From the NCBI RefSeq assembly GCF_000423225.1, contig NZ_KE383991.1, forward strand, positions 506,217 to 570,216: a stretch of DNA of 64,000 nt. Reading direction: 5' to 3'. The notes beneath the pieces are model-generated. The model was not told where the DNA came from. It saw only the letters and a list, made by a program, of their open reading frames with translations, and did no database searches. Source of the DNA: Kaistia adipata DSM 17808 (GTDB taxonomy: Bacteria; Pseudomonadota; Alphaproteobacteria; Rhizobiales; Kaistiaceae). The position numbers and the translations under genes were made by a program. This document shows, one piece after another, positions 1 to 64,000 of the stretch; the first letter of the stretch is position 1; each line of letters begins with the position of its first letter.

Positions 1-1112
1 TCGACATCGTGGGCGATGTAGGGCTTCAGGCCCTCGATGCCGTAGTCGGCATGAATGCCGGTGACGGCGGGCTTGCCGAAGCCCTTGAACACACCCTGGG
101 CGATGGCGTCACGGTCGATGGCAAGCGAGATCGCCTGCCGCACCAGCGGGTTGGCGAGCCGTTCGTCCTTGTAGTTCAGCAAGAGCGTGTCGCGCGCGGC
201 GCTGACGCAGTTGACCACGTCGATCGTGTCGCTGCCCTTCAGGTCGGCATATTCCTCGAACGGCAGCAGCGCGGCGAAATCGATCTCGCCGCTGCGCAGC
301 AGCTGCGAACGGGTGGCGCTCTCCGGCACGCCGAGCACGACGAGGCTGTTGCCGTTGCCGCGATTGGCGGCGTCCCAGTAGTTCGGGTTCGGCGTCAGCA
401 TCACGCGGGTGCCGGGGACGAAGCTCTCCTCGGTGATCACCCAGGGACCGAAATCGGCGGAATTCTTGGCCAGCCAGGCAAGCGCCAGCGGGTCCTCCTC
501 CGTCGCGTGCTTCCGCACTTCGGTGCTGTCGAAGATCTGGAACTGGCTCCAATGGAAGATCACCAGGTCGAAGATCGTCTTCTGGTCGAGGTGCACGCGG
601 ATCGTATGCGGATCGACGATCTCGATCGGGTCATCCTTGCGGTAGGAATTCATGTCGAAGGCGAGGAAGCGCAGCACGCTCGACTGCTTCAGCCCGCGAT
701 CCAGGCTCCACTTGACGTCCTCGGCGGTCATCTCGTTGCCGAACGAGCTCTTGACGCCCTTGCGCAGCTTGAACTCGATGAACTTGCCGTCCGGATCGAC
801 GCTCCAGCTTTCGGCGAGGTTCGGGCGCAGGTTGGTCTGGACGTTGGGCATCTGCCCGCAGCCGCCATTCTCCAGCTCGGCGACGTCGAACTGCAACAGC
901 GAGGAGGCCTGCTCGTTGGCGATGAAGCTGGAGGTTTCGCCCTCGTATTTCGTCTGGTGGTCGAGCTGCTGGGGAACCGAGGGTACCGCCTTGATGATCG
1001 GGACCGGCGACAGGTCCTGCGCCGCGACGAGCGCGCTGGCCGAAAGCAGGATCCCCACCGAGAGCAACGCCGAAACGGAGGCGCGCGCACAGAATCCGGA
1101 CGTGCGGTTCAT
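1..1112 (-). CDS. ABC transporter substrate-binding protein, family 5 (dipeptide/oligopeptide type), C-terminus off the window
   Basis: Periplasmic ligand-binding protein of an oligopeptide/dipeptide-type importer. The reading frame opens at an ATG on the minus strand at 1112, shortly downstream of a GAGGGAA ribosome site, and stays open to base 1, so about 370 residues are present and the C-terminus lies outside. The first 30 or so residues form a signal peptide (MNRTSG, hydrophobic core SALLSVGILLSASALVA, then AQD). The segment LRPNLAESWSVDPDGK followed by IEFKLRKGVK is the typical family 5 fold signature. It is preceded by its own palindromic operator at 1207-1222, so it heads a separate leftward operon; permease genes are expected outside the window. 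Its relative at 13426-15099 heads the neighbouring operon. The ligand is not evident. Confidence 0.88.
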   Translation of the reverse strand, partial: MNRTSGFCARASVSALLSVGILLSASALVAAQDLSPVPIIKAVPSVPQQLDHQTKYEGETSSFIANEQASSLLQFDVAELENGGCGQMPNVQTNLRPNLAESWSVDPDGKFIEFKLRKGVKSSFGNEMTAEDVKWSLDRGLKQSSVLRFLAFDMNSYRKDDPIEIVDPHTIRVHLDQKTIFDLVIFHWSQFQIFDSTEVRKHATEEDPLALAWLAKNSADFGPWVITEESFVPGTRVMLTPNPNYWDAANRGNGNSLVVLGVPESATRSQLLRSGEIDFAALLPFEEYADLKGSDTIDVVNCVSAARDTLLLNYKDERLANPLVRQAISLAIDRDAIAQGVFKGFGKPAVTGIHADYGIEGLKPYIAHDV

Positions 1113-1204
1113 CGTATTTCCCTCTGGTTCTTATTGAGATTTCAAGCCTTGAACCCAGACGGAAAAGCGATCCGACGGACACAGCCTTGCCTCATTGGAA
1201 GCAA

Positions 1205-1233
1205 GTATTTGTCCGGACAAATGTCTTTGTCAA
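1205..1233 (-). promoter_or_regulatory. Operator A plus promoter for the leftward unit starting at 1112
   Basis: The perfect 16-bp palindrome ATTTGTCCGGACAAAT lies at 1207-1222. On the minus strand a TTGACA box (1233-1228) is followed after 17 bases by AAATAC (1210-1205), so the palindrome fills the spacer of a plausible sigma-70 promoter. The same palindrome recurs at five other promoters in the window. The reader is inferred to be the GntR protein at 23946-24707. The rest of the 370-base gap (1113-1482) holds no credible gene. Confidence 0.8.
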
Positions 1234-1452
1234 CCCGCGTAGCGACATCGATCGCCATCGCCGCCGCCGCTCGGGGAACCGATCGCGCTCACGATTGGCG
1301 AGCGCGAAACGCGGCAGGAAGGGAAGCGGAAGCGAGCCGCAAACGGGCGCGTGGCGGCGGCGCGCGCACGTGCATCGGCATCCGCCATGCGGGGCGTTTC
1401 CGGCCGCGCCGATGGCGGTCAGATCATTGCCGGCCGCGGCCAGAAAGAGGGT

Positions 1453-1486
1453 TTGAACGCGGCCGGACGGGCCGCGCTCGGTTCAA
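1453..1486 (-). terminator. Possible terminator of the 15 kb leftward operon
   Basis: A nested inverted repeat, TTGAAC at 1453-1458 with GTTCAA at 1481-1486 and CGCGGCC (1458-1464) with GGCCGCG (1470-1476), overlaps the stop codon of the crotonase gene. No long U-tract follows on the minus strand, only a pyrimidine-rich stretch, so termination is plausible but unproven. Confidence 0.4.
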
Positions 1487-2280
1487 CGGAAGCGGGGCTT
1501 CCGCTTCTCCATGAAGGACTGGAAGCCCTCCTGAAAGTCGGGGCCGGTGAAGCTCGCATCGGCGATATCAGCCGCCTCGGCGGGCGTACCGGCACCCTGG
1601 TCGACCAGCATGTTGACGATGGCCTTGGCAGCGCGGATCGAGGTCTGCGACAGCGCCGCCAGATCCTCGGCATAGTTCCGCACGACGCCCTCCAGTTCCT
1701 CCGGCGCGACGACCCGGTCGATCAGCCCGATGGCGAGCGCCTCGCCGGCCGGCAGCATGCGGCCGGAGAACAGGATGTCCTTGGCGCGCGCCGGACCGAC
1801 CTTCTCGACCAGCTGCGCCGTATCGGCGTAGCTGTAGGCAAGACCGAGCCGGGCAGGCGTGATGGCGAAACGCGCCGCCGACGAGGCAAAGCGGAGATCG
1901 CAGGCGAGCGCGATGCCGCAACCGCCGCCGACACAGATCCCGTCGACGACCGCGATCACCGGCCGCTGCAGATGGCGTAGCGCCGCCTGCCCTGCCCGCA
2001 CCGCCGCGTTGTAGGCCTCGGTCCGGCCGGCGTCGGAATAGACATCGGCGAACTCGCTGATGTCGGCGCCGGCGCTGAAGGCGCGCCCGCCGGCGCCGCG
2101 CACGAGCACGACGCGGATCGCCTCGTCCGCCGCGATCGCCGCCACCGCCTCCGGCAGCGCCGACCACATCGCCGAGGAGACGGCGTTGTGCTTCTCGGGC
2201 TGGTTCAGCTCCAGCGTCGCGACCGGGCCGGGGCCGACCAGTCGCAACTGGCCGCCGGCAAAGGCGCGCTCGCTCGTCAT
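1483..2280 (-). CDS. Enoyl-CoA hydratase/isomerase (crotonase) family protein lacking both usual catalytic glutamates
   Basis: Crotonase-fold protein of 265 residues acting on an acyl-CoA in the cytoplasm. The CoA/oxyanion-hole segment AFSAGADISEF (68-77) and the second oxyanion element VGGGCGIALACD (117-128) are clear. In true enoyl-CoA hydratases the second element reads GGGCEL and a second Glu precedes the LG of the next strand; here these positions are Gly122 and the TPARLG segment, so both acid/base glutamates are missing. Another crotonase reaction (isomerisation, thioester hydrolysis, decarboxylation or C-C cleavage) is therefore likelier than simple hydration. The ATG overlaps the stop of etfA by four bases; this is the last gene of the 13-gene leftward operon. 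Confidence 0.85.
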   Translation of the reverse strand: MTSERAFAGGQLRLVGPGPVATLELNQPEKHNAVSSAMWSALPEAVAAIAADEAIRVVLVRGAGGRAFSAGADISEFADVYSDAGRTEAYNAAVRAGQAALRHLQRPVIAVVDGICVGGGCGIALACDLRFASSAARFAITPARLGLAYSYADTAQLVEKVGPARAKDILFSGRMLPAGEALAIGLIDRVVAPEELEGVVRNYAEDLAALSQTSIRAAKAIVNMLVDQGAGTPAEAADIADASFTGPDFQEGFQSFMEKRKPRFR

Positions 2281-3212
2281 GCCAAAGCGTCCATCATCGC
2301 GGGCACCGCCGTGAACAGGTCCTCTTCGAGACCATAATCGGCGATCTGGAAGATCGGCGCATCCGGATCCTTGTTGATCGCGACGATGACCTTCGAATCC
2401 TTCATGCCAGCCAAATGCTGGATGGCGCCGGAGATGCCGAGCGCGACATAGAGCTCGGGCGCGACGATCTTGCCGGTCTGGCCGACCTGTAGATCATTCG
2501 GGGCGTAGCCGGAATCGACGGCTGCGCGCGAGGCGCCGATTGCCGCGCCAAGACGATCTGCGAGCGGCGCCACCACGGCGTCGAACTTTTCCGCCGAGCC
2601 GAGCGCGCGTCCGCCCGAAACGATGATGCGGGCCGAGCCAAGCTCCGGCCGCGTCGAGGTCGAGAGATCGGCGCCTACGAAGCGCGACGTGGAGCTTGCG
2701 GCGGGCGCGGGGAGCGCCTCGATCGGAGCGTTTGCGTCACCCGCCTCGGACGCGGGGAACGCGGCGGCGCGGATCGTCAGCACGCGCTTCGCCTCGTCGG
2801 AGCGCACCGTTTCCAGCGCGTTTCCGGCATAGATCGGGCGCTCGAAGGTGTCGGCGGCAAGGACCTTCGTCACATCGGAAATCTGCATGACGTCGAGGCG
2901 AGCGGCGACGCGCGGCAGGGCATTCTTCATGGCGGAGGTCGCGGGCGCCGCGATCACCGTGTAGGCGTCGGTGATGCGGATGACGAGTTCCGCCAGCGGC
3001 TCGGCCAGCAGGTTGGCGAGCACCGCCCCCTCCGCGACAAGAACCCGGGCAACGCCCGCGAGCGACGCCGCCTGGGCTGCGATCGCCGCGACGCCATCAC
3101 CGGCAACGAGGACGTCGACCGGCGCGCCGATCTGCCGGGCGGCCGTCAGAGCCTTCGCCGTAGCGTCGCCGAGCCGGACGCCGTCATGGTCTGCGATCAG
3201 AAGCGTGGCCAT
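2277..3212 (-). CDS. etfA: Electron transfer flavoprotein alpha subunit
   Basis: FAD-carrying subunit of the ETF heterodimer (311 residues), which takes electrons from acyl-CoA dehydrogenases and passes them to ETF-quinone oxidoreductase (not encoded here). The C-terminal FAD domain is canonical: [35 protein letters not shown] and the end segment [16 protein letters not shown]. It lies three bases after etfB. The local partners are most likely the two acyl-CoA dehydrogenases at 20230 and 30840, which share the same operator type. This would be a substrate-specific ETF copy, since most such genomes carry a second housekeeping one. Confidence 0.95.
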
Positions 3213-3214
3213 GG

Positions 3215-3961
3215 TCAGATTACTCCCGCCGTCTTGAGTTTTTGCACGAGTTCGGCCGCCGAAGCGACCTTGATGCCCGCCTGGCGGCCGGACGGTTCCC
3301 GCGTCGAGACGATCTCCAGCCGCGGCGTCGCGTCGACGCCGAGCGCCTCCGGCGTCGTCTCGTCGAGCGGCTTCTTCTTCGCCTTCATGATGTTGGGCAG
3401 CGAGGCATAGCGCGGCTCGTTCAGGCGCAGATCCGTCGTCACGACGGCCGGCAGCGCCAGGCTCACCGTCTGAAGGCCGCCATCGACCTCGCGCGTCACC
3501 TCGACCTGGCCGCCGTCGACGGCGACCTTGGAAGCGAAGGTGCCCTGCGGCCAGTCGAGCAGCGCCGCCAGCATCTGGCCCGTCTGGTTGGAATCATCGT
3601 CGATCGCCTGCTTGCCGAGGATGACCAGGCCGGGCTCCTCGCGGGCGACGATCGCCTTCAGGAGCTTGGCGACGGCAAGCGGCTCGACCCGGCCCTCGGC
3701 CTTCACCAGGATGCCGCGATCGGCGCCCATGGCGAGCGCGGTGCGGATCGTCTCCGCCGCGCTGGCAGCACCGACTGAGACGACGATGATCTCGCTCGCC
3801 TTGCCGGCCTCCTTGAGGCGCAGCGCCTCCTCGACGGCGATCTCGTCGAACGGGTTCATCGCCATCTTCACATTGGCGAGCTCGACGCCGGAGGCGTCGG
3901 CCTTGACCCGGATCTTGATATTGGCGTCGACCACCCGCTTCACGGGCACGATGATTTTCAT
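3215..3961 (-). CDS. etfB: Electron transfer flavoprotein beta subunit
   Basis: AMP-binding partner of EtfA, 248 residues from the chosen ATG at 3961. Family members begin [12 protein letters not shown], exactly the sequence here; an upstream in-frame ATG at 3967 sits only a couple of bases from the AAAGGA ribosome site, whereas 3961 has about eight bases of spacing. Further markers are [17 protein letters not shown] and [14 protein letters not shown]. It is preceded by the serine hydrolase gene (21-base gap) and followed by etfA. Confidence 0.95.
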
Positions 3962-3982
3962 GGGCATGGTCCTTTGGGAGGA

Positions 3983-5134
3983 TCAGAGACAATCGTAGAG
4001 AGCGGCAACGAGGCGGCGGCTGCGGTCGGAAGACCCCATGCCGGGCGCCATCCGGGCCGTGACGAAACCGACGGCGAGATCCGCTTCCGGATCGGCGAAG
4101 GCGAAGGCGCCGCCGGCGCCCCAATGGCCGACGGCATCCGCCGAGGGACCGAAATCGAACGAGGGCGGCAGCGACAGTTCCAGCCCCTCGGCGAGCCGGA
4201 TCGGCACGCCCAACACCGGGTCGTCGCCCAGACTGCGGGTGCGCTCGGTCCGGGCCGCGCGCTTGCGCTCCGGCGACAGAAAGACGGCCTTTCGACCGAA
4301 GACGCCGAAGATGCGGGCGAGCCCCGTCGCGGTCGCGTGGCCGCTGCCGGAGCCGATCGTCGCCCGGCGCCAGCGATCACTGTTGAAGTCCTCGCCGGAG
4401 GCAAACCCGGCCATCGAGCGCGAAAACAGGCTGTCCGGCTCGGCCTCGAGGGTTCGGAACAACGATCCGGGGTCGTCCTGCCGCATGCGCGCCGCGCGGC
4501 GGATGTCAGGATCGGAAAGGGCAAAGCCGAAATCGGCCCCGAGCGGCGCGGCCACCTCCGCCGCCACGAGATCGGCGAGCGGCCGGCCGGTCGCGCGCCG
4601 CAGGATCTCGCCGAGCAGATAGCCATAGGTCATGTTGTGATAGGCGGGCCGACCATCGAGTGGCACGACCGGAGCCGAGCGCGCCAGCGCGTCCGTCATG
4701 GTGAACCAGTCGTAGAGATCCCCCGCCGCCAGCGGCACCGAGACCGCAGGCAAGCCAGCGCGATGCGTCAGGACATCGGCGACCGTGATGTCGGCCTTGC
4801 CGTTCGCTGCGAATTCCGGCCAGAGATGTCGGACGGGCGCATCGAGGTCGACGCGACCTTGGTCGACAAGCCGGTGTGCCAGGATCGACAGCACGCCCTT
4901 CGAGACGGAGAAGCAGCAGGCAAGCGTATCGTGGCGCCAGTCGCGGCCATTGGCGGCATCCGCCACGCCTCCATGGATCTCGACCACCGGCCGGCCGGAA
5001 GCGAGCACGGTGAGCGCCGCGCCGGTTTCCTCGCCCGAGGCCAGCATCGCGGCCAGCGTGTCGGCGACGCGCGCGAAGGCAGGATCGAACCGGCCAGAGA
5101 GACGGGGCGACAGGGTCGCCTCGACCATCGTCAT
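3983..5134 (-). CDS. Serine hydrolase of the beta-lactamase class C / esterase EstB family
   Basis: 383-residue hydrolase of the penicillin-binding-protein fold. Visible motifs are SVSK (Ser76 to Lys79, the SxxK nucleophile pair), PAYHNMTYG (the Y-x-N element) and GHWGAGG near the C-terminus (the K/H-T-G equivalent). No signal peptide is present, so it is probably cytoplasmic and more likely an esterase or amidase than a beta-lactamase. Its ATG overlaps the stop of the preceding GMC oxidoreductase gene by four bases, placing it firmly in the catabolic operon. Inference: it hydrolyses an ester or amide bond in the imported substrate or an intermediate. Confidence 0.85.
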   Translation of the reverse strand: MTMVEATLSPRLSGRFDPAFARVADTLAAMLASGEETGAALTVLASGRPVVEIHGGVADAANGRDWRHDTLACCFSVSKGVLSILAHRLVDQGRVDLDAPVRHLWPEFAANGKADITVADVLTHRAGLPAVSVPLAAGDLYDWFTMTDALARSAPVVPLDGRPAYHNMTYGYLLGEILRRATGRPLADLVAAEVAAPLGADFGFALSDPDIRRAARMRQDDPGSLFRTLEAEPDSLFSRSMAGFASGEDFNSDRWRRATIGSGSGHATATGLARIFGVFGRKAVFLSPERKRAARTERTRSLGDDPVLGVPIRLAEGLELSLPPSFDFGPSADAVGHWGAGGAFAFADPEADLAVGFVTARMAPGMGSSDRSRRLVAALYDCL

Positions 5135-6756
5135 GGCGCCAGCACCGCCGGCGCCAGCGCGGGCCGGCCGAGGATCATGTCGGCGGCCTTCTCCGCGATC
5201 ATCATGGTCGGCGCCGAGGTGTTGCCGCCGACGATGGTGGGCATCACAGAGGCGTCGACGACGCGGAGACCGCGCACGCCGCGCACCTTGAGCTCGCCGT
5301 CGACGACCGAGCCTTCGTCACTGCCCATGCGGCAGGTGCCGACGGGATGGAAGATCGTGTTGGCGCCGGCGCGCACCCAGGCGTCGATGGCGTCATCGTC
5401 GCGCAGATCCGTTGTGACGGGCGAGATCTCGCCGGCGTCATGGCGGGCGAGCGCCGGGCTGGCGCCGATCCGGCGGGCGAGGCGGACACCGTCGCGCATG
5501 CAGCGGCGGTCCGCCTCGGCTTCGAGATAGTTGGGCTCGATCGTCGGCGCGACGGTCGGATCGACGCCCGCGATCTGCACCGTGCCCCGGCTTTCCGGCC
5601 GCAGCTGGTAGAAGTTGATCAGATAGCCGTGCTGCCCCTGCCCCGCCCGCGTCGTCTCCAGGTTGAGACCGGGCACGAAGGTGATGTGGATGTCGGGAAT
5701 GTCGAGTTCGGGCCGCGTCTTCAGGAACCCGCCGGCCTCGAGCGGGATCGAGGTCGCCGGGCCCGTTCCGAACAGCAGCGCTCGGAGGCCTGCCGAGATC
5801 GCGCGATCCGGCCGGAACAGCGAATAGAGCGTGATCGGCTCCTTGCAGCGATATTTGAGGTAGACGCCAAGATGGTCCTGCAGATTGCGGCCGACCTCCC
5901 GGTTCTCGACGCGCGGCGTCACGCCGGCCCGCTTCAGCGCCTCGGGATCGCCGATGCCGGAGAGCTGCAGCAATTGCGGCGAGTTGATCGTGCCGCCGGA
6001 CAGGATGACCTCGCGCTTGGCCGTGACGCGGACCGGCGTGCCGTTGCGGGTCAGCTCCAGCCCGGTGGCGCGGCCATTCTCGAGGATGACCTTGGTCGCC
6101 AGCGCCCGCGTCCAGACCGTCAGGTTGTCGCGCCCCATCGCCGGGCGCAGGAACGCCGTCGCCGTGCTTTCGCGCCGGCCGTTGCGGATGTTGAAATCAT
6201 AGAGGCCGAGGCCTTCCTGGTCCGGCCCGTTGAAATCGTCATTGGCGACGAAGCCCTCGGCGAGACCCGCCTTCAGGAATTCGCCATAGAGCGGGTTCTC
6301 GCCCTTCGCCTTGACGACGGCGAGCGGTCCGGTCGTGCCGTGATAGGCATCGGCCGGGCGCTCGAGATGGCCTTCCGAGCGCCGGAAATAAGGAAGAATG
6401 TCGGCATAGCCCCAGCCGGGCAGCCCCTGGCCCGCCCAGGTGTCGTAGTCGGCGCGATGGCCGCGCATATACATCATGCCGTTGATCGAGGACGATCCGC
6501 CGAGCACTTTTCCACGCGGCCAGTTGACGGCGCGGCCGTCGAGATGCGCCTGCGGCGTCGTCGCGTAGTTCCAGTTGATCGACTTCCAGAAGTAAATCAG
6601 GCCGGAAACCATCGGCACCTTGATCAGCGGATTGCTGTCGGCGCCGCCGGCCTCCAGCAGCAACACAGAATGCTTGCCGTCTTCGGACAGGCTATTGGCC
6701 AGCACGCAGCCGGCGGAGCCGGCTCCGACGACGATATAGTCAAAACTCTGCGTCAT
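5131..6756 (-). CDS. GMC family FAD oxidoreductase (choline dehydrogenase-like)
   Basis: Flavin-dependent alcohol dehydrogenase/oxidase of 541 residues. The FAD Rossmann motif GAGSAGCVLANSL is at the N-terminus, the GMC signature WPRGKVLGGSSSINGMMYMRG lies near residue 80-100, and the C-terminal active-site pair is the His in FHPVGTCRMG and the Asn in VGGNTSAPTMM. Start chosen at the ATG at 6756; a TTG five codons upstream is possible but less likely. Same operon as a second, different GMC enzyme at 7976-9589; 15 bases separate it from the SDR gene upstream. It probably oxidises a primary alcohol of the substrate. Confidence 0.9.
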   Translation of the reverse strand: MTQSFDYIVVGAGSAGCVLANSLSEDGKHSVLLLEAGGADSNPLIKVPMVSGLIYFWKSINWNYATTPQAHLDGRAVNWPRGKVLGGSSSINGMMYMRGHRADYDTWAGQGLPGWGYADILPYFRRSEGHLERPADAYHGTTGPLAVVKAKGENPLYGEFLKAGLAEGFVANDDFNGPDQEGLGLYDFNIRNGRRESTATAFLRPAMGRDNLTVWTRALATKVILENGRATGLELTRNGTPVRVTAKREVILSGGTINSPQLLQLSGIGDPEALKRAGVTPRVENREVGRNLQDHLGVYLKYRCKEPITLYSLFRPDRAISAGLRALLFGTGPATSIPLEAGGFLKTRPELDIPDIHITFVPGLNLETTRAGQGQHGYLINFYQLRPESRGTVQIAGVDPTVAPTIEPNYLEAEADRRCMRDGVRLARRIGASPALARHDAGEISPVTTDLRDDDAIDAWVRAGANTIFHPVGTCRMGSDEGSVVDGELKVRGVRGLRVVDASVMPTIVGGNTSAPTMMIAEKAADMILGRPALAPAVLAP

Positions 6757-6771
6757 TCTGCTCTTGCTCAA

Positions 6772-7545
6772 TCAGTACGGGAATTCGGCGCCGTTCATGG
6801 CGATGGCCTGGCCACTGACATACTCGGCCTCGTCGCTGGCAAGCCAGGAAACCGTCGCCGCGACATCGTCCGGCGTGCCGAACCGGCCCCAGGGCACGGT
6901 GGCGCGGAAGCCTTCGATGACCTCGTCCGGCGTCTTGCCGGTGACGCGGGCAAAGCCGGAGGCGATGCCACCCCAGAACGGCGTCTCGATATGGCCCGGC
7001 ACATAGGTGTTGGCGCGGATCCGATGCGGCGCCAACTCGACCGCCAGCGACTGCGTCAGCATGATGATCGCGGCCTTGGAGGCGCAGTAGTGCGAGAGGT
7101 TCGGCACGCCGCGCCGCCCGGCGCCCGAAGCGGCGTTAATGATCGCGCCGCCCCTGCCCTGCGCGATCATCTGGCGCGCCGCGGCACGCGATCCGAGGAA
7201 GACGCTGTCGACATTGATGCCGACGACGCGCTGCCATTCGGAAAGCGGCATGTCGATGACGGGACCGACGGCGATCACACCGGCATTGCAGACCATGACG
7301 TCCAGGCCGCCGAAACGCGCCGCCGTCTCGGCCACCGCCACATCGACGGTCGCCTCGTCGGTGGCGTCGCCCACGAGGCTCAGGAATCGCCCCGCCGCTT
7401 CGGGCTTGTCGATGGAGGCGAGATCGAGCACGGCGACCGAGGCGCCCTCGCCGAGAAAGCGCTCGACGATGCCGAGGCCGATGCCACTGGCGCCGCCGGT
7501 GACCAGCACGCCCTTGCCGGCGTGACGCTCGCAATCGCGGATCAT
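6772..7545 (-). CDS. Short-chain dehydrogenase/reductase (SDR)
   Basis: 257-residue classical SDR using NAD(P)H. The cofactor motif TGGASGIGLGI (residues 16-26), the CNAGV element, the active-site Ser in NAASGAG and the Y-x-x-x-K in HYCASKAAI are all present, and the C-terminus VSGQAIAMNGAEFPY is family-typical. An Asp at the end of strand beta-2 (VLDLAS) favours NAD+ over NADP+. The ATG overlaps the stop of the small dehydrogenase subunit upstream by four bases. Likely role: oxidation of a secondary alcohol or hydroxyacyl intermediate. Confidence 0.9.
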   Translation of the reverse strand: MIRDCERHAGKGVLVTGGASGIGLGIVERFLGEGASVAVLDLASIDKPEAAGRFLSLVGDATDEATVDVAVAETAARFGGLDVMVCNAGVIAVGPVIDMPLSEWQRVVGINVDSVFLGSRAAARQMIAQGRGGAIINAASGAGRRGVPNLSHYCASKAAIIMLTQSLAVELAPHRIRANTYVPGHIETPFWGGIASGFARVTGKTPDEVIEGFRATVPWGRFGTPDDVAATVSWLASDEAEYVSGQAIAMNGAEFPY

Positions 7546-7979
7546 GAGGAACTTCCCGTGCCGGCATCGCGATATTGCGGCCCGCGCGAGGCAGGGACCG
7601 CGACGATCGCGGGATCGAAACGTTTCAGCGCATAGCCTTCTGGCTGCGGTGCGCGGGCGGCATAGCCGGACGCCCGCTCGACGGCGGCGAGCACCGTCGG
7701 ATGGACGTAATAGAGACTATAGAGCGCCACCACGAACGGGTCGAAGACGGCAGCCTTCTCCCGCTCGACGCTCTCGACGACGGCGATCTGCGCCTCCTTC
7801 GGTCGGGTGGAGAAATCCGCGGGCAAGGCCGCGATCATCGCCTCGGCCATGGCGCCGAAGCGCTCATGCGTCACCATTGCATCGGCCAGTTCGATCCGGC
7901 TCGGCGGCGGGAAGTCCGCGTCGCCCGGGATCATCCGGTCGAGCAGAACCGCGAGAGAAGTGCGATCGATGCTTGTCAT
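7542..7979 (-). CDS. Small subunit of a GMC-type dehydrogenase (gluconate 2-dehydrogenase subunit 3-like)
   Basis: 145-residue protein starting at the ATG at 7979, which overlaps the stop codon of the GMC large subunit (ATGA). The N-terminal RTSLAVLLDRMIPGDADFPP pattern is the hallmark of gluconate 2-dehydrogenase subunit 3-like proteins, which pair with GMC flavoprotein subunits. Relatives often carry a Tat leader; none is seen here, so the complex may stay in the cytoplasm. Position and overlap suggest it is the obligate partner of the enzyme encoded at 7976-9589. Confidence 0.7.
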   Translation of the reverse strand: MTSIDRTSLAVLLDRMIPGDADFPPPSRIELADAMVTHERFGAMAEAMIAALPADFSTRPKEAQIAVVESVEREKAAVFDPFVVALYSLYYVHPTVLAAVERASGYAARAPQPEGYALKRFDPAIVAVPASRGPQYRDAGTGSSS

Positions 7980-9589
7980 GCCGCTACCTCCACGCCGCGC
8001 CGCGCCGCGAGCAGCCGGTCGGCGGCGCGCAGCGCCACCGCCTGGATCGTCGGCGTCGGATTGAGCGCCGCCGATGTGGTGAAGACGGAGCCGTCGACGA
8101 CCAGCAGGTTGGGCACGCTGTGCGCCCGGCAATCGCCGTCGACGACGCTGGCGTCGGCGTCGCTGCCCATGCAGGCGGTGCCGAGCAGGTGGAAGCCGGC
8201 GTTGACGACCAGACGCTCCGCCGTGACGGCAACGGCGCCGGCCTCATTGAAGGCGCGCGTCGCGCTCTTGATGCCGTGCTCGATCATCTCCTTGGTGTTC
8301 TGGTCGAGGCTGTAGGTCATCTTCGGCGCCGGGATACCCCAGGCATCCCGGAGGCTGTCCGAGAGCGTGACACGGTTGTCGAGGCGCGGCAGATCTTCGG
8401 TCGTGACCGTCAGGCTCGCGGTGCGGGCGAAGGTGTTGCGGAAGGTCTCGTGGTGCCCCTCGCCCCAGGGGACGCGCGGCAGGTAACCGCCGACCGCCGT
8501 ACCGACCGGGCCGTTCGAGCGCACCAGCTGCATCTGGTAGCCGCGCACGAAGCCGCGCGCCGCATCGGTCTCGTAGAAGTGCTGGCAGAGGATCGAGACG
8601 GCGAAGGGACCGGCATAGCCGTCGACCGCCTCGTCGAAGGTGCCGGTCACCATGCCGGTCGGATGGTGCATCAGGCGGCGCCCGACCAGATCGGTGTCGT
8701 TGGCGATGCCGTTTGGAAAGCGCTTCGACTGCGACAGCAGCATGAGCCGCGCCGTGCCGAGGCCGTTGGCGGCCAGGATCACCACATGCGCCCGATGCCG
8801 CTGGGCGGCGCCGTCGCGGTCATAATAGGCGACGCCAGTGGCGCGGCCCTCGCTGTCGGTCTCGACCTCGAACGCGCGTGCGCCGGTGATCAGCTTGGCG
8901 CCTGCGCCGATCGCCTGCGGCCAGTAGGTGACATCGGACGAACTGCGCGCCCCGCTCGGGCAGCCGAGATCGCAGGGGCCGCAATTGTTGCAGCCGCCAC
9001 GCCCCTCGCCATAGGGCTGCGAATTGATGGCGACGTCGCAGGGCCACCAGTGCCAGCCGAGCCGGTCGAAGGCGCCGGCCATCTTCTCGGCGCCCCGGCC
9101 AAGCGGCACCGGCGGCATCTGGCGCGCCAGGCGCGGCGGATTGCCGGGATCCCCGGCAAGGCCGGAGACGCCCATCATCCGGTCGTTCTCTTCGTAGTAG
9201 GGCGCGAGATCCTCGTACGAGATCGGCCAATCGTCGCCGACGCCGTCGAGCGTCTTGACCCGGAAGTCGGAGGGGCGGAAGCGCGGGAAATGCGCGCCCC
9301 AGAGAATGGTCGAGCCGCCGACCGCATTATAGAGGAACGGCTTGATCGCCGCCTCGCTGTCATCAACGGGATAGTCGACCGGGTTGCGCCGCACATTCGG
9401 ATTGGGGTGATGGCTGGTCTGGCGCGCCACCTCCCAGTCGGTGCGGAAGCTCGGCACCTCGTCATAGCGCACCCAGTCGCCCTGCTCGAGACAGGTGACC
9501 TTCAGGCCTGCGCGCGCCAGACGCCACGCGACCGCAGCTCCGCTGGCACCGGCGCCGACAATGACGACATCGTCGATCGCGTCCGTCAT
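7976..9589 (-). CDS. GMC oxidoreductase large subunit with a ferredoxin-like cysteine motif
   Basis: 537-residue flavoprotein. The FAD site GAGASGAAVAWRLARAG is at residues 12-28, the segment GGSTILWGAHFPRF occupies the GMC signature region, and FHLLGTACMGSD plus the C-terminal NPTPTIQAVALRAADRLL match the dehydrogenase branch. Bases 8960-8992 encode C-x2-C-x2-C-x3-C-P (CNNCGPCDLGCP), which could bind an Fe-S cluster, as known for some FAD-dependent sugar dehydrogenases of this branch. Coupled by four-base overlaps to the small subunit downstream and the ABC ATPase gene upstream. Expected to pass electrons to a membrane or soluble carrier rather than to oxygen. Confidence 0.85.
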   Translation of the reverse strand: MTDAIDDVVIVGAGASGAAVAWRLARAGLKVTCLEQGDWVRYDEVPSFRTDWEVARQTSHHPNPNVRRNPVDYPVDDSEAAIKPFLYNAVGGSTILWGAHFPRFRPSDFRVKTLDGVGDDWPISYEDLAPYYEENDRMMGVSGLAGDPGNPPRLARQMPPVPLGRGAEKMAGAFDRLGWHWWPCDVAINSQPYGEGRGGCNNCGPCDLGCPSGARSSSDVTYWPQAIGAGAKLITGARAFEVETDSEGRATGVAYYDRDGAAQRHRAHVVILAANGLGTARLMLLSQSKRFPNGIANDTDLVGRRLMHHPTGMVTGTFDEAVDGYAGPFAVSILCQHFYETDAARGFVRGYQMQLVRSNGPVGTAVGGYLPRVPWGEGHHETFRNTFARTASLTVTTEDLPRLDNRVTLSDSLRDAWGIPAPKMTYSLDQNTKEMIEHGIKSATRAFNEAGAVAVTAERLVVNAGFHLLGTACMGSDADASVVDGDCRAHSVPNLLVVDGSVFTTSAALNPTPTIQAVALRAADRLLAARRGVEVAA

Positions 9590-11454
9590 GCGTGCGCCCC
9601 TCCGAAGGCCTGGATCTCGCCCGCCACGGCCCGCCAGCAGCGGACGCTCTGGCCGCCTTCGAGCGGTTCCAGCGCTTGCGGCGTCGCCCGGCAGGCTTCG
9701 ACCACATGCGGGCAGCGGCTTGCCAGGTAGCAGCCATGCGGCAGGTCGATCGGGCTCGGGATCTCGCCCTCGAGAGCCGCCGGAATGACGCTGTCGACGC
9801 GCCGGTTGGTCGGATCGGGGAAGAGATGCGCCGAGAGCAACGCCTGCGAATAGGGATGGCGCGGCTTGCTGAACACCTGTTCGACGGTGCCCGTCTCGAC
9901 GATCTGGCCGAGATACATGACCGAGACCTTGTGGCAGAGATAGCGAACCGTCGTCAGGTCGTGGCTGATGAACAGGTAGCTGATGCCGAGCTCCTTCTGG
10001 AGCCGGACGAGAAGCTCGATCAGCCCGACGCGGGCCCGCGGCGACAGCACCGAGGTCGGCTCGTCGAGCACAATGAACTCGGGATTGCAGGCGAGCGCGC
10101 GGGCGATGTTGATGCGCTGCAGGGCGCCGGCGCCGAGGCCGCGCGGCCTGCGGTCGAGCAGCGCGCGATCGAGATCGACGAGGTCCATCAGTTCCTCGGC
10201 CCGCCTGCGCTTGTCGGCCGTCGACAGCTTCGTGTGCAGGTCGAGCGGCTCGGTCAGGATCCGGCGGATCGACCAGCGCGGATTGAGGCTGTCGAACGGA
10301 TCCTGGAAGACGATCTGCAGTTTCGAGCGGTAGCGCCGCATGTCGTTAGGCGGCAGCTTGACGAGATCCTCGCCGTCGAAGACGACCGAGCCGGACGACG
10401 GTTCCAGGAGCCGCAGCATACAGCGCCCGACCGTCGTCTTGCCGGAGCCGCTTTCGCCGACCAGTCCGAGCGTCTCGCCGCGGCCGATCGTCAGTGAGAC
10501 CTTGTCGACCGCCTGGATCAGCTTCTTGGTATGGCGAACGGCGAAGGTCTTGCGCAAATCGGTGGTGGCGAGCAGCGGCCTAGTGCCGGCCTCGACCGGC
10601 GGCAGGCCGAGCGAATGGCCGCGCTCGCGCTGCAGCTTCAGGATTTGCTGACTGTAGGGATGCTGCGGATTGGCGAAGAACTGCCGGACCGGAGCGTCCT
10701 CGACGATCCGCCCCTCATGAAGCACCAGTACGCGGTCACAATAATTGGCGAGCGTGCCCAGCTCCTGCGTGATCAGCAGGATGGCGGAGCCGGTTTTCTG
10801 GACGGTGTTCCACATCTCGTCAAGGAACTGCGCCTGGATCGTCACGTCGAGGCCGCTGGTCGGCTCGTCGGCGATCAAGAGCTTCGGCTTCGAAGAGAGC
10901 GCCATGGCGATCAGCGCCCGCTGCGCCATGCCTCCTGAAAGCTCGTGCGCATAGGCCTCGGCCCGGCTTTCGGGATCGTTGATGCCGACCATGCGCAGCA
11001 TCTCGATGACCTTGCGTCGAACCTCGGTGCCGCTCGCCTGGTTGTGCGCCTCGTAGGCGTAGCCGATCTGCTTGCCGATCCGGAGCATCGGATTGAGCGA
11101 GGAGCGCGGGTTCTGCACGATGATGCCGATGTCGCGGCCGCGAATGGCGCGGATCTCGGCTTCCGGCAGCTTGAGCAGATCGCGGCCGTCGAACTCGACA
11201 CGGCCGCCGAGGATCTTGCCCGGCGGTCGCGCCAGGCCGAGCAGCGCCAGCGCCGCGGTCGACTTGCCGCTGCCGGCGTCGCCGATCAGCCCGACCACCT
11301 CGCGCTCATGGACCTTGAAGGAAAGCCCGTCGACCGGCTTCACCATGCGCCCGTCGACCGGATAGCCGACGACGAGGTTCTCCACCGAGAGCACCGTACG
11401 CGCCGCCATGGTCTCCGGGCGCTCGGCCACCGCCGCTGCCTCACGATGCATCAT
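9586..11454 (-). CDS. Fused two-domain ABC transporter ATPase (DppD-DppF type) with one degenerate site
   Basis: 622-residue protein carrying both ATP-binding domains of a peptide/nickel-type importer. Domain 1 has Walker A GDAGSGKS (58-65), Q-loop VQNP, signature LSGGM (172-176) and Walker B IADEP, but the switch histidine is replaced by Gln230 (LLITQEL). Domain 2 has Walker A GESGSGKT (333-340), Walker B VLDEP and His498 (FISHDL), but its signature reads LGAGAL (440-445) and the D-loop Asp is Ser471. Each domain ends with the oligopeptide-transporter tail (QHPYSQQ, RHPYSQ). In the head-to-tail sandwich the Gln switch and the altered signature fall in the same composite site, leaving one normal and one degenerate site. 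Start overlaps the permease gene by 14 bases. Confidence 0.92.
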
Positions 11455-12343
11455 AGCGGCGCTCCAGAGCGTTGCCGAGCACGGCGAAGCCGAACACGGT
11501 CAGGGAGATGGCGATGCCCGGGAACACCGACGGCCACCATTCGCCAAGAATGATCTGGTTGGCGCCGGTGGAAATCATCAGGCCCCATTCCGGCGTCGGC
11601 GGGCGCACGCCGGCGCCGACGAAGGACAGGCCCGCGGTGAGCAGGATGGCGAAGCCGATGGTGACGGAGGCCTGGATCAGTGCCGGCGTCAGCGAGTTCG
11701 GCAGGACGTGGCGGATGGCGATGTTGAGCTCGGTGTTGCCGAGCGCGCGCGCCGCCTCGACGAAGCCGCGCACCTTCTGGCTCATCACCTCGGCGCGGGT
11801 TAGGCGGACATAGATCGGCGTGTAAACGAAGGCGAGCGCGATGACGATGTTGGTCGTCGAACGGCCGGCCAGCGCCACCAGGACCATGGCCGAGATAAAG
11901 ACCGGGAACGACTGCATGACGTCGGAGACGCGCATCATGAACTCGGTCGCGGCATTGCGGTAATAGCCGGCGATCAGGCCTAGGAAGACGCCGATGACGA
12001 GAGACAGTCCGTTGGCGACCAGCGCGATGACGAGATCGGTGCGCGGCGCGGCGATGACGCGGGAGAACACGTCGAAGCCGCTGGCGTCCGTGCCCATCCA
12101 GTGCGGCGGCGCCTCAAGCGTGCCCGAGATCCAGGCGCTGAAGAGGCCAGGCACCTCGGCGAGCGACGGCGGCGGGACCGAGACGTTCGGAGTCGTCAGC
12201 GTCGGATCGTAGGGGCCGATATAGGGGCCGACCACTGCGAGCGCGACGACGATGACGACGATCGTCAGGCCAAGGCCGAACAGCCAGTCGCGGCGGCGGC
12301 GCGGCAGCATGTCTGCCGTTTCGAGGGTGTGCTGGCTCGACAT
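11441..12343 (-). CDS. ABC transporter permease, DppC-like
   Basis: 300-residue inner-membrane permease of the dipeptide/oligopeptide class. It has an N-terminal cytoplasmic leader with RRRRDW, a first membrane helix (LGLTIVVIVVALAVVGPYIG), the family N-terminal element PYDP, and the EAA loop (VEAARALGNTELNIAIRHVLPN) for contact with the ATPase. A further hallmark is WGLMISTGANQI near the end. Its start codon shares a base with the stop of the DppB-like gene. Forms the pore with 12343-13371 and is energised by the fused ATPase. Confidence 0.92.
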   Translation of the reverse strand: MSSQHTLETADMLPRRRRDWLFGLGLTIVVIVVALAVVGPYIGPYDPTLTTPNVSVPPPSLAEVPGLFSAWISGTLEAPPHWMGTDASGFDVFSRVIAAPRTDLVIALVANGLSLVIGVFLGLIAGYYRNAATEFMMRVSDVMQSFPVFISAMVLVALAGRSTTNIVIALAFVYTPIYVRLTRAEVMSQKVRGFVEAARALGNTELNIAIRHVLPNSLTPALIQASVTIGFAILLTAGLSFVGAGVRPPTPEWGLMISTGANQIILGEWWPSVFPGIAISLTVFGFAVLGNALERRYDAS

Positions 12344-13371
12344 CAGAAGGCAATCCGTGGGTCGATCGCGGCGTGGATCAGGTCCAGCGCGAGATAGACG
12401 ACAAGCGAGATGGCGGTGATCACGAGCACGACGGCCTGGATGGCGGGGTAATCGTAGTTGAGCACCGCGTTGATCGCGTATTGGCCGATGCCGCCGAGCG
12501 AGAAGACGCTCTCGGTCAGGACCGCGCCGCTGAGCATGAAGCCATAGAGGATGCCGATCAGCGTCATCGACGGCGCCATCGCCGCCCTGAGCGCATAGCC
12601 GGCGACCCGCCGCTTCGGCAGGCCGGCGCAGTTGGCGTAGAGCACGAAGTCGGACTGCAGGGCGCGGGCCATGTTCTGGCGCACCATCTTGATGATCGGC
12701 CCCGACAGGATGAACGCCATGGTGAAGACCGGCAGCATCAGGTGATGCAGCGCCTCGACGAAGAGGTCGAACTGGCCGGCGATCAGGGAATCGATGGTCA
12801 TGAAGCCGGTGACGACATCAGGCGGACTGGACATCGGCGACAGCCGGCCAAGCGGCGCCGGCGCGATGCCGAGGGTGAAGAAGAACAGGTAGACGAACAG
12901 AAGCCCCCACCAGAACTCCGGCTGCGAACCGGCGAAGAGCGAGTAGACGAAGACGCCCTTGTCAGCCTTGCCGCCGGGATTGAGCGCACCGAACATGCCG
13001 ATCGGCACGGCGACGGCGAGCGCCAGGATGAAGCTCAGCGTGACGAGCTCGAGGGTCACGGGCAGATAGGCGGCGATCTCCGCGGTGACGGGCGTGCCGG
13101 TAACCCAGGAGACGCCCAGCGATCCCTGCAGCAATCCCGGCGCAATTTCGGGCTGGAAGCCGAGATAGGTCGCCAGCTGCGCCAGAAGCGGCCGGTCGAC
13201 GCCGAGCTGCTTGGCGGCCTGCGCATAGGCCTCTGGGCTGGCATTCATGCCGACCAGGCGAGACACCGGGTCCGCCGGCAGCAGTCGGATCAGGAAGAAA
13301 ACAGCGATCGTCAGTCCGATGAGCTGAAGCAGCCCAACGGCGAAGCGCTTGGAGATGTATCGAAACAGCAC
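12343..13371 (-). CDS. ABC transporter permease, DppB-like
   Basis: 342-residue inner-membrane permease. Starts with the family-typical MLFRYISKRFAVGLLQLIGLTIAVFFLIRLLPADP, where the first helix leads into the periplasmic RLLPADPV element; later helices and the C-terminal VLTESVFSLGGIGQYAINAVLNYDYP segment match DppB. The gene lies 54 bases after the solute-binding protein gene and shares one base with the next permease gene. Confidence 0.93.
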   Translation of the reverse strand: MLFRYISKRFAVGLLQLIGLTIAVFFLIRLLPADPVSRLVGMNASPEAYAQAAKQLGVDRPLLAQLATYLGFQPEIAPGLLQGSLGVSWVTGTPVTAEIAAYLPVTLELVTLSFILALAVAVPIGMFGALNPGGKADKGVFVYSLFAGSQPEFWWGLLFVYLFFFTLGIAPAPLGRLSPMSSPPDVVTGFMTIDSLIAGQFDLFVEALHHLMLPVFTMAFILSGPIIKMVRQNMARALQSDFVLYANCAGLPKRRVAGYALRAAMAPSMTLIGILYGFMLSGAVLTESVFSLGGIGQYAINAVLNYDYPAIQAVVLVITAISLVVYLALDLIHAAIDPRIAF

Positions 13372-13425
13372 GGGCCGACCCTCGGCGGGAAAGAGGCAGA
13401 CCGAAACCGGCCTGCCTCCTTCGGA

Positions 13426-15099
13426 TTACTGAACGCTGAGATCGAAGTAGCGGACGGAGTTGTCCGGATACCAGCGCATGCCCTTGAGCTTGTCCGAATA
13501 GGCCCACTGCGTCTTGTACTCGACCACCGGCAGCCAAGCGACGTCGGCCGCCAGCTGGTCCTGAATCTGGCCGAGCATCTCGGTGCGCTTGGCCGCGTCG
13601 GGCTCGATGCGGGCCTTTGCCCAGAGATCGTCGACGACCTGGCTGGAATAATTGACCATGTTATTGAGGCCGCCCTTGTCCTTCGACACGAAGAACAGCT
13701 GGACCGCGTAGCCGGCGTCGACGCCGATCGGCTTCTCCTGGTCGTTGACCGCGAAGGGCAGATCGCCCTTCACCAGCTGGCGGTCGCCATACTGGGTCTG
13801 CGGGATCGGATTAAGCGTCGCGGGAATGCCGATGGCGCGCAGCGAGGACTGGATGATGTTGACGATCGGGCCGAGCGTCGATTCCTTCTCCGCGACGTAG
13901 GAGAGCTGGAATGCGTCGCCGAAGGCTTCGAGGCCCTTGCCGTCGGCATAGCCGGCCTCGGCCAGCAGCGCCTTGGCCTTCTCCGGGTCGTAGCTGTACT
14001 GACCGGCTTCCTTGAAGCCCGGATAGCCGCTCGGCACCGAGCCCTTCCACTGATGCGCCTGGCCGAAATAGCCGGTCTTGATGATCTGCTCGAACGGGAT
14101 CGCATGGGCGATCGCCTCGCGAACCTTCGGATTGTCGAAGGGCTTCGCGGCGAAGTTCATATGAACGAACAGGTTCTCGTTGCCCGTGACGCCGCCGACG
14201 GCGACGCCCTTGGCCGTGCGCAGGCTGTCGAATTCCTTCGGCGTCAGGCCGCTGGCGAGCTGGGCCTGGCCGGTACGCAGCACCACGGCGCGGTTCGACG
14301 ATTGCGGCACGCGGCGGACGGTGACCTTGTCGATCGCCGGTTTGCCCCGGTAATAGTCCGGGTTCGCCTTGTAGCTGATCTCCTGGTTCTTCGACCATTT
14401 GTCGAGGCAATAGGCGCCGAAGCCGGGCGCGTTCTGCGTGTTCGCGTAGTCGTGCGACCAGGGATCCTTCTCGGTCGCGTGCTTCTCCATCGTCTCCTTG
14501 TCGTAAACGAGAAGGCCGAAGATCGAGAGCACCGGCAGGAACAGCGCGTTCGGCTCCGACTGACGGATCTGGACCGTGTAGTCGTCGATGATCTTGACCT
14601 CGTCGCCCAGCTCCTTGGCCTTCGGGTCATCGCCGAACACGGCCGGCGTGAAGCCGTCGATCGAGGCGACGTTGGACAGGAACCAGCCGATCGGCGCGGC
14701 GCCGCTCACCGACTTGGCGCGGGCAAAGGTGTAGGCCACGTCCTTGGCATCGAAGGTCGCGCCGTCGCAGCCCTTGACGCCCTTGCGCAGATGCAGGGTC
14801 CACGTCAACGTGGCGGGATCATAGTCCCAGCTCTCGACGAGCCGGCCCTCGATCTTGGAGAAGTCCGGCATGCCGATGCCGTCCTCGTTGGCGGGGCCCG
14901 CGGCATAGCCGACGAGCGGCTCCATCAGCGTGACCATGCCCTGCTGGCTGGCGGGAATCGCCGCCGACGGGCCGTCATAATCGAGGCCGGCCGGAACGTC
15001 TTCGGCCAGGACGAGGATCTGCTGGGCGGCGGCGGGCGCCGCCGTCACGGCAAGGGTTGCCACGGCGACAGCCGAAAGCAACGCGTTTCTCTTCAGCAT
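13426..15099 (-). CDS. ABC transporter substrate-binding protein, family 5
   Basis: 557-residue periplasmic binding protein, first gene of the 13-gene leftward operon. Start chosen at the ATG at 15099, giving a standard Sec signal peptide (MLKRNALLSAVAVATLAVTAAPAAAQ); the longer frame would prepend 14 residues with no good ribosome site. Domain markers are VESWDYDPATLTWTLHLRKGVK and PFDNPKVREAIAHAIP. The operator at 15128-15143 lies 29 bases upstream of the start. Similar domain type to the truncated gene at the left edge, but the two proteins are clearly diverged. The ligand is unknown; neighbours argue for an amide- or ester-containing organic acid rather than a true peptide. Confidence 0.93.
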   Translation of the reverse strand: MLKRNALLSAVAVATLAVTAAPAAAQQILVLAEDVPAGLDYDGPSAAIPASQQGMVTLMEPLVGYAAGPANEDGIGMPDFSKIEGRLVESWDYDPATLTWTLHLRKGVKGCDGATFDAKDVAYTFARAKSVSGAAPIGWFLSNVASIDGFTPAVFGDDPKAKELGDEVKIIDDYTVQIRQSEPNALFLPVLSIFGLLVYDKETMEKHATEKDPWSHDYANTQNAPGFGAYCLDKWSKNQEISYKANPDYYRGKPAIDKVTVRRVPQSSNRAVVLRTGQAQLASGLTPKEFDSLRTAKGVAVGGVTGNENLFVHMNFAAKPFDNPKVREAIAHAIPFEQIIKTGYFGQAHQWKGSVPSGYPGFKEAGQYSYDPEKAKALLAEAGYADGKGLEAFGDAFQLSYVAEKESTLGPIVNIIQSSLRAIGIPATLNPIPQTQYGDRQLVKGDLPFAVNDQEKPIGVDAGYAVQLFFVSKDKGGLNNMVNYSSQVVDDLWAKARIEPDAAKRTEMLGQIQDQLAADVAWLPVVEYKTQWAYSDKLKGMRWYPDNSVRYFDLSVQ

Positions 15100-15127
15100 C
15101 GTAGGACCCCTCGGATTGTCTTGGTGG

Positions 15128-15170
15128 ATTTGTCCGGACAAATCACGCCTCAGCTCCCCGGTCTTGTCAA
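15128..15170 (-). promoter_or_regulatory. Operator B and promoter of the leftward 13-gene operon
   Basis: Perfect palindrome ATTTGTCCGGACAAAT at 15128-15143. On the minus strand a TTGACA box occupies 15170-15165; the -10 candidates fall at 15147-15140, at the upstream edge of the palindrome. Bound regulator would block RNA polymerase at this promoter. It is exactly 100 bp from operator C, in the divergent control region 15100-15292. Confidence 0.8.
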
Positions 15171-15201
15171 GCAGTTCTTGGAGAAACTTCGCAAAAATGG
15201 G

Positions 15202-15243
15202 TTGACAGGCATCGGCTTGGTCGAGACATTTGTCCGGACAAAT
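15202..15243 (+). promoter_or_regulatory. Operator C and promoter of the rightward REDY-SDR-PuuE-MmgE operon
   Basis: Perfect palindrome ATTTGTCCGGACAAAT at 15228-15243. A TTGACA box at 15202-15207 is followed after 17 bases by GACATT (15225-15230), so the palindrome overlaps the -10 region. This gives divergent promoters for the operons starting at 15099 and 15293, each with its own operator. Confidence 0.8.
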
Positions 15244-15292
15244 AATCGGCTAGCCTGGGATGTTTCGGGCAGAAATCGCAGTGGAGGTCGGT

Positions 15293-15610
15293 GTGACGCG
15301 TATCGTGGTGCTGTTCAATCTGAAGGCCGGTGTCGACCCCGAGGTCTATGAGGCCTGGGCAAAGTCGACGGACATTCCGGTCGTGAACGGCCTCGATTCG
15401 ATCGGCGCCTTCTCCGTCCACCAGACGACCGGCGTGCTCGGCTCGGACGCCAAGCCGCCCTATGCCTATGTCGAGATCATCGATGTCGTCGACATGGAGA
15501 AGTTCGGCGCCGATGTGGCGACCGACACGATGCAGAAGATCGCGGCCGAGTTCCAGGCCTTTGCCGACAATCCCACCTTCATCATGACCCGCACGCTCGG
15601 AGCCGCGTGA
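15293..15610 (+). CDS. Small ferredoxin-fold protein, REDY-like (HapK-like)
   Basis: 105-residue protein of the dimeric alpha/beta-barrel type. I place the start at a GTG at 15293 (VTRIVVLFNLK), a few bases after a GGAGG; an ATG 11 codons upstream (15260) is in frame but lacks a ribosome site and would add a leader not expected in the family. The sequence VTRIVVLFNLKAGVDPEVYE, then YVEIIDVVDMEKFG and ADNPTFIMTRTL, resembles proteins annotated REDY-like protein HapK. No catalytic role can be assigned. It is the first gene after operator C and its stop overlaps the SDR start (TGATG). Confidence 0.7.
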   Translation: MTRIVVLFNLKAGVDPEVYEAWAKSTDIPVVNGLDSIGAFSVHQTTGVLGSDAKPPYAYVEIIDVVDMEKFGADVATDTMQKIAAEFQAFADNPTFIMTRTLGAA

Positions 15611-16449
15611 TGAGCGAGCGCGGACTGGCCGGCAAGGTCGCCCTGATCACCGGCGCGGGACGCGCCGGCGGGCTCGGTCAGGGGATCGCCCGCAAGCTGG
15701 CCTCGCAAGGCGCGAGGATCGTCCTGCACGACCGGGGCGCGATCTCTGGCGCCGCCGCGCCGGCGCATGGCGTCGGCACGCTGACCGATCTCGAAGCGGT
15801 CGCGGCCGAACTCGCCGCCGACGGCGCCGAGGCCGTGACCGTCACCGGCGACCTGCTCGACGAGGCCGAGATCGCCCGCATCGTCCAGGCCGCCGTCGAC
15901 AATTTCGATCGGCTCGACATCCTGATCAACAACGCCGGCGTCGGCTATCTGTTCGGACCGCTTGTCGAGCTCGAGGCCGAGAGCTGGGACGTCGTGCTCG
16001 GCGTTAACCTGCGCGCCCCGGCGCTGGCGACCAAGCATGCCGCCAGGCAGATGATCGCCCAGGGCCAGGGCGGCCGGATCATCAACATCGCCTCGCAGGC
16101 GGCCAAATCCGGCTTCGCCTTCGCCAGCGCCTACACGGCGTCGAAGCACGGCCTGATCGGGCTGACCCGCTCGGCGGCGCTGGAGCTCGGCGAGCACGGC
16201 ATCACCGTCAACGCCATCTGCCCGAACCACGTCACGACGGGGCTCGGCGCCTGGCAGAACCGCTTCATGTCCGAGGCGCGCGGCCAGACAATCGAGGCCT
16301 ATCTGGACGAGATGCGCGCCCGCATTCCGCTGAAGCGCACCGGCACGCCCAATGACACCGCCGAAACCGCCGCGTTCCTCTGCTCGGACGCCGCCGCCTA
16401 CATTACCGCCGAGGCGATCAACGTCTCCGGCGGGGAGGAATACCACTGA
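15610..16449 (+). CDS. Short-chain dehydrogenase/reductase
   Basis: 279-residue classical SDR: cofactor motif TGAGRAGGLGQGIA (about residues 16-29), NNAG element, active-site Ser in NIASQAA and YTASKHG. The sequence around VLHDRGAIS departs from the usual acidic NAD-binding pattern, so cofactor preference is open. Start at the ATG at 15610, which overlaps the preceding stop codon; a GTG one codon upstream is also in frame. The gene ends one base into the next ATG (16449). Distinct from the SDR at 6772-7545, so the island supplies two separate alcohol/ketone interconversions. Confidence 0.9.
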   Translation: MSERGLAGKVALITGAGRAGGLGQGIARKLASQGARIVLHDRGAISGAAAPAHGVGTLTDLEAVAAELAADGAEAVTVTGDLLDEAEIARIVQAAVDNFDRLDILINNAGVGYLFGPLVELEAESWDVVLGVNLRAPALATKHAARQMIAQGQGGRIINIASQAAKSGFAFASAYTASKHGLIGLTRSAALELGEHGITVNAICPNHVTTGLGAWQNRFMSEARGQTIEAYLDEMRARIPLKRTGTPNDTAETAAFLCSDAAAYITAEAINVSGGEEYH

Positions 16450-17321
16450 TGACCGCGTCCTTCTCCTGGCCGAACCAGGCCCGGCTCGCCATGTCCTTCG
16501 TCATCAACATCGAGGAAGGCTCGGAGATGACCGTCGCCCGCGGCGACAAGGGCCCTGAGCCGGTCGACGAGCTCGGCGTTTCGCTGAAGATCCCGATCCG
16601 CAACTACGCTAACGAAAGCAACTACCAGTACGGCATCCGCGCCGGCGCGCCGCGCGTCTTCGGCCTGTTCCGGAAGCACGGCATCCCGACGACGGTGACG
16701 GCGGCGGCGATGGCGATCGAAAACGCGCCGGAACTCGCCGACATGATCCGCGACGGCGGCCACGAGACCTGCAGCCATGGCTGGCGCTGGATCCACCAGT
16801 TCTCCTATGACGAAGCGCGCGAGCGCGACTTCATCGACAAGGCGGTGAAGAGCATCGAGGCAACAACCGGCACGCGCCCCTATGGCTGGCTCTCGCGCTA
16901 TCTACACACCGACCGCACGCGGCGCCTGCTCGCCGAGGCCGGCTTCGCCTATCACATGGACGATTTCTCCGACGACGTGCCGCGCTGGGACGTGGTCGAG
17001 ACGGACGCCGGCCCGAAGCCGATCGTCATCGTCCCCTATGCGCTCGACACCAACGACATGAAGTTCTGGACGGCGCCGTCCTACACGCCGCAGGACTGGC
17101 TCGACTATGCCATCGCCACCTTCGACCAGCTTTACGAGGAAGGCGCCGACGGCCCGAAGATGATGTCGCTCGGCCTGCATCTCAGGATCATCGGCCGTCC
17201 CGGCCGCATCGGCGTGCTGGAGAAGTTCATCCAGTATGTGAAGAGCCAGCCCGACGTCTGGTGCGCGACCCGCCTCGACATCGCCCGGCACTTCGCCGCC
17301 AGCATCCCTGCCCCGGTCTGA
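16449..17321 (+). CDS. Polysaccharide deacetylase-fold hydrolase, PuuE-like
   Basis: 290-residue NodB-fold protein of the PuuE branch, whose characterised members hydrolyse cyclic amides such as allantoin rather than sugars. Family markers are FVINIEEGSE near residue 20, RNYANESNYQYGIRAGAPRV, ETCSHGWRWI, YGWLSRYL and the C-terminal GLHLRIIGRPGRIGVLEKFI. The absence of polysaccharide genes and presence of an amidase at 28904 favour a C-N hydrolase role. Lies 12 bases before the MmgE/PrpD gene and overlaps the SDR stop. Confidence 0.85.
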   Translation: MTASFSWPNQARLAMSFVINIEEGSEMTVARGDKGPEPVDELGVSLKIPIRNYANESNYQYGIRAGAPRVFGLFRKHGIPTTVTAAAMAIENAPELADMIRDGGHETCSHGWRWIHQFSYDEARERDFIDKAVKSIEATTGTRPYGWLSRYLHTDRTRRLLAEAGFAYHMDDFSDDVPRWDVVETDAGPKPIVIVPYALDTNDMKFWTAPSYTPQDWLDYAIATFDQLYEEGADGPKMMSLGLHLRIIGRPGRIGVLEKFIQYVKSQPDVWCATRLDIARHFAASIPAPV

Positions 17322-17333
17322 GGAATTCGCATC

Positions 17334-18722
17334 ATGGCCTCGACCAATCCGCTCGACCGCGTGGTCAACCATGTCATCGACACACGCTTCGAGGATCTCC
17401 CCGCGGCGGTCGTCGCCAAGACCAAGACGTTCTTGCTGGACACGCTCGGCGTCGGCATTGCCGGCTCCGCCGGCACCGGCATTCCGGAACTGAAGCAGGT
17501 CGCGGCCGGCTGGGGTCAGGGCGACGAGGCGACCGTCTGGCTGACGGGCGAGAAGCTTCCGGCCCAGCAGGCGGCGATCGTCAACGCCTACCAGATCCAC
17601 TGCCTCGAATTCGACTGCGTGCACGAAGGCGCCGTGCTGCATCCGATGGCGACGATCCTCTCGGCCGTGATCGCCTGGGCGGAGAGAGAGCGGGCGAAGG
17701 GTCGAACCATAGCCGGCCGCGACCTGATCACGGCGCTGGCGCTCGGCGTCGACGTCTCGACCATGCTCGGCGTCGTCACCAATTCGGCCTTGCGCTTCTT
17801 CCGGCCGGCAACGGCCGGCGGCTTCGGCGCGGTCGCGGCGATCGGCAAGCTCGCCGGCTTCGACGCGCTAGCTCTCAAGAACGCGCTCGGCGCGCAATAT
17901 TCCCAGACCAGCGGCACGCTGCAGCCGCATGTCGAGGGCTCGCCGATGCTGGGCCTGCAGGTCGGGTTCAACGCCCGCGCCGCCATCGTCGCCACGGATC
18001 TTGCCGCGGCCGGCTTTCGCGGCCCGCACGACATCCTCGTCGGTCAGTACGGCTATTTCGCCCTGTTCGAGCAGAACGATTACGATCTCGAGCCTTTCCT
18101 CGCCCGGCTCGGCAAGGACTGGCAGATGCTGGAGATGTCGCACAAGCCGTATCCGAGCGGTCGCCTCACGCATGGCGCCGTCGACGGCATCGGCAAACTC
18201 ATGCAGACGCATGGCTTCACGGCCGACGACATCGCCGGCGTGGTCTGCGAGGTGCCGCCGCTGGTCAATCGCCTCGTCGGCCGGCCGGATGTCGCCAATC
18301 CGGAATCGAACTATGCCAAGCTCTGCCTGCGCTTCGTCGCCGGCACAATGCTGGCGCGTGGCCGGGTCGACGTGCCCGACTTCCGCGATCGGGCGTCGCT
18401 CGACGACGAGACGGCCCATCGCTACGCCGCGCTGGTCGACGTCGTGCAGGACGAGAACCCCGATCTGAACGCGCTCGATCCGCAGACGATCCGGGTGCGC
18501 CTCAAGAACGGCACCGATCACGCGATCACGCTTCCCCATGTCTATGGCCACCCGGCCGCCCCGCTGACCGACGCCGAGAATGTCGAGAAGTTCCGTCGCT
18601 GCGCCGGCTATGGCGCGGCGCCGCTCGCGCCGGAGAAGGTCGATGCGCTGATCGCGGCGATCCAAGACCTGGAATCCAACCCCGATGCGGCGGCGCTGGT
18701 CGCGCTGACGCTGGTCGGCTAA
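17334..18722 (+). CDS. MmgE/PrpD family protein (first of two)
   Basis: 462-residue member of the MmgE/PrpD family, which includes 2-methylcitrate dehydratase, iminodisuccinate epimerase and cis-aconitate decarboxylase. Recognised from LDTLGVGIAGSAGTG (about residues 39-53), NAYQIHCLEFDCVHEGAVLHPMA, FFRPATAGGFGAVAAIGKL and MSHKPYPSGRLTHGAVDG. Chemistry is acid/base lyase or isomerase on a polycarboxylic acid; the actual substrate is unknown. Last gene of the operon from 15293. A second, divergent family member is at 26105-27460. Confidence 0.88.
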   Translation: MASTNPLDRVVNHVIDTRFEDLPAAVVAKTKTFLLDTLGVGIAGSAGTGIPELKQVAAGWGQGDEATVWLTGEKLPAQQAAIVNAYQIHCLEFDCVHEGAVLHPMATILSAVIAWAERERAKGRTIAGRDLITALALGVDVSTMLGVVTNSALRFFRPATAGGFGAVAAIGKLAGFDALALKNALGAQYSQTSGTLQPHVEGSPMLGLQVGFNARAAIVATDLAAAGFRGPHDILVGQYGYFALFEQNDYDLEPFLARLGKDWQMLEMSHKPYPSGRLTHGAVDGIGKLMQTHGFTADDIAGVVCEVPPLVNRLVGRPDVANPESNYAKLCLRFVAGTMLARGRVDVPDFRDRASLDDETAHRYAALVDVVQDENPDLNALDPQTIRVRLKNGTDHAITLPHVYGHPAAPLTDAENVEKFRRCAGYGAAPLAPEKVDALIAAIQDLESNPDAAALVALTLVG

Positions 18723-18732
18723 AGCAAACCTG

Positions 18733-18792
18733 ATTTGTCCGGACAAATCATTTGACAAGCCTCTTTGCGTCCTCTTATTTGTCCGGACAAAT
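18733..18792 (+). promoter_or_regulatory. Tandem operators D and E around the promoter of the CitE-MaoC-ACAD-CaiB operon
   Basis: Two perfect ATTTGTCCGGACAAAT palindromes, at 18733-18748 and 18777-18792, flank a consensus-like promoter: TTGACA at 18752-18757, a 17-base spacer and TTATTT at 18775-18780. One operator sits just upstream of the -35 box and the other overlaps the -10 box; starts are 44 bp apart. Confidence 0.85.
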
Positions 18793-18831
18793 TTGACGCA
18801 TACGGCACTCTGCAGGAGATGCGGTCCCATC

Positions 18832-19674
18832 ATGCGCGCGCGCAGAACCCTACTTTTCGCTCCCGGAAACCGCATCGAGGTGCACGCCAAGGCGCTGGCC
18901 ACGGGCGCCGACGTCGTTTGTCTCGACCTCGAGGACGCGGTGCCGCCGGCCCTGAAGGCAGAGGCGCGCGCCGCCGCGATCCCCTTCCTCGCCGATGTCG
19001 CAGGCCCGGAGCGGGTGCTCCGCATCAACAGCCCGCGCAGCGCCGAAGGCCTGCGCGATCTGCTCGCCGTCATCGAGGCGCGACCGGCCGCCGGCGTGAT
19101 CTTCCTGCCCAAGGTCGACACGGCCGACGAGGTGCGCTGGGTCGCCGGGCTGCTCGCCGAAGCAGGGCTGGACCTCGGTCTCGCCGTGCTGATCGAAAGC
19201 GTCGAAGGCCTCGAGAACGTCGCCTCGATCCTCACCGCCAGCGACCGGATCGAGTTCGCCATGTTCGGCGGCGCGGACCTGTCGGCCGAGCTCGGCGTCG
19301 CGATTGCGCCCGAGCCACTGCTCTATGCCCGCTCGCGGGTCGTGCACGCGGCCAAGCTCGCCGGCGTCGACGTGTTCGATGTGCCGAGCCTGGCCTTCCG
19401 CGACGCGGAGATCGTCCGCGCCGAATCCGTCGCCGCCAAGGCGCTCGGCTTCACCGGCAAGGGCGTGCTGCACCCCGCCAATGTCGCCGTGGTGAACGAG
19501 GTGTTCGCCCCGACGACCGACGAGATCGCACAGGCCGAGCGGGTCATCGCCGCCTATCGCGCCAGCCCGACCGGCCTCGCCGTGCTCGACGGCAAGCTCG
19601 TCGAGCGGCCGGTGGTGCGTGCCATGGAGCGCATCCTGGCGCTCCGCGATTCCTTCCAGAACAAGAACCAGTGA
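18832..19674 (+). CDS. CoA-ester lyase of the HpcH/HpaI (CitE-like) family
   Basis: 280-residue TIM-barrel lyase, the fold of citramalyl-CoA, malyl-CoA and citryl-CoA lyases. RRTLLFAPGNR at the N-terminus, the acidic metal-site segment CLDLEDAVPP, the RINSPRS strand, FLPKVD, IESVEGLEN, FGGADLSAELG and the C-terminal GFTGKGVLHPAN are all present. It cleaves a 3-hydroxyacyl-CoA into acetyl-CoA (or similar) plus a 2-oxo compound. Start at the ATG at 18832; AGGAG lies 14 bases upstream, wider than normal. First gene behind operators D/E; followed by the MaoC gene, the same pair seen in itaconate degradation. Confidence 0.88.
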   Translation: MRARRTLLFAPGNRIEVHAKALATGADVVCLDLEDAVPPALKAEARAAAIPFLADVAGPERVLRINSPRSAEGLRDLLAVIEARPAAGVIFLPKVDTADEVRWVAGLLAEAGLDLGLAVLIESVEGLENVASILTASDRIEFAMFGGADLSAELGVAIAPEPLLYARSRVVHAAKLAGVDVFDVPSLAFRDAEIVRAESVAAKALGFTGKGVLHPANVAVVNEVFAPTTDEIAQAERVIAAYRASPTGLAVLDGKLVERPVVRAMERILALRDSFQNKNQ

Positions 19675-19688
19675 GAAGAGCCAAGACG

Positions 19689-20207
19689 ATGGTCGTGACA
19701 ATCAAGGAAGTCGGTCCCAATCGCTACCGCGAGAGCTTCGGTCGCTATTTCGAGGACTTCAACGAAGGCGACATCTACGAGCATCGCCCCGGCCGGACGA
19801 TCACCGAGACGGAGAACACTTGGTTCACGCTGCTGACGATGAACACCCATCCGATGCATTTCGACGCCGAATACGCCAAGCACAGCGAGTTCGGCCGCTG
19901 CATCATCTGCTCGCCCTTCACCGTCGCGCTGATGGTGGGCATGAGCGTCACCGACGTCAGCCAGAAGGCGATCGCCAATCTCGGCTGGAGCGAGATCAAG
20001 CTCACCTTCCCGCTCTTCGCCGGCGACACTCTGGTGGCGGAATCGGAGGTGCTCGGCAAGCGCGAGAGCAAGTCGCGCCCGAATGCCGGCATCGTCACGG
20101 TGAAGACGCGCGGCTTCAACCAGGACGAGAAGCTGATCTGCGAGTTCGAGCGCACCATGCTGATCGCCAAGCGCGGTTTCGATGTCGAGGAGAAGGCGCG
20201 CTACTGA
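19689..20207 (+). CDS. MaoC-like enoyl-CoA hydratase (mesaconyl-/itaconyl-CoA hydratase type)
   Basis: 172-residue hotdog-fold hydratase. The N-terminal RYFEDFNEGDIYEHRPGRTI and TMNTHPMHFDAEYAKHSEFG contain the family Asp/His catalytic region. The hydratase adds water across the double bond of a 2-enoyl-CoA to yield the substrate of the adjacent CitE-like lyase; itaconyl- or mesaconyl-CoA hydratases of this type sit beside such lyases in known C5-dicarboxylate pathways. Start at the ATG at 19689, 14 bases after the lyase gene. Confidence 0.88.
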   Translation: MVVTIKEVGPNRYRESFGRYFEDFNEGDIYEHRPGRTITETENTWFTLLTMNTHPMHFDAEYAKHSEFGRCIICSPFTVALMVGMSVTDVSQKAIANLGWSEIKLTFPLFAGDTLVAESEVLGKRESKSRPNAGIVTVKTRGFNQDEKLICEFERTMLIAKRGFDVEEKARY

Positions 20208-20229
20208 CGCGCCGGAAGAGGAACGCCCC

Positions 20230-21396
20230 ATGTCCAACGCCTCCCCTTCGGACCTCTCGTCCGACGACCAGATGATCCTCGAAGCGATCGAGAAGTGGCT
20301 CGAGCGCGACGTGCGCCCGCATGTGCTGCGGCTCGACCATGCGGATGAGTATCCGCAGGAGATGGTCGAGCAAATGAAGGAGCTCGGCCTGTTCGGCGCG
20401 ACGATTCCCGCTGAATATGGCGGCCTCGGCCTGTCGGCGACGACCTACGCCAAGATCGTCGAGAAAATCGCCGCCACCTGGATGTCGCTCGGCGGCGTCA
20501 TCAACTCGCACCTGATCATGTCGGCCTGCGTGACCCGCGTCGGCACCGAGGCGCAGAAGCAGAAATACCTGCCGCGCTTCGCCACGGGCGAGTTGCGTGG
20601 CGGCCTGGCCCTGACCGAGCCCGACGCCGGCACCGACCTGCAGGCGATCCGGACCCGCGCCGTGCGCGACGGCGACCACTATGTCGTCAACGGCGCCAAG
20701 ACCTGGATCACCAACGGCATCCACGGTTCCTGCTTCGCGCTGCTGGTGAAGACGAACCCCGACGCCGACCCGCGCCACAAGGGCATGTCGATGCTGATCG
20801 CCGAGAAGGGCGAAGGCTTCAACGTGTCGCGCAAGCTGGAGAAGCTCGGCTACAAGGGCATCGACAGCGCCGAGCTGAGCTTCGAGAACTATCGCGTGCC
20901 CGTCGAGAACCTGATCGGCGGCGAAGAGGGCCGTGGCATGCAGACGGCGCTCGGCGGCCTCGAGCTCGGCCGCATCAACATCGCGGCGCGCGGCTGCGGT
21001 CTCGCCGGGGCGGCGCTGATGGACAGCGTCCACTACGCCCAGCAGCGCAAGACCTTCGGCAAGCCGATCGGTCAGCACCAGGCGATCCAGCTGAAGCTCG
21101 GCGAGATGGCGACCCGCCTGCAGGCTGCCCGCCTGCTGACCTACGACGCCGCCCGCGCCTATGACCGCGGTGAGCGCTGCGACATGGAAGCCGGCATGGC
21201 GAAGTATTTCGCCTCGGAGGCGGCGGTGGAGAACTCGCTGGAGGCCATGCGCATCCACGGCGCCTATGGCTATTCCAAGGAGTACCATATCGAGCGCTAT
21301 TTCCGGGACGCGCCGCTGATGTGCATCGGCGAAGGCACCAACGAGATCCAGCGCATGATCATCGCCAAGCAGATGATGGAAAGGAACCCGGCGTGA
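20230..21396 (+). CDS. Acyl-CoA dehydrogenase
   Basis: 388-residue FAD enzyme introducing a 2,3 double bond into an acyl-CoA and donating electrons to ETF. Start at the ATG at 20230 after GGAAGAGGAACG. Visible: GGLGLSATTY, LTEPDAGTDLQAIRTRA (flavin region), QQRKTFGKPIGQHQAIQ, IHGAYGYSKEYHIERYFRDA, and the C-terminal GEGTNEIQR with the Glu that acts as catalytic base in medium/short-chain enzymes. The next gene starts on a GTG inside its stop (GTGA). By context it would make the substrate of the MaoC hydratase. Confidence 0.93.
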   Translation: MSNASPSDLSSDDQMILEAIEKWLERDVRPHVLRLDHADEYPQEMVEQMKELGLFGATIPAEYGGLGLSATTYAKIVEKIAATWMSLGGVINSHLIMSACVTRVGTEAQKQKYLPRFATGELRGGLALTEPDAGTDLQAIRTRAVRDGDHYVVNGAKTWITNGIHGSCFALLVKTNPDADPRHKGMSMLIAEKGEGFNVSRKLEKLGYKGIDSAELSFENYRVPVENLIGGEEGRGMQTALGGLELGRINIAARGCGLAGAALMDSVHYAQQRKTFGKPIGQHQAIQLKLGEMATRLQAARLLTYDAARAYDRGERCDMEAGMAKYFASEAAVENSLEAMRIHGAYGYSKEYHIERYFRDAPLMCIGEGTNEIQRMIIAKQMMERNPA

Positions 21397-22646
21397 CCCT
21401 GACGGCGACGAGAAACGATGCGGCTCCGAGCGGCTTCGGCATCGCCGAACCGCCGCTCAAGGGCATCCGGATCATCGCCGCCGAGCAATATGGCGCCGGT
21501 CCCTTCGCGACCATGTACCTCTCGGACATGGGCGCGGAGGTGATCAAGATCGAGCCGCCGGCGACGGGAAAGGGACCGGCCGGCGACAGCTCGCGCCAGT
21601 CGGGCCCCTATTTCCTCGGCGAGAACGACAGCCAGTTCTTCCAGACCTTTAACCTCGGCAAGAAGAGCCTGACGCTCGACCTGCGCAAGCCGGAGGGCCA
21701 GGCGGTGCTGCACCGCCTCGTCGCCGGCGCCGACGCCGTGCTGAACAATCTGCGCGGCGACCAGCCAGCCAAGCTCGGCCTGACGCATACGGCGCTGGCG
21801 AAGGTGAAGCCGTCGATCGTCTGCGCCCATCTCTCCGGCTATGGCCGCGAGGGCGAGCGCGCCAACTGGCCCGCCTATGATTATCTGATGCAGGCGGAAG
21901 CCGGCTTCCTGTCGCTGACCGGCGAACCGGACGGCGCCCCCACCCGCATGGGCCTGTCGATCGTCGACTACCTGACCGGCATCACCACCGCCTTCGCCCT
22001 GACGGCGGCGCTGCTCGGGGCGGCCCGGACCGGCCGTGGCCGCGATGTCGACGTGACGCTCTATGACGTCGCCATGCACCAGCTGACCTATCCGGCCACC
22101 TGGTATCTGAACGAGAGCGTCGAGACGACTCGCCGGCCGCGCTCCGGCCATCCGTCCGTCGTGCCCTGCGAGACCTTCCCGACCAGCGACGGCCGCATCT
22201 TCATCATGTGCATCCTGCCGAAGTTCTGGGAGAAGCTCTGCGAACTGACAGGCCTGGGCGAGCTCGTCGAGGATCCGCGCTTCCGCTCCAACAAGAACCG
22301 CTACGACAACCGCGAGGCGCTGATCGCCCTCCTCGACGCGGCGCTTTCGACGCGCTCGACGGGCGAATGGATGGCGCGCTTCTCCGGCCAGCTCCCGGCA
22401 GCGCCCGTCCTCGGCATGGGGGCGGCGCTCGACAATCCCTATTTCCGCGCGACCGGCGGCGTGCAGTCGGTCGACCATACGGCGCGCGACGGCCTGCAGG
22501 TGCTCTCCAATCCGATCCGGCTCGACGGCCGCCGCGCCGAGGCCCGGTCCGGTCCCGGCCTCGGCCAGCATACGGACGAGATCCTCGCCGGGATCGGCTA
22601 CGGCCCCGACGAGATCGCCAGGCTGCGCGCCGAACAGACCATCTGA
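21393..22646 (+). CDS. CaiB/BaiF family (class III) CoA-transferase, first copy
   Basis: 417-residue class III CoA-transferase, activating a carboxylic acid by transfer of CoA from a donor thioester. GTG start at 21393 within the stop of the dehydrogenase gene. Markers: PLKGIRIIAAEQYGAGPFAT, LSDMGAEVIKIEPP, FFQTFNLGKKSLTLDLRKPEG, WPAYDYLMQAEAG (region of the catalytic Asp) and GRGRDVDVTLYDVAMHQL. An N-terminal extension of about 20 residues precedes the domain. The second copy follows after 17 bases; the two are too different to be a recent duplication and may form a heteromer or act on different acids. Confidence 0.92.
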   Translation: MTLTATRNDAAPSGFGIAEPPLKGIRIIAAEQYGAGPFATMYLSDMGAEVIKIEPPATGKGPAGDSSRQSGPYFLGENDSQFFQTFNLGKKSLTLDLRKPEGQAVLHRLVAGADAVLNNLRGDQPAKLGLTHTALAKVKPSIVCAHLSGYGREGERANWPAYDYLMQAEAGFLSLTGEPDGAPTRMGLSIVDYLTGITTAFALTAALLGAARTGRGRDVDVTLYDVAMHQLTYPATWYLNESVETTRRPRSGHPSVVPCETFPTSDGRIFIMCILPKFWEKLCELTGLGELVEDPRFRSNKNRYDNREALIALLDAALSTRSTGEWMARFSGQLPAAPVLGMGAALDNPYFRATGGVQSVDHTARDGLQVLSNPIRLDGRRAEARSGPGLGQHTDEILAGIGYGPDEIARLRAEQTI

Positions 22647-22663
22647 CCAACGAGGTCCATGCC

Positions 22664-23827
22664 ATGAAGCTCGAAGGTCTCCGCGTCCTCGACCTGTCGC
22701 TGTTCCTGCCCGGCCCGATGCTGACCCAGACCATGGCCGACCATGGCGCCGAGGTCATCAAGATCGAGCCGCCCGGCGAGGGAGAGCCTGTCAGAAATGT
22801 CGGCTACCGTACCTCCGACGGCGTCAGCGTCTGGTTCCGCAACACGCATCGCGGCAAGAAGAGCATCGTGCTCGACTTCAAGAGCCCGGCTGGCGTCGCC
22901 GCCTTCCTCAGGCTCTGCGAGACCGCCGACGTCGTCGTGGAAGCGTTCCGTCCCGGCGTCGTCGACCGGCTCGGCGTCGGTTATGACGCGGTGTCGAAGG
23001 TCAATCCCCGCATCGTCTACGCCTCGATCTCGGCCTTCGGCCAGACCGGCCCGGAGGTGAAGCGGCCGGCGCACGACATCGCCATCGAGGCGCTTGCCGG
23101 CGTCGTCAGCCTCAATCTCGGCGGCGACGGCCAACCGACCAACCCCCACATGCCGGTCGCCGACATGGCCGGCTCGATGACCGCCTTCGCCGGCATCCTG
23201 ATGGCGCTGCTCCGGCGCGAGAAGACCGGCCGCGGCGACTATCTCGACATCTCGATGCAGGATTCCACCATGGCGTGGCTTCCGAACGTCACCGGACCGG
23301 TATTCGCCGAGGACCGCGCCCCGCGCGTCAAGGAAGAGCGCTCCTTCGGCGGCTATGCCTTCTTCTCGGTCTACGAGACGGCGGACCATCGCCATGTCGT
23401 GCTCGGCGGCGTCGAGCACAAATTCGTCCGCAACCTGCTGAATGCGCTAGAACGGCCCGACCTGATCCCGCTCGCCGAGGGGCCGCCGGGGCCGACGCAG
23501 GAGCCGGTCCAGCAGTTCCTGCGCGCGACCTTCGCGATGAAGACCCGCGCCGAATGGGAAGCCTGGTTCGCCGACAAGGATGTCTGCTTCGCGCCTGTCC
23601 TCGACCTGCACGAGGCCTTCCACCAGCCGCACATCGCGGCACGCGAGATGTTGCACCGCGATGTGGACGGCAATCTGCACATCGGCACGCCGATCCGCTA
23701 TCGCGACGAGCCCGGCCGGCTCGACACCACCCTGCCCGCCCTCGGCGAGCATACGGCCGAGGTGCTGCGACAAGCCGGGCTCGACGATGCGGCCATAGCC
23801 GAGATCCTGGCCGGACGGCGGGGCTAG
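22664..23827 (+). CDS. CaiB/BaiF family (class III) CoA-transferase, second copy
   Basis: 387-residue class III CoA-transferase. MKLEGLRVLDLSLFLPGPMLTQ, MADHGAEVIKIEPPGEGEP, WFRNTHRGKKSIVLDFKSPAG, RPAHDIAIEALAG (catalytic Asp region) and GRGDYLDISMQDS mark the fold. Last gene of the operon from 18832; two hairpins follow before the converging GntR gene. Donor and acceptor acids cannot be read from the sequence. Confidence 0.92.
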   Translation: MKLEGLRVLDLSLFLPGPMLTQTMADHGAEVIKIEPPGEGEPVRNVGYRTSDGVSVWFRNTHRGKKSIVLDFKSPAGVAAFLRLCETADVVVEAFRPGVVDRLGVGYDAVSKVNPRIVYASISAFGQTGPEVKRPAHDIAIEALAGVVSLNLGGDGQPTNPHMPVADMAGSMTAFAGILMALLRREKTGRGDYLDISMQDSTMAWLPNVTGPVFAEDRAPRVKEERSFGGYAFFSVYETADHRHVVLGGVEHKFVRNLLNALERPDLIPLAEGPPGPTQEPVQQFLRATFAMKTRAEWEAWFADKDVCFAPVLDLHEAFHQPHIAAREMLHRDVDGNLHIGTPIRYRDEPGRLDTTLPALGEHTAEVLRQAGLDDAAIAEILAGRRG

Positions 23828-23930
23828 AGCGTTTTCGAGCGAGGTGGATACCCGGTTCGCGTGAAGAAAACGCGACCCAACAAAGAGTCAGAGCCTCTCA
23901 TCGATTCCATGAAATGCTGAAAGGCTCTGA
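23828..23930. repeat. Intergenic repeat-like element with two stem-loops
   Basis: Begins AGAGCGTTTTCGAGCGA and runs through GGTTCGCGTGAAGAAAACGCG to a second stem. Stem 1 pairs GCGTTTTC (23829-23836) with GAAAACGC (23866-23873). Stem 2 pairs TCAGAGCCT (23888-23896) with AGGCTCTGA (23922-23930). I recognise this sequence type as a short element recurring between genes in Rhizobiales genomes; only one copy lies in this window. It may terminate the CaiB operon. Confidence 0.6.
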
Positions 23931-23934
23931 GCTG

Positions 23935-23959
23935 AAGGCTGGGCCTCAGACCCAGCCTT
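23935..23959. terminator. GC-rich hairpin between converging operons
   Basis: AAGGCTGGG (23935-23943), a seven-base loop and CCCAGCCTT (23951-23959), then TCGCG on the plus strand. The stop codon of the GntR gene (23946-23948) lies in the loop, so the last codons of that gene form one arm. Likely bidirectional terminator for the CaiB operon and the gntR unit. Confidence 0.65.
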
Positions 23960-24707
23960 TCGCGCCCTCGCGACGCAGATGCATCGAATAGGAGAAGCGG
24001 TCGGCCGGGTGATAGTTGACCGAGATCTGCAGAATCTTGCCGTCCTCGCCGAAATAGCGACGGATGACGCGGACGGCCCAGATCCGCGTCGACGAGCCCA
24101 GCAGCTTGGCGGCGTATTTGCCCATCGGCTCGGCCCGGATCTCCTGCTCGACATCCTCCACCGTGACGCCGTAGCGCTGCTCGATCAGCCGGAAGATCGT
24201 GCCGCCGACGCTCGGCAGATCGCCGGCGATGCCTTCGAACTCGCGATTGATGAAGACGCGCGAAAAGGCGATCGGCGTGCGGCCGTCCGCCTCGAGGCGC
24301 ACGCCCTCGACATAAAGCCAGGGCTCATCGGCCGTCTCGCCAAGATAGGGCTGCACCTCCGGCTCCGGCACCTGCATCTCGACCGCGGTGATCTTGAACA
24401 CCGTGTCGGACGCATACTGGAACAACTCGCTGAGCGAGCGCATCGAATGGACGAAATTGGCCGGCACCTTGTTGGCGACGACCTGGCTCCCCGAGCCCTG
24501 CCGGCGGCGCACCAGTCCCGCCTCGGTGAGCCGGCGCAGCGCTTCGCGGATGGTGTAGCGGCTGACGTCGAACTCGGCGCAGAGGTCCTGCTCGGTCGGC
24601 AGCAGGTCGCCGATCGCATATTTTCCGAGCTCGATGCGCTCGGTCAGGATGTTGCTGATCTGGTGATAGCGCGGCAGATCGCCTGCGGCGGTCGCGGGCT
24701 TGCTCAT
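23946..24707 (-). CDS. GntR family transcriptional regulator, HutC/FarR subfamily (UTRA domain)
   Basis: 253-residue regulator with an N-terminal winged helix (about 12-80; recognition helix around SRYTIREAL, 49-57; wing RRRQGSGSQV) and a C-terminal UTRA ligand-binding domain (about 95-245, ending SVNYHPADRFSYSMHLRR). HutC-type proteins bind palindromes of the GT-N4-AC class; the six ATTTGTCCGGACAAAT-type sites in this island fit. It is the only GntR protein here and lies inside the island, so I infer it is the island repressor, released by a pathway intermediate. Its ATG overlaps the CoA-transferase stop by four bases, so site F would make it autoregulated. Confidence 0.93.
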   Translation of the reverse strand: MSKPATAAGDLPRYHQISNILTERIELGKYAIGDLLPTEQDLCAEFDVSRYTIREALRRLTEAGLVRRRQGSGSQVVANKVPANFVHSMRSLSELFQYASDTVFKITAVEMQVPEPEVQPYLGETADEPWLYVEGVRLEADGRTPIAFSRVFINREFEGIAGDLPSVGGTIFRLIEQRYGVTVEDVEQEIRAEPMGKYAAKLLGSSTRIWAVRVIRRYFGEDGKILQISVNYHPADRFSYSMHLRREGAKGWV

Positions 24708-25975
24708 GACGCCATGCCCCCTGTCCGCTGCATCGCATGCCAGTCATCGGCTAGCTGGTCCCGGAACTGCGGCGCGGCGATCGCGATCAGCCGTTCGGCG
24801 CGCTCGGCGACGCTCGCCCGGCGCAGATCGGCAACGCCATGCTCGGTGACGACGCAGTCGACATCGGTTCGCGAAACGCCGGCCGCCACGCCCGTCGGCA
24901 GCGCTGGCACGATGCGGCTGCGCCGGCCACCTTCGGCGCTCGCCGGCAGCGCGAGCCAAGAGCGCCCGCCCGAGGAGGCGCGCGCGCCACGAACGAAATC
25001 GACCATGCCACCCAGCCCGCTTACCTGGCGCCCGCCCAAGAATTCGGCGTTCGCCTGTCCCAATAAATCCACCTCGATCACCGAGTTGATGCTGATGAAG
25101 CGCTCGATTCGCGACAAGTGTCCAATCGCATGTGTCTCGCCAACTGGCCGGAAGCGCAATTGCGGCAGTGCACGCGCCCGTTCGTAGAGCACGGAACTAC
25201 CCAGGGCGACGCCAGTCGTGATGCCTTTCGAGAACACCCCGCGATCGATCAGCGGCAGGATCGGATCGGAGATCATGCCGCTGTGGAAGCCGAGGTCGCG
25301 ATGGTCGATGAGCGCGTCCAGAACCGCCTGCTGCATCTTGCCGAGACCGAGCTGGATCGTGTCGCCCTCGCGGATCAGCCCCGCGATGCGGACGCCGATG
25401 GCGTCGATCACCGGGTCGCGGCGACCGGAATCATAGGTGATCAGCGGCGCCGCCGCATCGACGAAGGCGGAAAAGCGCTCCACCGGGACGCGCGGGCCGT
25501 CGACGACATCCGGCATATCCGGGTTGATCTGACCGACGAGGCGGGCGCCCGCCTGAACCGGTGCCGGCGAGAAATCGGCAGCAACGCCGAAGCCGACCGT
25601 GCCGTCAGCGCGTGGCGGCGGCACCTGGAAATAGGCGACATCGACACGCCCGGGCTCGGCCAGGTGACGGTAGAGTTCGGTATAGTGCGCCGGCCAGATC
25701 GCGACAGTTCCGGCCGATTGTCCAGGACGCAATCCCTCGGCAGCGAAAATGCTGCGCGCGACGGTCTCGTGACCGATCGCCGAGAGATCGCGGCGATTGA
25801 CACCCGGGATATAGGCGCCCAGCAATTCGACGCCGCGCCAGAGATCCGGCTCGGCCGAAACCGCGTCGAGGATCGCGCCCGGCTCGCCGCAGCACCCGGC
25901 CAGGTAGACCCGCGCACCGGGCGGCGCGAGGGCCGCCGCCTCTCGCGCCGAGAGCTTGGGGATTGAACGCACCAC
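24704..25975 (-). CDS. Acetyl-CoA hydrolase / 4-hydroxybutyrate CoA-transferase family protein
   Basis: Class I CoA-transferase of about 424 residues. I prefer the GTG at 25975, which follows GAAGGTG at normal spacing; the frame extends to a TTG at 26029 with no ribosome site. Domain markers: PGARVYLAGCCGEPGAILDAV, the N-terminal domain end, QLGLGKMQQAVLDAL, HSGMISD, and SINSVIEVDLLGQANAE, whose Glu (IEVDL) is the residue that forms the glutamyl-CoA intermediate. GGRQVSGLGGMVDFVRGA closes the fold. Itaconate CoA-transferase (RipA) belongs to this family, and MaoC and CitE partners are in the same island. Co-transcribed with the GntR gene. Confidence 0.9.
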   Translation of the reverse strand: MVRSIPKLSAREAAALAPPGARVYLAGCCGEPGAILDAVSAEPDLWRGVELLGAYIPGVNRRDLSAIGHETVARSIFAAEGLRPGQSAGTVAIWPAHYTELYRHLAEPGRVDVAYFQVPPPRADGTVGFGVAADFSPAPVQAGARLVGQINPDMPDVVDGPRVPVERFSAFVDAAAPLITYDSGRRDPVIDAIGVRIAGLIREGDTIQLGLGKMQQAVLDALIDHRDLGFHSGMISDPILPLIDRGVFSKGITTGVALGSSVLYERARALPQLRFRPVGETHAIGHLSRIERFISINSVIEVDLLGQANAEFLGGRQVSGLGGMVDFVRGARASSGGRSWLALPASAEGGRRSRIVPALPTGVAAGVSRTDVDCVVTEHGVADLRRASVAERAERLIAIAAPQFRDQLADDWHAMQRTGGMAS

Positions 25976-26021
25976 CAGATTTTCACCTTCGATTCCAGGT
26001 GCCGAACCGCTGTATTCGCAC

Positions 26022-26062
26022 TTGCACAACGACCGAGCCTGGGTAAATATGTCCGGACAAAT
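26022..26062. promoter_or_regulatory. Operator F between the divergent CoA-transferase/gntR and MmgE/PaaK units
   Basis: ATATGTCCGGACAAAT at 26047-26062 differs from the other sites at one base. On the plus strand TTGCAC (26022-26027), a 17-base spacer and AAATAT (26045-26050) form a promoter whose -10 overlaps the operator. On the minus strand GTGACC and TATTTA flank the palindrome at 17 bases, a weaker candidate for the CoA-transferase/gntR unit. One site could therefore control both directions. Confidence 0.75.
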
Positions 26063-26104
26063 TTTAGGTCACTGTGCGGCAAACGCCGTTGCGGAGCAAG
26101 GGCG

Positions 26105-27460
26105 ATGACGGGTCTCGCAGACGAAAAAAGCGCGACGGAACGGTTGGTTGGCCTTTTGGCGCGACCGATTTCCGCCAGCGACAGGCAGCGGGCCGCGCGT
26201 CATCTCGTCGACTGGATCGGCTGCGCCGCGATCGGTCGCACCACCGAAACCGGACGGAGCATCGAGGCGGAGGCGACCGGGGCAACAACCGGCACGGCGC
26301 AGCTCTTCGGAGCGCGCCGAACCGATCCCGCGACGGCAGCTTTCGTGCTGGGCGGCTTTGGCAGCGTCCTCGAAATGGACGATGTCCACCGCGCCGCCCT
26401 GCTTCATCCCGGTCCCGTCGTCATTCCGGCGGCGCTGGCGGCGGCGACGGAGGACACCTGGGCCGAGGACCTCCTCGATGCGATCATCCAGGGCTACGAG
26501 GCGATCATCCGCGTCGGCGCCGCCGTCGGGCCCGGCCACTATGCCTACTTCCACAATACCGCGACCTCCGGCGGTTTCGGCGCGGCCGCGGCGGCCGGCA
26601 GCCTACTCGGCCTCGATCCAGCCGCCATGGTCGCCGCGCTCGGCAATGCCGGCAGCGTGGCGGGCGGGTTCTGGCAATGCCGCAACGAGCCGGTGATGAC
26701 CAAGACGCTGCACGTCGCCGAGGCGGCGCGGCGGGGGCTGATGGCGGCGCGGCTGGCGGCGCGCGGCTTCACCGGTCCCCGCTTCATCCTCGAGGGACCG
26801 CAAGGCTTCTTCGCCGCGACCTGCCCCGGCGCCTCGCCGGATGACGTCGTCGCCGATGCGGCAAGCGCCTGGAAGATCGCCGAGACGAGCTTCAAGCCCT
26901 GGCCGGCCTGCCGCCACGCCCATGCGGCGATCGACGCGGCGCTGGCGCTTCGCGGCGAACTCGGCGGACGCCCGATCGCGGCGATCGCGATCGACACCTA
27001 TGCCGACGCCAAGCTGTTCTGCGACAGGCCCCGGCCCGAGACGACCCTGCAGGCGAAGTTCAGCCTGCAGCATGCCGTCGCCGTCACGCTCCAGGACGGC
27101 GCGCCGCCGCTCGACGCCTTCGAACTGCCGGCGCTCGGCCGTCCCGAACTCGTGGCGCTGCGCGAACGGACCACGGTCGTCGCCAGCGATGTTTTCACCG
27201 CGCCCTATCCGCGCCATTTCGGCAGCGCCGTCACGGTCACGCTCGCAAGCGGCGAGACACTGACACACAGCGTCGCCGACGCCTGGGGCGACACGGAGAA
27301 CCCCGTTTCCGACGAGGCGCTGTTCGGCAAGGCACGTGACCTGATGGCCGCGGCCGGCCTCTCGCGTCAAAGCACCGATGAACTCATCGCGGCCGCACTC
27401 GGCCTCGCCGAAGGCGGCACGCTCGCCCCGCTCCGCGCCGCCATGGCCAAGGCGCCCTAG
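26105..27460 (+). CDS. MmgE/PrpD family protein (second of two)
   Basis: 451-residue protein of the 2-methylcitrate dehydratase/aconitate decarboxylase family. HLVDWIGCAAIGRTTETG, FVLGGFGSVLEMDDVHRAALLHPGPV, YFHNTATSGGFGAAAAAGSLLGL and ETSFKPWPACRHAHAAIDAAL are the recognisable segments. It differs strongly from the copy at 17334-18722. First gene of the rightward unit behind operator F, with AGGG before the ATG. Whether it dehydrates, decarboxylates or epimerises cannot be decided from sequence. Confidence 0.87.
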   Translation: MTGLADEKSATERLVGLLARPISASDRQRAARHLVDWIGCAAIGRTTETGRSIEAEATGATTGTAQLFGARRTDPATAAFVLGGFGSVLEMDDVHRAALLHPGPVVIPAALAAATEDTWAEDLLDAIIQGYEAIIRVGAAVGPGHYAYFHNTATSGGFGAAAAAGSLLGLDPAAMVAALGNAGSVAGGFWQCRNEPVMTKTLHVAEAARRGLMAARLAARGFTGPRFILEGPQGFFAATCPGASPDDVVADAASAWKIAETSFKPWPACRHAHAAIDAALALRGELGGRPIAAIAIDTYADAKLFCDRPRPETTLQAKFSLQHAVAVTLQDGAPPLDAFELPALGRPELVALRERTTVVASDVFTAPYPRHFGSAVTVTLASGETLTHSVADAWGDTENPVSDEALFGKARDLMAAAGLSRQSTDELIAAALGLAEGGTLAPLRAAMAKAP

Positions 27461-27509
27461 AGCGCCAGCCGCCCCATTCCTTCCAAACACGACAGGGAAC
27501 CGACACCCG

Positions 27510-28907
27510 ATGCTGCCGCCCAACTACTTCGAAGCGATGGACTATCCCGGAATCATCCGCGATTACGGCCGCCCGGAGCGCTTCGTCGAGCGCTTCACGG
27601 CGCTCAGCCGCGACGAGCTGCGTGCGATCCAGAACGAGCGTTTCCTGAAGATCGTCGCCTTCGCTTGGAAGATCCCGTTCTACCAGCGGCTCTGGGGCGC
27701 CAAGGGTGTGGAGCCCGGCGACATCCGTTCGATCGAGGACATCGTCAAGCTGCCGGCCTATTCGAAGTCCGACCTGATGGCCTCGGTCGAGGCGCATCCC
27801 CCAATCGGCGACTTCCACGGCCTCGACGCCTATCCCGCCGACCAGCGCCCGCCCCTCGTCTTCCAGACCACCAGCGGCACGACAGGCAAGCCGCAGCCGC
27901 TCCTCTTCGGCGCGAAGAGCCGCGAGATCCAGAACCTCCTGCTCGGCCGCTTCTATGCGCTGCAGGGCATCACGCGGGACGACATCGTCCACTCCGTGTA
28001 CGGCCACGGCATGGTCAATGGCGGTCACTATGTCCGTGAATCGATCCTGCACTGGGTCGGCGCGCAGATGATGACGGCCGGCACCGGCGTCGAGACGCGC
28101 TCCGCCAACCAGGTCGGCCTGATGAAGGAATTCGGCGCCACAGCGATCGTCGGCTTCGGCGACTACATCAAGCGCCTGTCCGACGTCGCCCGCGAAGCCG
28201 GCCTCGAGCCCGGCCGGGACATCCCGGTCCGCGTGATCTCCGGCCATATGGGCGCGGAAAGCCGCGAGACCATGAGCCGCGCCTGGGGCGGCTCGCAGGT
28301 GTTCGACTGGTACGGCGTCGGCGACACCGGCGCGATCGCCGGCGAAGGCCCCGACCTTTCCGGCATGTATGTGCAGGAAGACGCCCAGTATCTGGAAATC
28401 CTCGACATCGCGACGGGCGCGCCGGTCGCCGACGGCGAGAGCGGCGACATGGTCTGCACCTGCCTGTTCAAGGACGACGTCTTCCCGATCATCCGCTTCA
28501 ACACGCACGACGTCTCGGCGTTCAAGACCGATTCCTCGCCGCTCGGCCTCAACCTCCGCCGCATCGTCGGCTTCCTCGGCCGCAGCGACAACATGGTCAA
28601 GCTGCGCGGCATCAACATCTATCCGACCGGCATCGGCGCCCTTCTGACCGAGAACCACGCCGATCTGATGAGCGAGTATGTATGCCAGGTCGAGCGCGTC
28701 GGCGGACGCGACGAGATGACGGTGCATATCGAGGCGAGCGGCGCGCTCGACCGGCCGACCGAGGCCTATGAGGCGCTGCTCAAGACCCGCCTCGGCGTCG
28801 AGATCGCGGTCAAGCTGGCCGCGCCGGGCGCGCTGGTCCACCTGACGCAGATCGAGGTGCGCCAAAAGCCGATCCGCCTGATCGACAACCGCAAAGACGC
28901 GTCATGA
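27510..28907 (+). CDS. PaaK-like acyl/aryl-CoA ligase (AMP-forming, phenylacetate-CoA ligase family)
   Basis: 465-residue adenylate-forming ligase. Start at the ATG at 27510. The phosphate-binding loop FQTTSGTTGKPQPLLF (about 127-142), the adenine segment YGVGDTGAIAGEGP, and the hinge/C-terminal LGRSDNMVKLRGINIYPTGIG are typical of phenylacetate-CoA ligases. It would activate an aromatic or other carboxylic acid with ATP, in parallel with the CoA-transferases. Its stop overlaps the amidase ATG by four bases, which suggests that the acid released by the amidase is its substrate. Confidence 0.88.
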   Translation: MLPPNYFEAMDYPGIIRDYGRPERFVERFTALSRDELRAIQNERFLKIVAFAWKIPFYQRLWGAKGVEPGDIRSIEDIVKLPAYSKSDLMASVEAHPPIGDFHGLDAYPADQRPPLVFQTTSGTTGKPQPLLFGAKSREIQNLLLGRFYALQGITRDDIVHSVYGHGMVNGGHYVRESILHWVGAQMMTAGTGVETRSANQVGLMKEFGATAIVGFGDYIKRLSDVAREAGLEPGRDIPVRVISGHMGAESRETMSRAWGGSQVFDWYGVGDTGAIAGEGPDLSGMYVQEDAQYLEILDIATGAPVADGESGDMVCTCLFKDDVFPIIRFNTHDVSAFKTDSSPLGLNLRRIVGFLGRSDNMVKLRGINIYPTGIGALLTENHADLMSEYVCQVERVGGRDEMTVHIEASGALDRPTEAYEALLKTRLGVEIAVKLAAPGALVHLTQIEVRQKPIRLIDNRKDAS

Positions 28908-30247
28908 GCGACCTGCCGAGCGCCACGACGCTGGCCGGCGATCTCGCGGCCGGGCGGACGAGCTCGGCCGCGCTGACGCGGGCCGCGCTCAACCGCATCG
29001 CCGCGACCAACGACGACTGGCACATCTTCATCACCGTCGCGCCGGAGACGGCGCTGACGGAGGCGGCGGCGAGCGACGCGCGGCGCGCCGCCGGCCGTCC
29101 GCTCGGCCCGCTCGACGGCGTGCCGATCGCGGTGAAGGACAATATCGACGTCGCCGGCATGCCGACGACGGCCGGCATCGCCGCCTATCGCGACCGCGTG
29201 CCGGCGGAAGACGCCGGCGTCATCGCCCGGCTGCGCGCGGCCGGCGCCGTGCTGCTCGGCAAGCTCAACCTGCACGAAGGGGCACTCGGCGCGACGACCG
29301 ACAACCCGACCTATGGCCGCTGCGAGAACCCGCGCGTGCCGGGCTGCACGCCGGGCGGCTCCAGCGGCGGCTCCGGCGCGGCGGTGGCGGGCGATCTCGC
29401 CGCCATCACGCTCGGAACCGACACGATGGGCTCGGTCCGCATCCCCGCTGCCTATTGCGGCACATGGGGACTGAAGCCGACCCGCGGCCTCATCGGCAAT
29501 TCCGGCCTCACCTATCTCTCCTGGACACTCGACACGATCGGCCCGCTCGCCCATTCGCCCGCCGACCTCGCGCTCGCCATCGCCGCCATGGCGGGAGCGG
29601 ACGCGAGGGATCCGCGCAGCGTCGCAGCGCCGGCCGGATGGGACCCGACGCCCGTTCCGGCCGACCTCGCGGGAGTGGTGCTGGGACGCCCCTCCGTCGT
29701 CGACGCCGTGCCCTGCGAAGAGGAAGTGCGCGCCGCCTATGACGCGCTGCTCGCCCGCGCCGAGCGGGCCGGCGCGACCATCCGCGACGTGACGATCCCG
29801 GGCTGGGATACCGGCAAGGCCCGCCGCGCCGGGCTGCTGATTTCCGAGGCCGAAGCCGGCAGCCTGCTCGCCCACGATCTCGACACGCTCGGCGCCGGCT
29901 TCTCGGACGGCTTCCGCAGTTTCCTGAACTATGGCCGCAAGGCGCCCGGCGAGCGGATCGCCGCCGCTTACTGGGCGCTGGAGCAGCTCGGCCATGCCGC
30001 GCGGCAGTCGCTTGACGGCGTCGACGCGCTGATCCTGCCGACGGCGCCACAGCGCGCTTTCCCGCACGGATCGCCCGCACCGGCCGACCAGGCCGACTTC
30101 ACCGCGCTCGCCAATATCGCCGGCCTGCCCGCCGTCGCCTTCCCACTGCCGGGCGACAAGCCGAACTCCGCCCAGCTCGTCGGCCCCGCCTTCGCGGAAG
30201 GCCGCCTGCTCGGCATCGCCTCTGCGCTTTCGGAGATGACAAGCTGA
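28904..30247 (+). CDS. Amidase signature family hydrolase
   Basis: 447-residue amidase with a complete catalytic triad at canonical spacing: Lys78 (IAVKDNID), cis-Ser153 (GGSSGGSGAA) and nucleophile Ser177 (GTDTMGSVRIPA). Cytoplasmic, no signal peptide. Relatives hydrolyse aryl, alkyl or carbamoyl amides; it is not a GatA, because no gatB/gatC is nearby and the operon is catabolic. Overlaps the ligase gene at the start and shares the stop region with the GAF gene (30247). Confidence 0.92.
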   Translation: MSDLPSATTLAGDLAAGRTSSAALTRAALNRIAATNDDWHIFITVAPETALTEAAASDARRAAGRPLGPLDGVPIAVKDNIDVAGMPTTAGIAAYRDRVPAEDAGVIARLRAAGAVLLGKLNLHEGALGATTDNPTYGRCENPRVPGCTPGGSSGGSGAAVAGDLAAITLGTDTMGSVRIPAAYCGTWGLKPTRGLIGNSGLTYLSWTLDTIGPLAHSPADLALAIAAMAGADARDPRSVAAPAGWDPTPVPADLAGVVLGRPSVVDAVPCEEEVRAAYDALLARAERAGATIRDVTIPGWDTGKARRAGLLISEAEAGSLLAHDLDTLGAGFSDGFRSFLNYGRKAPGERIAAAYWALEQLGHAARQSLDGVDALILPTAPQRAFPHGSPAPADQADFTALANIAGLPAVAFPLPGDKPNSAQLVGPAFAEGRLLGIASALSEMTS

Positions 30248-30843
30248 TGATCGACGACCCGCTCGACTTCGTCGCCGCCGCCGGCCGGGAGGCCATTCAG
30301 GCCAGCAACGCCGAGGCCGCCATCCACACCATCATGCGCCGCGCCTCGGAGCTCGGCGATCCGGACGCGCATACCCGTCCGGGCGCGCTCGATCCGGGCC
30401 AGAAGCAGTTCTACGTGTCCGGCGGCTTCATGATCACGCCGGACCGGGACTATCTGATGCTGGTCGGCAATACCGGTTTTCCCGCCGAGCAGAGGCGCCT
30501 GATGGTGCCGATCGACGGCGGCAATCCGGGCTGGGTGGTCGCCAACCGGAAGTCGCTGGTGCTGCCGAACACCGACGAGGACCGCTCGTTCCGGCAATAT
30601 CTGAAGACATCGCGCATGGGATCGGCGCTCTATGCCCCCATGCTCTGGGAGGGTGAAATCCTCGGCCTGATCCTCGTGGCGGCGCAGGCGCGCAACACGC
30701 TGAGCAGCGCGGATCTCGCCATCCTGGATGCGCTGGCGCCGCTCGCCGCCGCGAGCTGGGTCGCCAAGGGCGGTCCGGCCTGGATGGCCTCGACCTATCC
30801 GCCGGCCGACGCCTGGCGCGCTTCCTCGGAAGGATTGAAATGA
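30247..30843 (+). CDS. Stand-alone GAF-domain protein
   Basis: 198-residue protein in which about residues 15-175 form a single GAF domain (VSGGFMITPDRDYLMLVG, PIDGGNPGWVVANRKSLVLPNTDEDRSFRQ, SALYAPMLWEGEILGLILVAAQ). No output or DNA-binding domain is attached. It contains no cysteine, which rules out a free-methionine sulfoxide reductase, the main enzymatic GAF family. The gene overlaps both the amidase and the acyl-CoA dehydrogenase genes. Possibly a small-molecule sensor or an accessory subunit of the pathway; function unknown. Confidence 0.8.
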   Translation: MIDDPLDFVAAAGREAIQASNAEAAIHTIMRRASELGDPDAHTRPGALDPGQKQFYVSGGFMITPDRDYLMLVGNTGFPAEQRRLMVPIDGGNPGWVVANRKSLVLPNTDEDRSFRQYLKTSRMGSALYAPMLWEGEILGLILVAAQARNTLSSADLAILDALAPLAAASWVAKGGPAWMASTYPPADAWRASSEGLK

Positions 30844-32576
30844 CCTGTGCCGCTCCCGTCGCCGACATCCTCGCGACGCTCCGCGCCTCCGGCGAGCTCG
30901 ACAGCCTGCTGGACGACACTCTGACGCTCGATCTTGTCGAGACCATCCTGACGGAAGCCACGCGTTTTGCCGCCGAGGCGATCGCGCCGCTGAACGCCAT
31001 CGCCGATCGCAATGGCCCGCATCTCGCTGAGGGCGTCGTCACGACCTCGCCTGGCTGGAAGGCGCTCTACACCGACTGGCGGACGTCGGGCTGGAACGCC
31101 CTCTCGGCTCCCGAGGCCTGGGGCGGACAGGAACTGCCCGGCATCGTGCAGGCGGCCTGCCGCGAGATCTGGAATTCGGCGTCGATGTCGTTCGGCATCG
31201 GCCCGACCCTGACCGAGGGCGCCATCGAGGCCCTGATCAGCCATGCGCCGGAAGCCCTGCAGCGGCTCTATCTGCCCCGCCTCGTCTCCGGCGAGTGGAT
31301 GGGCACGATGAACCTGACCGAGCCGCAATCGGGCTCGGATCTCTCGGGCATCCGTACCCGCGCCGAAGCTGCCGACGACGGCACCTACCGGATCTTCGGC
31401 CAAAAGATCTTCATCACCTATGGCGAGCATGACCTGACGGAGAATATCGTCCATCTCGTGTTGGCGCGGTTGCCGGGAGCCCCCGAGGGGACCCGCGGCA
31501 TCTCGCTGTTCCTGGTGCCGAAATTCCTCGTCAATCCGGACAGCTCGCTGGGCGAACGCAACGACCTCGTCTGCGTCGGCCTGGAGCACAAGCTCGGCCT
31601 GCACGGCTCGCCGACCTGCACCATGGCGTTCGGCGAGGCGGGCGGCGCGATCGGCTATCTGATCGGCGAGGAGAATCGTGGCCTGAACTGCATGTTCACC
31701 ATGATGAACAACACCCGCCTCGCCGTCGGCATCCAGGGCGTCGGCGTCGCCGAGCGCGCCTACCAGAAGGCCCGTGCCTTCGCCGCCGAGCGCCGCCAGG
31801 GACGCGCCGACCCGGCGGTCAAGGAACCGTCGCCGATCCTCGCCCATCCCGACGTCCAGCGCATGCTCCTGACCATGAAGGCGCAGACGGCGGCGGCGCG
31901 CGGCATCTGCTACAGGGCGGCGGCCGCCATCGACCGCAGCGAGCACGCCGAGGACGAGGCAGAGCGACGGCGCGCGCTGGCGATCGCCTCGCTGCTGACG
32001 CCGATCGCCAAGTCGTTCGCCACCGACACCGGCGTCGAGGTCGCGTCGCTCGGCGTCCAGGTGCATGGCGGCATGGGCTATATCGAGGAGACGGGGGCTG
32101 CCCAGTATTATCGCGATGCCCGCATTGCCCCGATCTACGAGGGCACCAACGGCATCCAGGCGATCGATCTGGTCACCCGCAAGATCGGCCAGGAGGACGG
32201 CGGCGTCATCGCAGCGCTCATCGCCGAGATGGAGACGGTGCTCGCGGCATCGACCAGGGAAGCCGACAATCGTCACCTTCGCGCGGCCGTGGAAATCCTC
32301 CGCGCCACGTCCCGTCACTTGCTGGACGGGATGGCCGGCGGACGGCGGGACGAGGTTCTGGCGTCGGCGACACCCTATCTCCGGCTGTTCGCCCTGACTC
32401 TCGGCGGCATCGAGTTGCTGAAGCTGGCCAACGCGGCCGGCGATGCGGCGCCGGCCCGCCGCCTGCTGTCGCGCTTCTTCAACGCGACGCTCGCCAGCAC
32501 CATCCCGGGCCTCGGCCAGTCGATCCTGAACGGCGCGCCCCTGAACCCGGCCGAGGCGGATAGCGCCCTGAGCTGA
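30840..32576 (+). CDS. Long acyl-CoA dehydrogenase (about 580-residue, DmdC-like class)
   Basis: 578-residue acyl-CoA dehydrogenase with the N-terminal extension and extra C-terminal domain of the large bacterial class that includes 3-methylmercaptopropionyl-CoA dehydrogenase. Markers are MNLTEPQSGSDLSGIRTRA, FGQKIFITYGEHDL, NNTRLAVGIQGVGVAERAYQ, VQVHGGMGYIEETGAAQYYRDARIAPIYEGTNGIQAIDL, with the catalytic-base Glu in YEGTN, then a C-terminal helical domain ending LNPAEADSALS. Substrates of this class include aryl- and thio-acyl-CoAs. Last gene of the unit from 26105; followed by a strong terminator. Confidence 0.93.
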   Translation: MTCAAPVADILATLRASGELDSLLDDTLTLDLVETILTEATRFAAEAIAPLNAIADRNGPHLAEGVVTTSPGWKALYTDWRTSGWNALSAPEAWGGQELPGIVQAACREIWNSASMSFGIGPTLTEGAIEALISHAPEALQRLYLPRLVSGEWMGTMNLTEPQSGSDLSGIRTRAEAADDGTYRIFGQKIFITYGEHDLTENIVHLVLARLPGAPEGTRGISLFLVPKFLVNPDSSLGERNDLVCVGLEHKLGLHGSPTCTMAFGEAGGAIGYLIGEENRGLNCMFTMMNNTRLAVGIQGVGVAERAYQKARAFAAERRQGRADPAVKEPSPILAHPDVQRMLLTMKAQTAAARGICYRAAAAIDRSEHAEDEAERRRALAIASLLTPIAKSFATDTGVEVASLGVQVHGGMGYIEETGAAQYYRDARIAPIYEGTNGIQAIDLVTRKIGQEDGGVIAALIAEMETVLAASTREADNRHLRAAVEILRATSRHLLDGMAGGRRDEVLASATPYLRLFALTLGGIELLKLANAAGDAAPARRLLSRFFNATLASTIPGLGQSILNGAPLNPAEADSALS

Positions 32577-32605
32577 ACGTCCCGTCTGACAGGTTGGAAG
32601 CGAAA

Positions 32606-32637
32606 CGGGCCCGCCATCCCTGAGGGAGGCGGGCCCG
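32606..32637. terminator. Rho-independent terminator
   Basis: CGGGCCCGCC (32606-32615) pairs perfectly with GGCGGGCCCG (32628-32637) around a 12-base loop, followed by AGCCTTTTC. It closes the rightward catabolic operon and could also serve the converging RidA gene; it is also the right-hand border of the island. Confidence 0.8.
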
Positions 32638-32691
32638 AGCCTTTTCAGTCGACGCGATACGCTGCCATGCGGCAGGCGACGTCGATCCCGG

Positions 32692-33051
32692 TTACGACGC
32701 CTTGTGGGCGAAGACCTGGATCTCGACCTTGAGCGCCGGATCGGCGAGCTTGGCCTCGACGGTGGCGCGGGCCGGCGCCGAACCGGGGGCGAGCCACTTG
32801 TCCCAGACGGCGTTCATGGCGTCGAAGTCCCCAATGTCCGGCAGCCAGATGTAGGCATAGAGGGCATCGGCCTTGGAGACGCCGGCATCGGCCAGCAGGC
32901 GGTCGATCTTCGCCAGCACGTCGGCGGTCTGGCCGGCGACGTCGAGCGTCTTGTCATCGGCGACCTGGCCGGAGACGACGACCATCGAGCCGGAGGCGGG
33001 CCAGGTGACGACGCCGCTCATGCGCTGGTTCTGGTGCAGACGAGTGATCAT
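32692..33051 (-). CDS. RidA/YjgF family enamine-imine deaminase-like protein
   Basis: 119-residue Rid protein. MVVVSGQVADDK and the active-site ARATVEAKLADP, whose Arg binds the carboxylate of the imine, are visible. Rid proteins hydrolyse reactive enamine/imine intermediates. The gene follows the D-amino-acid dehydrogenase by 24 bases, which fits a role in processing its imino-acid product. Last gene of the IclR-linked operon. The sequence around SGVVTWPASGS departs from archetypal RidA, so it may belong to another Rid subfamily. Confidence 0.88.
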   Translation of the reverse strand: MITRLHQNQRMSGVVTWPASGSMVVVSGQVADDKTLDVAGQTADVLAKIDRLLADAGVSKADALYAYIWLPDIGDFDAMNAVWDKWLAPGSAPARATVEAKLADPALKVEIQVFAHKAS

Positions 33052-33075
33052 GAAATGTCCTCTCTCGTTCAGGGG

Positions 33076-34335
33076 TTATTGGTAACGGGTGCCCGAAAAG
33101 GCGGAAATGTCGACGGCCGGCCGACGCCCGGCGACCAGATCGGCGAGAACGCCGGCCGCGCCGCAGGACATGGTCCAGCCGAGCGTGCCGTGTCCGGTAT
33201 TGAGGTAGAGATTGCTGATGCCGGTCTTGCCGATGACCGGCGGACCATCCGGCGTCATCGGGCGCAAGCCGCTCCAGCGCTCCGCATTGGCGATCGCCTC
33301 GCGGGAAATCTTCGGGTACAGCGCCTGCGCCACATATTCGAGCCCCTTGTAGCGGTGCTCCGGGCGCGAAAGATTGTAGCCGGCCAGTTCGGCGGTTCCG
33401 CCGACGCGGATGCGGTCGCCGAGATAGGTGACGCCGATCTTGAACGTCTCGTCCGAGACGGTCGAATGCGGCCCGATCGCGTCGCTATCCGCCTGGATCG
33501 TCAGCGAATAGCCCTTGAGCGGATAGATCGGCAGCTTGATCCCGAGCGGGGCCAGCAGCCTGGCGCTACCGACGCCGAGACAGGTGACGACCGCGTCGCA
33601 GCTGTATTCGTCCTTGTCCGTGATCACGGAGCGGACGCGATCGCCGCTGACCTTCAGCTCTCGGATCGTCTCGCCATAGCGGAAGCTGACGCCGTCCTGC
33701 ACGCATTGCGCGGCGAGCGCCTGCGTGAAGCGGTGGCAGTCGCCGGTCTCGTCGCCAGGCAGGAGCGCCGCGCCGACGATGCCGTTCTCGCGGATGGCGA
33801 GGTTCGGCTCGCGAAGCGCCAGCGCATCGGGGCGCAGCGTCTCGGCCGGCACGCCCATCGCGGCGAGGGTCTTCATGTCGCGCTCGTAGATGCCGAGCTG
33901 CTTCTCGGAGCGGAACAGCACCAGCGTGCCGCGGTCGCGCCCGTCATAGTCGATCTGGATCGCGCTGCGCAGCTCGCGGAAGCGGTCGCGGCTGTATTCG
34001 CCGATCGCCACCATCGCCCGCTTGGAGCGCTCATATTGCTCCGGCGAGGCGGCGCGCCACATGCGCCACAGCCAGCGGACCATTTCCGGATCGGGAAACT
34101 TGCTGATGATGAGCGGCGGGTATTTCTCGAACATCCAGTGCAGCGCCTTGCCGACCAGGCCGGGAACCGCCCAGGGGGCGGAAAGCGCCGGCGATATCTG
34201 GGCGGCGTTGGCGTAGCTGGTGCCGAGACCGGCGGCGGGCTCCTTCTCCAGGAGGACGACCTCATGCCCTTCCTGACGAAGGGCATAGGCCGTTGTGACG
34301 CCGATGACTCCGCCACCGAGCACAATGATACGCAT
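33076..34335 (-). CDS. dadA: D-amino acid dehydrogenase (DadA-like FAD oxidoreductase)
   Basis: 419-residue FAD enzyme of the DAO superfamily, oxidising a D-amino acid to the imino/2-oxo acid and donating electrons to the respiratory chain. N-terminal GGGVIGVTTAYALRQEGHEVVLLE (dinucleotide site), TSYANAAQISPALSAPWAVPG typical of DadA, and the C-terminal GLRPMTPDGPPVIGKTGISNLYLNTGHGTLGWTMSCGA. Length matches DadA. Downstream of the amino-acid ABC ATPase gene (89-base gap with a hairpin) and directly upstream of a Rid gene. The true amino acid may be other than D-Ala. Confidence 0.9.
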   Translation of the reverse strand: MRIIVLGGGVIGVTTAYALRQEGHEVVLLEKEPAAGLGTSYANAAQISPALSAPWAVPGLVGKALHWMFEKYPPLIISKFPDPEMVRWLWRMWRAASPEQYERSKRAMVAIGEYSRDRFRELRSAIQIDYDGRDRGTLVLFRSEKQLGIYERDMKTLAAMGVPAETLRPDALALREPNLAIRENGIVGAALLPGDETGDCHRFTQALAAQCVQDGVSFRYGETIRELKVSGDRVRSVITDKDEYSCDAVVTCLGVGSARLLAPLGIKLPIYPLKGYSLTIQADSDAIGPHSTVSDETFKIGVTYLGDRIRVGGTAELAGYNLSRPEHRYKGLEYVAQALYPKISREAIANAERWSGLRPMTPDGPPVIGKTGISNLYLNTGHGTLGWTMSCGAAGVLADLVAGRRPAVDISAFSGTRYQ

Positions 34336-34370
34336 ATGAAAGTCTCCAGAATGAACTGTGCTCGGTGGGG

Positions 34371-34387
34371 CCGGCCCGAGAGGCCGG
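34371..34387. other. Intercistronic hairpin between the ABC ATPase and dadA genes
   Basis: CCGGCC (34371-34376), five-base loop, GGCCGG (34382-34387), in the 88-base gap. No U-tract on the minus strand, so it is more likely an mRNA-stability element or partial attenuator than a terminator. Confidence 0.35.
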
Positions 34388-34423
34388 GCCCTCCCTGGTC
34401 AGGGCGAGGCGGCGCCCATCATA

Positions 34424-35191
34424 TTATTGGAATTTCGACTTTCCGAGGAATTCGGCGAGCCGCTGCGACTTCGGGTTGTGGAACATTTCCTTCGGGTCGC
34501 CCTCTTCGGCGATCACGCCATGCTCCATGAAGATGACCTTGCTCGACACCTGGTAGGCAAAGCGCATCTCGTGGGTGACGAGCAGCATGGTCATGCCGTC
34601 ATTGGCCAGGTCCTGAATGACGTTCAGGACCTCGTTGACGAGTTCCGGATCGAGCGCCGAGGTGACCTCGTCGAACAGCATCAGCTTCGGGTTCATGGCG
34701 ATGGCGCGGGCGATGGCCACGCGCTGCTGCTGTCCGCCGGAAAGCTGGATCGGATAGTGGTTCTTGCGCTGGGACATGCCCACGCGCTCCAGCCACTTCT
34801 CGGCAACGGATATCGCCTCGTCCTTGCCCATGCCGCGGGTCTTGCGCAGGCCGAGCGTGACGTTGCCGAGGGCCGTCATGTGCGGGAAGAGGTTGAACTG
34901 CTGGAACGCCATGCCGGTCAGGGCGCGGTTCTTGGCGCGCTCGCGCTCGGGAAGGGCAACGCGCTTGCCGTTGCTGGTCTTGTAGCCGATGAGCTGCCCG
35001 TCGATGCGGATGTCGCCGCCCTGGAACTCCTCGAGCAGGTTGATGCAGCGCAGCAGCGTCGTCTTGCCGGAGCCGGAGGAACCGATGATCGAGACGACCT
35101 CACCCGGCTTCATGGACAGGTCGACGCCCTTGATGACCTCGAGCGGGCCATAGCTTTTGCGGAGGCCTGAGATTTCGAGAATGCTGTTCAT
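34424..35191 (-). CDS. Polar amino acid ABC transporter ATP-binding protein (GlnQ/HisP type)
   Basis: 255-residue ATPase with intact motifs: Walker [10 protein letters not shown]-loop [10 protein letters not shown], signature LSGGQQQR, Walker [17 protein letters not shown] and switch His in VTHEM. The family-typical [14 protein letters not shown] identifies the polar amino acid subclass. Start at the ATG at 35191 after GAGGAAA, 11 bases from the permease gene. Works with the two permeases and the binding protein upstream. Confidence 0.95.
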
Positions 35192-35202
35192 GATGGATTT
35201 CC

Positions 35203-35859
35203 TCAGAATGCCAGACGCTTTTCGACCAGCTTGCCGAACTTCGACAGGGTGAGGTTGATGGCGAAATAGATCAGGCCGCAGACCAGGTAGAACTCGGCGT
35301 TCATGAAGTTGCGCGAGACGATCTGCTGCGTCGTGAGCAGCAGTTCCGGGACGCTGATGACGGCGAGGAGCGACGAGGCCTTGACGATCTCGACCGCCGC
35401 GTTGATCCAGGCCGGCAGGGCCTGGCGCAGCACCTGCGGCAGCAGCACGTAGAACAGGATCTTCGGGAAGGTCAGGCCAATGCTCTTGGCGGCCTCGGAC
35501 TGGCCCGGCGGCACGGCGGCCAGGCCGCCGCGGAACACTTCGGCCACATGCGCCGTGCAGAAGGCCGACAACGCAAGAATGCCGGCGCCGGTCGACGACA
35601 GGCCGAGGCCCGCGAGCGGCACGATGTAGAAGCTCGCCAGCATCAGCACCAGCACCGGCGTGCCGCGGATGAAGTCGAGGTAGATCCAGCCGCAGATGCG
35701 GGCCGGCATCCGGCCGTAGAACATCATCAGGCCCAGCAGCGAGCCGAAGACGCTGCCGATCGCGATGGCCTGGAACGAGACGGTGATCGTCGCGATCGAG
35801 CCCTGCAGCAGGCGGGGCCAGACATTGGCCAGTTCGACGAAGAAGGCGGAAAGATCCAT
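35203..35859 (-). CDS. Amino acid ABC transporter permease (second of pair)
   Basis: 218-residue permease of the His/Glu/Gln family. Start at the ATG at 35859 (MDLSAFF) after GAGGTG. Helices include [23 protein letters not shown]; the [17 protein letters not shown] motif and the EAA segment [31 protein letters not shown] are characteristic. Separated by five bases from the other permease gene. Confidence 0.93.
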
Positions 35860-35864
35860 GACCG

Positions 35865-36527
35865 TCACCTCTTGATGACCAGACGCGCCTCGAGGAGGCG
35901 GAGCAGCGAGGCAATGGTGAAGGTTGCCGCCACGTAGAGCAGGCTGGTGACGATCCACGTCTCGATGATGCGGAAGCTCTCCACATTGATCTTGCGGGCG
36001 TAGAAGGTCAGCTCCGGCACCGCGATCGCGGCCGCCAGCGACGTATCCTTGAAGAGCGAAATGAACGCGTTGCCCATCGAGGGCAGCGTCGAGCGCAGCA
36101 TCAGCGGAATGATGATCGAGAGGCGGATCTGCATCGGGCGCAGGCCGACGGCGAGCCCCGCCTCGGTCATGCCCTTCGGGATCGCCTGCAGGCCGCCGCG
36201 GAACACTTCCGCCAGATTGGCGCCGGCATAAATCGACAACGCCGCGACGAACGACGTGATCTTGCTGAAGCGGATGCCCAGCTGCGGCAGAGCGAAGAAC
36301 ATGAAGAAGATGACGAGGAGGATCGGGATGTTTCGGATGAAGGAAACATAGAGACCCGCGATCCAGGCGGTCGGCTTATTCTTCGAAACCAGACCGAACG
36401 CCACGATGCCGCCGATCACAACTCCGATCAGAATCGACAATGCCGCCAGCGAGAGACCGATCCCGAGGCCGTACAGCAGGGTGTCGAAGTTGCGCCAGAT
36501 CGGCACAAAGTCAAATGAGTAGTTCAT
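35865..36527 (-). CDS. Amino acid ABC transporter permease (first of pair)
   Basis: 220-residue permease with the class motif [22 protein letters not shown] and the EAA loop [30 protein letters not shown]. Probably forms a heterodimeric channel with 35203-35859. A strong stem-loop in the 133-base gap upstream separates it from the binding-protein gene. Confidence 0.93.
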
Positions 36528-36611
36528 TCACGTTTCCGTCGAAGCTGTCGATGGCGACCGAATGCGCCGCCCTCCCCGCCGGAGAGAGCGGCGCCCACGC
36601 ATGCTTCCGTC

Positions 36612-36647
36612 CTGTCCGATGGCCCCGCAAGCGGCGCCACCGGACAG
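36612..36647. other. Long stem-loop between the binding-protein and permease genes
   Basis: CTGTCCGATGGCCCCGC (36612-36628) pairs with GCGGCGCCACCGGACAG (36631-36647), a 17-bp stem with two mismatches and a two-base gap at the tip. Such hairpins in ABC operons commonly allow high binding-protein and lower permease expression by partial termination or 3' protection. Confidence 0.6.
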
Positions 36648-36660
36648 CGAACCGTCCCGA

Positions 36661-37494
36661 CTAGCGGAATTCGACGGGCGCACCGATCGCCGGCGGGGCC
36701 AGCTCGATGCCGAAATACTCGTTATAGGCCTTGGCGTAGTCGTCGAAGTTGACGCCGGCGATGGCCTCCTGGATGGCCGTATTCAGCCAGTTCAGCCACT
36801 CCTGGTCGCCCTTCTTGACGGCGCAGGAATAGGTCATCGGCTGCCAGTAGTAGCCGATGTCGATGTACTTCGCCGGATCCTGCTTGACGAGCCAGCGGAT
36901 GTTCGAGGCGTCGATGACCGCCGCGTCGACGCGGCCGCTGTTGACGGCCTGGGCCACGAGGTCCTGGCTCTCATACTGGTCGACCGTCGCCTCGGGCAGC
37001 GTCTTGTGCGTGAACTCCTCGGCGAAGACGTTCTGCAGCATGGAGACGGTCACCGAGCTGCCGGCGGCCTTGAGCTCCTCGAGCGTCTTGTACTTCGAGT
37101 TCGGGCTGACCAGGAGGCCGACACCTTCGCGATAATAGGGCGCGGTGAACTCGACCTGCAGGGCGCGCTGCGGCGTCACGGTGATGAACTGGCAGGTGAT
37201 GTCGACCTTGTCGGTCACCAGGTTCGCGATGCGCGCGTCGGCCGACTGGTCGACGAACTCGATCTTGGTCTCGTCGTTGAAGAGGCTCTTCGCGATGATC
37301 TTCGAGATCGCGACGTCGAAGCCCTTCAGCTCGCCCTTCTCGTCGATGTAGTGCCACGGCGCATTGGTGCTGCCGGTGCCGACAACGATCTTCCCGCGCT
37401 TCTGCACGTCCTCGAGCTTGCCAGCGAAGGCGGCGCTGCCCGATGCGGCCACGGCTGCGGCGGCGATCAAGGTTGCTGCGAGCGATTTTTTCAT
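36661..37494 (-). CDS. Amino acid ABC transporter substrate-binding protein
   Basis: 277-residue periplasmic protein with a Sec signal peptide (MKKSLAATLIAAAAVAASGSAAFA, cleavage near residue 24). The mature start GKLEDVQKRGKIVVGTGSTNAPWHY and the segments GELKGFDVAISKIIAKSL, DITCQFITVTPQRALQVEFTAPYY define the polar amino acid class. First gene of the operon, transcribed from the control region shared with the IclR gene. The ligand would be the amino acid oxidised by the DadA-like enzyme, not identifiable from sequence. Confidence 0.93.
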   Translation of the reverse strand: MKKSLAATLIAAAAVAASGSAAFAGKLEDVQKRGKIVVGTGSTNAPWHYIDEKGELKGFDVAISKIIAKSLFNDETKIEFVDQSADARIANLVTDKVDITCQFITVTPQRALQVEFTAPYYREGVGLLVSPNSKYKTLEELKAAGSSVTVSMLQNVFAEEFTHKTLPEATVDQYESQDLVAQAVNSGRVDAAVIDASNIRWLVKQDPAKYIDIGYYWQPMTYSCAVKKGDQEWLNWLNTAIQEAIAGVNFDDYAKAYNEYFGIELAPPAIGAPVEFR

Positions 37495-37512
37495 TGCACG
37501 TCCCCTCTTTCT

Positions 37513-37574
37513 CTTACAAGAGACATATGTCCTTGTAAGGACGAGTATTCACTATAGGGGACATGGCGTGTCAA
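37513..37574. promoter_or_regulatory. Inverted repeat (probable IclR operator) and promoter of the amino-acid import operon
   Basis: CTTACAAG (37513-37520) and CTTGTAAG (37532-37539) form perfect arms around GACATATGTC, itself a 10-bp palindrome. On the minus strand a TTGACA box (37574-37569), 17-base spacer and TGAATA (37551-37546) place the repeat just downstream of the -10, over the probable transcription start. The divergent IclR gene starts at 37613, so the site is the natural target of that protein. Confidence 0.7.
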
Positions 37575-37612
37575 GCGCGTTTGTGAAAAATGAAAACGAC
37601 AGGGGGAATCAG

Positions 37613-38413
37613 ATGCAGCGCGCCAAGGGAACCGACCGCATCCTGGACATTCTCGATTTTTTCGAGAGTTCGGACGGGCCAGCGACGAGGAACGCCATCG
37701 CCAGCGCCATCTCCTGTCCGCGTTCGACGCTGTATACGCTTGTGGATATGTTGATCGATCGGGGCTGGCTGGCGCAAACGGCCGACGGGCTCATTTCGCC
37801 CGGCAACAAGTTCGCGCGGATGGGTTTCGCCTATTCCCGCCACGCGAAATTCGAGCAGATCGCGCGCGAGATCCTCGGCAACCTGGCCCGGGAGACCGGC
37901 GAGGTGATCGAGCTCAACATCATCGACAACTGGAAGCAGCTGATCGTGCTGTCGGCCACGCTCAAGGAGCACAGCTACCTGCGCACCGTCGAAGGCGCCA
38001 TGGTGCCGGTGCCGGCCACGGCGGCGGCGCGGGTCCTGCTCTCCGACGTCCCGGCGGCGATCATCGCCAGGCATGTGCCGGCCAGCGATTTCACGCTGAA
38101 TTCCGGCGTCCGGATCTCGCTCGACGAGTTCATGGCCGAGATCGAGCAGGCCAGGATCGACGGCTATTTCGTCGGCTACAAGCTCATCGACGACTTCGTC
38201 AGCACCATCGCCGTGCCGATCTTCAACCGGCGCAGCGAGCGAATCGGCGCGGTCAGCATCGTCATGCCGACCTCGCACCTGGAATCCCGCACGCAGGAGC
38301 TGGTCGAGAAGCTCGCCCGGACCGCCGAGCAGGTCAGCGACTTCCTCCGCCTGACGCCCTGGGACCTCGGCCAGAGCGCCTATGAAAAGCTGATGGCCGC
38401 GAGCGCGGCCTGA
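37613..38413 (+). CDS. IclR family transcriptional regulator
   Basis: 266-residue regulator. N-terminal winged helix (about 5-65: RILDILDFFESSDGPATRNAIASAI, recognition segment SCPRSTLYTLVDMLIDRGWL) and C-terminal IclR effector domain (EIARE..., VPVPATAAARVLLSD, FVSTIAVPIFNRRSERIGAVSIVMP). Start at the ATG at 37613 behind AGGGGGAA; the open frame continues 83 codons upstream but overlaps the divergent promoter and has no signal. Likely represses or activates the divergent amino-acid import/DadA/Rid operon in response to the amino acid or its oxo acid. Confidence 0.92.
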   Translation: MQRAKGTDRILDILDFFESSDGPATRNAIASAISCPRSTLYTLVDMLIDRGWLAQTADGLISPGNKFARMGFAYSRHAKFEQIAREILGNLARETGEVIELNIIDNWKQLIVLSATLKEHSYLRTVEGAMVPVPATAAARVLLSDVPAAIIARHVPASDFTLNSGVRISLDEFMAEIEQARIDGYFVGYKLIDDFVSTIAVPIFNRRSERIGAVSIVMPTSHLESRTQELVEKLARTAEQVSDFLRLTPWDLGQSAYEKLMAASAA

Positions 38414-38493
38414 GGCCCGAGGGCCTCGCCTACTCGCAGAATCTCAAGGCTTCCGGGCATCGGACCACCGAGCGACAGCATGTATCGGGACGA

Positions 38494-38578
38494 TGGTGCG
38501 GGCGGCGGGGATCGAACCCGCATGACCGAGGTCGAGGGATTTTAAGTCCCTTGCGTCTACCAGTTTCGCCACGCCCGC
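38494..38578 (-). tRNA. tRNA-Leu (anticodon UAA)
   Basis: 85-nt minus-strand tRNA. Acceptor stem GCGGGCG (38578-38572) pairs with CGCCCGC; the anticodon arm is AGGGA-CTTAAAA-TCCCT, giving UAA; T-arm GGGTTCGATCCCC; the 3' CCA is encoded (38496-38494). The long variable arm (CGACCTCGGTCAT region) fits leucine class II tRNAs. The surrounding gap 38414-38782 has no protein gene. Confidence 0.95.
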
Positions 38579-38622
38579 AGCGGCGGCTTTCTGCCATTTC
38601 CGGAAGGGGTTGGATAGCCTCC

Positions 38623-38650
38623 TTGCACAACCGCCGCGCCGGTTGTGCAA
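38623..38650. other. Perfect hairpin upstream of tRNA-Leu
   Basis: TTGCACAACCG (38623-38633) pairs with CGGTTGTGCAA (38640-38650), an 11-bp stem with a six-base loop, 45 bases before the tRNA 5' end. No U-tract follows in either direction. Could be a protein-binding palindrome or an RNA stem; role unknown. Confidence 0.45.
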
Positions 38651-38782
38651 ATCCGCCGCTGGCGGCCTGGGCGGCGGCGGCCTTCCAGCAGCAAGCGCCG
38701 CCTGCTACATCCCGGATCGGGTGAACGTGGCACCACGACGGCTCGCCCCTGATTCTCTGCTCCGAGCCAAAGAGGTGCTTCC

Positions 38783-39454
38783 ATGACCGAACCCGCTTCC
38801 CATCGCCATGCCCTGCCGCTGGAGCCGCTCGCCGTGCTCGGCCGCGTTCCCGCGATCGGCAGCGTCCTGATCGGCATCCGGGCCGGCGGCGCGCTGCTCG
38901 AGGGAATCGGGACGATCGAGAGCGTCGGCGAAGAGGCCGGCGACATCGTGCTTCGTGGCCCCGGCCGGGAGACGCGAATCGCCGCCGATGCGATCGCCCA
39001 GGTCGTCATCGACCAGATGGCGATGAAGACCGTCATGCCGTTCATCGAGCTCTTCGACGCCGACGGCAACGCCCTCGCCAAGATCACGGCGCTGGACGGG
39101 CTGGAGCCTTTCGACGCCGCGCTCGAAGGCATCGCCCGCACACCGCTCGCCGCCGCAGCTCCCGCCGCCCGCCCGGCGCCCGGCGAGGGCGAACCGGCCG
39201 ACGGGCCCCTCAAGGCAGCCGCCGACGCCGGCAAACCGGTGACGCTGGCAGCAAAGAAGCCCGGCATATCGCATCGCTGGACCGGCACGATCTCCGGGGC
39301 CTCCTTCAGCCACGGCTTCCTGAACCTGATCCAGCCCGACATGCACCTGCATGTCCGCGCCGGCGCGATCGCCGACTGGCGCGAGGGCCCGGACGGCACG
39401 TTCGGCGCACTCGACGCCGACGGCAAGGCAATCGGCCTGACCCTGACGGCCTGA
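38783..39454 (+). CDS. Hypothetical protein, possibly HemS/ChuX-like
   Basis: 223-residue protein with no signal peptide. Two blocks are separated by an Ala/Pro-rich linker (about 115-150). Block 1 (ESVGEEAGDIVLRGPGRETRIAADAI ... MPFIELFDADGNALAKITALDG) and block 2 (NLIQPDMHLHVRAGAIADWREGPDGTFGALDADGKAIGLTLTA) vaguely resemble heme-utilisation ChuX/HutX/HemS repeats, where a strand is followed by D-x-x-G. The similarity is by eye only. ATG start behind AGAGGTG. Isolated gene, converging on the LysR gene. Confidence 0.6.
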   Translation: MTEPASHRHALPLEPLAVLGRVPAIGSVLIGIRAGGALLEGIGTIESVGEEAGDIVLRGPGRETRIAADAIAQVVIDQMAMKTVMPFIELFDADGNALAKITALDGLEPFDAALEGIARTPLAAAAPAARPAPGEGEPADGPLKAAADAGKPVTLAAKKPGISHRWTGTISGASFSHGFLNLIQPDMHLHVRAGAIADWREGPDGTFGALDADGKAIGLTLTA

Positions 39455-39463
39455 GCGTTTGCC

Positions 39464-40327
39464 TCACGCTGCGCGCGCGAGTCCCTCGCGCTCGCAGAAG
39501 CGGATGATCAGCTCGGCAAGCTCCAGCACGGGGCGGCGCGCGCCCGGCGCCATGCGCAAGGCGAGCTCGGTCGGTGGCACGGAAGGAAACCCGTCCGCCG
39601 GCGCCAGGACACGATAGCCCGGCTTCTGCGCCCGCGCCTCGATCAGGGCGACGCCCAATCCCCCCGAAATCGCCGCCTCGACGCCGATCAGGCTGGCGCT
39701 CTCATAGGCGACGCGCCAGCGCCGGCCGGATGCCTCGAGCGCATGGACGGCGCGGTTGCGATAGCGGCAGCCCTGCGGGAAGGCGATCAGCGGCACGGGA
39801 TCGGCGCGGCGCCAGTCGCGCCCCTCGCCGCCTACCCAGAGCAGTTGCTCGCGCCACGCGCCCTCGGCCGGACCGCCATCGGCGTCGCGCTTCACGAGCA
39901 CGATGTCGAGATCGCCCCGTTCCAGCCCCGTTTCCAGCGCCACCGACAGATCGCAGCGGACGTCGAGCCGGCAATCCGGACGCATCTTCGAGAAGTGCGA
40001 CACCAGCCCGGTCAGCTCGGCAATGGCAAAATCCTCCGTGAGGCCGAGGCGCACCTGCTCGACGGAAGCGGCAGCGCCCACGGCGCTGCGCGCCTCTTCG
40101 GAAAGGGCGAGGATGCGGCGCGCATAGCCGACCAGCCGCTCGCCCTCGGCGGTGAGCCGCACCCCGCGCCCCTCACGCAGCAGGAGCGTCGCGCCGGCGG
40201 CCTCCTCGAGCTTGCGGATCTGCTGGCTGACGGTCGACTGGGTCCGGTGCACGCGCTCACCCGCCCGCGTAAACCCGCCGGAATCCACCACCGAGACGAA
40301 GGTCTTCAACAGGTCGAGCTCGAACAT
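39464..40327 (-). CDS. LysR family transcriptional regulator
   Basis: 287-residue regulator from the ATG at 40327 (MFELDLLKTFVSVVDSGG), preceded by GGAGG at eight bases; the longer frame adds 11 unneeded residues. N-terminal helix-turn-helix RTQSTVSQQIRKLEEAAGATLLLREGRGVRLT, then the periplasmic-binding-like effector domain. Divergent from the EamA exporter gene (127-base gap), so it probably controls that exporter. Confidence 0.92.
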   Translation of the reverse strand: MFELDLLKTFVSVVDSGGFTRAGERVHRTQSTVSQQIRKLEEAAGATLLLREGRGVRLTAEGERLVGYARRILALSEEARSAVGAAASVEQVRLGLTEDFAIAELTGLVSHFSKMRPDCRLDVRCDLSVALETGLERGDLDIVLVKRDADGGPAEGAWREQLLWVGGEGRDWRRADPVPLIAFPQGCRYRNRAVHALEASGRRWRVAYESASLIGVEAAISGGLGVALIEARAQKPGYRVLAPADGFPSVPPTELALRMAPGARRPVLELAELIIRFCEREGLARAA

Positions 40328-40453
40328 CGCCGCGCCTCCGGATCGATATTTCAAATGCAAGACATCCAGACATCGAATTTCATAATAGCATGGAAACGGG
40401 CTATTGCAGCGTGCAACCGGCCCGGCCGGGACTTCACCAGCGGCAGGCGGACG

Positions 40454-41371
40454 ATGACGGATCGAATGACAGCAATCGCGGCGGCCACGGCCCCTCGTCC
40501 GGGACGCGCTGGCAATCTCGCCGGTCTCGGCATGATTGCGCTATTCTGCCTGATATGGAGCTCGGCCTTCGCGGCGGCGAAGTTCGCCCTGCCCTATGCG
40601 CCGCCGCTCTCGCTGCTTTCGAGCCGTTTCGTGGTCGCGGGCCTGCTGCTACTCGGCCTCGCCTGCGCGGCCGGCCGCTTCCAGGCGCCCGATCGAACGA
40701 CGCTGGCAAAGCTCGTCGTTCTCGGCGGACTGAACAGCGCGCTGTATCTCGGCCTGAGCTTTTCCGGCATGCAGACGGTTTCCTCCGCCTTCACGGCCGT
40801 GCTGATCAGCGCCAACCCGCTTCTGACGGCGCTGCTGGCGGCGCCGATGCTCGGCGAGCGGCTGACACCGCTGAAGCTCGGCGGCCTGCTGCTCGGCATG
40901 ATCGGCGTCGCCATCGTGCTGCGCTCGCGGCTTTCGGGCGGCACCGAGGACTGGCACGGCACGCTGCTGGTGCTGGCCGGCCTGCTCTCGCTCGTTGCCG
41001 GCACGGTCTTGTTCAAGGCGTGGAAGCCGGCGGGCGATCTCTGGACCGGCACGGCGATCCAGTCGTTCGCCGCCGGCATCCTGCTCTTGCCCGTCGCGCT
41101 GGCGCTGGAAGATCCGGCCGCGATCCAGTTCACGCCGTCGCTGATCGGCGGCTGGCTCTATCTCGTCGGCCCCGTGTCGATCGGCGCCTATCTGCTCTGG
41201 TTCCGCCTGCTGCAGACCAAGACCGCGACCGAGGCGTCGTCGCTGCACTTCCTGATGCCGCCACTCGGCCTCGCCTTCGGCTGGCTCATCTTCCGCGAAC
41301 CGGTCAGCCTGGTCGATTGCCTCGGCATCGTGCCGATCGCGCTGGGGATCGCGATGGTCACGCGCGGCTGA
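40454..41371 (+). CDS. EamA/DMT superfamily transporter
   Basis: 305-residue inner-membrane protein with about ten predicted helices arranged as two EamA repeats: first repeat LAGLGMIALFCLIWSSAFAAAKFALPYAPPLSLLSSRF, with ALLAAPMLGERLTPLKLGGLLLGMIGVAIVL at its end; second ends LIFREPVSLVDCLGIVPIALGIAMV. Start at the ATG at 40454. Likely metabolite exporter; partner of the divergent LysR regulator. Confidence 0.9.
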   Translation: MTDRMTAIAAATAPRPGRAGNLAGLGMIALFCLIWSSAFAAAKFALPYAPPLSLLSSRFVVAGLLLLGLACAAGRFQAPDRTTLAKLVVLGGLNSALYLGLSFSGMQTVSSAFTAVLISANPLLTALLAAPMLGERLTPLKLGGLLLGMIGVAIVLRSRLSGGTEDWHGTLLVLAGLLSLVAGTVLFKAWKPAGDLWTGTAIQSFAAGILLLPVALALEDPAAIQFTPSLIGGWLYLVGPVSIGAYLLWFRLLQTKTATEASSLHFLMPPLGLAFGWLIFREPVSLVDCLGIVPIALGIAMVTRG

Positions 41372-41391
41372 GGCGGAGCGGACATGAAGAC

Positions 41392-41415
41392 GGCGGCGCC
41401 CGCGAGGGCACCGCC
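41392..41415. terminator. Terminator hairpin between converging genes
   Basis: GGCGGCGCCC (41392-41401), loop GCGA, GGGCACCGCC (41406-41415): 10-bp stem with one mismatch. On the minus strand it is followed by GTCTTC. Separates the EamA gene from the converging 113-residue protein gene. Confidence 0.6.
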
Positions 41416-41444
41416 GCTTCCGGAATTTGCGGATCGAGACGGGC

Positions 41445-41786
41445 TCAGGCCTCGCCTTCGCCCTCTTCGCGCTGCGCCTTGACCTCGGCGATGAAGCCTT
41501 CGGCGTCCTGCTTGGCCGAGCGAGCATGCTCCTCGGCGTCCTTGTTGAAGCGGTCGAGCTCCATCTTCAGGCCGCTGACGGACGGCTTCTCGACGCTGTT
41601 GGCATAAGCGATCATGCGCAGCGAGACGGCCAGGTCGAGCACCATGGCGGCGAGCAGGCCGTCATCGAGCTGCTGGTCGTCGGCGTAGTCCGAGATCAGG
41701 TCATAAAGAGCGTCGCGATGCTCTTCATATTCCTCGGCAAAGGCCTCGAAATCCTCGTCGTCGGCGGGCTCGTTCGGTTCGCTCAT
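41445..41786 (-). CDS. Small acidic conserved-type hypothetical protein
   Basis: 113 residues, strongly acidic N-terminus (MSEPNEPADDEDFEAFAEEYEEH) and a largely helical remainder with a possible coiled coil (LKMELDRFNKDAEEHARSAKQDAEGFIAEVKAQREEGEGEA). No recognisable domain, signal peptide or membrane segment. Starts 12 bases after the gpt stop, behind GGAGA, so it is co-transcribed with gpt. Function unknown. Confidence 0.75.
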   Translation of the reverse strand: MSEPNEPADDEDFEAFAEEYEEHRDALYDLISDYADDQQLDDGLLAAMVLDLAVSLRMIAYANSVEKPSVSGLKMELDRFNKDAEEHARSAKQDAEGFIAEVKAQREEGEGEA

Positions 41787-41798
41787 CTTCGTAGTCTC

Positions 41799-42299
41799 CT
41801 AGCCGACGATCGGCGGTTGGAATGCGAGACCCATGTCCCACGGAAAATAGATCCACGTATCCTGTGACACTTCGGTGATGAATGTGTCGACGACGGGGCG
41901 GCCCATCGGCTTGGAATAGAGCGTGGCGTAGTGCGCCTTGGGCAGCATCTCGCGGACGAGGCGAGCGGTGCGGCCGGTATCGACGAGATCGTCGATGACG
42001 AGCACGCCGGCGCCCTCGCCGCCGCCGATGTTCATGACCTCGTCGCTGACCGGCTTCAGGACCTTGAGCGCGCCCTGCTCCTGATAGTCATGGTAGGAGG
42101 CGACGCAGATCGTCTCGATCATGCGGATGCCGAGCTCGCGCGCCACGATCGCCGCCGGCACGAGGCCGCCGCGCGTGACACAGACGATCGCCTGCCACTT
42201 CTGGTCACCGGAAAGGCGCCACGTCAGGGCGCGCGCGTCCCGGTGAAACTGGTCCCAGGATACGGGGAACGCCTTGTCGCTGCGAGCGTCGACCATCAT
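41799..42299 (-). CDS. gpt: Xanthine-guanine phosphoribosyltransferase
   Basis: 166-residue type I phosphoribosyltransferase that salvages xanthine and guanine with PRPP. The PRPP loop [14 protein letters not shown] (about 96-109) and [37 protein letters not shown] at the C-terminus match bacterial Gpt. Two adjacent in-frame ATGs (42299, 42296) follow AGGAGA; the second has better spacing. Confidence 0.93.
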
Positions 42300-42392
42300 T
42301 GTCTCCTGCGCGTGTTTGGAGCGGAACCTGTGTGATGCGGCTCCTTGCCATGCAATCGGGCCGGATGTCGATCCACAGAATTTGCCGTCATG

Positions 42393-43151
42393 TCAGCCAT
42401 TCGCCTGCATCATGGCTGCCACCATCTTCTCCACCGCGGTTGCAGCCTCGTCGAGGCGGCCCGCATCGCGCGAGCGCAGCACGATGTCGGTGGCGAAGGC
42501 GCCGTCGAGCATCTTCGGATAGCTGCCGATCGACACGTCGGGAAAATCCGCCTGGATCGCACCAAGCTGGCTGGCGATCCGCCCCTCGCCCATGCCGACG
42601 GGCACGGTGCGCGACAGCATCTTCGCGCCGGTCGGGATCTTCGCCGTCACCTCGTCGAACATCGCCTGCATGATCGAGGGCACGCCGGCCATGACATGCA
42701 CGTTGCCGAGCGTGAAGCCGGGCGCCTTGGAAACCTTGTTGAGGATCAGCTCGGCGCCGTCCGGGATGCGGGCCATGCGCAGCCGCGCCTCGTTGAGCTG
42801 GCCGGGCGGATAGTGGTCGGTCAGGATGGCGACGGCGCGCGGATCATGGTCGATCGGAACCCCGAAGGCGGCCGCCATCGAATCCGCCGTGATGTCGTCA
42901 TGCGTCGGCCCGATGCCGCCGGTCGAGAAGACGTGGTCGTAGCGGGCGCGCAGCGCGTTCACCGCCGCGACGATCTCTTCCTCGACATCCGGGACGATCC
43001 GTACCTCGCGGATGTCGATGCCGATATTGGTGCAATATTCGGCGATGTAGCCGATGTTCTTGTCCTTGGTGCGCCCCGACAGGATCTCGTCGCCGATGAC
43101 GAGGATCGCTGCGGTAACGACGGGCGCGGCTTCCGTGGCGGGTTCAGCCAT
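42393..43151 (-). CDS. CinA-like protein with MoCF-binding (molybdopterin-binding) domain
   Basis: 252-residue protein made of a single MoaB/MogA-like domain as in the N-terminal half of CinA; the C-terminal nicotinamide-nucleotide deamidase domain is absent. AAILVIGDEILSGRTKDKN (about 15-33), VFSTGGIGPTHDDITADSM (about 74-92) and GVPSIMQAMFDEV are visible. CinA-type domains act as ADP-ribose pyrophosphatases in some bacteria. Monocistronic, facing away from map. Confidence 0.88.
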   Translation of the reverse strand: MAEPATEAAPVVTAAILVIGDEILSGRTKDKNIGYIAEYCTNIGIDIREVRIVPDVEEEIVAAVNALRARYDHVFSTGGIGPTHDDITADSMAAAFGVPIDHDPRAVAILTDHYPPGQLNEARLRMARIPDGAELILNKVSKAPGFTLGNVHVMAGVPSIMQAMFDEVTAKIPTGAKMLSRTVPVGMGEGRIASQLGAIQADFPDVSIGSYPKMLDGAFATDIVLRSRDAGRLDEAATAVEKMVAAMMQANG

Positions 43152-43366
43152 TCACAAACTCCATCGGTCTGCCCCCCGGTTTAGCGCTCCCGCACCCGCC
43201 GCTCAAGGGAGCTCGGGCACGGCGGCGCAGCGTCGCGCCTGGCCGCCTTCGGCGTGAAAACTCTTGTAACTCGCCGCCCGATACGCCAGATCGGGGGCAA
43301 TCCTTCAATATTCAGGCTTGTCCCGAAGGCCGCGCAGTGATGTGCTGACGGAACACGGAGTATCCT

Positions 43367-44200
43367 ATGGTCACCTATGTCGACGCCGATGCCACCCCGC
43401 TGAGGAACACGGGGCAGATCCGCCTCTATGGCAAGGAGGCCTTCGCCGCGATGCACCGGGCTGGCCAGCTGGCGGCCGCCTGCCTCGACGGTCTCGCCGA
43501 CATCGTCAAGCCGGGCGTCGCCACCGACGAGATCGACCGCTACGTCTACGAATTCGGCGCCGCCCATGGCGCGCTGCCGGCGACGCTTGGCTATCGCGGC
43601 TACACCAAGTCGACCTGCACCTCGATCAACCACGTCGTCTGCCACGGCATTCCCGACGACAAGCCGCTCAAGGACGGCGACATCGTCAATGTCGACGTCA
43701 CCTACATCGTCGACGGCTGGTACGGCGATTCGAGCCGCATGTACCTGGTCGGCGACGTCAAGCGCGCCGCCGTCCGCCTGGTCGAGGTCACCTATGAATC
43801 GCTGATGCGCGGCATCGCGGCGGTGAAGCCCGGCGCCACCACCGGCGACATCGGCTACGCGATCCAGTCCTATGCCGAGGCCGAGCGCTGCAGCGTCGTG
43901 CGCGATTTCTGCGGCCATGGCGTCGGCAAGGTCTTCCACGACACGCCGAACATCCTGCACTACGGCAATCCCGGCGAGGGCGTCGAGCTGCGCCCCGGCA
44001 TGATCTTCACCATCGAGCCGATGATCAATCTCGGCCGGCCGCATGTGAAGGTCCTGCGCGACGGCTGGACCGCCGTCACCCGCGATCGCTCGCTCTCGGC
44101 CCAGTTCGAGCACACCGTCGGCGTCACCGAGACGGGCTGCGAGATCTTCACGCTCTCGCCGCGCGGCTATGGCTGCCCGCCCTACCCGACAGGGGCATGA
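43367..44200 (+). CDS. map: Methionine aminopeptidase, type I
   Basis: 277-residue metalloprotease removing the initiator methionine. The five metal ligands lie in [17 protein letters not shown] (two Asp), [11 protein letters not shown] (His), FTIEPM (Glu) and FEHTVGVT (Glu). Standard length for the alphaproteobacterial type. Its stop overlaps the radC ATG by four bases. Confidence 0.95.
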
Positions 44201-44898
44201 GCAGGTTCGCCGAGAACCCCGAGGATGCGCCCCATTTCCTGGGGCATCGCGAACGGCTGAAGACGCGTTTCCGCGACCAGGGCGGCGACGCCATGGCCGA
44301 CTATGAGCTGCTTGAGCTGATCCTGTTCCAGGCCGTGCCGCGGCGGGACACCAAGCCGCTCGCCAAGGCGCTCATCGCCCGCTTCGGCACCTTCTCCGAC
44401 GTGCTGGCGGCGCCCGAGGCGCGGCTCGTCGAGGTGCCCGGCATCGGCCCATCGGTCGCCACCCACCTCAAACTGGTGCACGCCGCCGCCACGCGCTATG
44501 CGCGCGGCGCCGTTCGGCAGCGCCCCCTGCTCGGTTCCTGGAGCGCGGTGATCGACTATTGCCGCGCCGCCATGGCCTATGAGGAAAAGGAAAAGTTCCG
44601 CATCCTCTTCCTCGACCGCAAGAACGTCCTCATCGCCGACGAAGTGCAGCAGGTCGGCACCGTCGACCACACGCCCGTCTATCCGCGCGAGGTGATGAAG
44701 CGGGCGCTGGAGCTGTCCGCGACCGCGATCGTGCTGGTGCACAACCATCCCTCCGGCGACCCCACCCCCTCACGCGCCGACATCGACATGACCAAGACCA
44801 TCGTCGAGATCGCGCAGCCGCTCGGCATCGCCGTGCACGACCACATCATCGTCGGCCGCCAGGGCCATGCGAGCTTCCGCGCCCTCAAGCTGATCTGA
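44197..44898 (+). CDS. radC: RadC family protein (JAMM/MPN+ domain)
   Basis: 233 residues: N-terminal helix-hairpin-helix ([18 protein letters not shown], about 75-92) and C-terminal JAMM metal-binding domain with H-x-H-x7-D ([19 protein letters not shown]). Despite the historical name a DNA-repair role is unproven in the family. Translationally coupled to map. Its 3' end overlaps the converging MFS gene by 14 bases. Confidence 0.94.
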
Positions 44899-46372
44899 GC
44901 GACACCGTCTGCCGGGCCGGCGGCGGCTCCGGCGCGTCCGGGGCGTGGCGCGCCTCGAGGCTCTTGGCCCCGCCGAGTTCCTCGACCAGCAGCGCCGTGA
45001 TCAGGGCGCCGGCCAGACTGACCAGCGCCACCAGCATCAGGACCGCCGAGAGGCCGTACTCCGCCTTCACTACAGGAAGGAAGAAGGCGCCGAGCGCCGC
45101 ACCGACCTTGGCGGAGGCCGAGGCGAGGCCGGAGCCGGCCCCGCGCAGCTGCGTCGGGAACAGCTCCGCCGGCAGCGCGAAGGTGGTCGAATGCGGGCCG
45201 GCATTCATGGCGAGATTGAACAGGATGAAGCCGGCGAAGATCACCGCCACCGCCGGATGGGCCGGGTTGCCTGCCCAGAGCGCGGCGACGAGCACCAGCA
45301 TGCCGACCGTCATGCCGAGGAAGCCGGCGACCTGCGGACGCAGATGCCCATAGCGCGGCACCACCCAGAAGGCGGCGAGGAAGCCGACGACCAGGAAGAT
45401 GTCGATCAGCGAGGTGCCGCCGATCTCCGAGAAATCGGCCGCGACGAGATTGCTTCGCGTCGAACCGAAATGCAGGTCCGCCAGCAGCATCGGCGTAAAC
45501 AGGCCGATGCCGTAGGAGGCGATGTCCATCAGGAACCACGGCACGCAAGCAAGCGCGGTGCGGCGCCGGTAGGCGGCGCCGAACAACGCCGCGTTGCCGC
45601 GGTTCTTCACCTCCTCCGGCGCCTTGGCGACGAGATGCACCGCATCGGCGGCCCCGTCGCCGAGAGCCGCGAGCTGTTGCCGGTCGGCGACGATCACGGC
45701 CCCGATGGCGTCAGCGGCCGCGCGGTTGCGCCCCTTGCCCATCAGCCAGCGCGGGCTCTCCTGCATGAACAGGCGGCCGATCAGGAACAGCAGCGGCAGC
45801 GCCACCAGCGTCGCCATGAAGCCTCGCCACGCCGCATCGGCGTCGACGACGGCCAGGATCGCGGCGGTCAGCGCCGCCGCCACCATGAAGCCGACCGCCT
45901 GGAAGGTGATCGTGGCGACCATGACGCGGCTGCGCGTCGCCGCCGGCATCCACTCGGCGACGTAGCTGCTCGACACCGGATAGTCGATGCCGACGCCGAC
46001 GCCGAACACGAAGAGGCCAAGCGTCAGCATCGTGGCGTCGCCGGCGAAGGCGGCAATCAGCGCGCCGACGATCATCACGACGGTATCGAGGAGCATCAGT
46101 GGCTTGCGGCCGAAGCGATCGGCCAGCGGACCGCCAAACGCCGCGCCCGGCACGGCACCGGCGAGCAGCGCCGCGCCGAGCAGGCCCTGCATCGCGGCAT
46201 CGAGGGCGAAGCTCTGGATGAGGAGCGGCAGCGCTACGCCCAGCGTGAACACCGAGACGCCGCCGAGCATGGTGCCGCCCGTCGACAGCAGGAAGATCCA
46301 ATAGTGCGGCCATCCCATCGGCGCGCGATCCAGCATGCCCAGCATGGCCTGTTGGTGGGAAGTCTGCTGCAT
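44885..46372 (-). CDS. MFS transporter, metabolite/sugar-proton symporter type
   Basis: 495-residue membrane protein with 12 predicted helices. MFS motif [19 protein letters not shown] in loop 2-3, the [16 protein letters not shown] motif after helix 4, [11 protein letters not shown] after helix 6 and [23 protein letters not shown] after helix 10 place it near the sugar-porter/metabolite-symporter families. Start at the ATG at 46372 behind GAGGAT; a TTG two codons earlier is also open. Substrate unknown. Confidence 0.9.
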
Positions 46373-46585
46373 GTCCAATCCTCATCGGCCGCCCGAGCGA
46401 GCGGCAAGTTCCGCCCACCTTTGTCGCCGCGGCAGGGATTCGCAAGAGTTGCACGGGCTCGGCGCGGCAATCGGCACGCCGAGCCCTCCGCCGATCGCCA
46501 GACCGGCACGGAAGCGTTGGCCGGCCCGCGGCCTCCTCTCGGCCTGTCGCGACGACTGCCCCGAATTCCGCATCGTCATTCTTTT

Positions 46586-46641
46586 TGCGAATGAGTTGCA
46601 ATTGCCGAACCGCCATGCAAACTTAATGCGAGTAATTTGCA
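46586..46641 (+). promoter_or_regulatory. Two Mur/Fur-like boxes upstream of sitABCD
   Basis: TGCGAATGAGTTGCA (46586-46600) and TGCGAGTAATTTGCA (46627-46641) are two 15-base imperfect palindromes of the TGCAAAT-N-ATTTGCA kind described for the manganese regulator Mur (Fur family) in alphaproteobacteria. They lie 83 to 28 bases before the sitA ATG. Recognition is by eye; the regulator is not in the window. The remainder of the 296-base gap shows nothing else. Confidence 0.6.
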
Positions 46642-46668
46642 GTTGCAGAGACAAGGACGACCGGACCG

Positions 46669-47604
46669 ATGATCCTCGATCGCGCACGACGCCGCTTCCT
46701 GATGACGATTTCCGGCCTGGTGGCCGTCGCCACGCTGCCGGGGCTCGCCGGCGCGGCCGAGGGCGCGAAGCCCTTCAAGGCGGTGACGACCTTCACGATC
46801 ATCGCCGACATGGCGCAGAACGTCGCCGGCGACGCGGCGATCGTTGAATCGATCACCAAGCCGGGCGCCGAGATCCACAATTACCAGCCGACGCCAGGCG
46901 ACATCGTGAAGGCGCAGGACGCGGAGCTGATCCTCTGGAACGGCCTCGGCCTGGAACTCTGGTTCGAGAAGTTCTTCGCCAATCTCGACAAGGTCGCCGA
47001 GGTGACCGTCTCCGCCGGCGTCGAGCCGATCGGCATTTCCGAGGGCCCCTATTCCGGCAAGCCCAACCCGCATGCCTGGATGTCGCCGGACGCCGCGCTC
47101 GTCTATGTCGACAACATCCGCGACGCCTTCGTGAAGCACGACCCCGCCAACGCCGACGCCTACAAGGCGAATGCCGAGGCCTACAAGGCGAAGATCAGCG
47201 CCACCGTCGCGCCGATCCGCGACGCGCTCACCGCCATTCCCGAGGAGAAGCGCTGGCTCGTCTCCAGCGAAGGCGCCTTCTCCTATCTGGCGCGCGACTT
47301 CGGCCTGAAGGAGCTCTATCTCTGGCCGATCAACGCCGACCAGCAGGGCACGCCGAAGCAGGTGCGCAAGGTGATCGACGCCGTCCGCGCCAACAACATC
47401 CCGGCCGTCTTCAGCGAGAGCACGGTCTCCGCCAATCCGGCCAAGCAGGTGGCGCGCGAGACGGGCGCGGCCTATGGCGGCGTGCTCTATGTCGACAGCC
47501 TCTCCGAGGCGGACGGCCCGGTGCCGACCTATCTCGACCTGCTGCGCGTCACCTCCGAGACGGTGGCCAAGGGCATCTCGCAGAAAGAGGCGAGCGCGGA
47601 ATGA
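46669..47604 (+). CDS. sitA: Manganese/iron ABC transporter substrate-binding protein
   Basis: 311-residue cluster A-I metal-binding lipoprotein-like family protein (SitA/PsaA). N-terminus [32 protein letters not shown] has a twin-arginine-like RRRFLM before the hydrophobic stretch, so Tat export is possible. Metal ligands: His in [14 protein letters not shown], His in [10 protein letters not shown], Glu in SSEGAFSY and Asp in [18 protein letters not shown]. First gene of a four-gene operon with four-base overlaps throughout. Confidence 0.92.
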
Positions 47605-48476
47605 ACGCACCCGTGACCCTGCAGTCACGTGACGCCGCAACCGGCGAAGGCATCACGGTCGCCGGTGCGACCGTGACCTATCGCAACGGCCACACGGCGC
47701 TGCGCGACGCCAGCTTTTCGATCCCGACCGGCACGATCACCGCGCTGGTAGGCGTCAATGGCAGCGGCAAGTCGACCCTGTTCAAGGCGATCATGGGCTT
47801 CGTCCGCGTCTCGGGCGGCACCATCCGCGTGCTCGGCCAGCCGGTCGAGCAAGCGCTGAAGAAGAACCTCGTCGCCTATGTGCCGCAGAGCGAGGACGTC
47901 GACTGGAACTTCCCGGTCCTCGTCGAGGACGTCGTCATGATGGGGCGCTACGGCCACATGAACATGCTGCGCATTCCCGGCGTCCGTGACCATCAGGCCG
48001 TCGCCGACGCGCTCGAGCGGGTCGGCATGACCGCCATGCGCAAGCGCCAGATCGGCGAGCTTTCCGGCGGCCAGAAGAAGCGCGTCTTCCTCGCCCGCGC
48101 GCTCGCCCAGGACGGCCGCGTCATCCTGCTCGACGAGCCGTTCACCGGCGTCGACGTGCAGACGGAAGCGGCGATCATCGAGCTGCTGCGCGCGCTTCGC
48201 GACGAAGGCCGCGTCATGCTGGTCTCGACCCACAATCTCGGCAGCGTGCCGGAGTTCTGCGATCGCGCCGTTCTCCTGAACCGCACCGTGCTCGCGCATG
48301 GCCCGACGCGCGAGACCTTCACCCGCGCCAATCTGGAGAAGACCTTCGGCGGCGTGCTGCGCCATGTCGTGCTCGACGCCGACATCGCCGGCGGGTCGAT
48401 CGACATCCTTTCCGACGACGAGAGCCCGTTGCTCCTACCCGACAAGTCGCCTGCGCCGACGGAGCCGCGGCCGTGA
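47601..48476 (+). CDS. sitB: Manganese/iron ABC transporter ATP-binding protein
   Basis: 291-residue ATPase with Walker [10 protein letters not shown], signature LSGGQKKR, Walker [13 protein letters not shown] and switch His [38 protein letters not shown] is typical of the Mn/Zn/Fe importer class. A C-terminal tail (about 35 residues, [21 protein letters not shown]) extends past the domain. Start overlaps the sitA stop. Confidence 0.94.
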
Positions 48477-49333
48477 CCGAAGCCCTGCTCGAACCCTTCG
48501 CCTACAACTACATGGTCAACGCCATGTGGGTCAGCGCGCTGGTCGGCGGCGTCTGCGCCTTCCTCTCCGCCTATCTGATGCTGAAGGGCTGGTCGCTGAT
48601 CGGCGACGCCCTCTCCCACTCGATCGTGCCCGGCGTCGCCGGCGCCTACATGCTCGGCCTGCCGTTCTCGATCGGCGCCTTCTTCTCCGGCGGCCTCGCC
48701 GCCGCGGCGATGCTGTTCCTGAACCAGCGCACCAAGCTGCGCGAGGACGCGATCATCGGCCTGATCTTCACCGGCTTCTTTGGTCTCGGCCTGTTCATGG
48801 TGTCGCTGTCACCGACATCGGTAAACATCCAGACCATCGTGCTCGGCAACATCCTCGCCATCACGCCGGAGGATACGCTGCAGCTCGCCATCATCGGCTT
48901 CGTCTCGCTCGCCATCCTCATGGTCAAGTGGAAGGACCTGATGGTCACCTTCTTCGACGAAAGCCATGCCCGCTCGATCGGCCTGAACCCGACCGCGCTG
49001 AAGATCCTGTTCTTCACACTGCTCTCCGCCTGCACCGTCGCGGCGCTGCAGACGGTCGGCGCCTTCCTGGTCATTGCCATGGTCGTGACGCCGGGCGCCA
49101 CCGCCTATCTGCTCACCGACCGCTTTCCGCGCCTGCTGATGATCAGCGTCGCGGTGGGCGCGGCGACCAGCTTCGTCGGCGCCTATCTCTCCTATTTCCT
49201 CGACGGCGCCACGGGCGGCATCATCGTCGTTCTGCAGACCCTCATCTTCCTCGCAGCCTTCGTATTCGCGCCCAAGCATGGCCTGCTCGCCGCCCGCCGC
49301 CGCGCGGCCGAGGCCCTGGAGACGACGCCGTGA
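48473..49333 (+). CDS. sitC: Manganese/iron ABC transporter permease SitC
   Basis: 286-residue permease of the ABC-3 family; GTG start in the sitB stop. Helices and the conserved [44 protein letters not shown] and [24 protein letters not shown] are visible. Pairs with SitD to form the channel. Confidence 0.93.
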
Positions 49334-50172
49334 TCGACACGCTCCTGCAACCGTTCCAGTTCGCGTTCATGCAGAACGCGCTCGTCATCTCGGTGCTGGT
49401 CGCCGTGCCGACGGCGCTGCTCTCCTGCTATCTCGTGCTCAAGGGCTGGTCGCTGATGGGCGACGCCATCTCGCATGCCGTGCTGCCGGGCGTGGTCATC
49501 GCCTATATCGTCGGCCTGCCGCTCGCGATCGGCGCCTTCGTCGCCGGCATGGGCTGCGCGCTGGCCAGCGGCTATCTCAAGGAAAACAGCCGCATCAAGC
49601 AGGATACGGTGATGGGCATCGTGTTCTCCGGCATGTTCGGCGTCGGCATCGTGCTCTACACCAAGATCGAGACCGACGTGCATCTCGACCACATCCTGTT
49701 CGGCGACATCCTCGGCGTCGGCTGGCGCGACATTCTGGAGAGCGGGATCATCGCGCTCCTGATCACCGGCATCATCGCCGTCAAATGGCGCGACCTGCTG
49801 CTGCACGCCTTCGATCCGGTGCAGGCGCGCGTCGTCGGCCTCCCCGTTCGTCTGCTGCACTACGGCCTGCTGGCGATCCTGTCGCTCGCCATCGTCGGCG
49901 CGCTGAAGGCGGTCGGCATCATCCTCGCCATCGCCATGCTGGTCTCGCCGGGCGCCATCGCCTTCCTGCTGACCCGGAAGTTCAGCGCCATGCTGCTCGT
50001 CGCGACGGCGATCGCCGTCGGCTGCTCGCTTGCCGGCGTGTATCTGAGCTTTTTCCTCGACAGCGCGCCGGCGCCGACGATCGTCCTGCTGCTGACGATC
50101 GCCTTCGTCGTCGCCTTCATCGTCTCCACCCGCCGCACCGCCCGCGCCGAAGCCGCCGCCGGACCGAGCTGA
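49330..50172 (+). CDS. sitD: Manganese/iron ABC transporter permease SitD
   Basis: 280-residue ABC-3 permease; GTG start at 49330 overlapping the sitC stop (GTGA). YLVLKGWSLMGDAISHAVLPGVVIAYIVGLP and KAVGIILAIAMLVSPGAIAFLLT match SitD. Homologous to SitC, as is usual for the pair. Last gene of the operon. Confidence 0.93.
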   Translation: MIDTLLQPFQFAFMQNALVISVLVAVPTALLSCYLVLKGWSLMGDAISHAVLPGVVIAYIVGLPLAIGAFVAGMGCALASGYLKENSRIKQDTVMGIVFSGMFGVGIVLYTKIETDVHLDHILFGDILGVGWRDILESGIIALLITGIIAVKWRDLLLHAFDPVQARVVGLPVRLLHYGLLAILSLAIVGALKAVGIILAIAMLVSPGAIAFLLTRKFSAMLLVATAIAVGCSLAGVYLSFFLDSAPAPTIVLLLTIAFVVAFIVSTRRTARAEAAAGPS

Positions 50173-50285
50173 AGCGGCACGACCGGCGGTGGGCGTGTCA
50201 GGCTGCACGCGGAATCGTGCCTCCGTTCAGCGTCTCCATGCGGCGCGGAGCGGGTCCGGACGTCCGGAAGCCCGCGGCCGACCGA

Positions 50286-51959
50286 TCACCAGGCGAGCGC
50301 CTTGCCGTCGAGCGCAGCGAGGAGCTTGGCGTCCTGCTTGTAGATGTCCTTGCGGAAATTGACGCCGGTCTCGTCGACCCAGGCGGTCAGGTAGGTCAGG
50401 TGGATCGGCAAGGGCTTCGCCAGCTTGACGACGGTGTTCTTCTCCGTCGCCACGGTCTTGTTGATCCGGTCCATGCCCCAGCCGGAGACGCCGCCGGCGA
50501 CCAGAAGCTGCTCCGCCAGGTCGAGCGGCTGGCTGACGCGGATGCAGCCATGGCTGAAGGCGCGCTCGCTGCGGGCGAACAGGCTGCGCGACGGCGTATC
50601 GTGCAGATAGACGTTGTGCTCGTTCGGGAACATGAACTTGACGCGGCCGAGCGCGTTCTTCGGGCCCGGCTGCTGGCGCAGCTGGAACGGGAAGTTGCCG
50701 GGACCGTAGTTCGCCCAGTTGATCGAGCGGAGATCGAGGACCTCCTTGCCGCGGATCGCCTCGAAGCCCTGCGCCGAGAGGCCGGCGGGATTGCTGCGCA
50801 GCTTGCCCAGCTCCTCCTTGACGGCGATGCCGGCCGGCACGGTCCAGTAGGGATTGAGCTCGATATAGCGGATCTGGTCGCTGAAGACGGGCGTGCGGCT
50901 ATAGGGCTTGCCGACCACGACCGACATCCGCTGCTCGGTCTCGCCGTCCTTGACGCGGCGAAGATCGAAGCCGGCGATGTTGACCATCACATATTGCTGG
51001 CCGAGATCGCGCGGCATCCAGCGCCAGCGCTCCATCGCGAGCTCGATCTCCTGGATCCGCGTCTCGACCGGAACGTTCATCGCCACCAGCGCCGCCGGGC
51101 CGACGACGCCGTCGACATCGAGCCCATGCCGCGCCTGGAAGCGCTTGACCGCCGCGACGAGCTCGGGATCGTAGGTTTCCTGGCCGTCTGGGCCATCGGG
51201 GTCGGCCGCGTCGGTGACGGCCAGCCGCTCGCGGATGTCGGCGACGCGCGGATCGGTCATGCCGGGCTTCAGCGCCGGGCCGAGCGGCACCGGCGCCCAG
51301 CCACCCTCGGCCTCGAACTCCCGATATTGCGCCAACGCCCCGCGCAGCGACGCGTAATAGCTGCTCGACGGCTGCCAGGCCTCGAAGAAATCGTCGAGGC
51401 TCTCGGCCTCGCTGACGGCCTGCAGCGCCGCCGCCTGGTCGAGCGTGCGCGTCTTCAGGAAGAAGTTCGGGTCGACCTTGCTCGGCAGGAAGCGCCCGAC
51501 CGAGAGATCGGCCGTGTATTCGAGGAAGGCGGCGGAGAAGAACAGCTCGATCAGTGCCAGGCCGCGGATGTCCTTGAAATCCGTTTCCTGGAGCAGGGTG
51601 ATGAGTTGGCCTGTCGGATAGTCGGTCGGCCGGAGGCCATCCGCCGCCGCGCCATCGAGCGCCGCCACCAGTTGCTCGGGCCGGTCGTCGCGCAGCCAGA
51701 GCAGGTCGCCGCCCTTCTCCTCGTAATAGGCGCGCAGGATGTCGCGCCGCTGCTGGATCGGCAGCGGCAGACGCGGCTCGCGCGCCAGGAGGTCGATCGC
51801 GTTGATGCGGATCAGCGCCAGGCTGCGTTGCACCTCTTCCACCGTCGCGGCATGGGCGGGCGGCGGCGTGAAGGCGGCCGCGGCGAGCAGCAGGGCGGCG
51901 CCGGCCATCAGCCGGCGCGCGCAACGGGAAAGCGCTGAATTACTGAAGGGGCGGCGCAT
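50286..51959 (-). CDS. L,D-transpeptidase (YcbB/LdtD-like) with peptidoglycan-binding domain
   Basis: 557-residue exported enzyme forming 3-3 cross-links in peptidoglycan or anchoring proteins. Signal peptide from the ATG at 51959: MRRPFSNSALSRCARR, hydrophobic core, cleavage near PAHA-ATVEE. Domains: N-terminal helical scaffold (RREAYYEEKGGDLLW-type segment), peptidoglycan-binding repeat AVKRFQARHGLDVDGVVGPAALVAMN (about 270-295) and the YkuD catalytic domain ending SHGCIRVSQPLDLAEQLL with the nucleophile Cys. The start overlaps the 3' end of the upstream binding-protein gene by 20 bases, implying coupling. Confidence 0.92.
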   Translation of the reverse strand: MRRPFSNSALSRCARRLMAGAALLLAAAAFTPPPAHAATVEEVQRSLALIRINAIDLLAREPRLPLPIQQRRDILRAYYEEKGGDLLWLRDDRPEQLVAALDGAAADGLRPTDYPTGQLITLLQETDFKDIRGLALIELFFSAAFLEYTADLSVGRFLPSKVDPNFFLKTRTLDQAAALQAVSEAESLDDFFEAWQPSSSYYASLRGALAQYREFEAEGGWAPVPLGPALKPGMTDPRVADIRERLAVTDAADPDGPDGQETYDPELVAAVKRFQARHGLDVDGVVGPAALVAMNVPVETRIQEIELAMERWRWMPRDLGQQYVMVNIAGFDLRRVKDGETEQRMSVVVGKPYSRTPVFSDQIRYIELNPYWTVPAGIAVKEELGKLRSNPAGLSAQGFEAIRGKEVLDLRSINWANYGPGNFPFQLRQQPGPKNALGRVKFMFPNEHNVYLHDTPSRSLFARSERAFSHGCIRVSQPLDLAEQLLVAGGVSGWGMDRINKTVATEKNTVVKLAKPLPIHLTYLTAWVDETGVNFRKDIYKQDAKLLAALDGKALAW

Positions 51960-52950
51960 AGAGGATTCCGCCTTGGGTCCAGGGAGCGTTGATGCCACGG
52001 GCCAGCTGCATCGGCGTCTCCTCGCCGAGATTGCGTTCGAAGATCTCGCCGATATTGCCGACGCCACCGACAACGGTCGCCAGCCAGTCCTCGGAAAGGC
52101 CGAGCGGCGGGCCGCTCAGCGCGCCGAGCCGCTTCGCCTCGGCCGCCTGCGCGGCGGCGACATTGGCCTGCTCCAGGCCGATCTCCTCGGCGTCAATCAG
52201 GCCGAACAGGACCCAGCGCACCAGATTGATCCACTTCGCATCATCGTCGCGCACGACGGGGCCGAGCGGCTCCTTGGAGATCACGTCGGCCAGGATGGTG
52301 TGGCTGTCGGGCTTCGGCAGGTCGGCCCGCTCCGCCGCCAGCGCCGAGCGATCGGCGGTGTAGGCGTCGCACTTGCCGTCCGCATAGGCCTTGCGCGCAT
52401 CCTGACGCTCAGCGAAGGGCAGGAACGACGCCTTGAGGCCGGCCTTCTCGAAATAGGCGCTGGCATTGTCCTGCGTGGTGGTTCCGCTGACGACGCAGAT
52501 GGTGGCGCCGTTCAGCTGCAGCGGGCTGGTCGCGCCATAGATGGTCGGCACCATGAAGCCCTGGCCGTCGAAATAGCTGACGCCGACGAACTCGAGCGGC
52601 CGGCCGGCGTCGCGCAGGAGCGTCCAGGTGCTGTTGCGCGCGAGCAGGTCGACCTTGCCGCCGGCGAGCGCCTCGAAGCGATCGGTCGCCGAAAGCGGCA
52701 CATAGTCGACCTTGGCGGCATCGCCGAGGATCGCCAGCGCCACCGCCTTGCAGAAATCGACGTCATAGCCGCGCCACGTCCCGGCCGCGTCCTTCTCCGA
52801 GAAGCCGCCCAGGCCCTCGCTGACGCCGCAGACGAGCTTGCCGCGCGCCTTGACGTCCTCCAGCGTCCCCGCGCCGGCCGTGGCGGCAACGAACGTCAGG
52901 GAGAGTGCCGTGGCGCGCGCCATCCAGCGCGCAGCGGAAATTCGTGTCAT
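51940..52950 (-). CDS. Orphan amino acid ABC transporter substrate-binding protein (AapJ-like)
   Basis: 336-residue periplasmic protein; start at the ATG at 52950 with signal peptide MTRISAARWMARATALSLTFVAATAGA. The mature start GTLEDVKARGKLVCGVSEGLGGFSEKDAAGTWRGYDVDFCKAVA and DLLARNSTWTLLRDA...FVGVSYFDGQGFMV are typical of AapJ/BztA general L-amino acid binding proteins. No permease or ATPase is adjacent on either side, unlike the usual aapJQMP. Instead its 3' end overlaps the L,D-transpeptidase start. It may serve a transporter encoded elsewhere or have a cell-wall-linked role. Confidence 0.9.
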   Translation of the reverse strand: MTRISAARWMARATALSLTFVAATAGAGTLEDVKARGKLVCGVSEGLGGFSEKDAAGTWRGYDVDFCKAVALAILGDAAKVDYVPLSATDRFEALAGGKVDLLARNSTWTLLRDAGRPLEFVGVSYFDGQGFMVPTIYGATSPLQLNGATICVVSGTTTQDNASAYFEKAGLKASFLPFAERQDARKAYADGKCDAYTADRSALAAERADLPKPDSHTILADVISKEPLGPVVRDDDAKWINLVRWVLFGLIDAEEIGLEQANVAAAQAAEAKRLGALSGPPLGLSEDWLATVVGGVGNIGEIFERNLGEETPMQLARGINAPWTQGGILYAPPLQ

Positions 52951-53192
52951 CGTGACCCCGTCCGGGAAGTTTCGCTTCGGCAGTCGCGCCATGATTGCAT
53001 CGACCCCGGCCGCCAACAAGCATGTTCGCGCCGGCCATCGCAACAGCGGCGGGCGGCGCCGCGGCCCTTCCGCCGCGACACCGCCCGCCGTTCCTGTGCA
53101 AAGGGGTGGGATCCCCCGGGCCGGGCCGGAGCCGTTCGATGGCACCAGCCTCTCGCCGGGTCGATCCGGTATCGGCTTCGCTCGAAATCGAG

Positions 53193-54065
53193 CTAGCGCT
53201 TGGTCACGACGATCTCGAGATAGTCCGACGGCACCACCATCGTCCCGTCATCGGCCTTGTTGAAGCGCGCGATCAGATCGGTGATGTCCTTGGCAAGCGC
53301 CATCTGGCCGGCCTCGTCCAGCGCCCCGAAGGCTTTCAGCATCGGGCCATAGAAGCGGCGGAACACGTCGAGGAAGTGCTGCGGCGAGCGATAGCGGAAG
53401 ACGAAAGTCCGCGTCTCGGCCGCGATGGCGCTCGCCTCGCCGCCGCACATCTCGTCGATCCGGGCGCGCGTGCCCCAGAGCGCCGGCGACTTGGCGCCCG
53501 GCGGCGGCGACACGTGCTTGCCGATCACCTTGAACATCTGGCCGATGAAGCCGTCCGGCGTCCAGTTGGCCATGCCGACCTTGCCGCCCGGGCGGCACAC
53601 GCGCATGAGTTCCGAGGCGGCGCGGTCGTGATCGGCGGTGAACATCACGCCGAAGGTCGACATCACCGCGTCGAAGGTGCCGTCGGCGAACGGCAGGTCC
53701 TCCGCGTCGGCGGTCTGGAACATGACGCTGAGCCCCTCCGCCTCGGCGCGCTTGCGGCCCTGCATCAGCAGCGCGTCGACATAGTCCGTCGACGTCACGT
53801 CGCACCAGCGGCGCGCGGCGGCCAGCGTCGCATTGCCGTTGCCAGCGGCGACATCGAGGACGCTCTGGCCCGAACGCAGGTCCATCGCCTCGGCCAGGCA
53901 TTCGCCGACGATCTGCAACGTCGTGCCGACGACCGCATAGTCGCCGGACGACCAGGTCGCCTGCTGCTTGGTCTTCAGCGCGACGAGGTCGGGAGCCGCC
54001 GCCATCGTGACGGCGGCGGCAGTGGCGGGGTTCATGGTTTCGCTTCCAATCGAGGTCATGGTCAT
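53193..54065 (-). CDS. Class I SAM-dependent methyltransferase (UbiE/COQ5-like)
   Basis: 290-residue methyltransferase from the ATG at 54065 (MTMTSIG) behind GGAGA; the open frame continues upstream without a signal. SAM motif I VLDVAAGNGNATL (69-81), motif post I DYVDALL, motif II FDAVMSTFGVMF and motif III MRVCRPGGKVGMANW are present. FIGQMFKVIGKHVSPPPG follows, typical of a group often found beside AraC regulators. Substrate unknown; the divergent AraC gene may regulate it. Confidence 0.88.
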   Translation of the reverse strand: MTMTSIGSETMNPATAAAVTMAAAPDLVALKTKQQATWSSGDYAVVGTTLQIVGECLAEAMDLRSGQSVLDVAAGNGNATLAAARRWCDVTSTDYVDALLMQGRKRAEAEGLSVMFQTADAEDLPFADGTFDAVMSTFGVMFTADHDRAASELMRVCRPGGKVGMANWTPDGFIGQMFKVIGKHVSPPPGAKSPALWGTRARIDEMCGGEASAIAAETRTFVFRYRSPQHFLDVFRRFYGPMLKAFGALDEAGQMALAKDITDLIARFNKADDGTMVVPSDYLEIVVTKR

Positions 54066-54375
54066 GCTCGTCTCCTGACGGGTTCTGCGCACCGGGCGCG
54101 TTGTCGAGCGTTCAACCGGCCGCGCCTGGCGGCCGTGACGGGGGATGCGAAGCGCGGTCGCACCGCCAGTCGCCCGGCGCCGCGAAGAAATCGGCTGCGT
54201 TGTGAAGGCACCGATGAGCGAAAGCGGACGCCTTGTCCGCTGCCCGGGGACCCAGCCAACCCGACTGAGGCTGCTCACGCCCTGCCGCGCGGATCTGCCC
54301 GACACGATGTCCCTGGGGCGGCGCATTGGGTATCGCAGTTTCCGCTGGGGAAGAATGATCGCGCCGCCGGATTTC

Positions 54376-54421
54376 TTGCCCGAGCGTCCAGACCTGCTAT
54401 TTTTGGCATGACCTAGGGTCA
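54376..54421 (+). promoter_or_regulatory. Candidate promoter and palindrome before the AraC gene
   Basis: TTGCCC (54376-54381), 16-base spacer, TATTTT (54398-54403), then the perfect palindrome TGACCTAGGGTCA (54409-54421; arms TGACC/GGTCA). It lies in the 467-base gap 54066-54532, where I see no credible gene. Could be an autoregulatory site or the site of another dimeric regulator. Confidence 0.45.
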
Positions 54422-54532
54422 CGTGCGCGACGCGGCGCGACACGCGACCCGGCCGCTACGGGCCCATGCGGGCATCCAGCGGCCATCCTCGCGTCTGGAA
54501 CGCGTCTGTCTGCGGCGTTTTCGGTTTCGCTC

Positions 54533-55525
54533 ATGCCTGTCGATGACAAGATCGACGTCCTTTCGGACGTGTTGTCCGCCATCCGGCTCACCGGCGCCGT
54601 GTTCTACGACGTCTCGGCCCGCGCGCCCTGGGTGGCGGAGGCGCCGCCGGCCGAGCGCTTCGGCGGCCTCGTCATGCCCGGCGCCCAGCACATGATCGAA
54701 TATCATGTCGTCACCCGCGGCTCGTGCTGGATCTCGATCGTCGACCGTGGCGACTTCGAACCGGTCGAGCTGCGCGAGGGCGACATCGCCGTCATGCCGC
54801 AGGGCGATCCGCACGCCCTCTCCAGCCGGCCCGGCATGCGCGCCGAGCCGCAATGGAGCGTGCACCAGCGCCCGCCGGACGATTCGATGCTGCCCTTCCT
54901 GCTCAAGACCGGCAGCGACGGCCCGACCGAGACCCATCTCGTCTGCGGCTTCTTCAGCTGCGATGCGCGCCCCTTCAATCCGCTGCTCGCCGCCCTGCCC
55001 CGCTTCATGCGGCTCGGCCGCTCCGCCGGCACGCCAGGGAGCCGGCTCGAGCAATTCATCCGCCTCGCCACCAGCGAAGCGGAAAACAAGCGCCCCGGCA
55101 GCCAGAGCATCCTGAACCGCCTCTCCGAGCTGATGTTCCTCGAAGTCGTGCGCCAGCACATGGACGAACTCGGCGCCGACCGCACCGGCTGGCTCGCCGG
55201 CCTGCGCGATCCCCTGGTCGGACGTGCCCTCGCCCTGCTGCACGCCACCCCGGCGCGCGCCTGGACCCTGGAGGATCTCGCCGCCGCCGCCGGCGCCTCG
55301 CGCTCGGCGCTGGCGGAACGCTTCACGCAGCTCGTCGGCTGTCCGCCGATCCAGTACCTGACGCAATGGCGCATGCAGATCGCCGCGAGGCGGCTCGCCG
55401 AGGGCGGCGTCAAGGTCGCGGCGGTGGCGCAGGAGATCGGCTATGATTCCGAAGCCGCCTTCAGCCGCGCCTTCAAGAAATTCGTCGGCCAGTCGCCCAG
55501 CGAATGGCGCGCCGGCGCGGGGTGA
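54533..55525 (+). CDS. AraC family transcriptional regulator with cupin sensor domain
   Basis: 330 residues: N-terminal cupin (about 10-190; YHVVTRGSCWISI, LREGDIAVMPQGDPHAL, HLVCGFFSCD) of the cupin_6 type, and a C-terminal AraC double helix-turn-helix (about 225-325: WTLEDLAAAAGASRSALAERFTQLVGCPPIQYLTQWRM and AVAQEIGYDSEAAFSRAFKKFVGQSPSEWR). Divergent from the methyltransferase gene and converging on the ferric-reductase-like gene. Confidence 0.93.
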   Translation: MPVDDKIDVLSDVLSAIRLTGAVFYDVSARAPWVAEAPPAERFGGLVMPGAQHMIEYHVVTRGSCWISIVDRGDFEPVELREGDIAVMPQGDPHALSSRPGMRAEPQWSVHQRPPDDSMLPFLLKTGSDGPTETHLVCGFFSCDARPFNPLLAALPRFMRLGRSAGTPGSRLEQFIRLATSEAENKRPGSQSILNRLSELMFLEVVRQHMDELGADRTGWLAGLRDPLVGRALALLHATPARAWTLEDLAAAAGASRSALAERFTQLVGCPPIQYLTQWRMQIAARRLAEGGVKVAAVAQEIGYDSEAAFSRAFKKFVGQSPSEWRAGAG

Positions 55526-55577
55526 GGCCCAGCCTCGGATCGAGGCCCGTCTCGCGGTCCGTCGAAGCTCCGCGCCG

Positions 55578-56909
55578 CTAGCGCATGGCGAAGACTTCCT
55601 GGTGGAAGTCGCGCGGCGCGATGCCGGTCGCCACCAGGTCGGCCTTCAGCGACGCACCGAAGCCCTCCGGCCCGCAGAACCAGTAGCTGGACTCGCGCCA
55701 GCCCTCGACCTGCTCGCGGATGGTGTCGCCGGTCAGATGCGGATCGCGCGGGGTCACGATGAGATGCAGCCGCACGCCAGCCGCCGCCGCGTCGGCCGAC
55801 AGCTTCGCGAGCGCCAGCTCCGACACGTCGGCGGTCGAATGGAACAGATGAACGATCTGGTCGCCGCCATGCTCCGCCAGGTATTTCATGCGCGCGACGA
55901 AGGGAGAGATGCCGACGCCGGCGCCGATCCAGACCTGATGCGGCTTCGTATCCGAGAAGGTGAAGCAGCCATAGGGGCCCTCGACGGCGGCGTGGCTGCC
56001 GGGACGGAACTCGTCGCGCAGCCGTGTCGTGAAGTCCCCGAGTTCCTTGGCGATGAACTTGACGCGCCGCTCCTGCGGGTTCCAGGCAGAGGCGATGGAA
56101 AAGGGATGCGCGCCCTCGAACCGGTTCGTCGTCACGAAGGCGAACTGCCCCGGCACATGGCCAGCCCAACCCGGCTGGAGCTCGATTTCCGTTTCGATCA
56201 CGCGCAGCTCCGGATAGTAGTGCTCGGAGATCACGGTCCCGCTCACCGGCCGCAGCAGGCCGAGGCGCCGCGCCAGAACGACCGCCGCGCCCGCCAGCCC
56301 CGCCAGCATGACGGCGGCGAGCAGGATGCCGACCGGCTCGGTCCAGTAGGCGACCCGCACCAGCACCGCGGAATGATACAGCAGCGCCAGGAATACCGCC
56401 GTGATCAGCATGTGCGTCTTGGCGAACACGCCATAGGGAATCCGCCGGATTAGTGCGACCGCGATCAGCGCGACGACGATGTAGAAGCTCCATTCGCCGA
56501 CGACATGGGCCAAGCCGCGCTGCCCCTCGAAGATCGCCAGCATCGGTTCGCCCGGCCCCCGCGGTCGCGGCGCGCCGCCGGGGGCCGGCGTCGGCGGGAA
56601 CAGCATGCGGCGGCCGGTGGCGTACCACCAGTGCACGGCGGCGAAGACGAGCGCGCCGATCCCCAGCCAGCGATGCAGCCTGTACATCTTGTCGAGCCCG
56701 CCGAGATAGGGCTCGAGCCATTTCGGACGCGCCGCCAGAAGCGTCGCGAACGACATCGTCGCGATAGCCAGGATCCCGGTCAGCTGGATCGCCGGCCGCC
56801 GCTGGATGTCAAACAGCGAGAACGGTGTCGGAAACAGGCTGTCGGCGAAAGCCCACAGGACGACGAAGAGGGCGATGAAGATCCAGAACACCCATCCAAT
56901 GACACGCAT
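55578..56909 (-). CDS. Ferric reductase-like flavocytochrome (NOX/FRE family)
   Basis: 443-residue membrane protein: N-terminal six-helix heme domain (about 1-210; MYRLHRWLGIGALVFAAVHWW with paired histidines; HMLITAVFLALLYHSAVL) and a C-terminal FAD/NAD(P)H module (HPFSIAS for FAD; WIGAGVGISPFVARMKYL for NAD(P)). It moves electrons from cytosolic NAD(P)H across the membrane to iron, oxygen or a quinone-type acceptor. Related proteins can reduce Fe3+; the nearby Sit and VIT genes make metal chemistry plausible but not shown. Confidence 0.9.
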   Translation of the reverse strand: MRVIGWVFWIFIALFVVLWAFADSLFPTPFSLFDIQRRPAIQLTGILAIATMSFATLLAARPKWLEPYLGGLDKMYRLHRWLGIGALVFAAVHWWYATGRRMLFPPTPAPGGAPRPRGPGEPMLAIFEGQRGLAHVVGEWSFYIVVALIAVALIRRIPYGVFAKTHMLITAVFLALLYHSAVLVRVAYWTEPVGILLAAVMLAGLAGAAVVLARRLGLLRPVSGTVISEHYYPELRVIETEIELQPGWAGHVPGQFAFVTTNRFEGAHPFSIASAWNPQERRVKFIAKELGDFTTRLRDEFRPGSHAAVEGPYGCFTFSDTKPHQVWIGAGVGISPFVARMKYLAEHGGDQIVHLFHSTADVSELALAKLSADAAAAGVRLHLIVTPRDPHLTGDTIREQVEGWRESSYWFCGPEGFGASLKADLVATGIAPRDFHQEVFAMR

Positions 56910-57136
56910 CCACGCACTCCAGGTCCCTGCCCCGCCGCAAGCAGGCCGATATCATGGGCGGAGCCTACAGCAGAGCTCGGGAACTGACGAGACGCGCGCC
57001 GCGTCGGCCCCGCATGACGGCGGGTCGACGCACGGCTTATTTTGCCGTCGCCTGTCGAAGGCCGGGCCCGTCCTTCGTCGCAGGCATGGATGCGGGACAT
57101 CCGTCCCGCCGGCCGATCGCCTCAGGAGGAACAGCC

Positions 57137-57478
57137 ATGACGCAATACTGGGTCGCCATTCACCATCCCGACGACTACGACCCCACCGCCCTGGAGGACG
57201 AGGCGATGCATCGCGACATCGACGCGCTCAACGACGAGATGGTCGCGGCCGGCGCCCGCGTCTTCGTCGGCGGCCTGCGCCCGGCCGGCAGCGCCAGGTC
57301 GGTTCGCCGCGAGGCCGATGGCCGGCTGGTTGTCACCGACGGTCCCTATGCGGAGGCGAAGGAGCATGTCGGCGGCTTCTGGGTGCTCGAATGCGCGAGC
57401 CTCGACGCCGCGCTGGACTGGGGCCGCAAGGCGGCGGCAGCCTGCCGCGCGCCGGTCGAAGTGCGTCCCTTCTTCTGA
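57137..57478 (+). CDS. YCII-related (DGPF domain) protein
   Basis: 113 residues, ATG at 57137 behind AGGAGGA. The ferredoxin-like YCII domain is marked by YWVAIHHPDDYDP, FVGGLRPAGSARSVRREADGRLVVTDGPYAEAKEHVGGFWVLECASLDAALDW and the closing VEVRPFF. Such proteins often accompany ECF sigma factors, but none is here. Function of the family is poorly defined. Confidence 0.9.
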   Translation: MTQYWVAIHHPDDYDPTALEDEAMHRDIDALNDEMVAAGARVFVGGLRPAGSARSVRREADGRLVVTDGPYAEAKEHVGGFWVLECASLDAALDWGRKAAAACRAPVEVRPFF

Positions 57479-57548
57479 GGCCGCAGCCAACCTTCCGGAG
57501 GTCGCTAACCGCGTCTGGCGGCGCCTCGGACGCCGAGGCTCGACGCGC

Positions 57549-57713
57549 CTATCGGTCGGAGTTCTGCCTGTTCACGGCCCGTTCCAACGTCGCTTCCAGG
57601 CGATCCAGGACGACCACGGAACGCTTCAGCGCGATCTCGCCCGCTTCGAGCATCTCCCGGTCGGCCGCCTGCAGCCGCGAATGGACGGACGGGCGCGAGA
57701 GAGAGCGCTTCAT
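57549..57713 (-). CDS. Small hypothetical protein (54 residues)
   Basis: Begins MKRSLSRPSVHSRLQAADRE and continues to VLDRLEATLERAVNRQNSDR. GGAGG lies eight bases before the ATG at 57713, a near-ideal ribosome site, which is the main evidence that it is real. Basic ends with a helical, possibly amphipathic middle; no signal peptide or domain recognised. Divergent from the PepSY operon. Confidence 0.45.
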   Translation of the reverse strand: MKRSLSRPSVHSRLQAADREMLEAGEIALKRSVVVLDRLEATLERAVNRQNSDR

Positions 57714-57939
57714 CGTGACAGCCTCCATCTTCTGATCTGAAACGATCGCCCGGGATCGATGAGCCTCGCTTACAAAACTCCGGAGCGGATTTCGACTGCT
57801 AGATCGATCGGTTGACAGCTGCGCCGGCGAAGGGTCGCGCGGGCCGCGCCGCGCGGGCACTCGGAAAAGGTTCGCCCGGACCTCGGCCACGGCATGAGCC
57901 GGCGCCGGGCTCCCCGCCGTCGAACCGGCAAGCACCACC

Positions 57940-57961
57940 ACTGACAGCAGACTGACAGCTT
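57940..57961 (+). promoter_or_regulatory. 11-bp direct repeat upstream of the PepSY/two-component operon
   Basis: ACTGACAGCAG (57940-57950) and ACTGACAGCTT (57951-57961) are head-to-tail repeats with exact 11-bp period, the geometry used by OmpR/PhoB-type response regulators. Another TTGACAGCT is at 57812-57820. The operon encodes such a regulator at 58865, suggesting autoregulation. On the other strand the core reads CTGTCAG, close to a Pho-box half site. The gap 57714-58018 shows nothing else. Confidence 0.5.
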
Positions 57962-58018
57962 GCTCCGCCACATTGCGATGGCCGGCCGGTGGCCGAGCCA
58001 ACCCAACCCGGAGCTAAC

Positions 58019-58300
58019 ATGCGTATTCTCTCGACTGTCGCTATCGCCGCGCTGACCATGCCCTTGCTGGCCGGTGCCGCCCTTGCCAGCCCGACCTGCA
58101 CCAAGGAGCCGAAATCGGCCTGGATGAGTCAGGACGCCATGAAGGCCAAGATCGCCGAGATGGGCTACCAGAAGATCAAGACCTTCAAGGTCACGGGCTC
58201 CTGCTACGAGATCTACGGCTACGACAAGAACAACAAGAAGGCCGAGGTCTATTTCAATCCGGTCGACGGCTCCGTCGTGAAGGCTGAGATCGGTGACTGA
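58019..58300 (+). CDS. Small exported PepSY-like protein
   Basis: 93 residues with a Sec signal peptide (MRILSTVAIAALTMPLLAGAALA, cleavage near 23) and a mature domain resembling a PepSY half-repeat: MKAKIAEMGYQKIKTFKVTGSCYEIYGYDKNNKKAEVYFNPVDGSVV. Two cysteines, Cys27 and Cys62, could form a disulfide. Relatives are often encoded with cytochrome b561 and a two-component system, as here. Stop overlaps the next start. Confidence 0.85.
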   Translation: MRILSTVAIAALTMPLLAGAALASPTCTKEPKSAWMSQDAMKAKIAEMGYQKIKTFKVTGSCYEIYGYDKNNKKAEVYFNPVDGSVVKAEIGD

Positions 58301-58868
58301 TCGCGGCGAGACAAGTGTCCCGTCGGAGGACTTCACGGCCGCCCCGGACGAGGCGGCCACGATCCACGTCTGGGACCCGATCGTCCGGCTGTTTCACTGG
58401 ACCATCGTCACCGCCTGCGCCCTCAACCTCTTCGTGCTGGAACCCGGCCACACGCTGCATCGCGCCCTCGGCTACGCGGTCGCGGCCGCCCTGACGATCC
58501 GCCTGGTGTGGGGCTTCATCGGCACCCGCCATGCGCGCTTTGCCGATTTCTTCCCGACCCCGCGTCGGCTCGTGCCGTATCTGCGCGCGCTGCTGCAAGG
58601 CCGAGCCCCTCGCCATCTCGGCCACAATCCGGCCGGGGCGGTCATGATGATCCTTCTCATGGTCCTGCTCTCCGGCGTATGCTTGACCGGCTGGATGATG
58701 GGGCTGGACGCCTTCTGGGGCGAGGACTGGCTGGAAGAGCTTCACGGAACGCTGGCGAACGCCATCCTGGTGCTCGCGCTGGTCCATGCCGCCGCCGCGC
58801 TCTTCGAGAGCCTCCATCACCGCGAGAACCTGGTTCTGTCGATGGTGACGGGGCGCAAGAAAGCATGA
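58293..58868 (+). CDS. Cytochrome b561 family protein
   Basis: 191-residue integral membrane di-heme cytochrome. GTG start overlapping the PepSY stop. Four helices with candidate heme ligands: His35 (RLFHW), His53/His56 (GHTLHRALGY), His151 (LEELHGTLAN) and His165 (LALVHAAAALF). VWDPIVRLFHW and the C-terminal NLVLSMVTGRKK are characteristic. Probably takes electrons from quinol or passes them to a periplasmic partner; the PepSY protein is a candidate. Confidence 0.9.
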   Translation: MTDRGETSVPSEDFTAAPDEAATIHVWDPIVRLFHWTIVTACALNLFVLEPGHTLHRALGYAVAAALTIRLVWGFIGTRHARFADFFPTPRRLVPYLRALLQGRAPRHLGHNPAGAVMMILLMVLLSGVCLTGWMMGLDAFWGEDWLEELHGTLANAILVLALVHAAAALFESLHHRENLVLSMVTGRKKA

Positions 58869-59545
58869 GGATCCTCCTCGTCGAAGACAGCCCGCGCCTG
58901 CGCGACCTGTTGATCGAATCGATCCACAAGGCGGAATGGCGCGTCGACGCCGTCGAGACGGCCGTCGACGCGCAAGCCGCGATCGACGTTGCGCCCTATG
59001 ATCTGGCGCTCGTCGATCTGGGCCTGCCGGACGGCGACGGGCTCGATCTCGTGCGGGCTCTCCGCTCCGCCGGCTTCACGGCGCCCATCCTGATCATCAC
59101 CGCCCGGGGCGCGGTCGACGAGCGCATCGCCGGGCTGGATGCCGGCGCGGACGACTATCTGGTCAAACCGTTCAACCACTTCGAGCTTCTGGCCCGCTGC
59201 CGCGCCCTGCTACGGCGGGCGCCGGCGCATGTGGCCGACATGCTGGAGCTCGGCAACGTCGCCTTCGATCCGACGAGCGCGGTCCTTTCCTGCGCTGGTG
59301 AGACGGTCAACCTGTCGCCTCGCGAGCGCTCGGTTCTGGCGGTGCTGCTTCGCAACGCCGGCTCGGTGGTGCCGAAGGAGCGGATCGAGGCGAAGCTTTC
59401 CGAATTCGGCGACGAGCTCTCCGCCAATGCGATCGAGCTCGCCGTCTCGAGGCTGCGCCGACGGCTGGACGGCATCGAGGCCGGCATCTCGATCGAGACG
59501 GTGCGCGGCGCCGGCTACCTGCTCCGGGACCTGACGAATGGCTGA
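58865..59545 (+). CDS. OmpR family response regulator
   Basis: 226 residues. Receiver domain with acidic Asp8, phospho-acceptor Asp51 (VDLGLPDGDG), Thr79 and Lys101 (LVKPF), then an OmpR winged-helix (about 125-225; LSPRERSVLAVLLRNAGSVVPKERIEAKL, ANAIELAVSRLRRRLD, IETVRGAGYLL). Start at the ATG overlapping the cytochrome stop (ATGA); overlaps the kinase gene by eight bases. Expected to bind the direct repeat at 57940. Confidence 0.95.
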   Translation: MRILLVEDSPRLRDLLIESIHKAEWRVDAVETAVDAQAAIDVAPYDLALVDLGLPDGDGLDLVRALRSAGFTAPILIITARGAVDERIAGLDAGADDYLVKPFNHFELLARCRALLRRAPAHVADMLELGNVAFDPTSAVLSCAGETVNLSPRERSVLAVLLRNAGSVVPKERIEAKLSEFGDELSANAIELAVSRLRRRLDGIEAGISIETVRGAGYLLRDLTNG

Positions 59546-61016
59546 AGCGGCGGCGCAGCGCTCCGGCCTCGTCGCGACGATCGCCCGGCGGATCGTCCTG
59601 TTCGCCCTGATCGCCATGGCGGCGCAGCTCGTCATCGTCTTCGCCGACTATTATTTCGACGATCCCGAACTGGGGTCGCTGATGGTCGAGCGCGAGACGG
59701 CGCTGCTCGCCGAAGGAATCTCGCATCGGGACGGGCAATGGAGCTTCCGGCTGCCGGAGGGCGCCGTGGACTATGGTCCCGGCAGCACCACGCGCATCGC
59801 CCGAATCCGCCCGCAAGGCGGCGGGCTGATCTTCTCGAACTGCGGAGAGCAGTGCCTGCTCCACCTGCTGCCGGAAGAAATCGATCCGCCCGATCGCTGG
59901 ATGCGGCTTCTCGGGCCGGGCAAGCCGATCGCCGTTGCCGGCGGCCGCACCCTCTGGATCGACGGCAAGCCGGTCATCATCGAGATCGCCATCCTGGACA
60001 AGGACGAAGCCGTGATGTGGCGAGCTCTCGGCCACGAATTCGCGGATCATCTCGCCATCCCGATGTTCCTGCAGCTGGTGCTGGTTCTCGGCGGCTCGCT
60101 GATCTCGACCTGGCTGGCGTTGAGGCCAGTCAGGGCCGCCGCCCGCCAGGCCGGCTCCATCGACCCGCTCGACCCCGAGCACAGGATCGACGTCAGCGCG
60201 ATGCCGCGGGAAGTCGCCGAGCTCGGCGCCGCCGTCAACCGATCCCTGGCACGCATCGGCCGCCTGATGCGCGAACAGCGGCTGTTCACCACGGCCGTCG
60301 CGCACGAGATCCGCACGCCGCTCGCGATGCTGCAGCTCGAGCTTGGCCAGATCGACAGCCCGCGCGCGCGGCGCATGGAGCAGGATGTCGAGAGCCTGGC
60401 GCGGTTCGTCGGCCAGATCACGGCGCTCGGCCGCCTGGAAGCCATCGAGCGCAAGGGGTTCCAGCCGATCGACCTCGCGGAACTCGGCCGCAACGTCGTC
60501 GCCTCGATCGGGCCATGGGTCTATGACCGCCGTCATTCCATCGGCTTCGTGGACAGCTCCGCCGCCGCGATACAGGGCGACCGCGCGCTGCTGGAGGATG
60601 CCCTGATGAACCTCGTCACCAACGCCGTGACCCATACCCCGGACGGCACCGAGATCGAGGTCCGCGCGGGGCCCGGCGCCTCCATCGCGGTGATCGACAA
60701 GGCGGCGCTCTACCGGCCCGTCGCCCACGACGATACAAGGATCACCCGATCCGGCGACCGGCTCGGCATCGGCCTCGAGATCGTCAAGCGGATTGCCGCC
60801 ATCCATGATGGCGCATTCTCGATTTCGGCCGATCCCGCGATCGGCACATTGGCTATCCTGACCTTCCCGCCGCACCCTGTCCCGGGCGCCGCTCGGCCCC
60901 GCGCGATCCCCTCCCACCTTCAGGAATCCCAAGATGCCGCGTCACCTAACCCACCGGGAAAACCATCTGGTCCATCGAATCGGCTGGCTCAGGGCCGCGG
61001 TCCTCGGCGCCAATGA
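59538..61016 (+). CDS. Sensor histidine kinase with degenerate G1 box
   Basis: 492 residues: helix 1 (about 17-37), periplasmic sensor (about 40-172) containing a C-x3-C pair (Cys102, Cys106), helix 2 (about 173-195), HAMP-like linker, dimerisation domain with His256 (VAHEIRTPLAML) and ATPase domain with N-box NLVTNAVTHTP (358-368). The usual DxGxG box is replaced by DKAAL (387-391); the second Gly motif RLGIGLEIVKRI is kept. Nucleotide binding may be weakened. The last 27 codons overlap the next gene in another frame and read as low-complexity tail. Confidence 0.9.
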   Translation: MAEAAAQRSGLVATIARRIVLFALIAMAAQLVIVFADYYFDDPELGSLMVERETALLAEGISHRDGQWSFRLPEGAVDYGPGSTTRIARIRPQGGGLIFSNCGEQCLLHLLPEEIDPPDRWMRLLGPGKPIAVAGGRTLWIDGKPVIIEIAILDKDEAVMWRALGHEFADHLAIPMFLQLVLVLGGSLISTWLALRPVRAAARQAGSIDPLDPEHRIDVSAMPREVAELGAAVNRSLARIGRLMREQRLFTTAVAHEIRTPLAMLQLELGQIDSPRARRMEQDVESLARFVGQITALGRLEAIERKGFQPIDLAELGRNVVASIGPWVYDRRHSIGFVDSSAAAIQGDRALLEDALMNLVTNAVTHTPDGTEIEVRAGPGASIAVIDKAALYRPVAHDDTRITRSGDRLGIGLEIVKRIAAIHDGAFSISADPAIGTLAILTFPPHPVPGAARPRAIPSHLQESQDAASPNPPGKPSGPSNRLAQGRGPRRQ

Positions 61017-61635
61017 CGGCATCCTGTCGACGTCGAGCCTGATCGTCGGCGTGGCCGCCGCCGCCTCCGGCCCGAACGAGATCCTGCTCGCCGGCATCGC
61101 CGGGCTGGTGGCCGGCGCGATGTCGATGGCGGCCGGTGAATATGTCTCCGTGAGTTCGCAATCGGACACCGAGAATGCCGACCTCGCCCGGGAGCGCGCC
61201 GAACTGGCGGCCGATATCGAGGCGGAGCATCGCGAGCTGGCGGCGATCTACGAGCAGAGAGGGCTCGACAAGGAGCTCGCCCGGCAGGTGGCCGAGCAAC
61301 TGATGGCCAAGGACGCGCTCGGCGCGCATGCGCGCGACGAACTCGGCATTTCCGAGATCACGACGGCGCGGCCCGTCCAGGCGGCGCTGGCCTCGGCGGC
61401 GACCTTCGCGTTCGGCGCGCTGATGCCGCTCCTGATGGTGCTGATTTCGCCGCGCGAATGGCTGGTTCCGACGGTGTCCGTCGCCTCGCTCGCCTTCCTG
61501 GCGCTGCTGGGCGCGATCGGCGCCAAGGCCGGCGGCGCCAATGTGCTGAGGGCGATGATCCGCGTCGGCTTCTGGGGCGCGATGGCGATGGCGATCACTG
61601 CGGGCATCGGCGCCGCCTTCGGCACGGTCGTCTGA
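60934..61635 (+). CDS. VIT1/CCC1 family metal transporter
   Basis: 233-residue membrane protein of the vacuolar iron transporter/nodulin-21 family. ATG behind AGGA at 60921. RAAVLGANDGILSTSSLIVGVAAA (first helix), GLVAGAMSMAAGEYVSVSSQSDTENADLARERAEL (helix 2 and the start of the metal-binding loop), EQRGLDKELARQVAEQL, and three C-terminal helices. Bacterial members export Fe2+ or Mn2+. The start lies 83 bases inside the kinase gene. Confidence 0.9.
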   Translation: MPRHLTHRENHLVHRIGWLRAAVLGANDGILSTSSLIVGVAAAASGPNEILLAGIAGLVAGAMSMAAGEYVSVSSQSDTENADLARERAELAADIEAEHRELAAIYEQRGLDKELARQVAEQLMAKDALGAHARDELGISEITTARPVQAALASAATFAFGALMPLLMVLISPREWLVPTVSVASLAFLALLGAIGAKAGGANVLRAMIRVGFWGAMAMAITAGIGAAFGTVV

Positions 61636-61647
61636 TCGATCCGGCCG

Positions 61648-61694
61648 GCGCTTCCCGCGCCAGAGCGAGCTCCTTGCCCTGGCGCGGGAAGCGC
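61648..61694. terminator. Long perfect inverted repeat after the VIT gene
   Basis: GCGCTTCCCGCGCCAG (61648-61663) is exactly complementary to CTGGCGCGGGAAGCGC (61679-61694), 16-bp stem with a 15-base loop. It probably ends the operon from 58019; no U-run follows, so it may instead be a REP-like element. The rest of the 323-base gap 61636-61958 holds only a weaker 7-bp stem (61920-61942) next to the putA stop. Confidence 0.6.
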
Positions 61695-61958
61695 GGCCAC
61701 GGCGCGAGAAGGCGCCGATCCCGGATGACGAGCGCGGCCCCGGCCGCGCCTCATCGCATCGCCAGCCGCGCATCCGGCACAACGGCCGAAGCCGGGCAGA
61801 TCGGCGCGCAACCCGGACGCGACAGGTCCGGCCAATGCCCCTGCAGGATTCCATCACAAGCGCCATCCATCACTTAGTGGGAAATGGTGCCGGAAGTGGA
61901 TCGGACTGGCATCGGGATAGGCGCCCCGGCAAGCAGGGCGCCCACAGGGCGGGCGCGG

Positions 61959-64000
61959 CTATCCGATCGTCATCAGGCTGGCATTACCGCCGGCAGCGGC
62001 GGTGTTGATGGACGTGGAAACCTCCTCCACCAGCCAGTTCAGGCAATAGGATTCGACGTCGGCCTCGATCTCCGAACTCGTCGCTGACTGGACAAGAACC
62101 AGCGGTCCGTCGAGCGCGGCGATCGCCTGGTTGACCGTGCGTACGCGCTCCGCGCTTCCCTCGACGAGGGCCGCGCAGAAGGGGCCGTCCTTGTTCCAGT
62201 CCACCGTCCATGACACACGCCCCGCCACACTCGACGGGAGGTCGCCAAGCAACGACTGCAGTCCGGACGCCGCGTCGACGAAGATCCGGTTGCCCGTGGC
62301 AAGGCCCGCCGCGACCTGGCGATAGAGGCCCGTCTCGGTGAGCGGGGCGAGCAGGACGGCGCCGCGCGGATGCAGCGCATAGAGGTTGCGCTCGCCGACC
62401 GGGCCGACGAGTTCCCGTTCCATTCCGACGGCGGAACGGCTGCCGAGTTCCCGTGCGGCGACGGCATCCCTTGCCCTGCCCTTGTCCGCCAGCCATGCAG
62501 CGAAATCTACAAGCGCCGGATCGGTGTGGCCCGGGCTCTGCCGCGGCGGTGCCGGGGCCTTCTGCACGAGGCGGCCGATATAGAGCGGTCCGCCCGCCTT
62601 CGGACCCGTTCCGGAAAGACCTCGGCCGCCGAAGGGCTGGACGCCGACGACCGCGCCGATGATGTTGCGGTTCACATAGAGATTGCCGGCCTGGATCCGC
62701 CCAGTGACATGGGCGATGGTCTCGTCGAGACGGGTGTGAAGGCCGAAGGTCAGGCCATATCCCGAACCATTGATGTCGTCGATCAGCCGATCCAGGTCCT
62801 CGCGGCGATAGCGGATGACGTGCAGCACCGGCCCGAAGATCTCCTTCTCGAGATCGGAGAGCCGGTTGATCTCGATGATGGTGGGCGCAACGAAGGTGCC
62901 GAGGCCAGCCGTCGGCGGCAACGGCAATTGCTCGACCTTGCAACCACGCGCCTTCATCTTCTCGATATGAGCGTCGATCTCGGCCTTCGCGCCTTCCGTG
63001 ATCACCGGGCCGACATCGACGCTCAGGTGGTCGGTGCGCCCGATCGCGAGCTCCCGCAGCGCCCCCTTCAGCATGGTCAGGACGCGATCGGCCACATCCT
63101 GCTGCAGGCAAAGCACGCGAAGCGCCGAGCAGCGCTGGCCGGCGCTGTCGAAGGCGGATGCGATCACGTCGCCGACGACCTGCTCGGCAAGCGCGGAGGA
63201 GTCAACGATCATGCCGTTCTGGCCGCCGGTCTCGGCGATCAGTGGAATGGGCTTGCCCGACCTTGAAAGCCGGTTGGCGAGCTGAGCCTGGATCAGGCGG
63301 GCGACGCCCGTCGATCCCGTGAACATGACGCCGGCCGTCTCTTCGGCGTCAATGAGCGCGGCGCCCAGCTGCCCGCCGCCGGGCACGAACTGGAGCGCGG
63401 CGCGCGGTACACCGGCCTCGTGCAGGATCTTCACGCTCTCGAACGCGATGATCGGCGTGACGCCCGCGGGCTTTGCCATGACCGCGTTGCCGGCGACCAG
63501 CGCGGCGGCCACCTGGCCGGTAAAGATCGCGAGCGGGAAGTTCCAGGGGCTGATGCAGACGATCGGGCCAAGCGGCGCGTGCGTGGCGTCGAGTGTGCGG
63601 CGCGCCTGTTCGGCGTAGTAGCGCAGGAAGTCGACGGCCTCGCGCACCTCGCCGATCGCGTTGGCGGCAGACTTGCCCGCCTCGCGCATGATGACGCCCA
63701 TCAGCGGCTCGATGCGCGCCTGCATGATCTCGGCGGCCCGATCCAGGCAGGCCGCCCGGTCGGCCGGCGCGACCGCGGCCCATTCGCGCGCGCCGATTTC
63801 GGCGAGCCGCGCGATCCTGGGGGCGGCGTCCGGTTCCAGTTCCGTGACCCGGCCGACGACGTCGCCGTAATCGGCGGGATTGAGGATCGGCCGGGTCTTG
63901 CCCCCCGCCTCGCCATCGGCGAGGAGCGGGGTGGCATGCCAGGCTTCCGTCACCGTCGCGCGCAGGCTGTCCGCCAGCCGCGCCAGTTCCGTCTCGTTGG
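61959..64000 (-). CDS. putA: Bifunctional proline dehydrogenase / glutamate-semialdehyde dehydrogenase PutA, N-terminal part off the window
   Basis: The frame is open to the right edge, giving about 680 C-terminal residues. It contains the aldehyde dehydrogenase half: ISPWNFPLAIFTGQVAAALVAGN, FTGSTGVARLIQ, the Glu in ETGGQNGMIVD and catalytic Cys in SAGQRCSALR, then the PutA-specific C-terminal domain ending SINTAAAGGNASLMTIG. It oxidises glutamate-5-semialdehyde to glutamate after proline oxidation by the missing half. The terminal segment (SINTAAAGGNASLMTIG) is the substrate-channel flap conserved in PutA. Confidence 0.95.
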   Translation of the reverse strand, partial: NETELARLADSLRATVTEAWHATPLLADGEAGGKTRPILNPADYGDVVGRVTELEPDAAPRIARLAEIGAREWAAVAPADRAACLDRAAEIMQARIEPLMGVIMREAGKSAANAIGEVREAVDFLRYYAEQARRTLDATHAPLGPIVCISPWNFPLAIFTGQVAAALVAGNAVMAKPAGVTPIIAFESVKILHEAGVPRAALQFVPGGGQLGAALIDAEETAGVMFTGSTGVARLIQAQLANRLSRSGKPIPLIAETGGQNGMIVDSSALAEQVVGDVIASAFDSAGQRCSALRVLCLQQDVADRVLTMLKGALRELAIGRTDHLSVDVGPVITEGAKAEIDAHIEKMKARGCKVEQLPLPPTAGLGTFVAPTIIEINRLSDLEKEIFGPVLHVIRYRREDLDRLIDDINGSGYGLTFGLHTRLDETIAHVTGRIQAGNLYVNRNIIGAVVGVQPFGGRGLSGTGPKAGGPLYIGRLVQKAPAPPRQSPGHTDPALVDFAAWLADKGRARDAVAARELGSRSAVGMERELVGPVGERNLYALHPRGAVLLAPLTETGLYRQVAAGLATGNRIFVDAASGLQSLLGDLPSSVAGRVSWTVDWNKDGPFCAALVEGSAERVRTVNQAIAALDGPLVLVQSATSSEIEADVESYCLNWLVEEVSTSINTAAAGGNASLMTIG

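What the first reader, a model, noticed from the sequence alone, without database searches (positions are those of the whole stretch)
1207..26062. Six copies of a 16-bp palindrome define a GntR regulon confined to one catabolic island
ATTTGTCCGGACAAAT is perfect at 1207, 15128, 15228, 18733 and 18777 and has one mismatch at 26047. Every copy lies at the head of a transcription unit, none inside genes or in the 32-64 kb part. By chance a 16-mer should not recur once. The only GntR/HutC regulator (23946-24707) is inside the island, and HutC proteins use GT-N4-AC palindromes. Five or more units, about 27 genes, would respond to one signal.
Basis: partly seen in the sequence, partly recalled or inferred. 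Interest (0 to 1): 0.8.

Follow-up and report, generated by a model that had tools for sequence, protein, structure and literature searches.

The report
One repressor's palindromes control an island
Six near-identical 16-letter palindromes mark the start points of six gene groups in one nutrient-degradation island of a Kaistia bacterium, and the same palindromes tend to accompany the same regulator gene and the same pathway genes in distant relatives, so they are very probably the docking sites of that one regulator: a clear new example of a well-known kind of gene switch.

Summary
In detail: ATTTGTCCGGACAAAT occurs five times perfectly and once with one mismatch, outside identified genes. Elsewhere in the 4.84-Mb genome only one non-palindromic place lies within two mismatches. 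All six lie in a 36.8-kb block shared with Kaistia terrae and head six inferred units, about 33 genes. The GntR was found in 2 of 14 genomes of the genus.

Pairing with the GntR/HutC regulator (23946-24707) is strongly supported. Of 385 alphaproteobacterial genomes, 11 have two or more sites; 8 of these are among the 14 with a close relative of this GntR, and 2 more have it at 37-38% identity. Of 45 core sites counted in relatives' loci, 36 head a homologue of an island gene and none lies well inside one. GT-N4-AC spacing and recognition residues fit HutC rules and resemble AraR.

Sites overlap promoter-like boxes (read by eye) conserved with K. terrae, so repression is likely; two sites 44 bp apart sandwich one promoter. 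The one-base 'mismatch' recurs at 9 of 11 related promoters. Binding, inducer and substrate are untested. A new member of a known kind; my searches found no report of it.

The parts
1207..1222 (.). operator 1 (perfect), in the -35/-10 spacer of the unit-1 promoter (minus strand; TTGACA 1233-1228, AAATAC 1210-1205, read by eye)
   Evidence: operator and both boxes identical in K. terrae
15128..15143 (.). operator 2 (perfect), promoter of unit 2 (minus strand; TTGACA 15170-15165, spacer 18-19, read by eye)
15228..15243 (.). operator 3 (perfect), overlaps -10 of unit 3 (TTGACA 15202-15207, GACATT 15225-15230, read by eye)
18733..18748 (.). operator 4 (perfect), just upstream of the unit-4 -35 box
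18777..18792 (.). operator 5 (perfect), overlaps -10 of unit 4 (TTGACA 18752-18757, TTATTT 18775-18780, read by eye); 44 bp from operator 4, the same spacing as in K. terrae
26047..26062 (.). operator 6 (ATATGTCCGGACAAAT), between the divergent CoA-transferase/gntR and MmgE2 units; overlaps a -10 AAATAT 26045-26050 (-35 TTGCAC 26022-26027) of unit 6, read by eye; no boxes assigned for unit 5
   Evidence: the variant is at 9 of 11 related MmgE2 promoters
23946..24707 (-). gntR: HutC-type regulator (GntR winged helix + UTRA)
   Evidence: Pfam GntR 1e-20, UTRA 6.4e-16; only DNA-binding regulator among the island ORFs scanned
24704..26029 (-). acetyl-CoA hydrolase/transferase-family CoA-transferase, operon with gntR (unit 5)
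1..1112 (-). unit 1: oligopeptide-type solute-binding protein, followed beyond the window by two permeases and two ATPases
   Evidence: tblastn 88% to K. terrae
1483..15099 (-). unit 2 (12 genes): solute-binding protein, two permeases, fused ATPase, GMC oxidoreductase, small unknown protein, SDR, GMC oxidoreductase, beta-lactamase-fold esterase, ETF beta, ETF alpha, enoyl-CoA hydratase
15260..18722 (+). unit 3 (4 genes): HapK-like protein, SDR, PuuE/allantoinase-like hydrolase, MmgE/PrpD protein 1
18832..23827 (+). unit 4 (5 genes): CitE/RipC-like lyase, MaoC/mesaconyl-CoA-hydratase-like protein, acyl-CoA dehydrogenase, two CaiB-type CoA-transferases
26105..32576 (+). unit 6 (5 genes): MmgE/PrpD protein 2, PaaK-like CoA ligase, amidase, GAF-domain protein, acyl-CoA dehydrogenase 2

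Best explanation
The palindrome is the operator of the island's own GntR/HutC-family regulator. A dimer of the regulator very probably binds each site and blocks RNA polymerase at the promoters of six units, including its own divergent pair (CoA-transferase-gntR and MmgE2). A pathway metabolite bound by the UTRA domain would release it and switch on uptake and breakdown together. One promoter (unit 4) is sandwiched by two operators 44 bp apart, suggesting tighter, cooperative repression; the two sites 100 bp apart more likely serve their own divergent promoters. Shown: presence, near-confinement, co-occurrence of site and regulator, site position over promoter-like boxes that are conserved with K. 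terrae for five of the six units (none assigned for unit 5). Inferred: the promoters themselves, binding, repression rather than activation, cooperativity, inducer, substrate.
For: Near-confinement in the genome. All six sites lie in the block syntenic with K. terrae, window -4209 to 32557, and all six 16-mers are identical there while much of the flanking sequence diverged. Regulator at E<=1e-40 in 2 of 14 genomes of the genus; the other one carries the same six sites. Order sample (347 genomes): two or more sites in 3 of 6 genomes with GntR at E<=1e-50 and 0 of 341 without, Fisher p 2.9e-6. Class sample (385): 8 of 14 with GntR at E<=1e-45 (5 genera), 3 of 371 without, p 4e-11; two of those three exceptions have the GntR at 37-38% identity and the pathway genes. 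Reversed-pattern controls: matches in 1 of 347 and 4 of 385 genomes, never two in one. In 25 fetched stretches 36 of 45 cores head a homologue of an island gene, against 12.7% of background positions, and 0 of 45 lie more than 60 bp inside a mapped homologue. In G519 sites at distant loci follow the genes. Arg50 is kept in 20 of 20 homologues and residue 40 is Arg in 0 of 20, matching G at -4 and T at -5 by the NagR contacts (PMC4333415, passages).
Against: No binding or expression data. The strict sigma-70 scan of 14.9-26.3 kb found 0 promoters (shuffles: mean 1.2); the boxes were read by eye, their -10 hexamers are weak, and none was assigned for unit 5. 6 of 14 class genomes with the GntR have no site at <=1 mismatch, and 3 of 6 order genomes have fewer than two. 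6 of 20 homologue neighbourhoods (up to 1.5 kb each side) show no site, and some homologues have altered sites (TTGTCTGGACAA, TTGTACGGACAA, TTGTTCGAACAA). 9 of 45 cores head no recognised homologue, and two further cores in the G015 stretches were left out of that count. One perfect core on C3 lies outside the island. A 31%-identical GntR in G015 also has a core site nearby, so the core is not exclusive to this group. Sampled genomes are not independent, only up to 7 GntR candidates per genome were scored, and the loci were chosen for GntR or sites.
Confidence: 0.88

Rival explanations
1. The palindromes are operators of the same GntR, but it acts wholly or partly as an activator.
For: Operator 4 lies just upstream of a -35-like box, a place also used by activators; the -10 boxes are weak and the strict scan found none.
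Against: Five of six sites overlap the spacer or -10 region as read by eye, where bound protein would hinder polymerase; NagR and AraR are described as repressors (passages).
Confidence: 0.07
2. A different regulator, encoded elsewhere, binds the palindrome; GntR merely travels with the island.
For: Binding is untested; IclR (37364-38413) and LysR (39464-40360) regulators lie nearby; a perfect core lies outside the island.
Against: GntR is the only DNA-binding regulator among the island ORFs scanned. IclR and LysR lie outside the block shared with K. terrae and gave no listed match in the 80 kb fetched there. Sites co-occur with GntR relatives across families. Spacing and recognition residues fit HutC rules. 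I did not scan the relatives' loci for other regulators.
Confidence: 0.05
3. The copies are a repeat of mobile or structural origin (duplicated promoter fragments, transposon ends) without a regulatory role.
For: Five copies are letter-identical; the regulator gene is found in only 2 of 14 genomes of the genus.
Against: Much of the flanking sequence has diverged from K. terrae while the 16-mers and promoter-like boxes are kept; relatives with rearranged islands have sites at gene heads.
Confidence: 0.01

Closest known systems
AraR of Bacillus subtilis (GntR-type DNA-binding domain; its LacI-type sensor is recalled)
   Same: Consensus At(T/A)tGTaCGTAcaa(A/T)T (PMC4218819, passages) differs from this operator only at the two bases flanking the central CG, and allows T or A at position 3, where operator 6 has A; no Arg at the residue-40 position, Arg in the recognition helix; paired boxes give cooperative, high-level repression.
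   Different: Sensor domain here is UTRA; arabinose regulon; I did not test orthology. The spacing of AraR box pairs could not be checked.
NagR/YvoA of Bacillus subtilis (GntR/HutC)
   Same: Full-length sequence match to solved NagR/YvoA; palindrome with GT-N4-AC; repressor of uptake and catabolism (PMC4333415, passages).
   Different: NagR reads G at -5 with Arg38; here residue 40 is Gln and position -5 is T; centre CCGG rather than CTAG.
HutC-subfamily regulons reconstructed by comparative genomics (Suvorova et al. 2015, PMC4494728; abstract, passages and sections 11 and 14 seen)
   Same: GT-N4-AC palindromes, divergent promoters, single and double sites.
   Different: I did not see their supplementary motif list, so whether this group is among their 64 orthologous groups is unknown.
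ripABC itaconate degradation and mesaconyl-CoA hydratase-type steps
   Same: CitE/RipC-like and MaoC/RipB-like genes with CaiB transferases and an acyl-CoA dehydrogenase; MaoC protein passes the Pfam mesaconyl-CoA hydratase cut-off.
   Different: Scores lie below the curated cut-offs of RipB and RipC; extra amidase, PuuE-like and MmgE/PrpD genes.

Membership tests
GntR family, HutC subfamily | N-terminal GntR winged helix plus C-terminal UTRA domain | tested here: met
   Pfam GntR 73.6 bits (cut-off 27), UTRA 58.9 bits (cut-off 23.8)
GntR family, HutC subfamily | Palindromic operator with GT-N4-AC | tested here: met
   GT-CCGG-AC in all six copies, as candidate operators; subfamily rule from PMC4494728
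GntR family, HutC subfamily | Regulator binds the operator and an effector releases it | not testable with these tools
   needs binding assays
HutC/TreR/PhnF named equivalogs | Score above the curated cut-off of a named equivalog | tested here: not met
   TreR 90.5 of 211.95, HutC 81 of 220, PhnF 69.7 of 156.8 bits
Local regulon (operator, cognate regulator, target units) | Sites concentrated at target promoters and conserved with the regulator | tested here: met
   exceptions: a perfect core on C3 and GntR-bearing genomes without sites
AraR-type cooperative double operator | Two in-phase operators at one promoter with cooperative binding | tested here: inconclusive
   44-bp spacing (about 4.2 turns) in the window and in K. 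terrae; cooperativity not testable
ripABC itaconate pathway | RipB and RipC above curated cut-offs | tested here: not met
   RipC 211.1 of 375, RipB 236.2 of 340 bits

The most novel reading that the evidence does not exclude
An undescribed alphaproteobacterial GntR/HutC regulon with AraR-like operators governs an undescribed pathway in which a cyclic imide or similar ring is opened by the PuuE-like hydrolase, deamidated by the amidase, moved to CoA by the CaiB transferases and cleaved through mesaconyl-/citramalyl-CoA-like steps to acetyl-CoA and a 2-oxoacid. The regulon is a compact island in Kaistia and dispersed in other genomes while keeping the same operator, including a recurrent one-base departure at the regulator's own divergent promoter that serves the -10 box.
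Probability: 0.35. Interest if true: 0.55.

Novelty: new member of a known kind. Interest (0 to 1): 0.4.

Why it matters
It ties about 33 genes of unknown substrate to one regulator and one operator, so the substrate can be sought by asking which compound releases this repressor. The same operator acts as a searchable tag for scattered pathway genes in other Alphaproteobacteria. The strict operator identity, the sandwiched promoter and the recurrent one-base departure over a -10 box also make a tidy case of how operator and promoter share bases.

Tried and rejected
Scattered copies: not borne out by whole-genome searches. Another local regulator (IclR, LysR): outside the shared block and no listed match in 80 kb of K. 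terrae sequence. A non-regulatory repeat: disfavoured by flank divergence. Motif in print: full-text searches for TTGTCCGGACAA and shorter pieces gave papers that look unrelated by title: one search listed its 1 paper; one search listed 20 of 51 (31 not seen). Pathway in print: a search for MmgE, PrpD, CaiB, GntR, gene cluster, degradation listed 2 papers, unrelated by title and abstract start. Kaistia/catabolic/GntR: 15 of 412 listed, none on this regulon by title; GntR/HutC regulon papers: 20 of 31 listed. The AraR looping paper (PMC95308) is not held, so I did not confirm the spacing of AraR box pairs. The strict sigma-70 scan gave no hit.

A mistake corrected: the 'MaoC' query was a wrong-frame ORF (19619-20275); one search showed this, and searches use the right frame. 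MaoC identities should be ignored; the site count rose from 33 of 45 to 36 of 45, in which the CaiB2 query was also trimmed at its start. One search used 25 of the 29 stretches fetched by place from relatives; left out were L023 and L026 (K. terrae, no core with <=1 mismatch) and L050 and L051 (G015, one core each). Its 34 queries include 5 window genes beyond the island, none of which was counted as a head.
Full report
What is there. ATTTGTCCGGACAAAT is at the five stated places without mismatch, and ATATGTCCGGACAAAT is at 26047. The window lies at contig C1:506217-570216 of a 4.84-Mb, 12-contig genome, 98.9% complete. Allowing two mismatches, the genome holds these six and one non-palindromic place on C4; the reversed-pattern control gives none. 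Allowing one mismatch in the 12-bp core TTGTCCGGACAA gives nine places: the six, a perfect core at C3:565961 with flanks that do not match, and one 1-mismatch place each on C5 and C6. The C3 core lies between divergent ORFs; that one is autotransporter-like and the other a phosphorylase-type enzyme is my reading of the sequence, not scanned.

The island. Blastn (E<=1e-20, pieces over 150 bp) shows one block shared with K. terrae in the same gene order from window position -4209 to 32557, and nothing beyond it in the sequence compared (76 kb of own sequence against 80 kb of the K. terrae contig). The GntR is present at E<=1e-40 in 2 of 14 genomes of the genus and 2 of 28 of the family. Of 17 further genomes searched with the palindrome at <=2 mismatches (13 of the genus, 4 of the family), K. 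terrae has the same six sites, including the same one-mismatch copy; G015 has two and G019 one 2-mismatch match, the other 14 none; the reversed control matched once in each of two genomes. The six sites head six units: a dipeptide-type ABC operon running out of the window to the left; a 12-gene minus-strand operon (transporter, two GMC oxidoreductases, SDR, esterase, ETF, enoyl-CoA hydratase); a 4-gene plus-strand operon (HapK-like, SDR, PuuE-like, MmgE/PrpD); a 5-gene operon (CitE-like, MaoC-like, acyl-CoA dehydrogenase, two CaiB); the CoA-transferase-gntR operon; and a 5-gene operon (MmgE/PrpD, PaaK-like, amidase, GAF, acyl-CoA dehydrogenase). Operon limits are inferred from orientation and spacing.

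Regulator and motif go together. In 347 genomes of the order, the palindrome (<=1 mismatch) occurs in 13 and twice or more in 3 (own genome, G203, G263); all 3 are among the 6 genomes with the GntR at E<=1e-50. In 385 genomes of the class it occurs in 25 and twice or more in 11; 8 of these 11, from 5 genera, are among the 14 with the GntR at E<=1e-45. Two of the other three (G532, G627, one genus) proved to have the GntR at 37-38% identity within the same gene set; G534, a 0.9-Mb genome, stays unexplained. Fisher p values were 2.9e-6 and 4e-11; genomes are not phylogenetically independent and only up to 7 GntR candidates per genome were scored, so these are indicative. The reversed pattern matched in 1 of 347 and 4 of 385 genomes, never twice in one. 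Against: 6 of the 14 class genomes have no site at <=1 mismatch and 3 of the 6 order genomes have fewer than two; 6 of 20 homologue neighbourhoods show none, and some show altered palindromes. The sites of G504 and one of the two of G372 were not followed to their genes.

Sites follow genes. In 25 fetched stretches of relatives (18 locus groups; 25 of the 29 held) there are 45 cores with <=1 mismatch. Of these, 36 lie from 300 bp upstream to 20 bp inside the start of a homologue (tblastn E<=1e-10) of an island gene, and none lies more than 60 bp inside a mapped homologue; background positions do so at 12.7% and 35.7%. Some homologues, as in G114, are only about 30-36% identical and may be paralogues. 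The stretches were chosen for GntR or sites, so the comparison is within chosen loci. MmgE2 (11), CoA-transferase (8), CitE (7), GntR (5), PuuE (4) and acyl-CoA dehydrogenase (4) are the usual targets. In G519 one site lies at the CoA-transferase-gntR / MmgE2 divergent promoter and others about 530 kb away before PuuE and the acyl-CoA dehydrogenase. This dispersal argues for a trans-acting factor rather than shared local history.

Promoter geometry. Against K. terrae the six 16-mers are unchanged while much of the surrounding spacer has diverged. The alignments also keep promoter-like boxes: unit 1 TTGACA 1233-1228 and AAATAC 1210-1205 (minus strand); unit 3 TTGACA 15202-15207 and GACATT 15225-15230; unit 4 TTGACA 18752-18757 and TTATTT 18775-18780; unit 6 TTGCAC 26022-26027 and AAATAT 26045-26050, all with 17-bp spacers; unit 2 TTGACA 15170-15165 with a spacer of 18-19. 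I read these by eye and assigned none for unit 5; a strict scan of 14.9-26.3 kb gave none. In unit 4 operators 4 and 5 (44 bp apart, 44 in K. terrae) enclose the promoter; operators 2 and 3 are 100 bp apart (101 in K. terrae).

The odd copy. ATATGTCC..., with the A on the upstream side seen from MmgE2, stands at the MmgE2 promoter in 9 of 11 relatives' loci: K. terrae, G203, G391, G425, G519, G532, G550, G616, G627 (three of these share one genus and two another; six families with the window's). G263 and the second G532 locus have a perfect core there. The same variant also occurs before other genes, for instance CitE in G532 and G627, and near CitE in G263 in the opposite sense. In Kaistia the A completes AAATAT. 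So the 'mismatch' looks selected, probably for promoter strength, but that is inference and not peculiar to this promoter.

Recognition. Suvorova et al. state that most HutC sites have 4 nt between GT and AC and that Arg at HTH position 28 goes with G/C (PMC4494728). In NagR, Arg48 reads G-4 and Arg38 reads G-5 (PMC4333415, passages). Here the operator has G at -4 and T at -5; the protein has Arg50 and Gln40 at the matching places. Among 20 homologues Arg50 is kept in 20 and residue 40 is Arg in 0; residue 51 is Tyr, His or Phe in 20. AraR, whose DNA-binding domain also lacks Arg there, has the consensus At(T/A)tGTaCGTAcaa(A/T)T and represses strongly through paired boxes (PMC4218819, passages). 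The match is a rule-of-thumb fit, not proof.

Pathway. The MaoC protein hits Pfam mesaconyl-CoA hydratase above its cut-off and RipB, and the lyase hits RipC, the latter two below their curated cut-offs. With CaiB transferases and an acyl-CoA dehydrogenase this suggests diacid activation, oxidation, hydration and cleavage. The PuuE-like protein matches solved PuuE allantoinase but scores below the curated PuuE cut-off (267 of 425 bits); a related cyclic imidase followed by an amidase works in fungal nicotinate breakdown (PMC9304392, passages). I therefore guess at a cyclic imide or similar ring as substrate, with low confidence (about 0.3).

Verdict. It is a well-supported new member of a known kind: a GntR/HutC local regulon. 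Binding, repression and effector remain to be shown.

Noticed in passing
G000 contig C3:565961-565972 (locus L054, about 5962): A perfect core TTGTCCGGACAA with non-matching flanks between two divergent ORFs, outside the island; chance or an extra target.
   Followed up: partly
L050 (G015:C2:216793) and GntR at G015:C2:215678-216397: Another genome of the genus, without this GntR, has a 31%-identical GntR with a TTTTGTCCGGACAAAC palindrome about 400 bp from it, so the core may serve a wider clade of GntR paralogues.
   Followed up: partly
window 7542-7979, minus strand: Small unknown protein between GMC oxidoreductase and SDR genes, 60% identical in K. terrae (longer ORF); no Pfam match.
   Followed up: partly
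window 30247-30843, plus strand: GAF-domain-only protein with relatives in the G203 and G263 loci (48-49%); no DNA-binding domain found; role unknown.
   Followed up: no
window 33076-44113: Beyond the island: FAD-dependent oxidoreductase, ABC transporter parts, IclR and LysR regulators, phosphoribosyltransferase, molybdopterin-binding-domain protein; outside the block shared with K. terrae.
   Followed up: no
L086 (G532), L089 (G627), L091 (G532 second locus): A second GntR (29% identical) sits near the enoyl-CoA hydratase gene in these loci, with PuuE-like genes beside it in G532.
   Followed up: no
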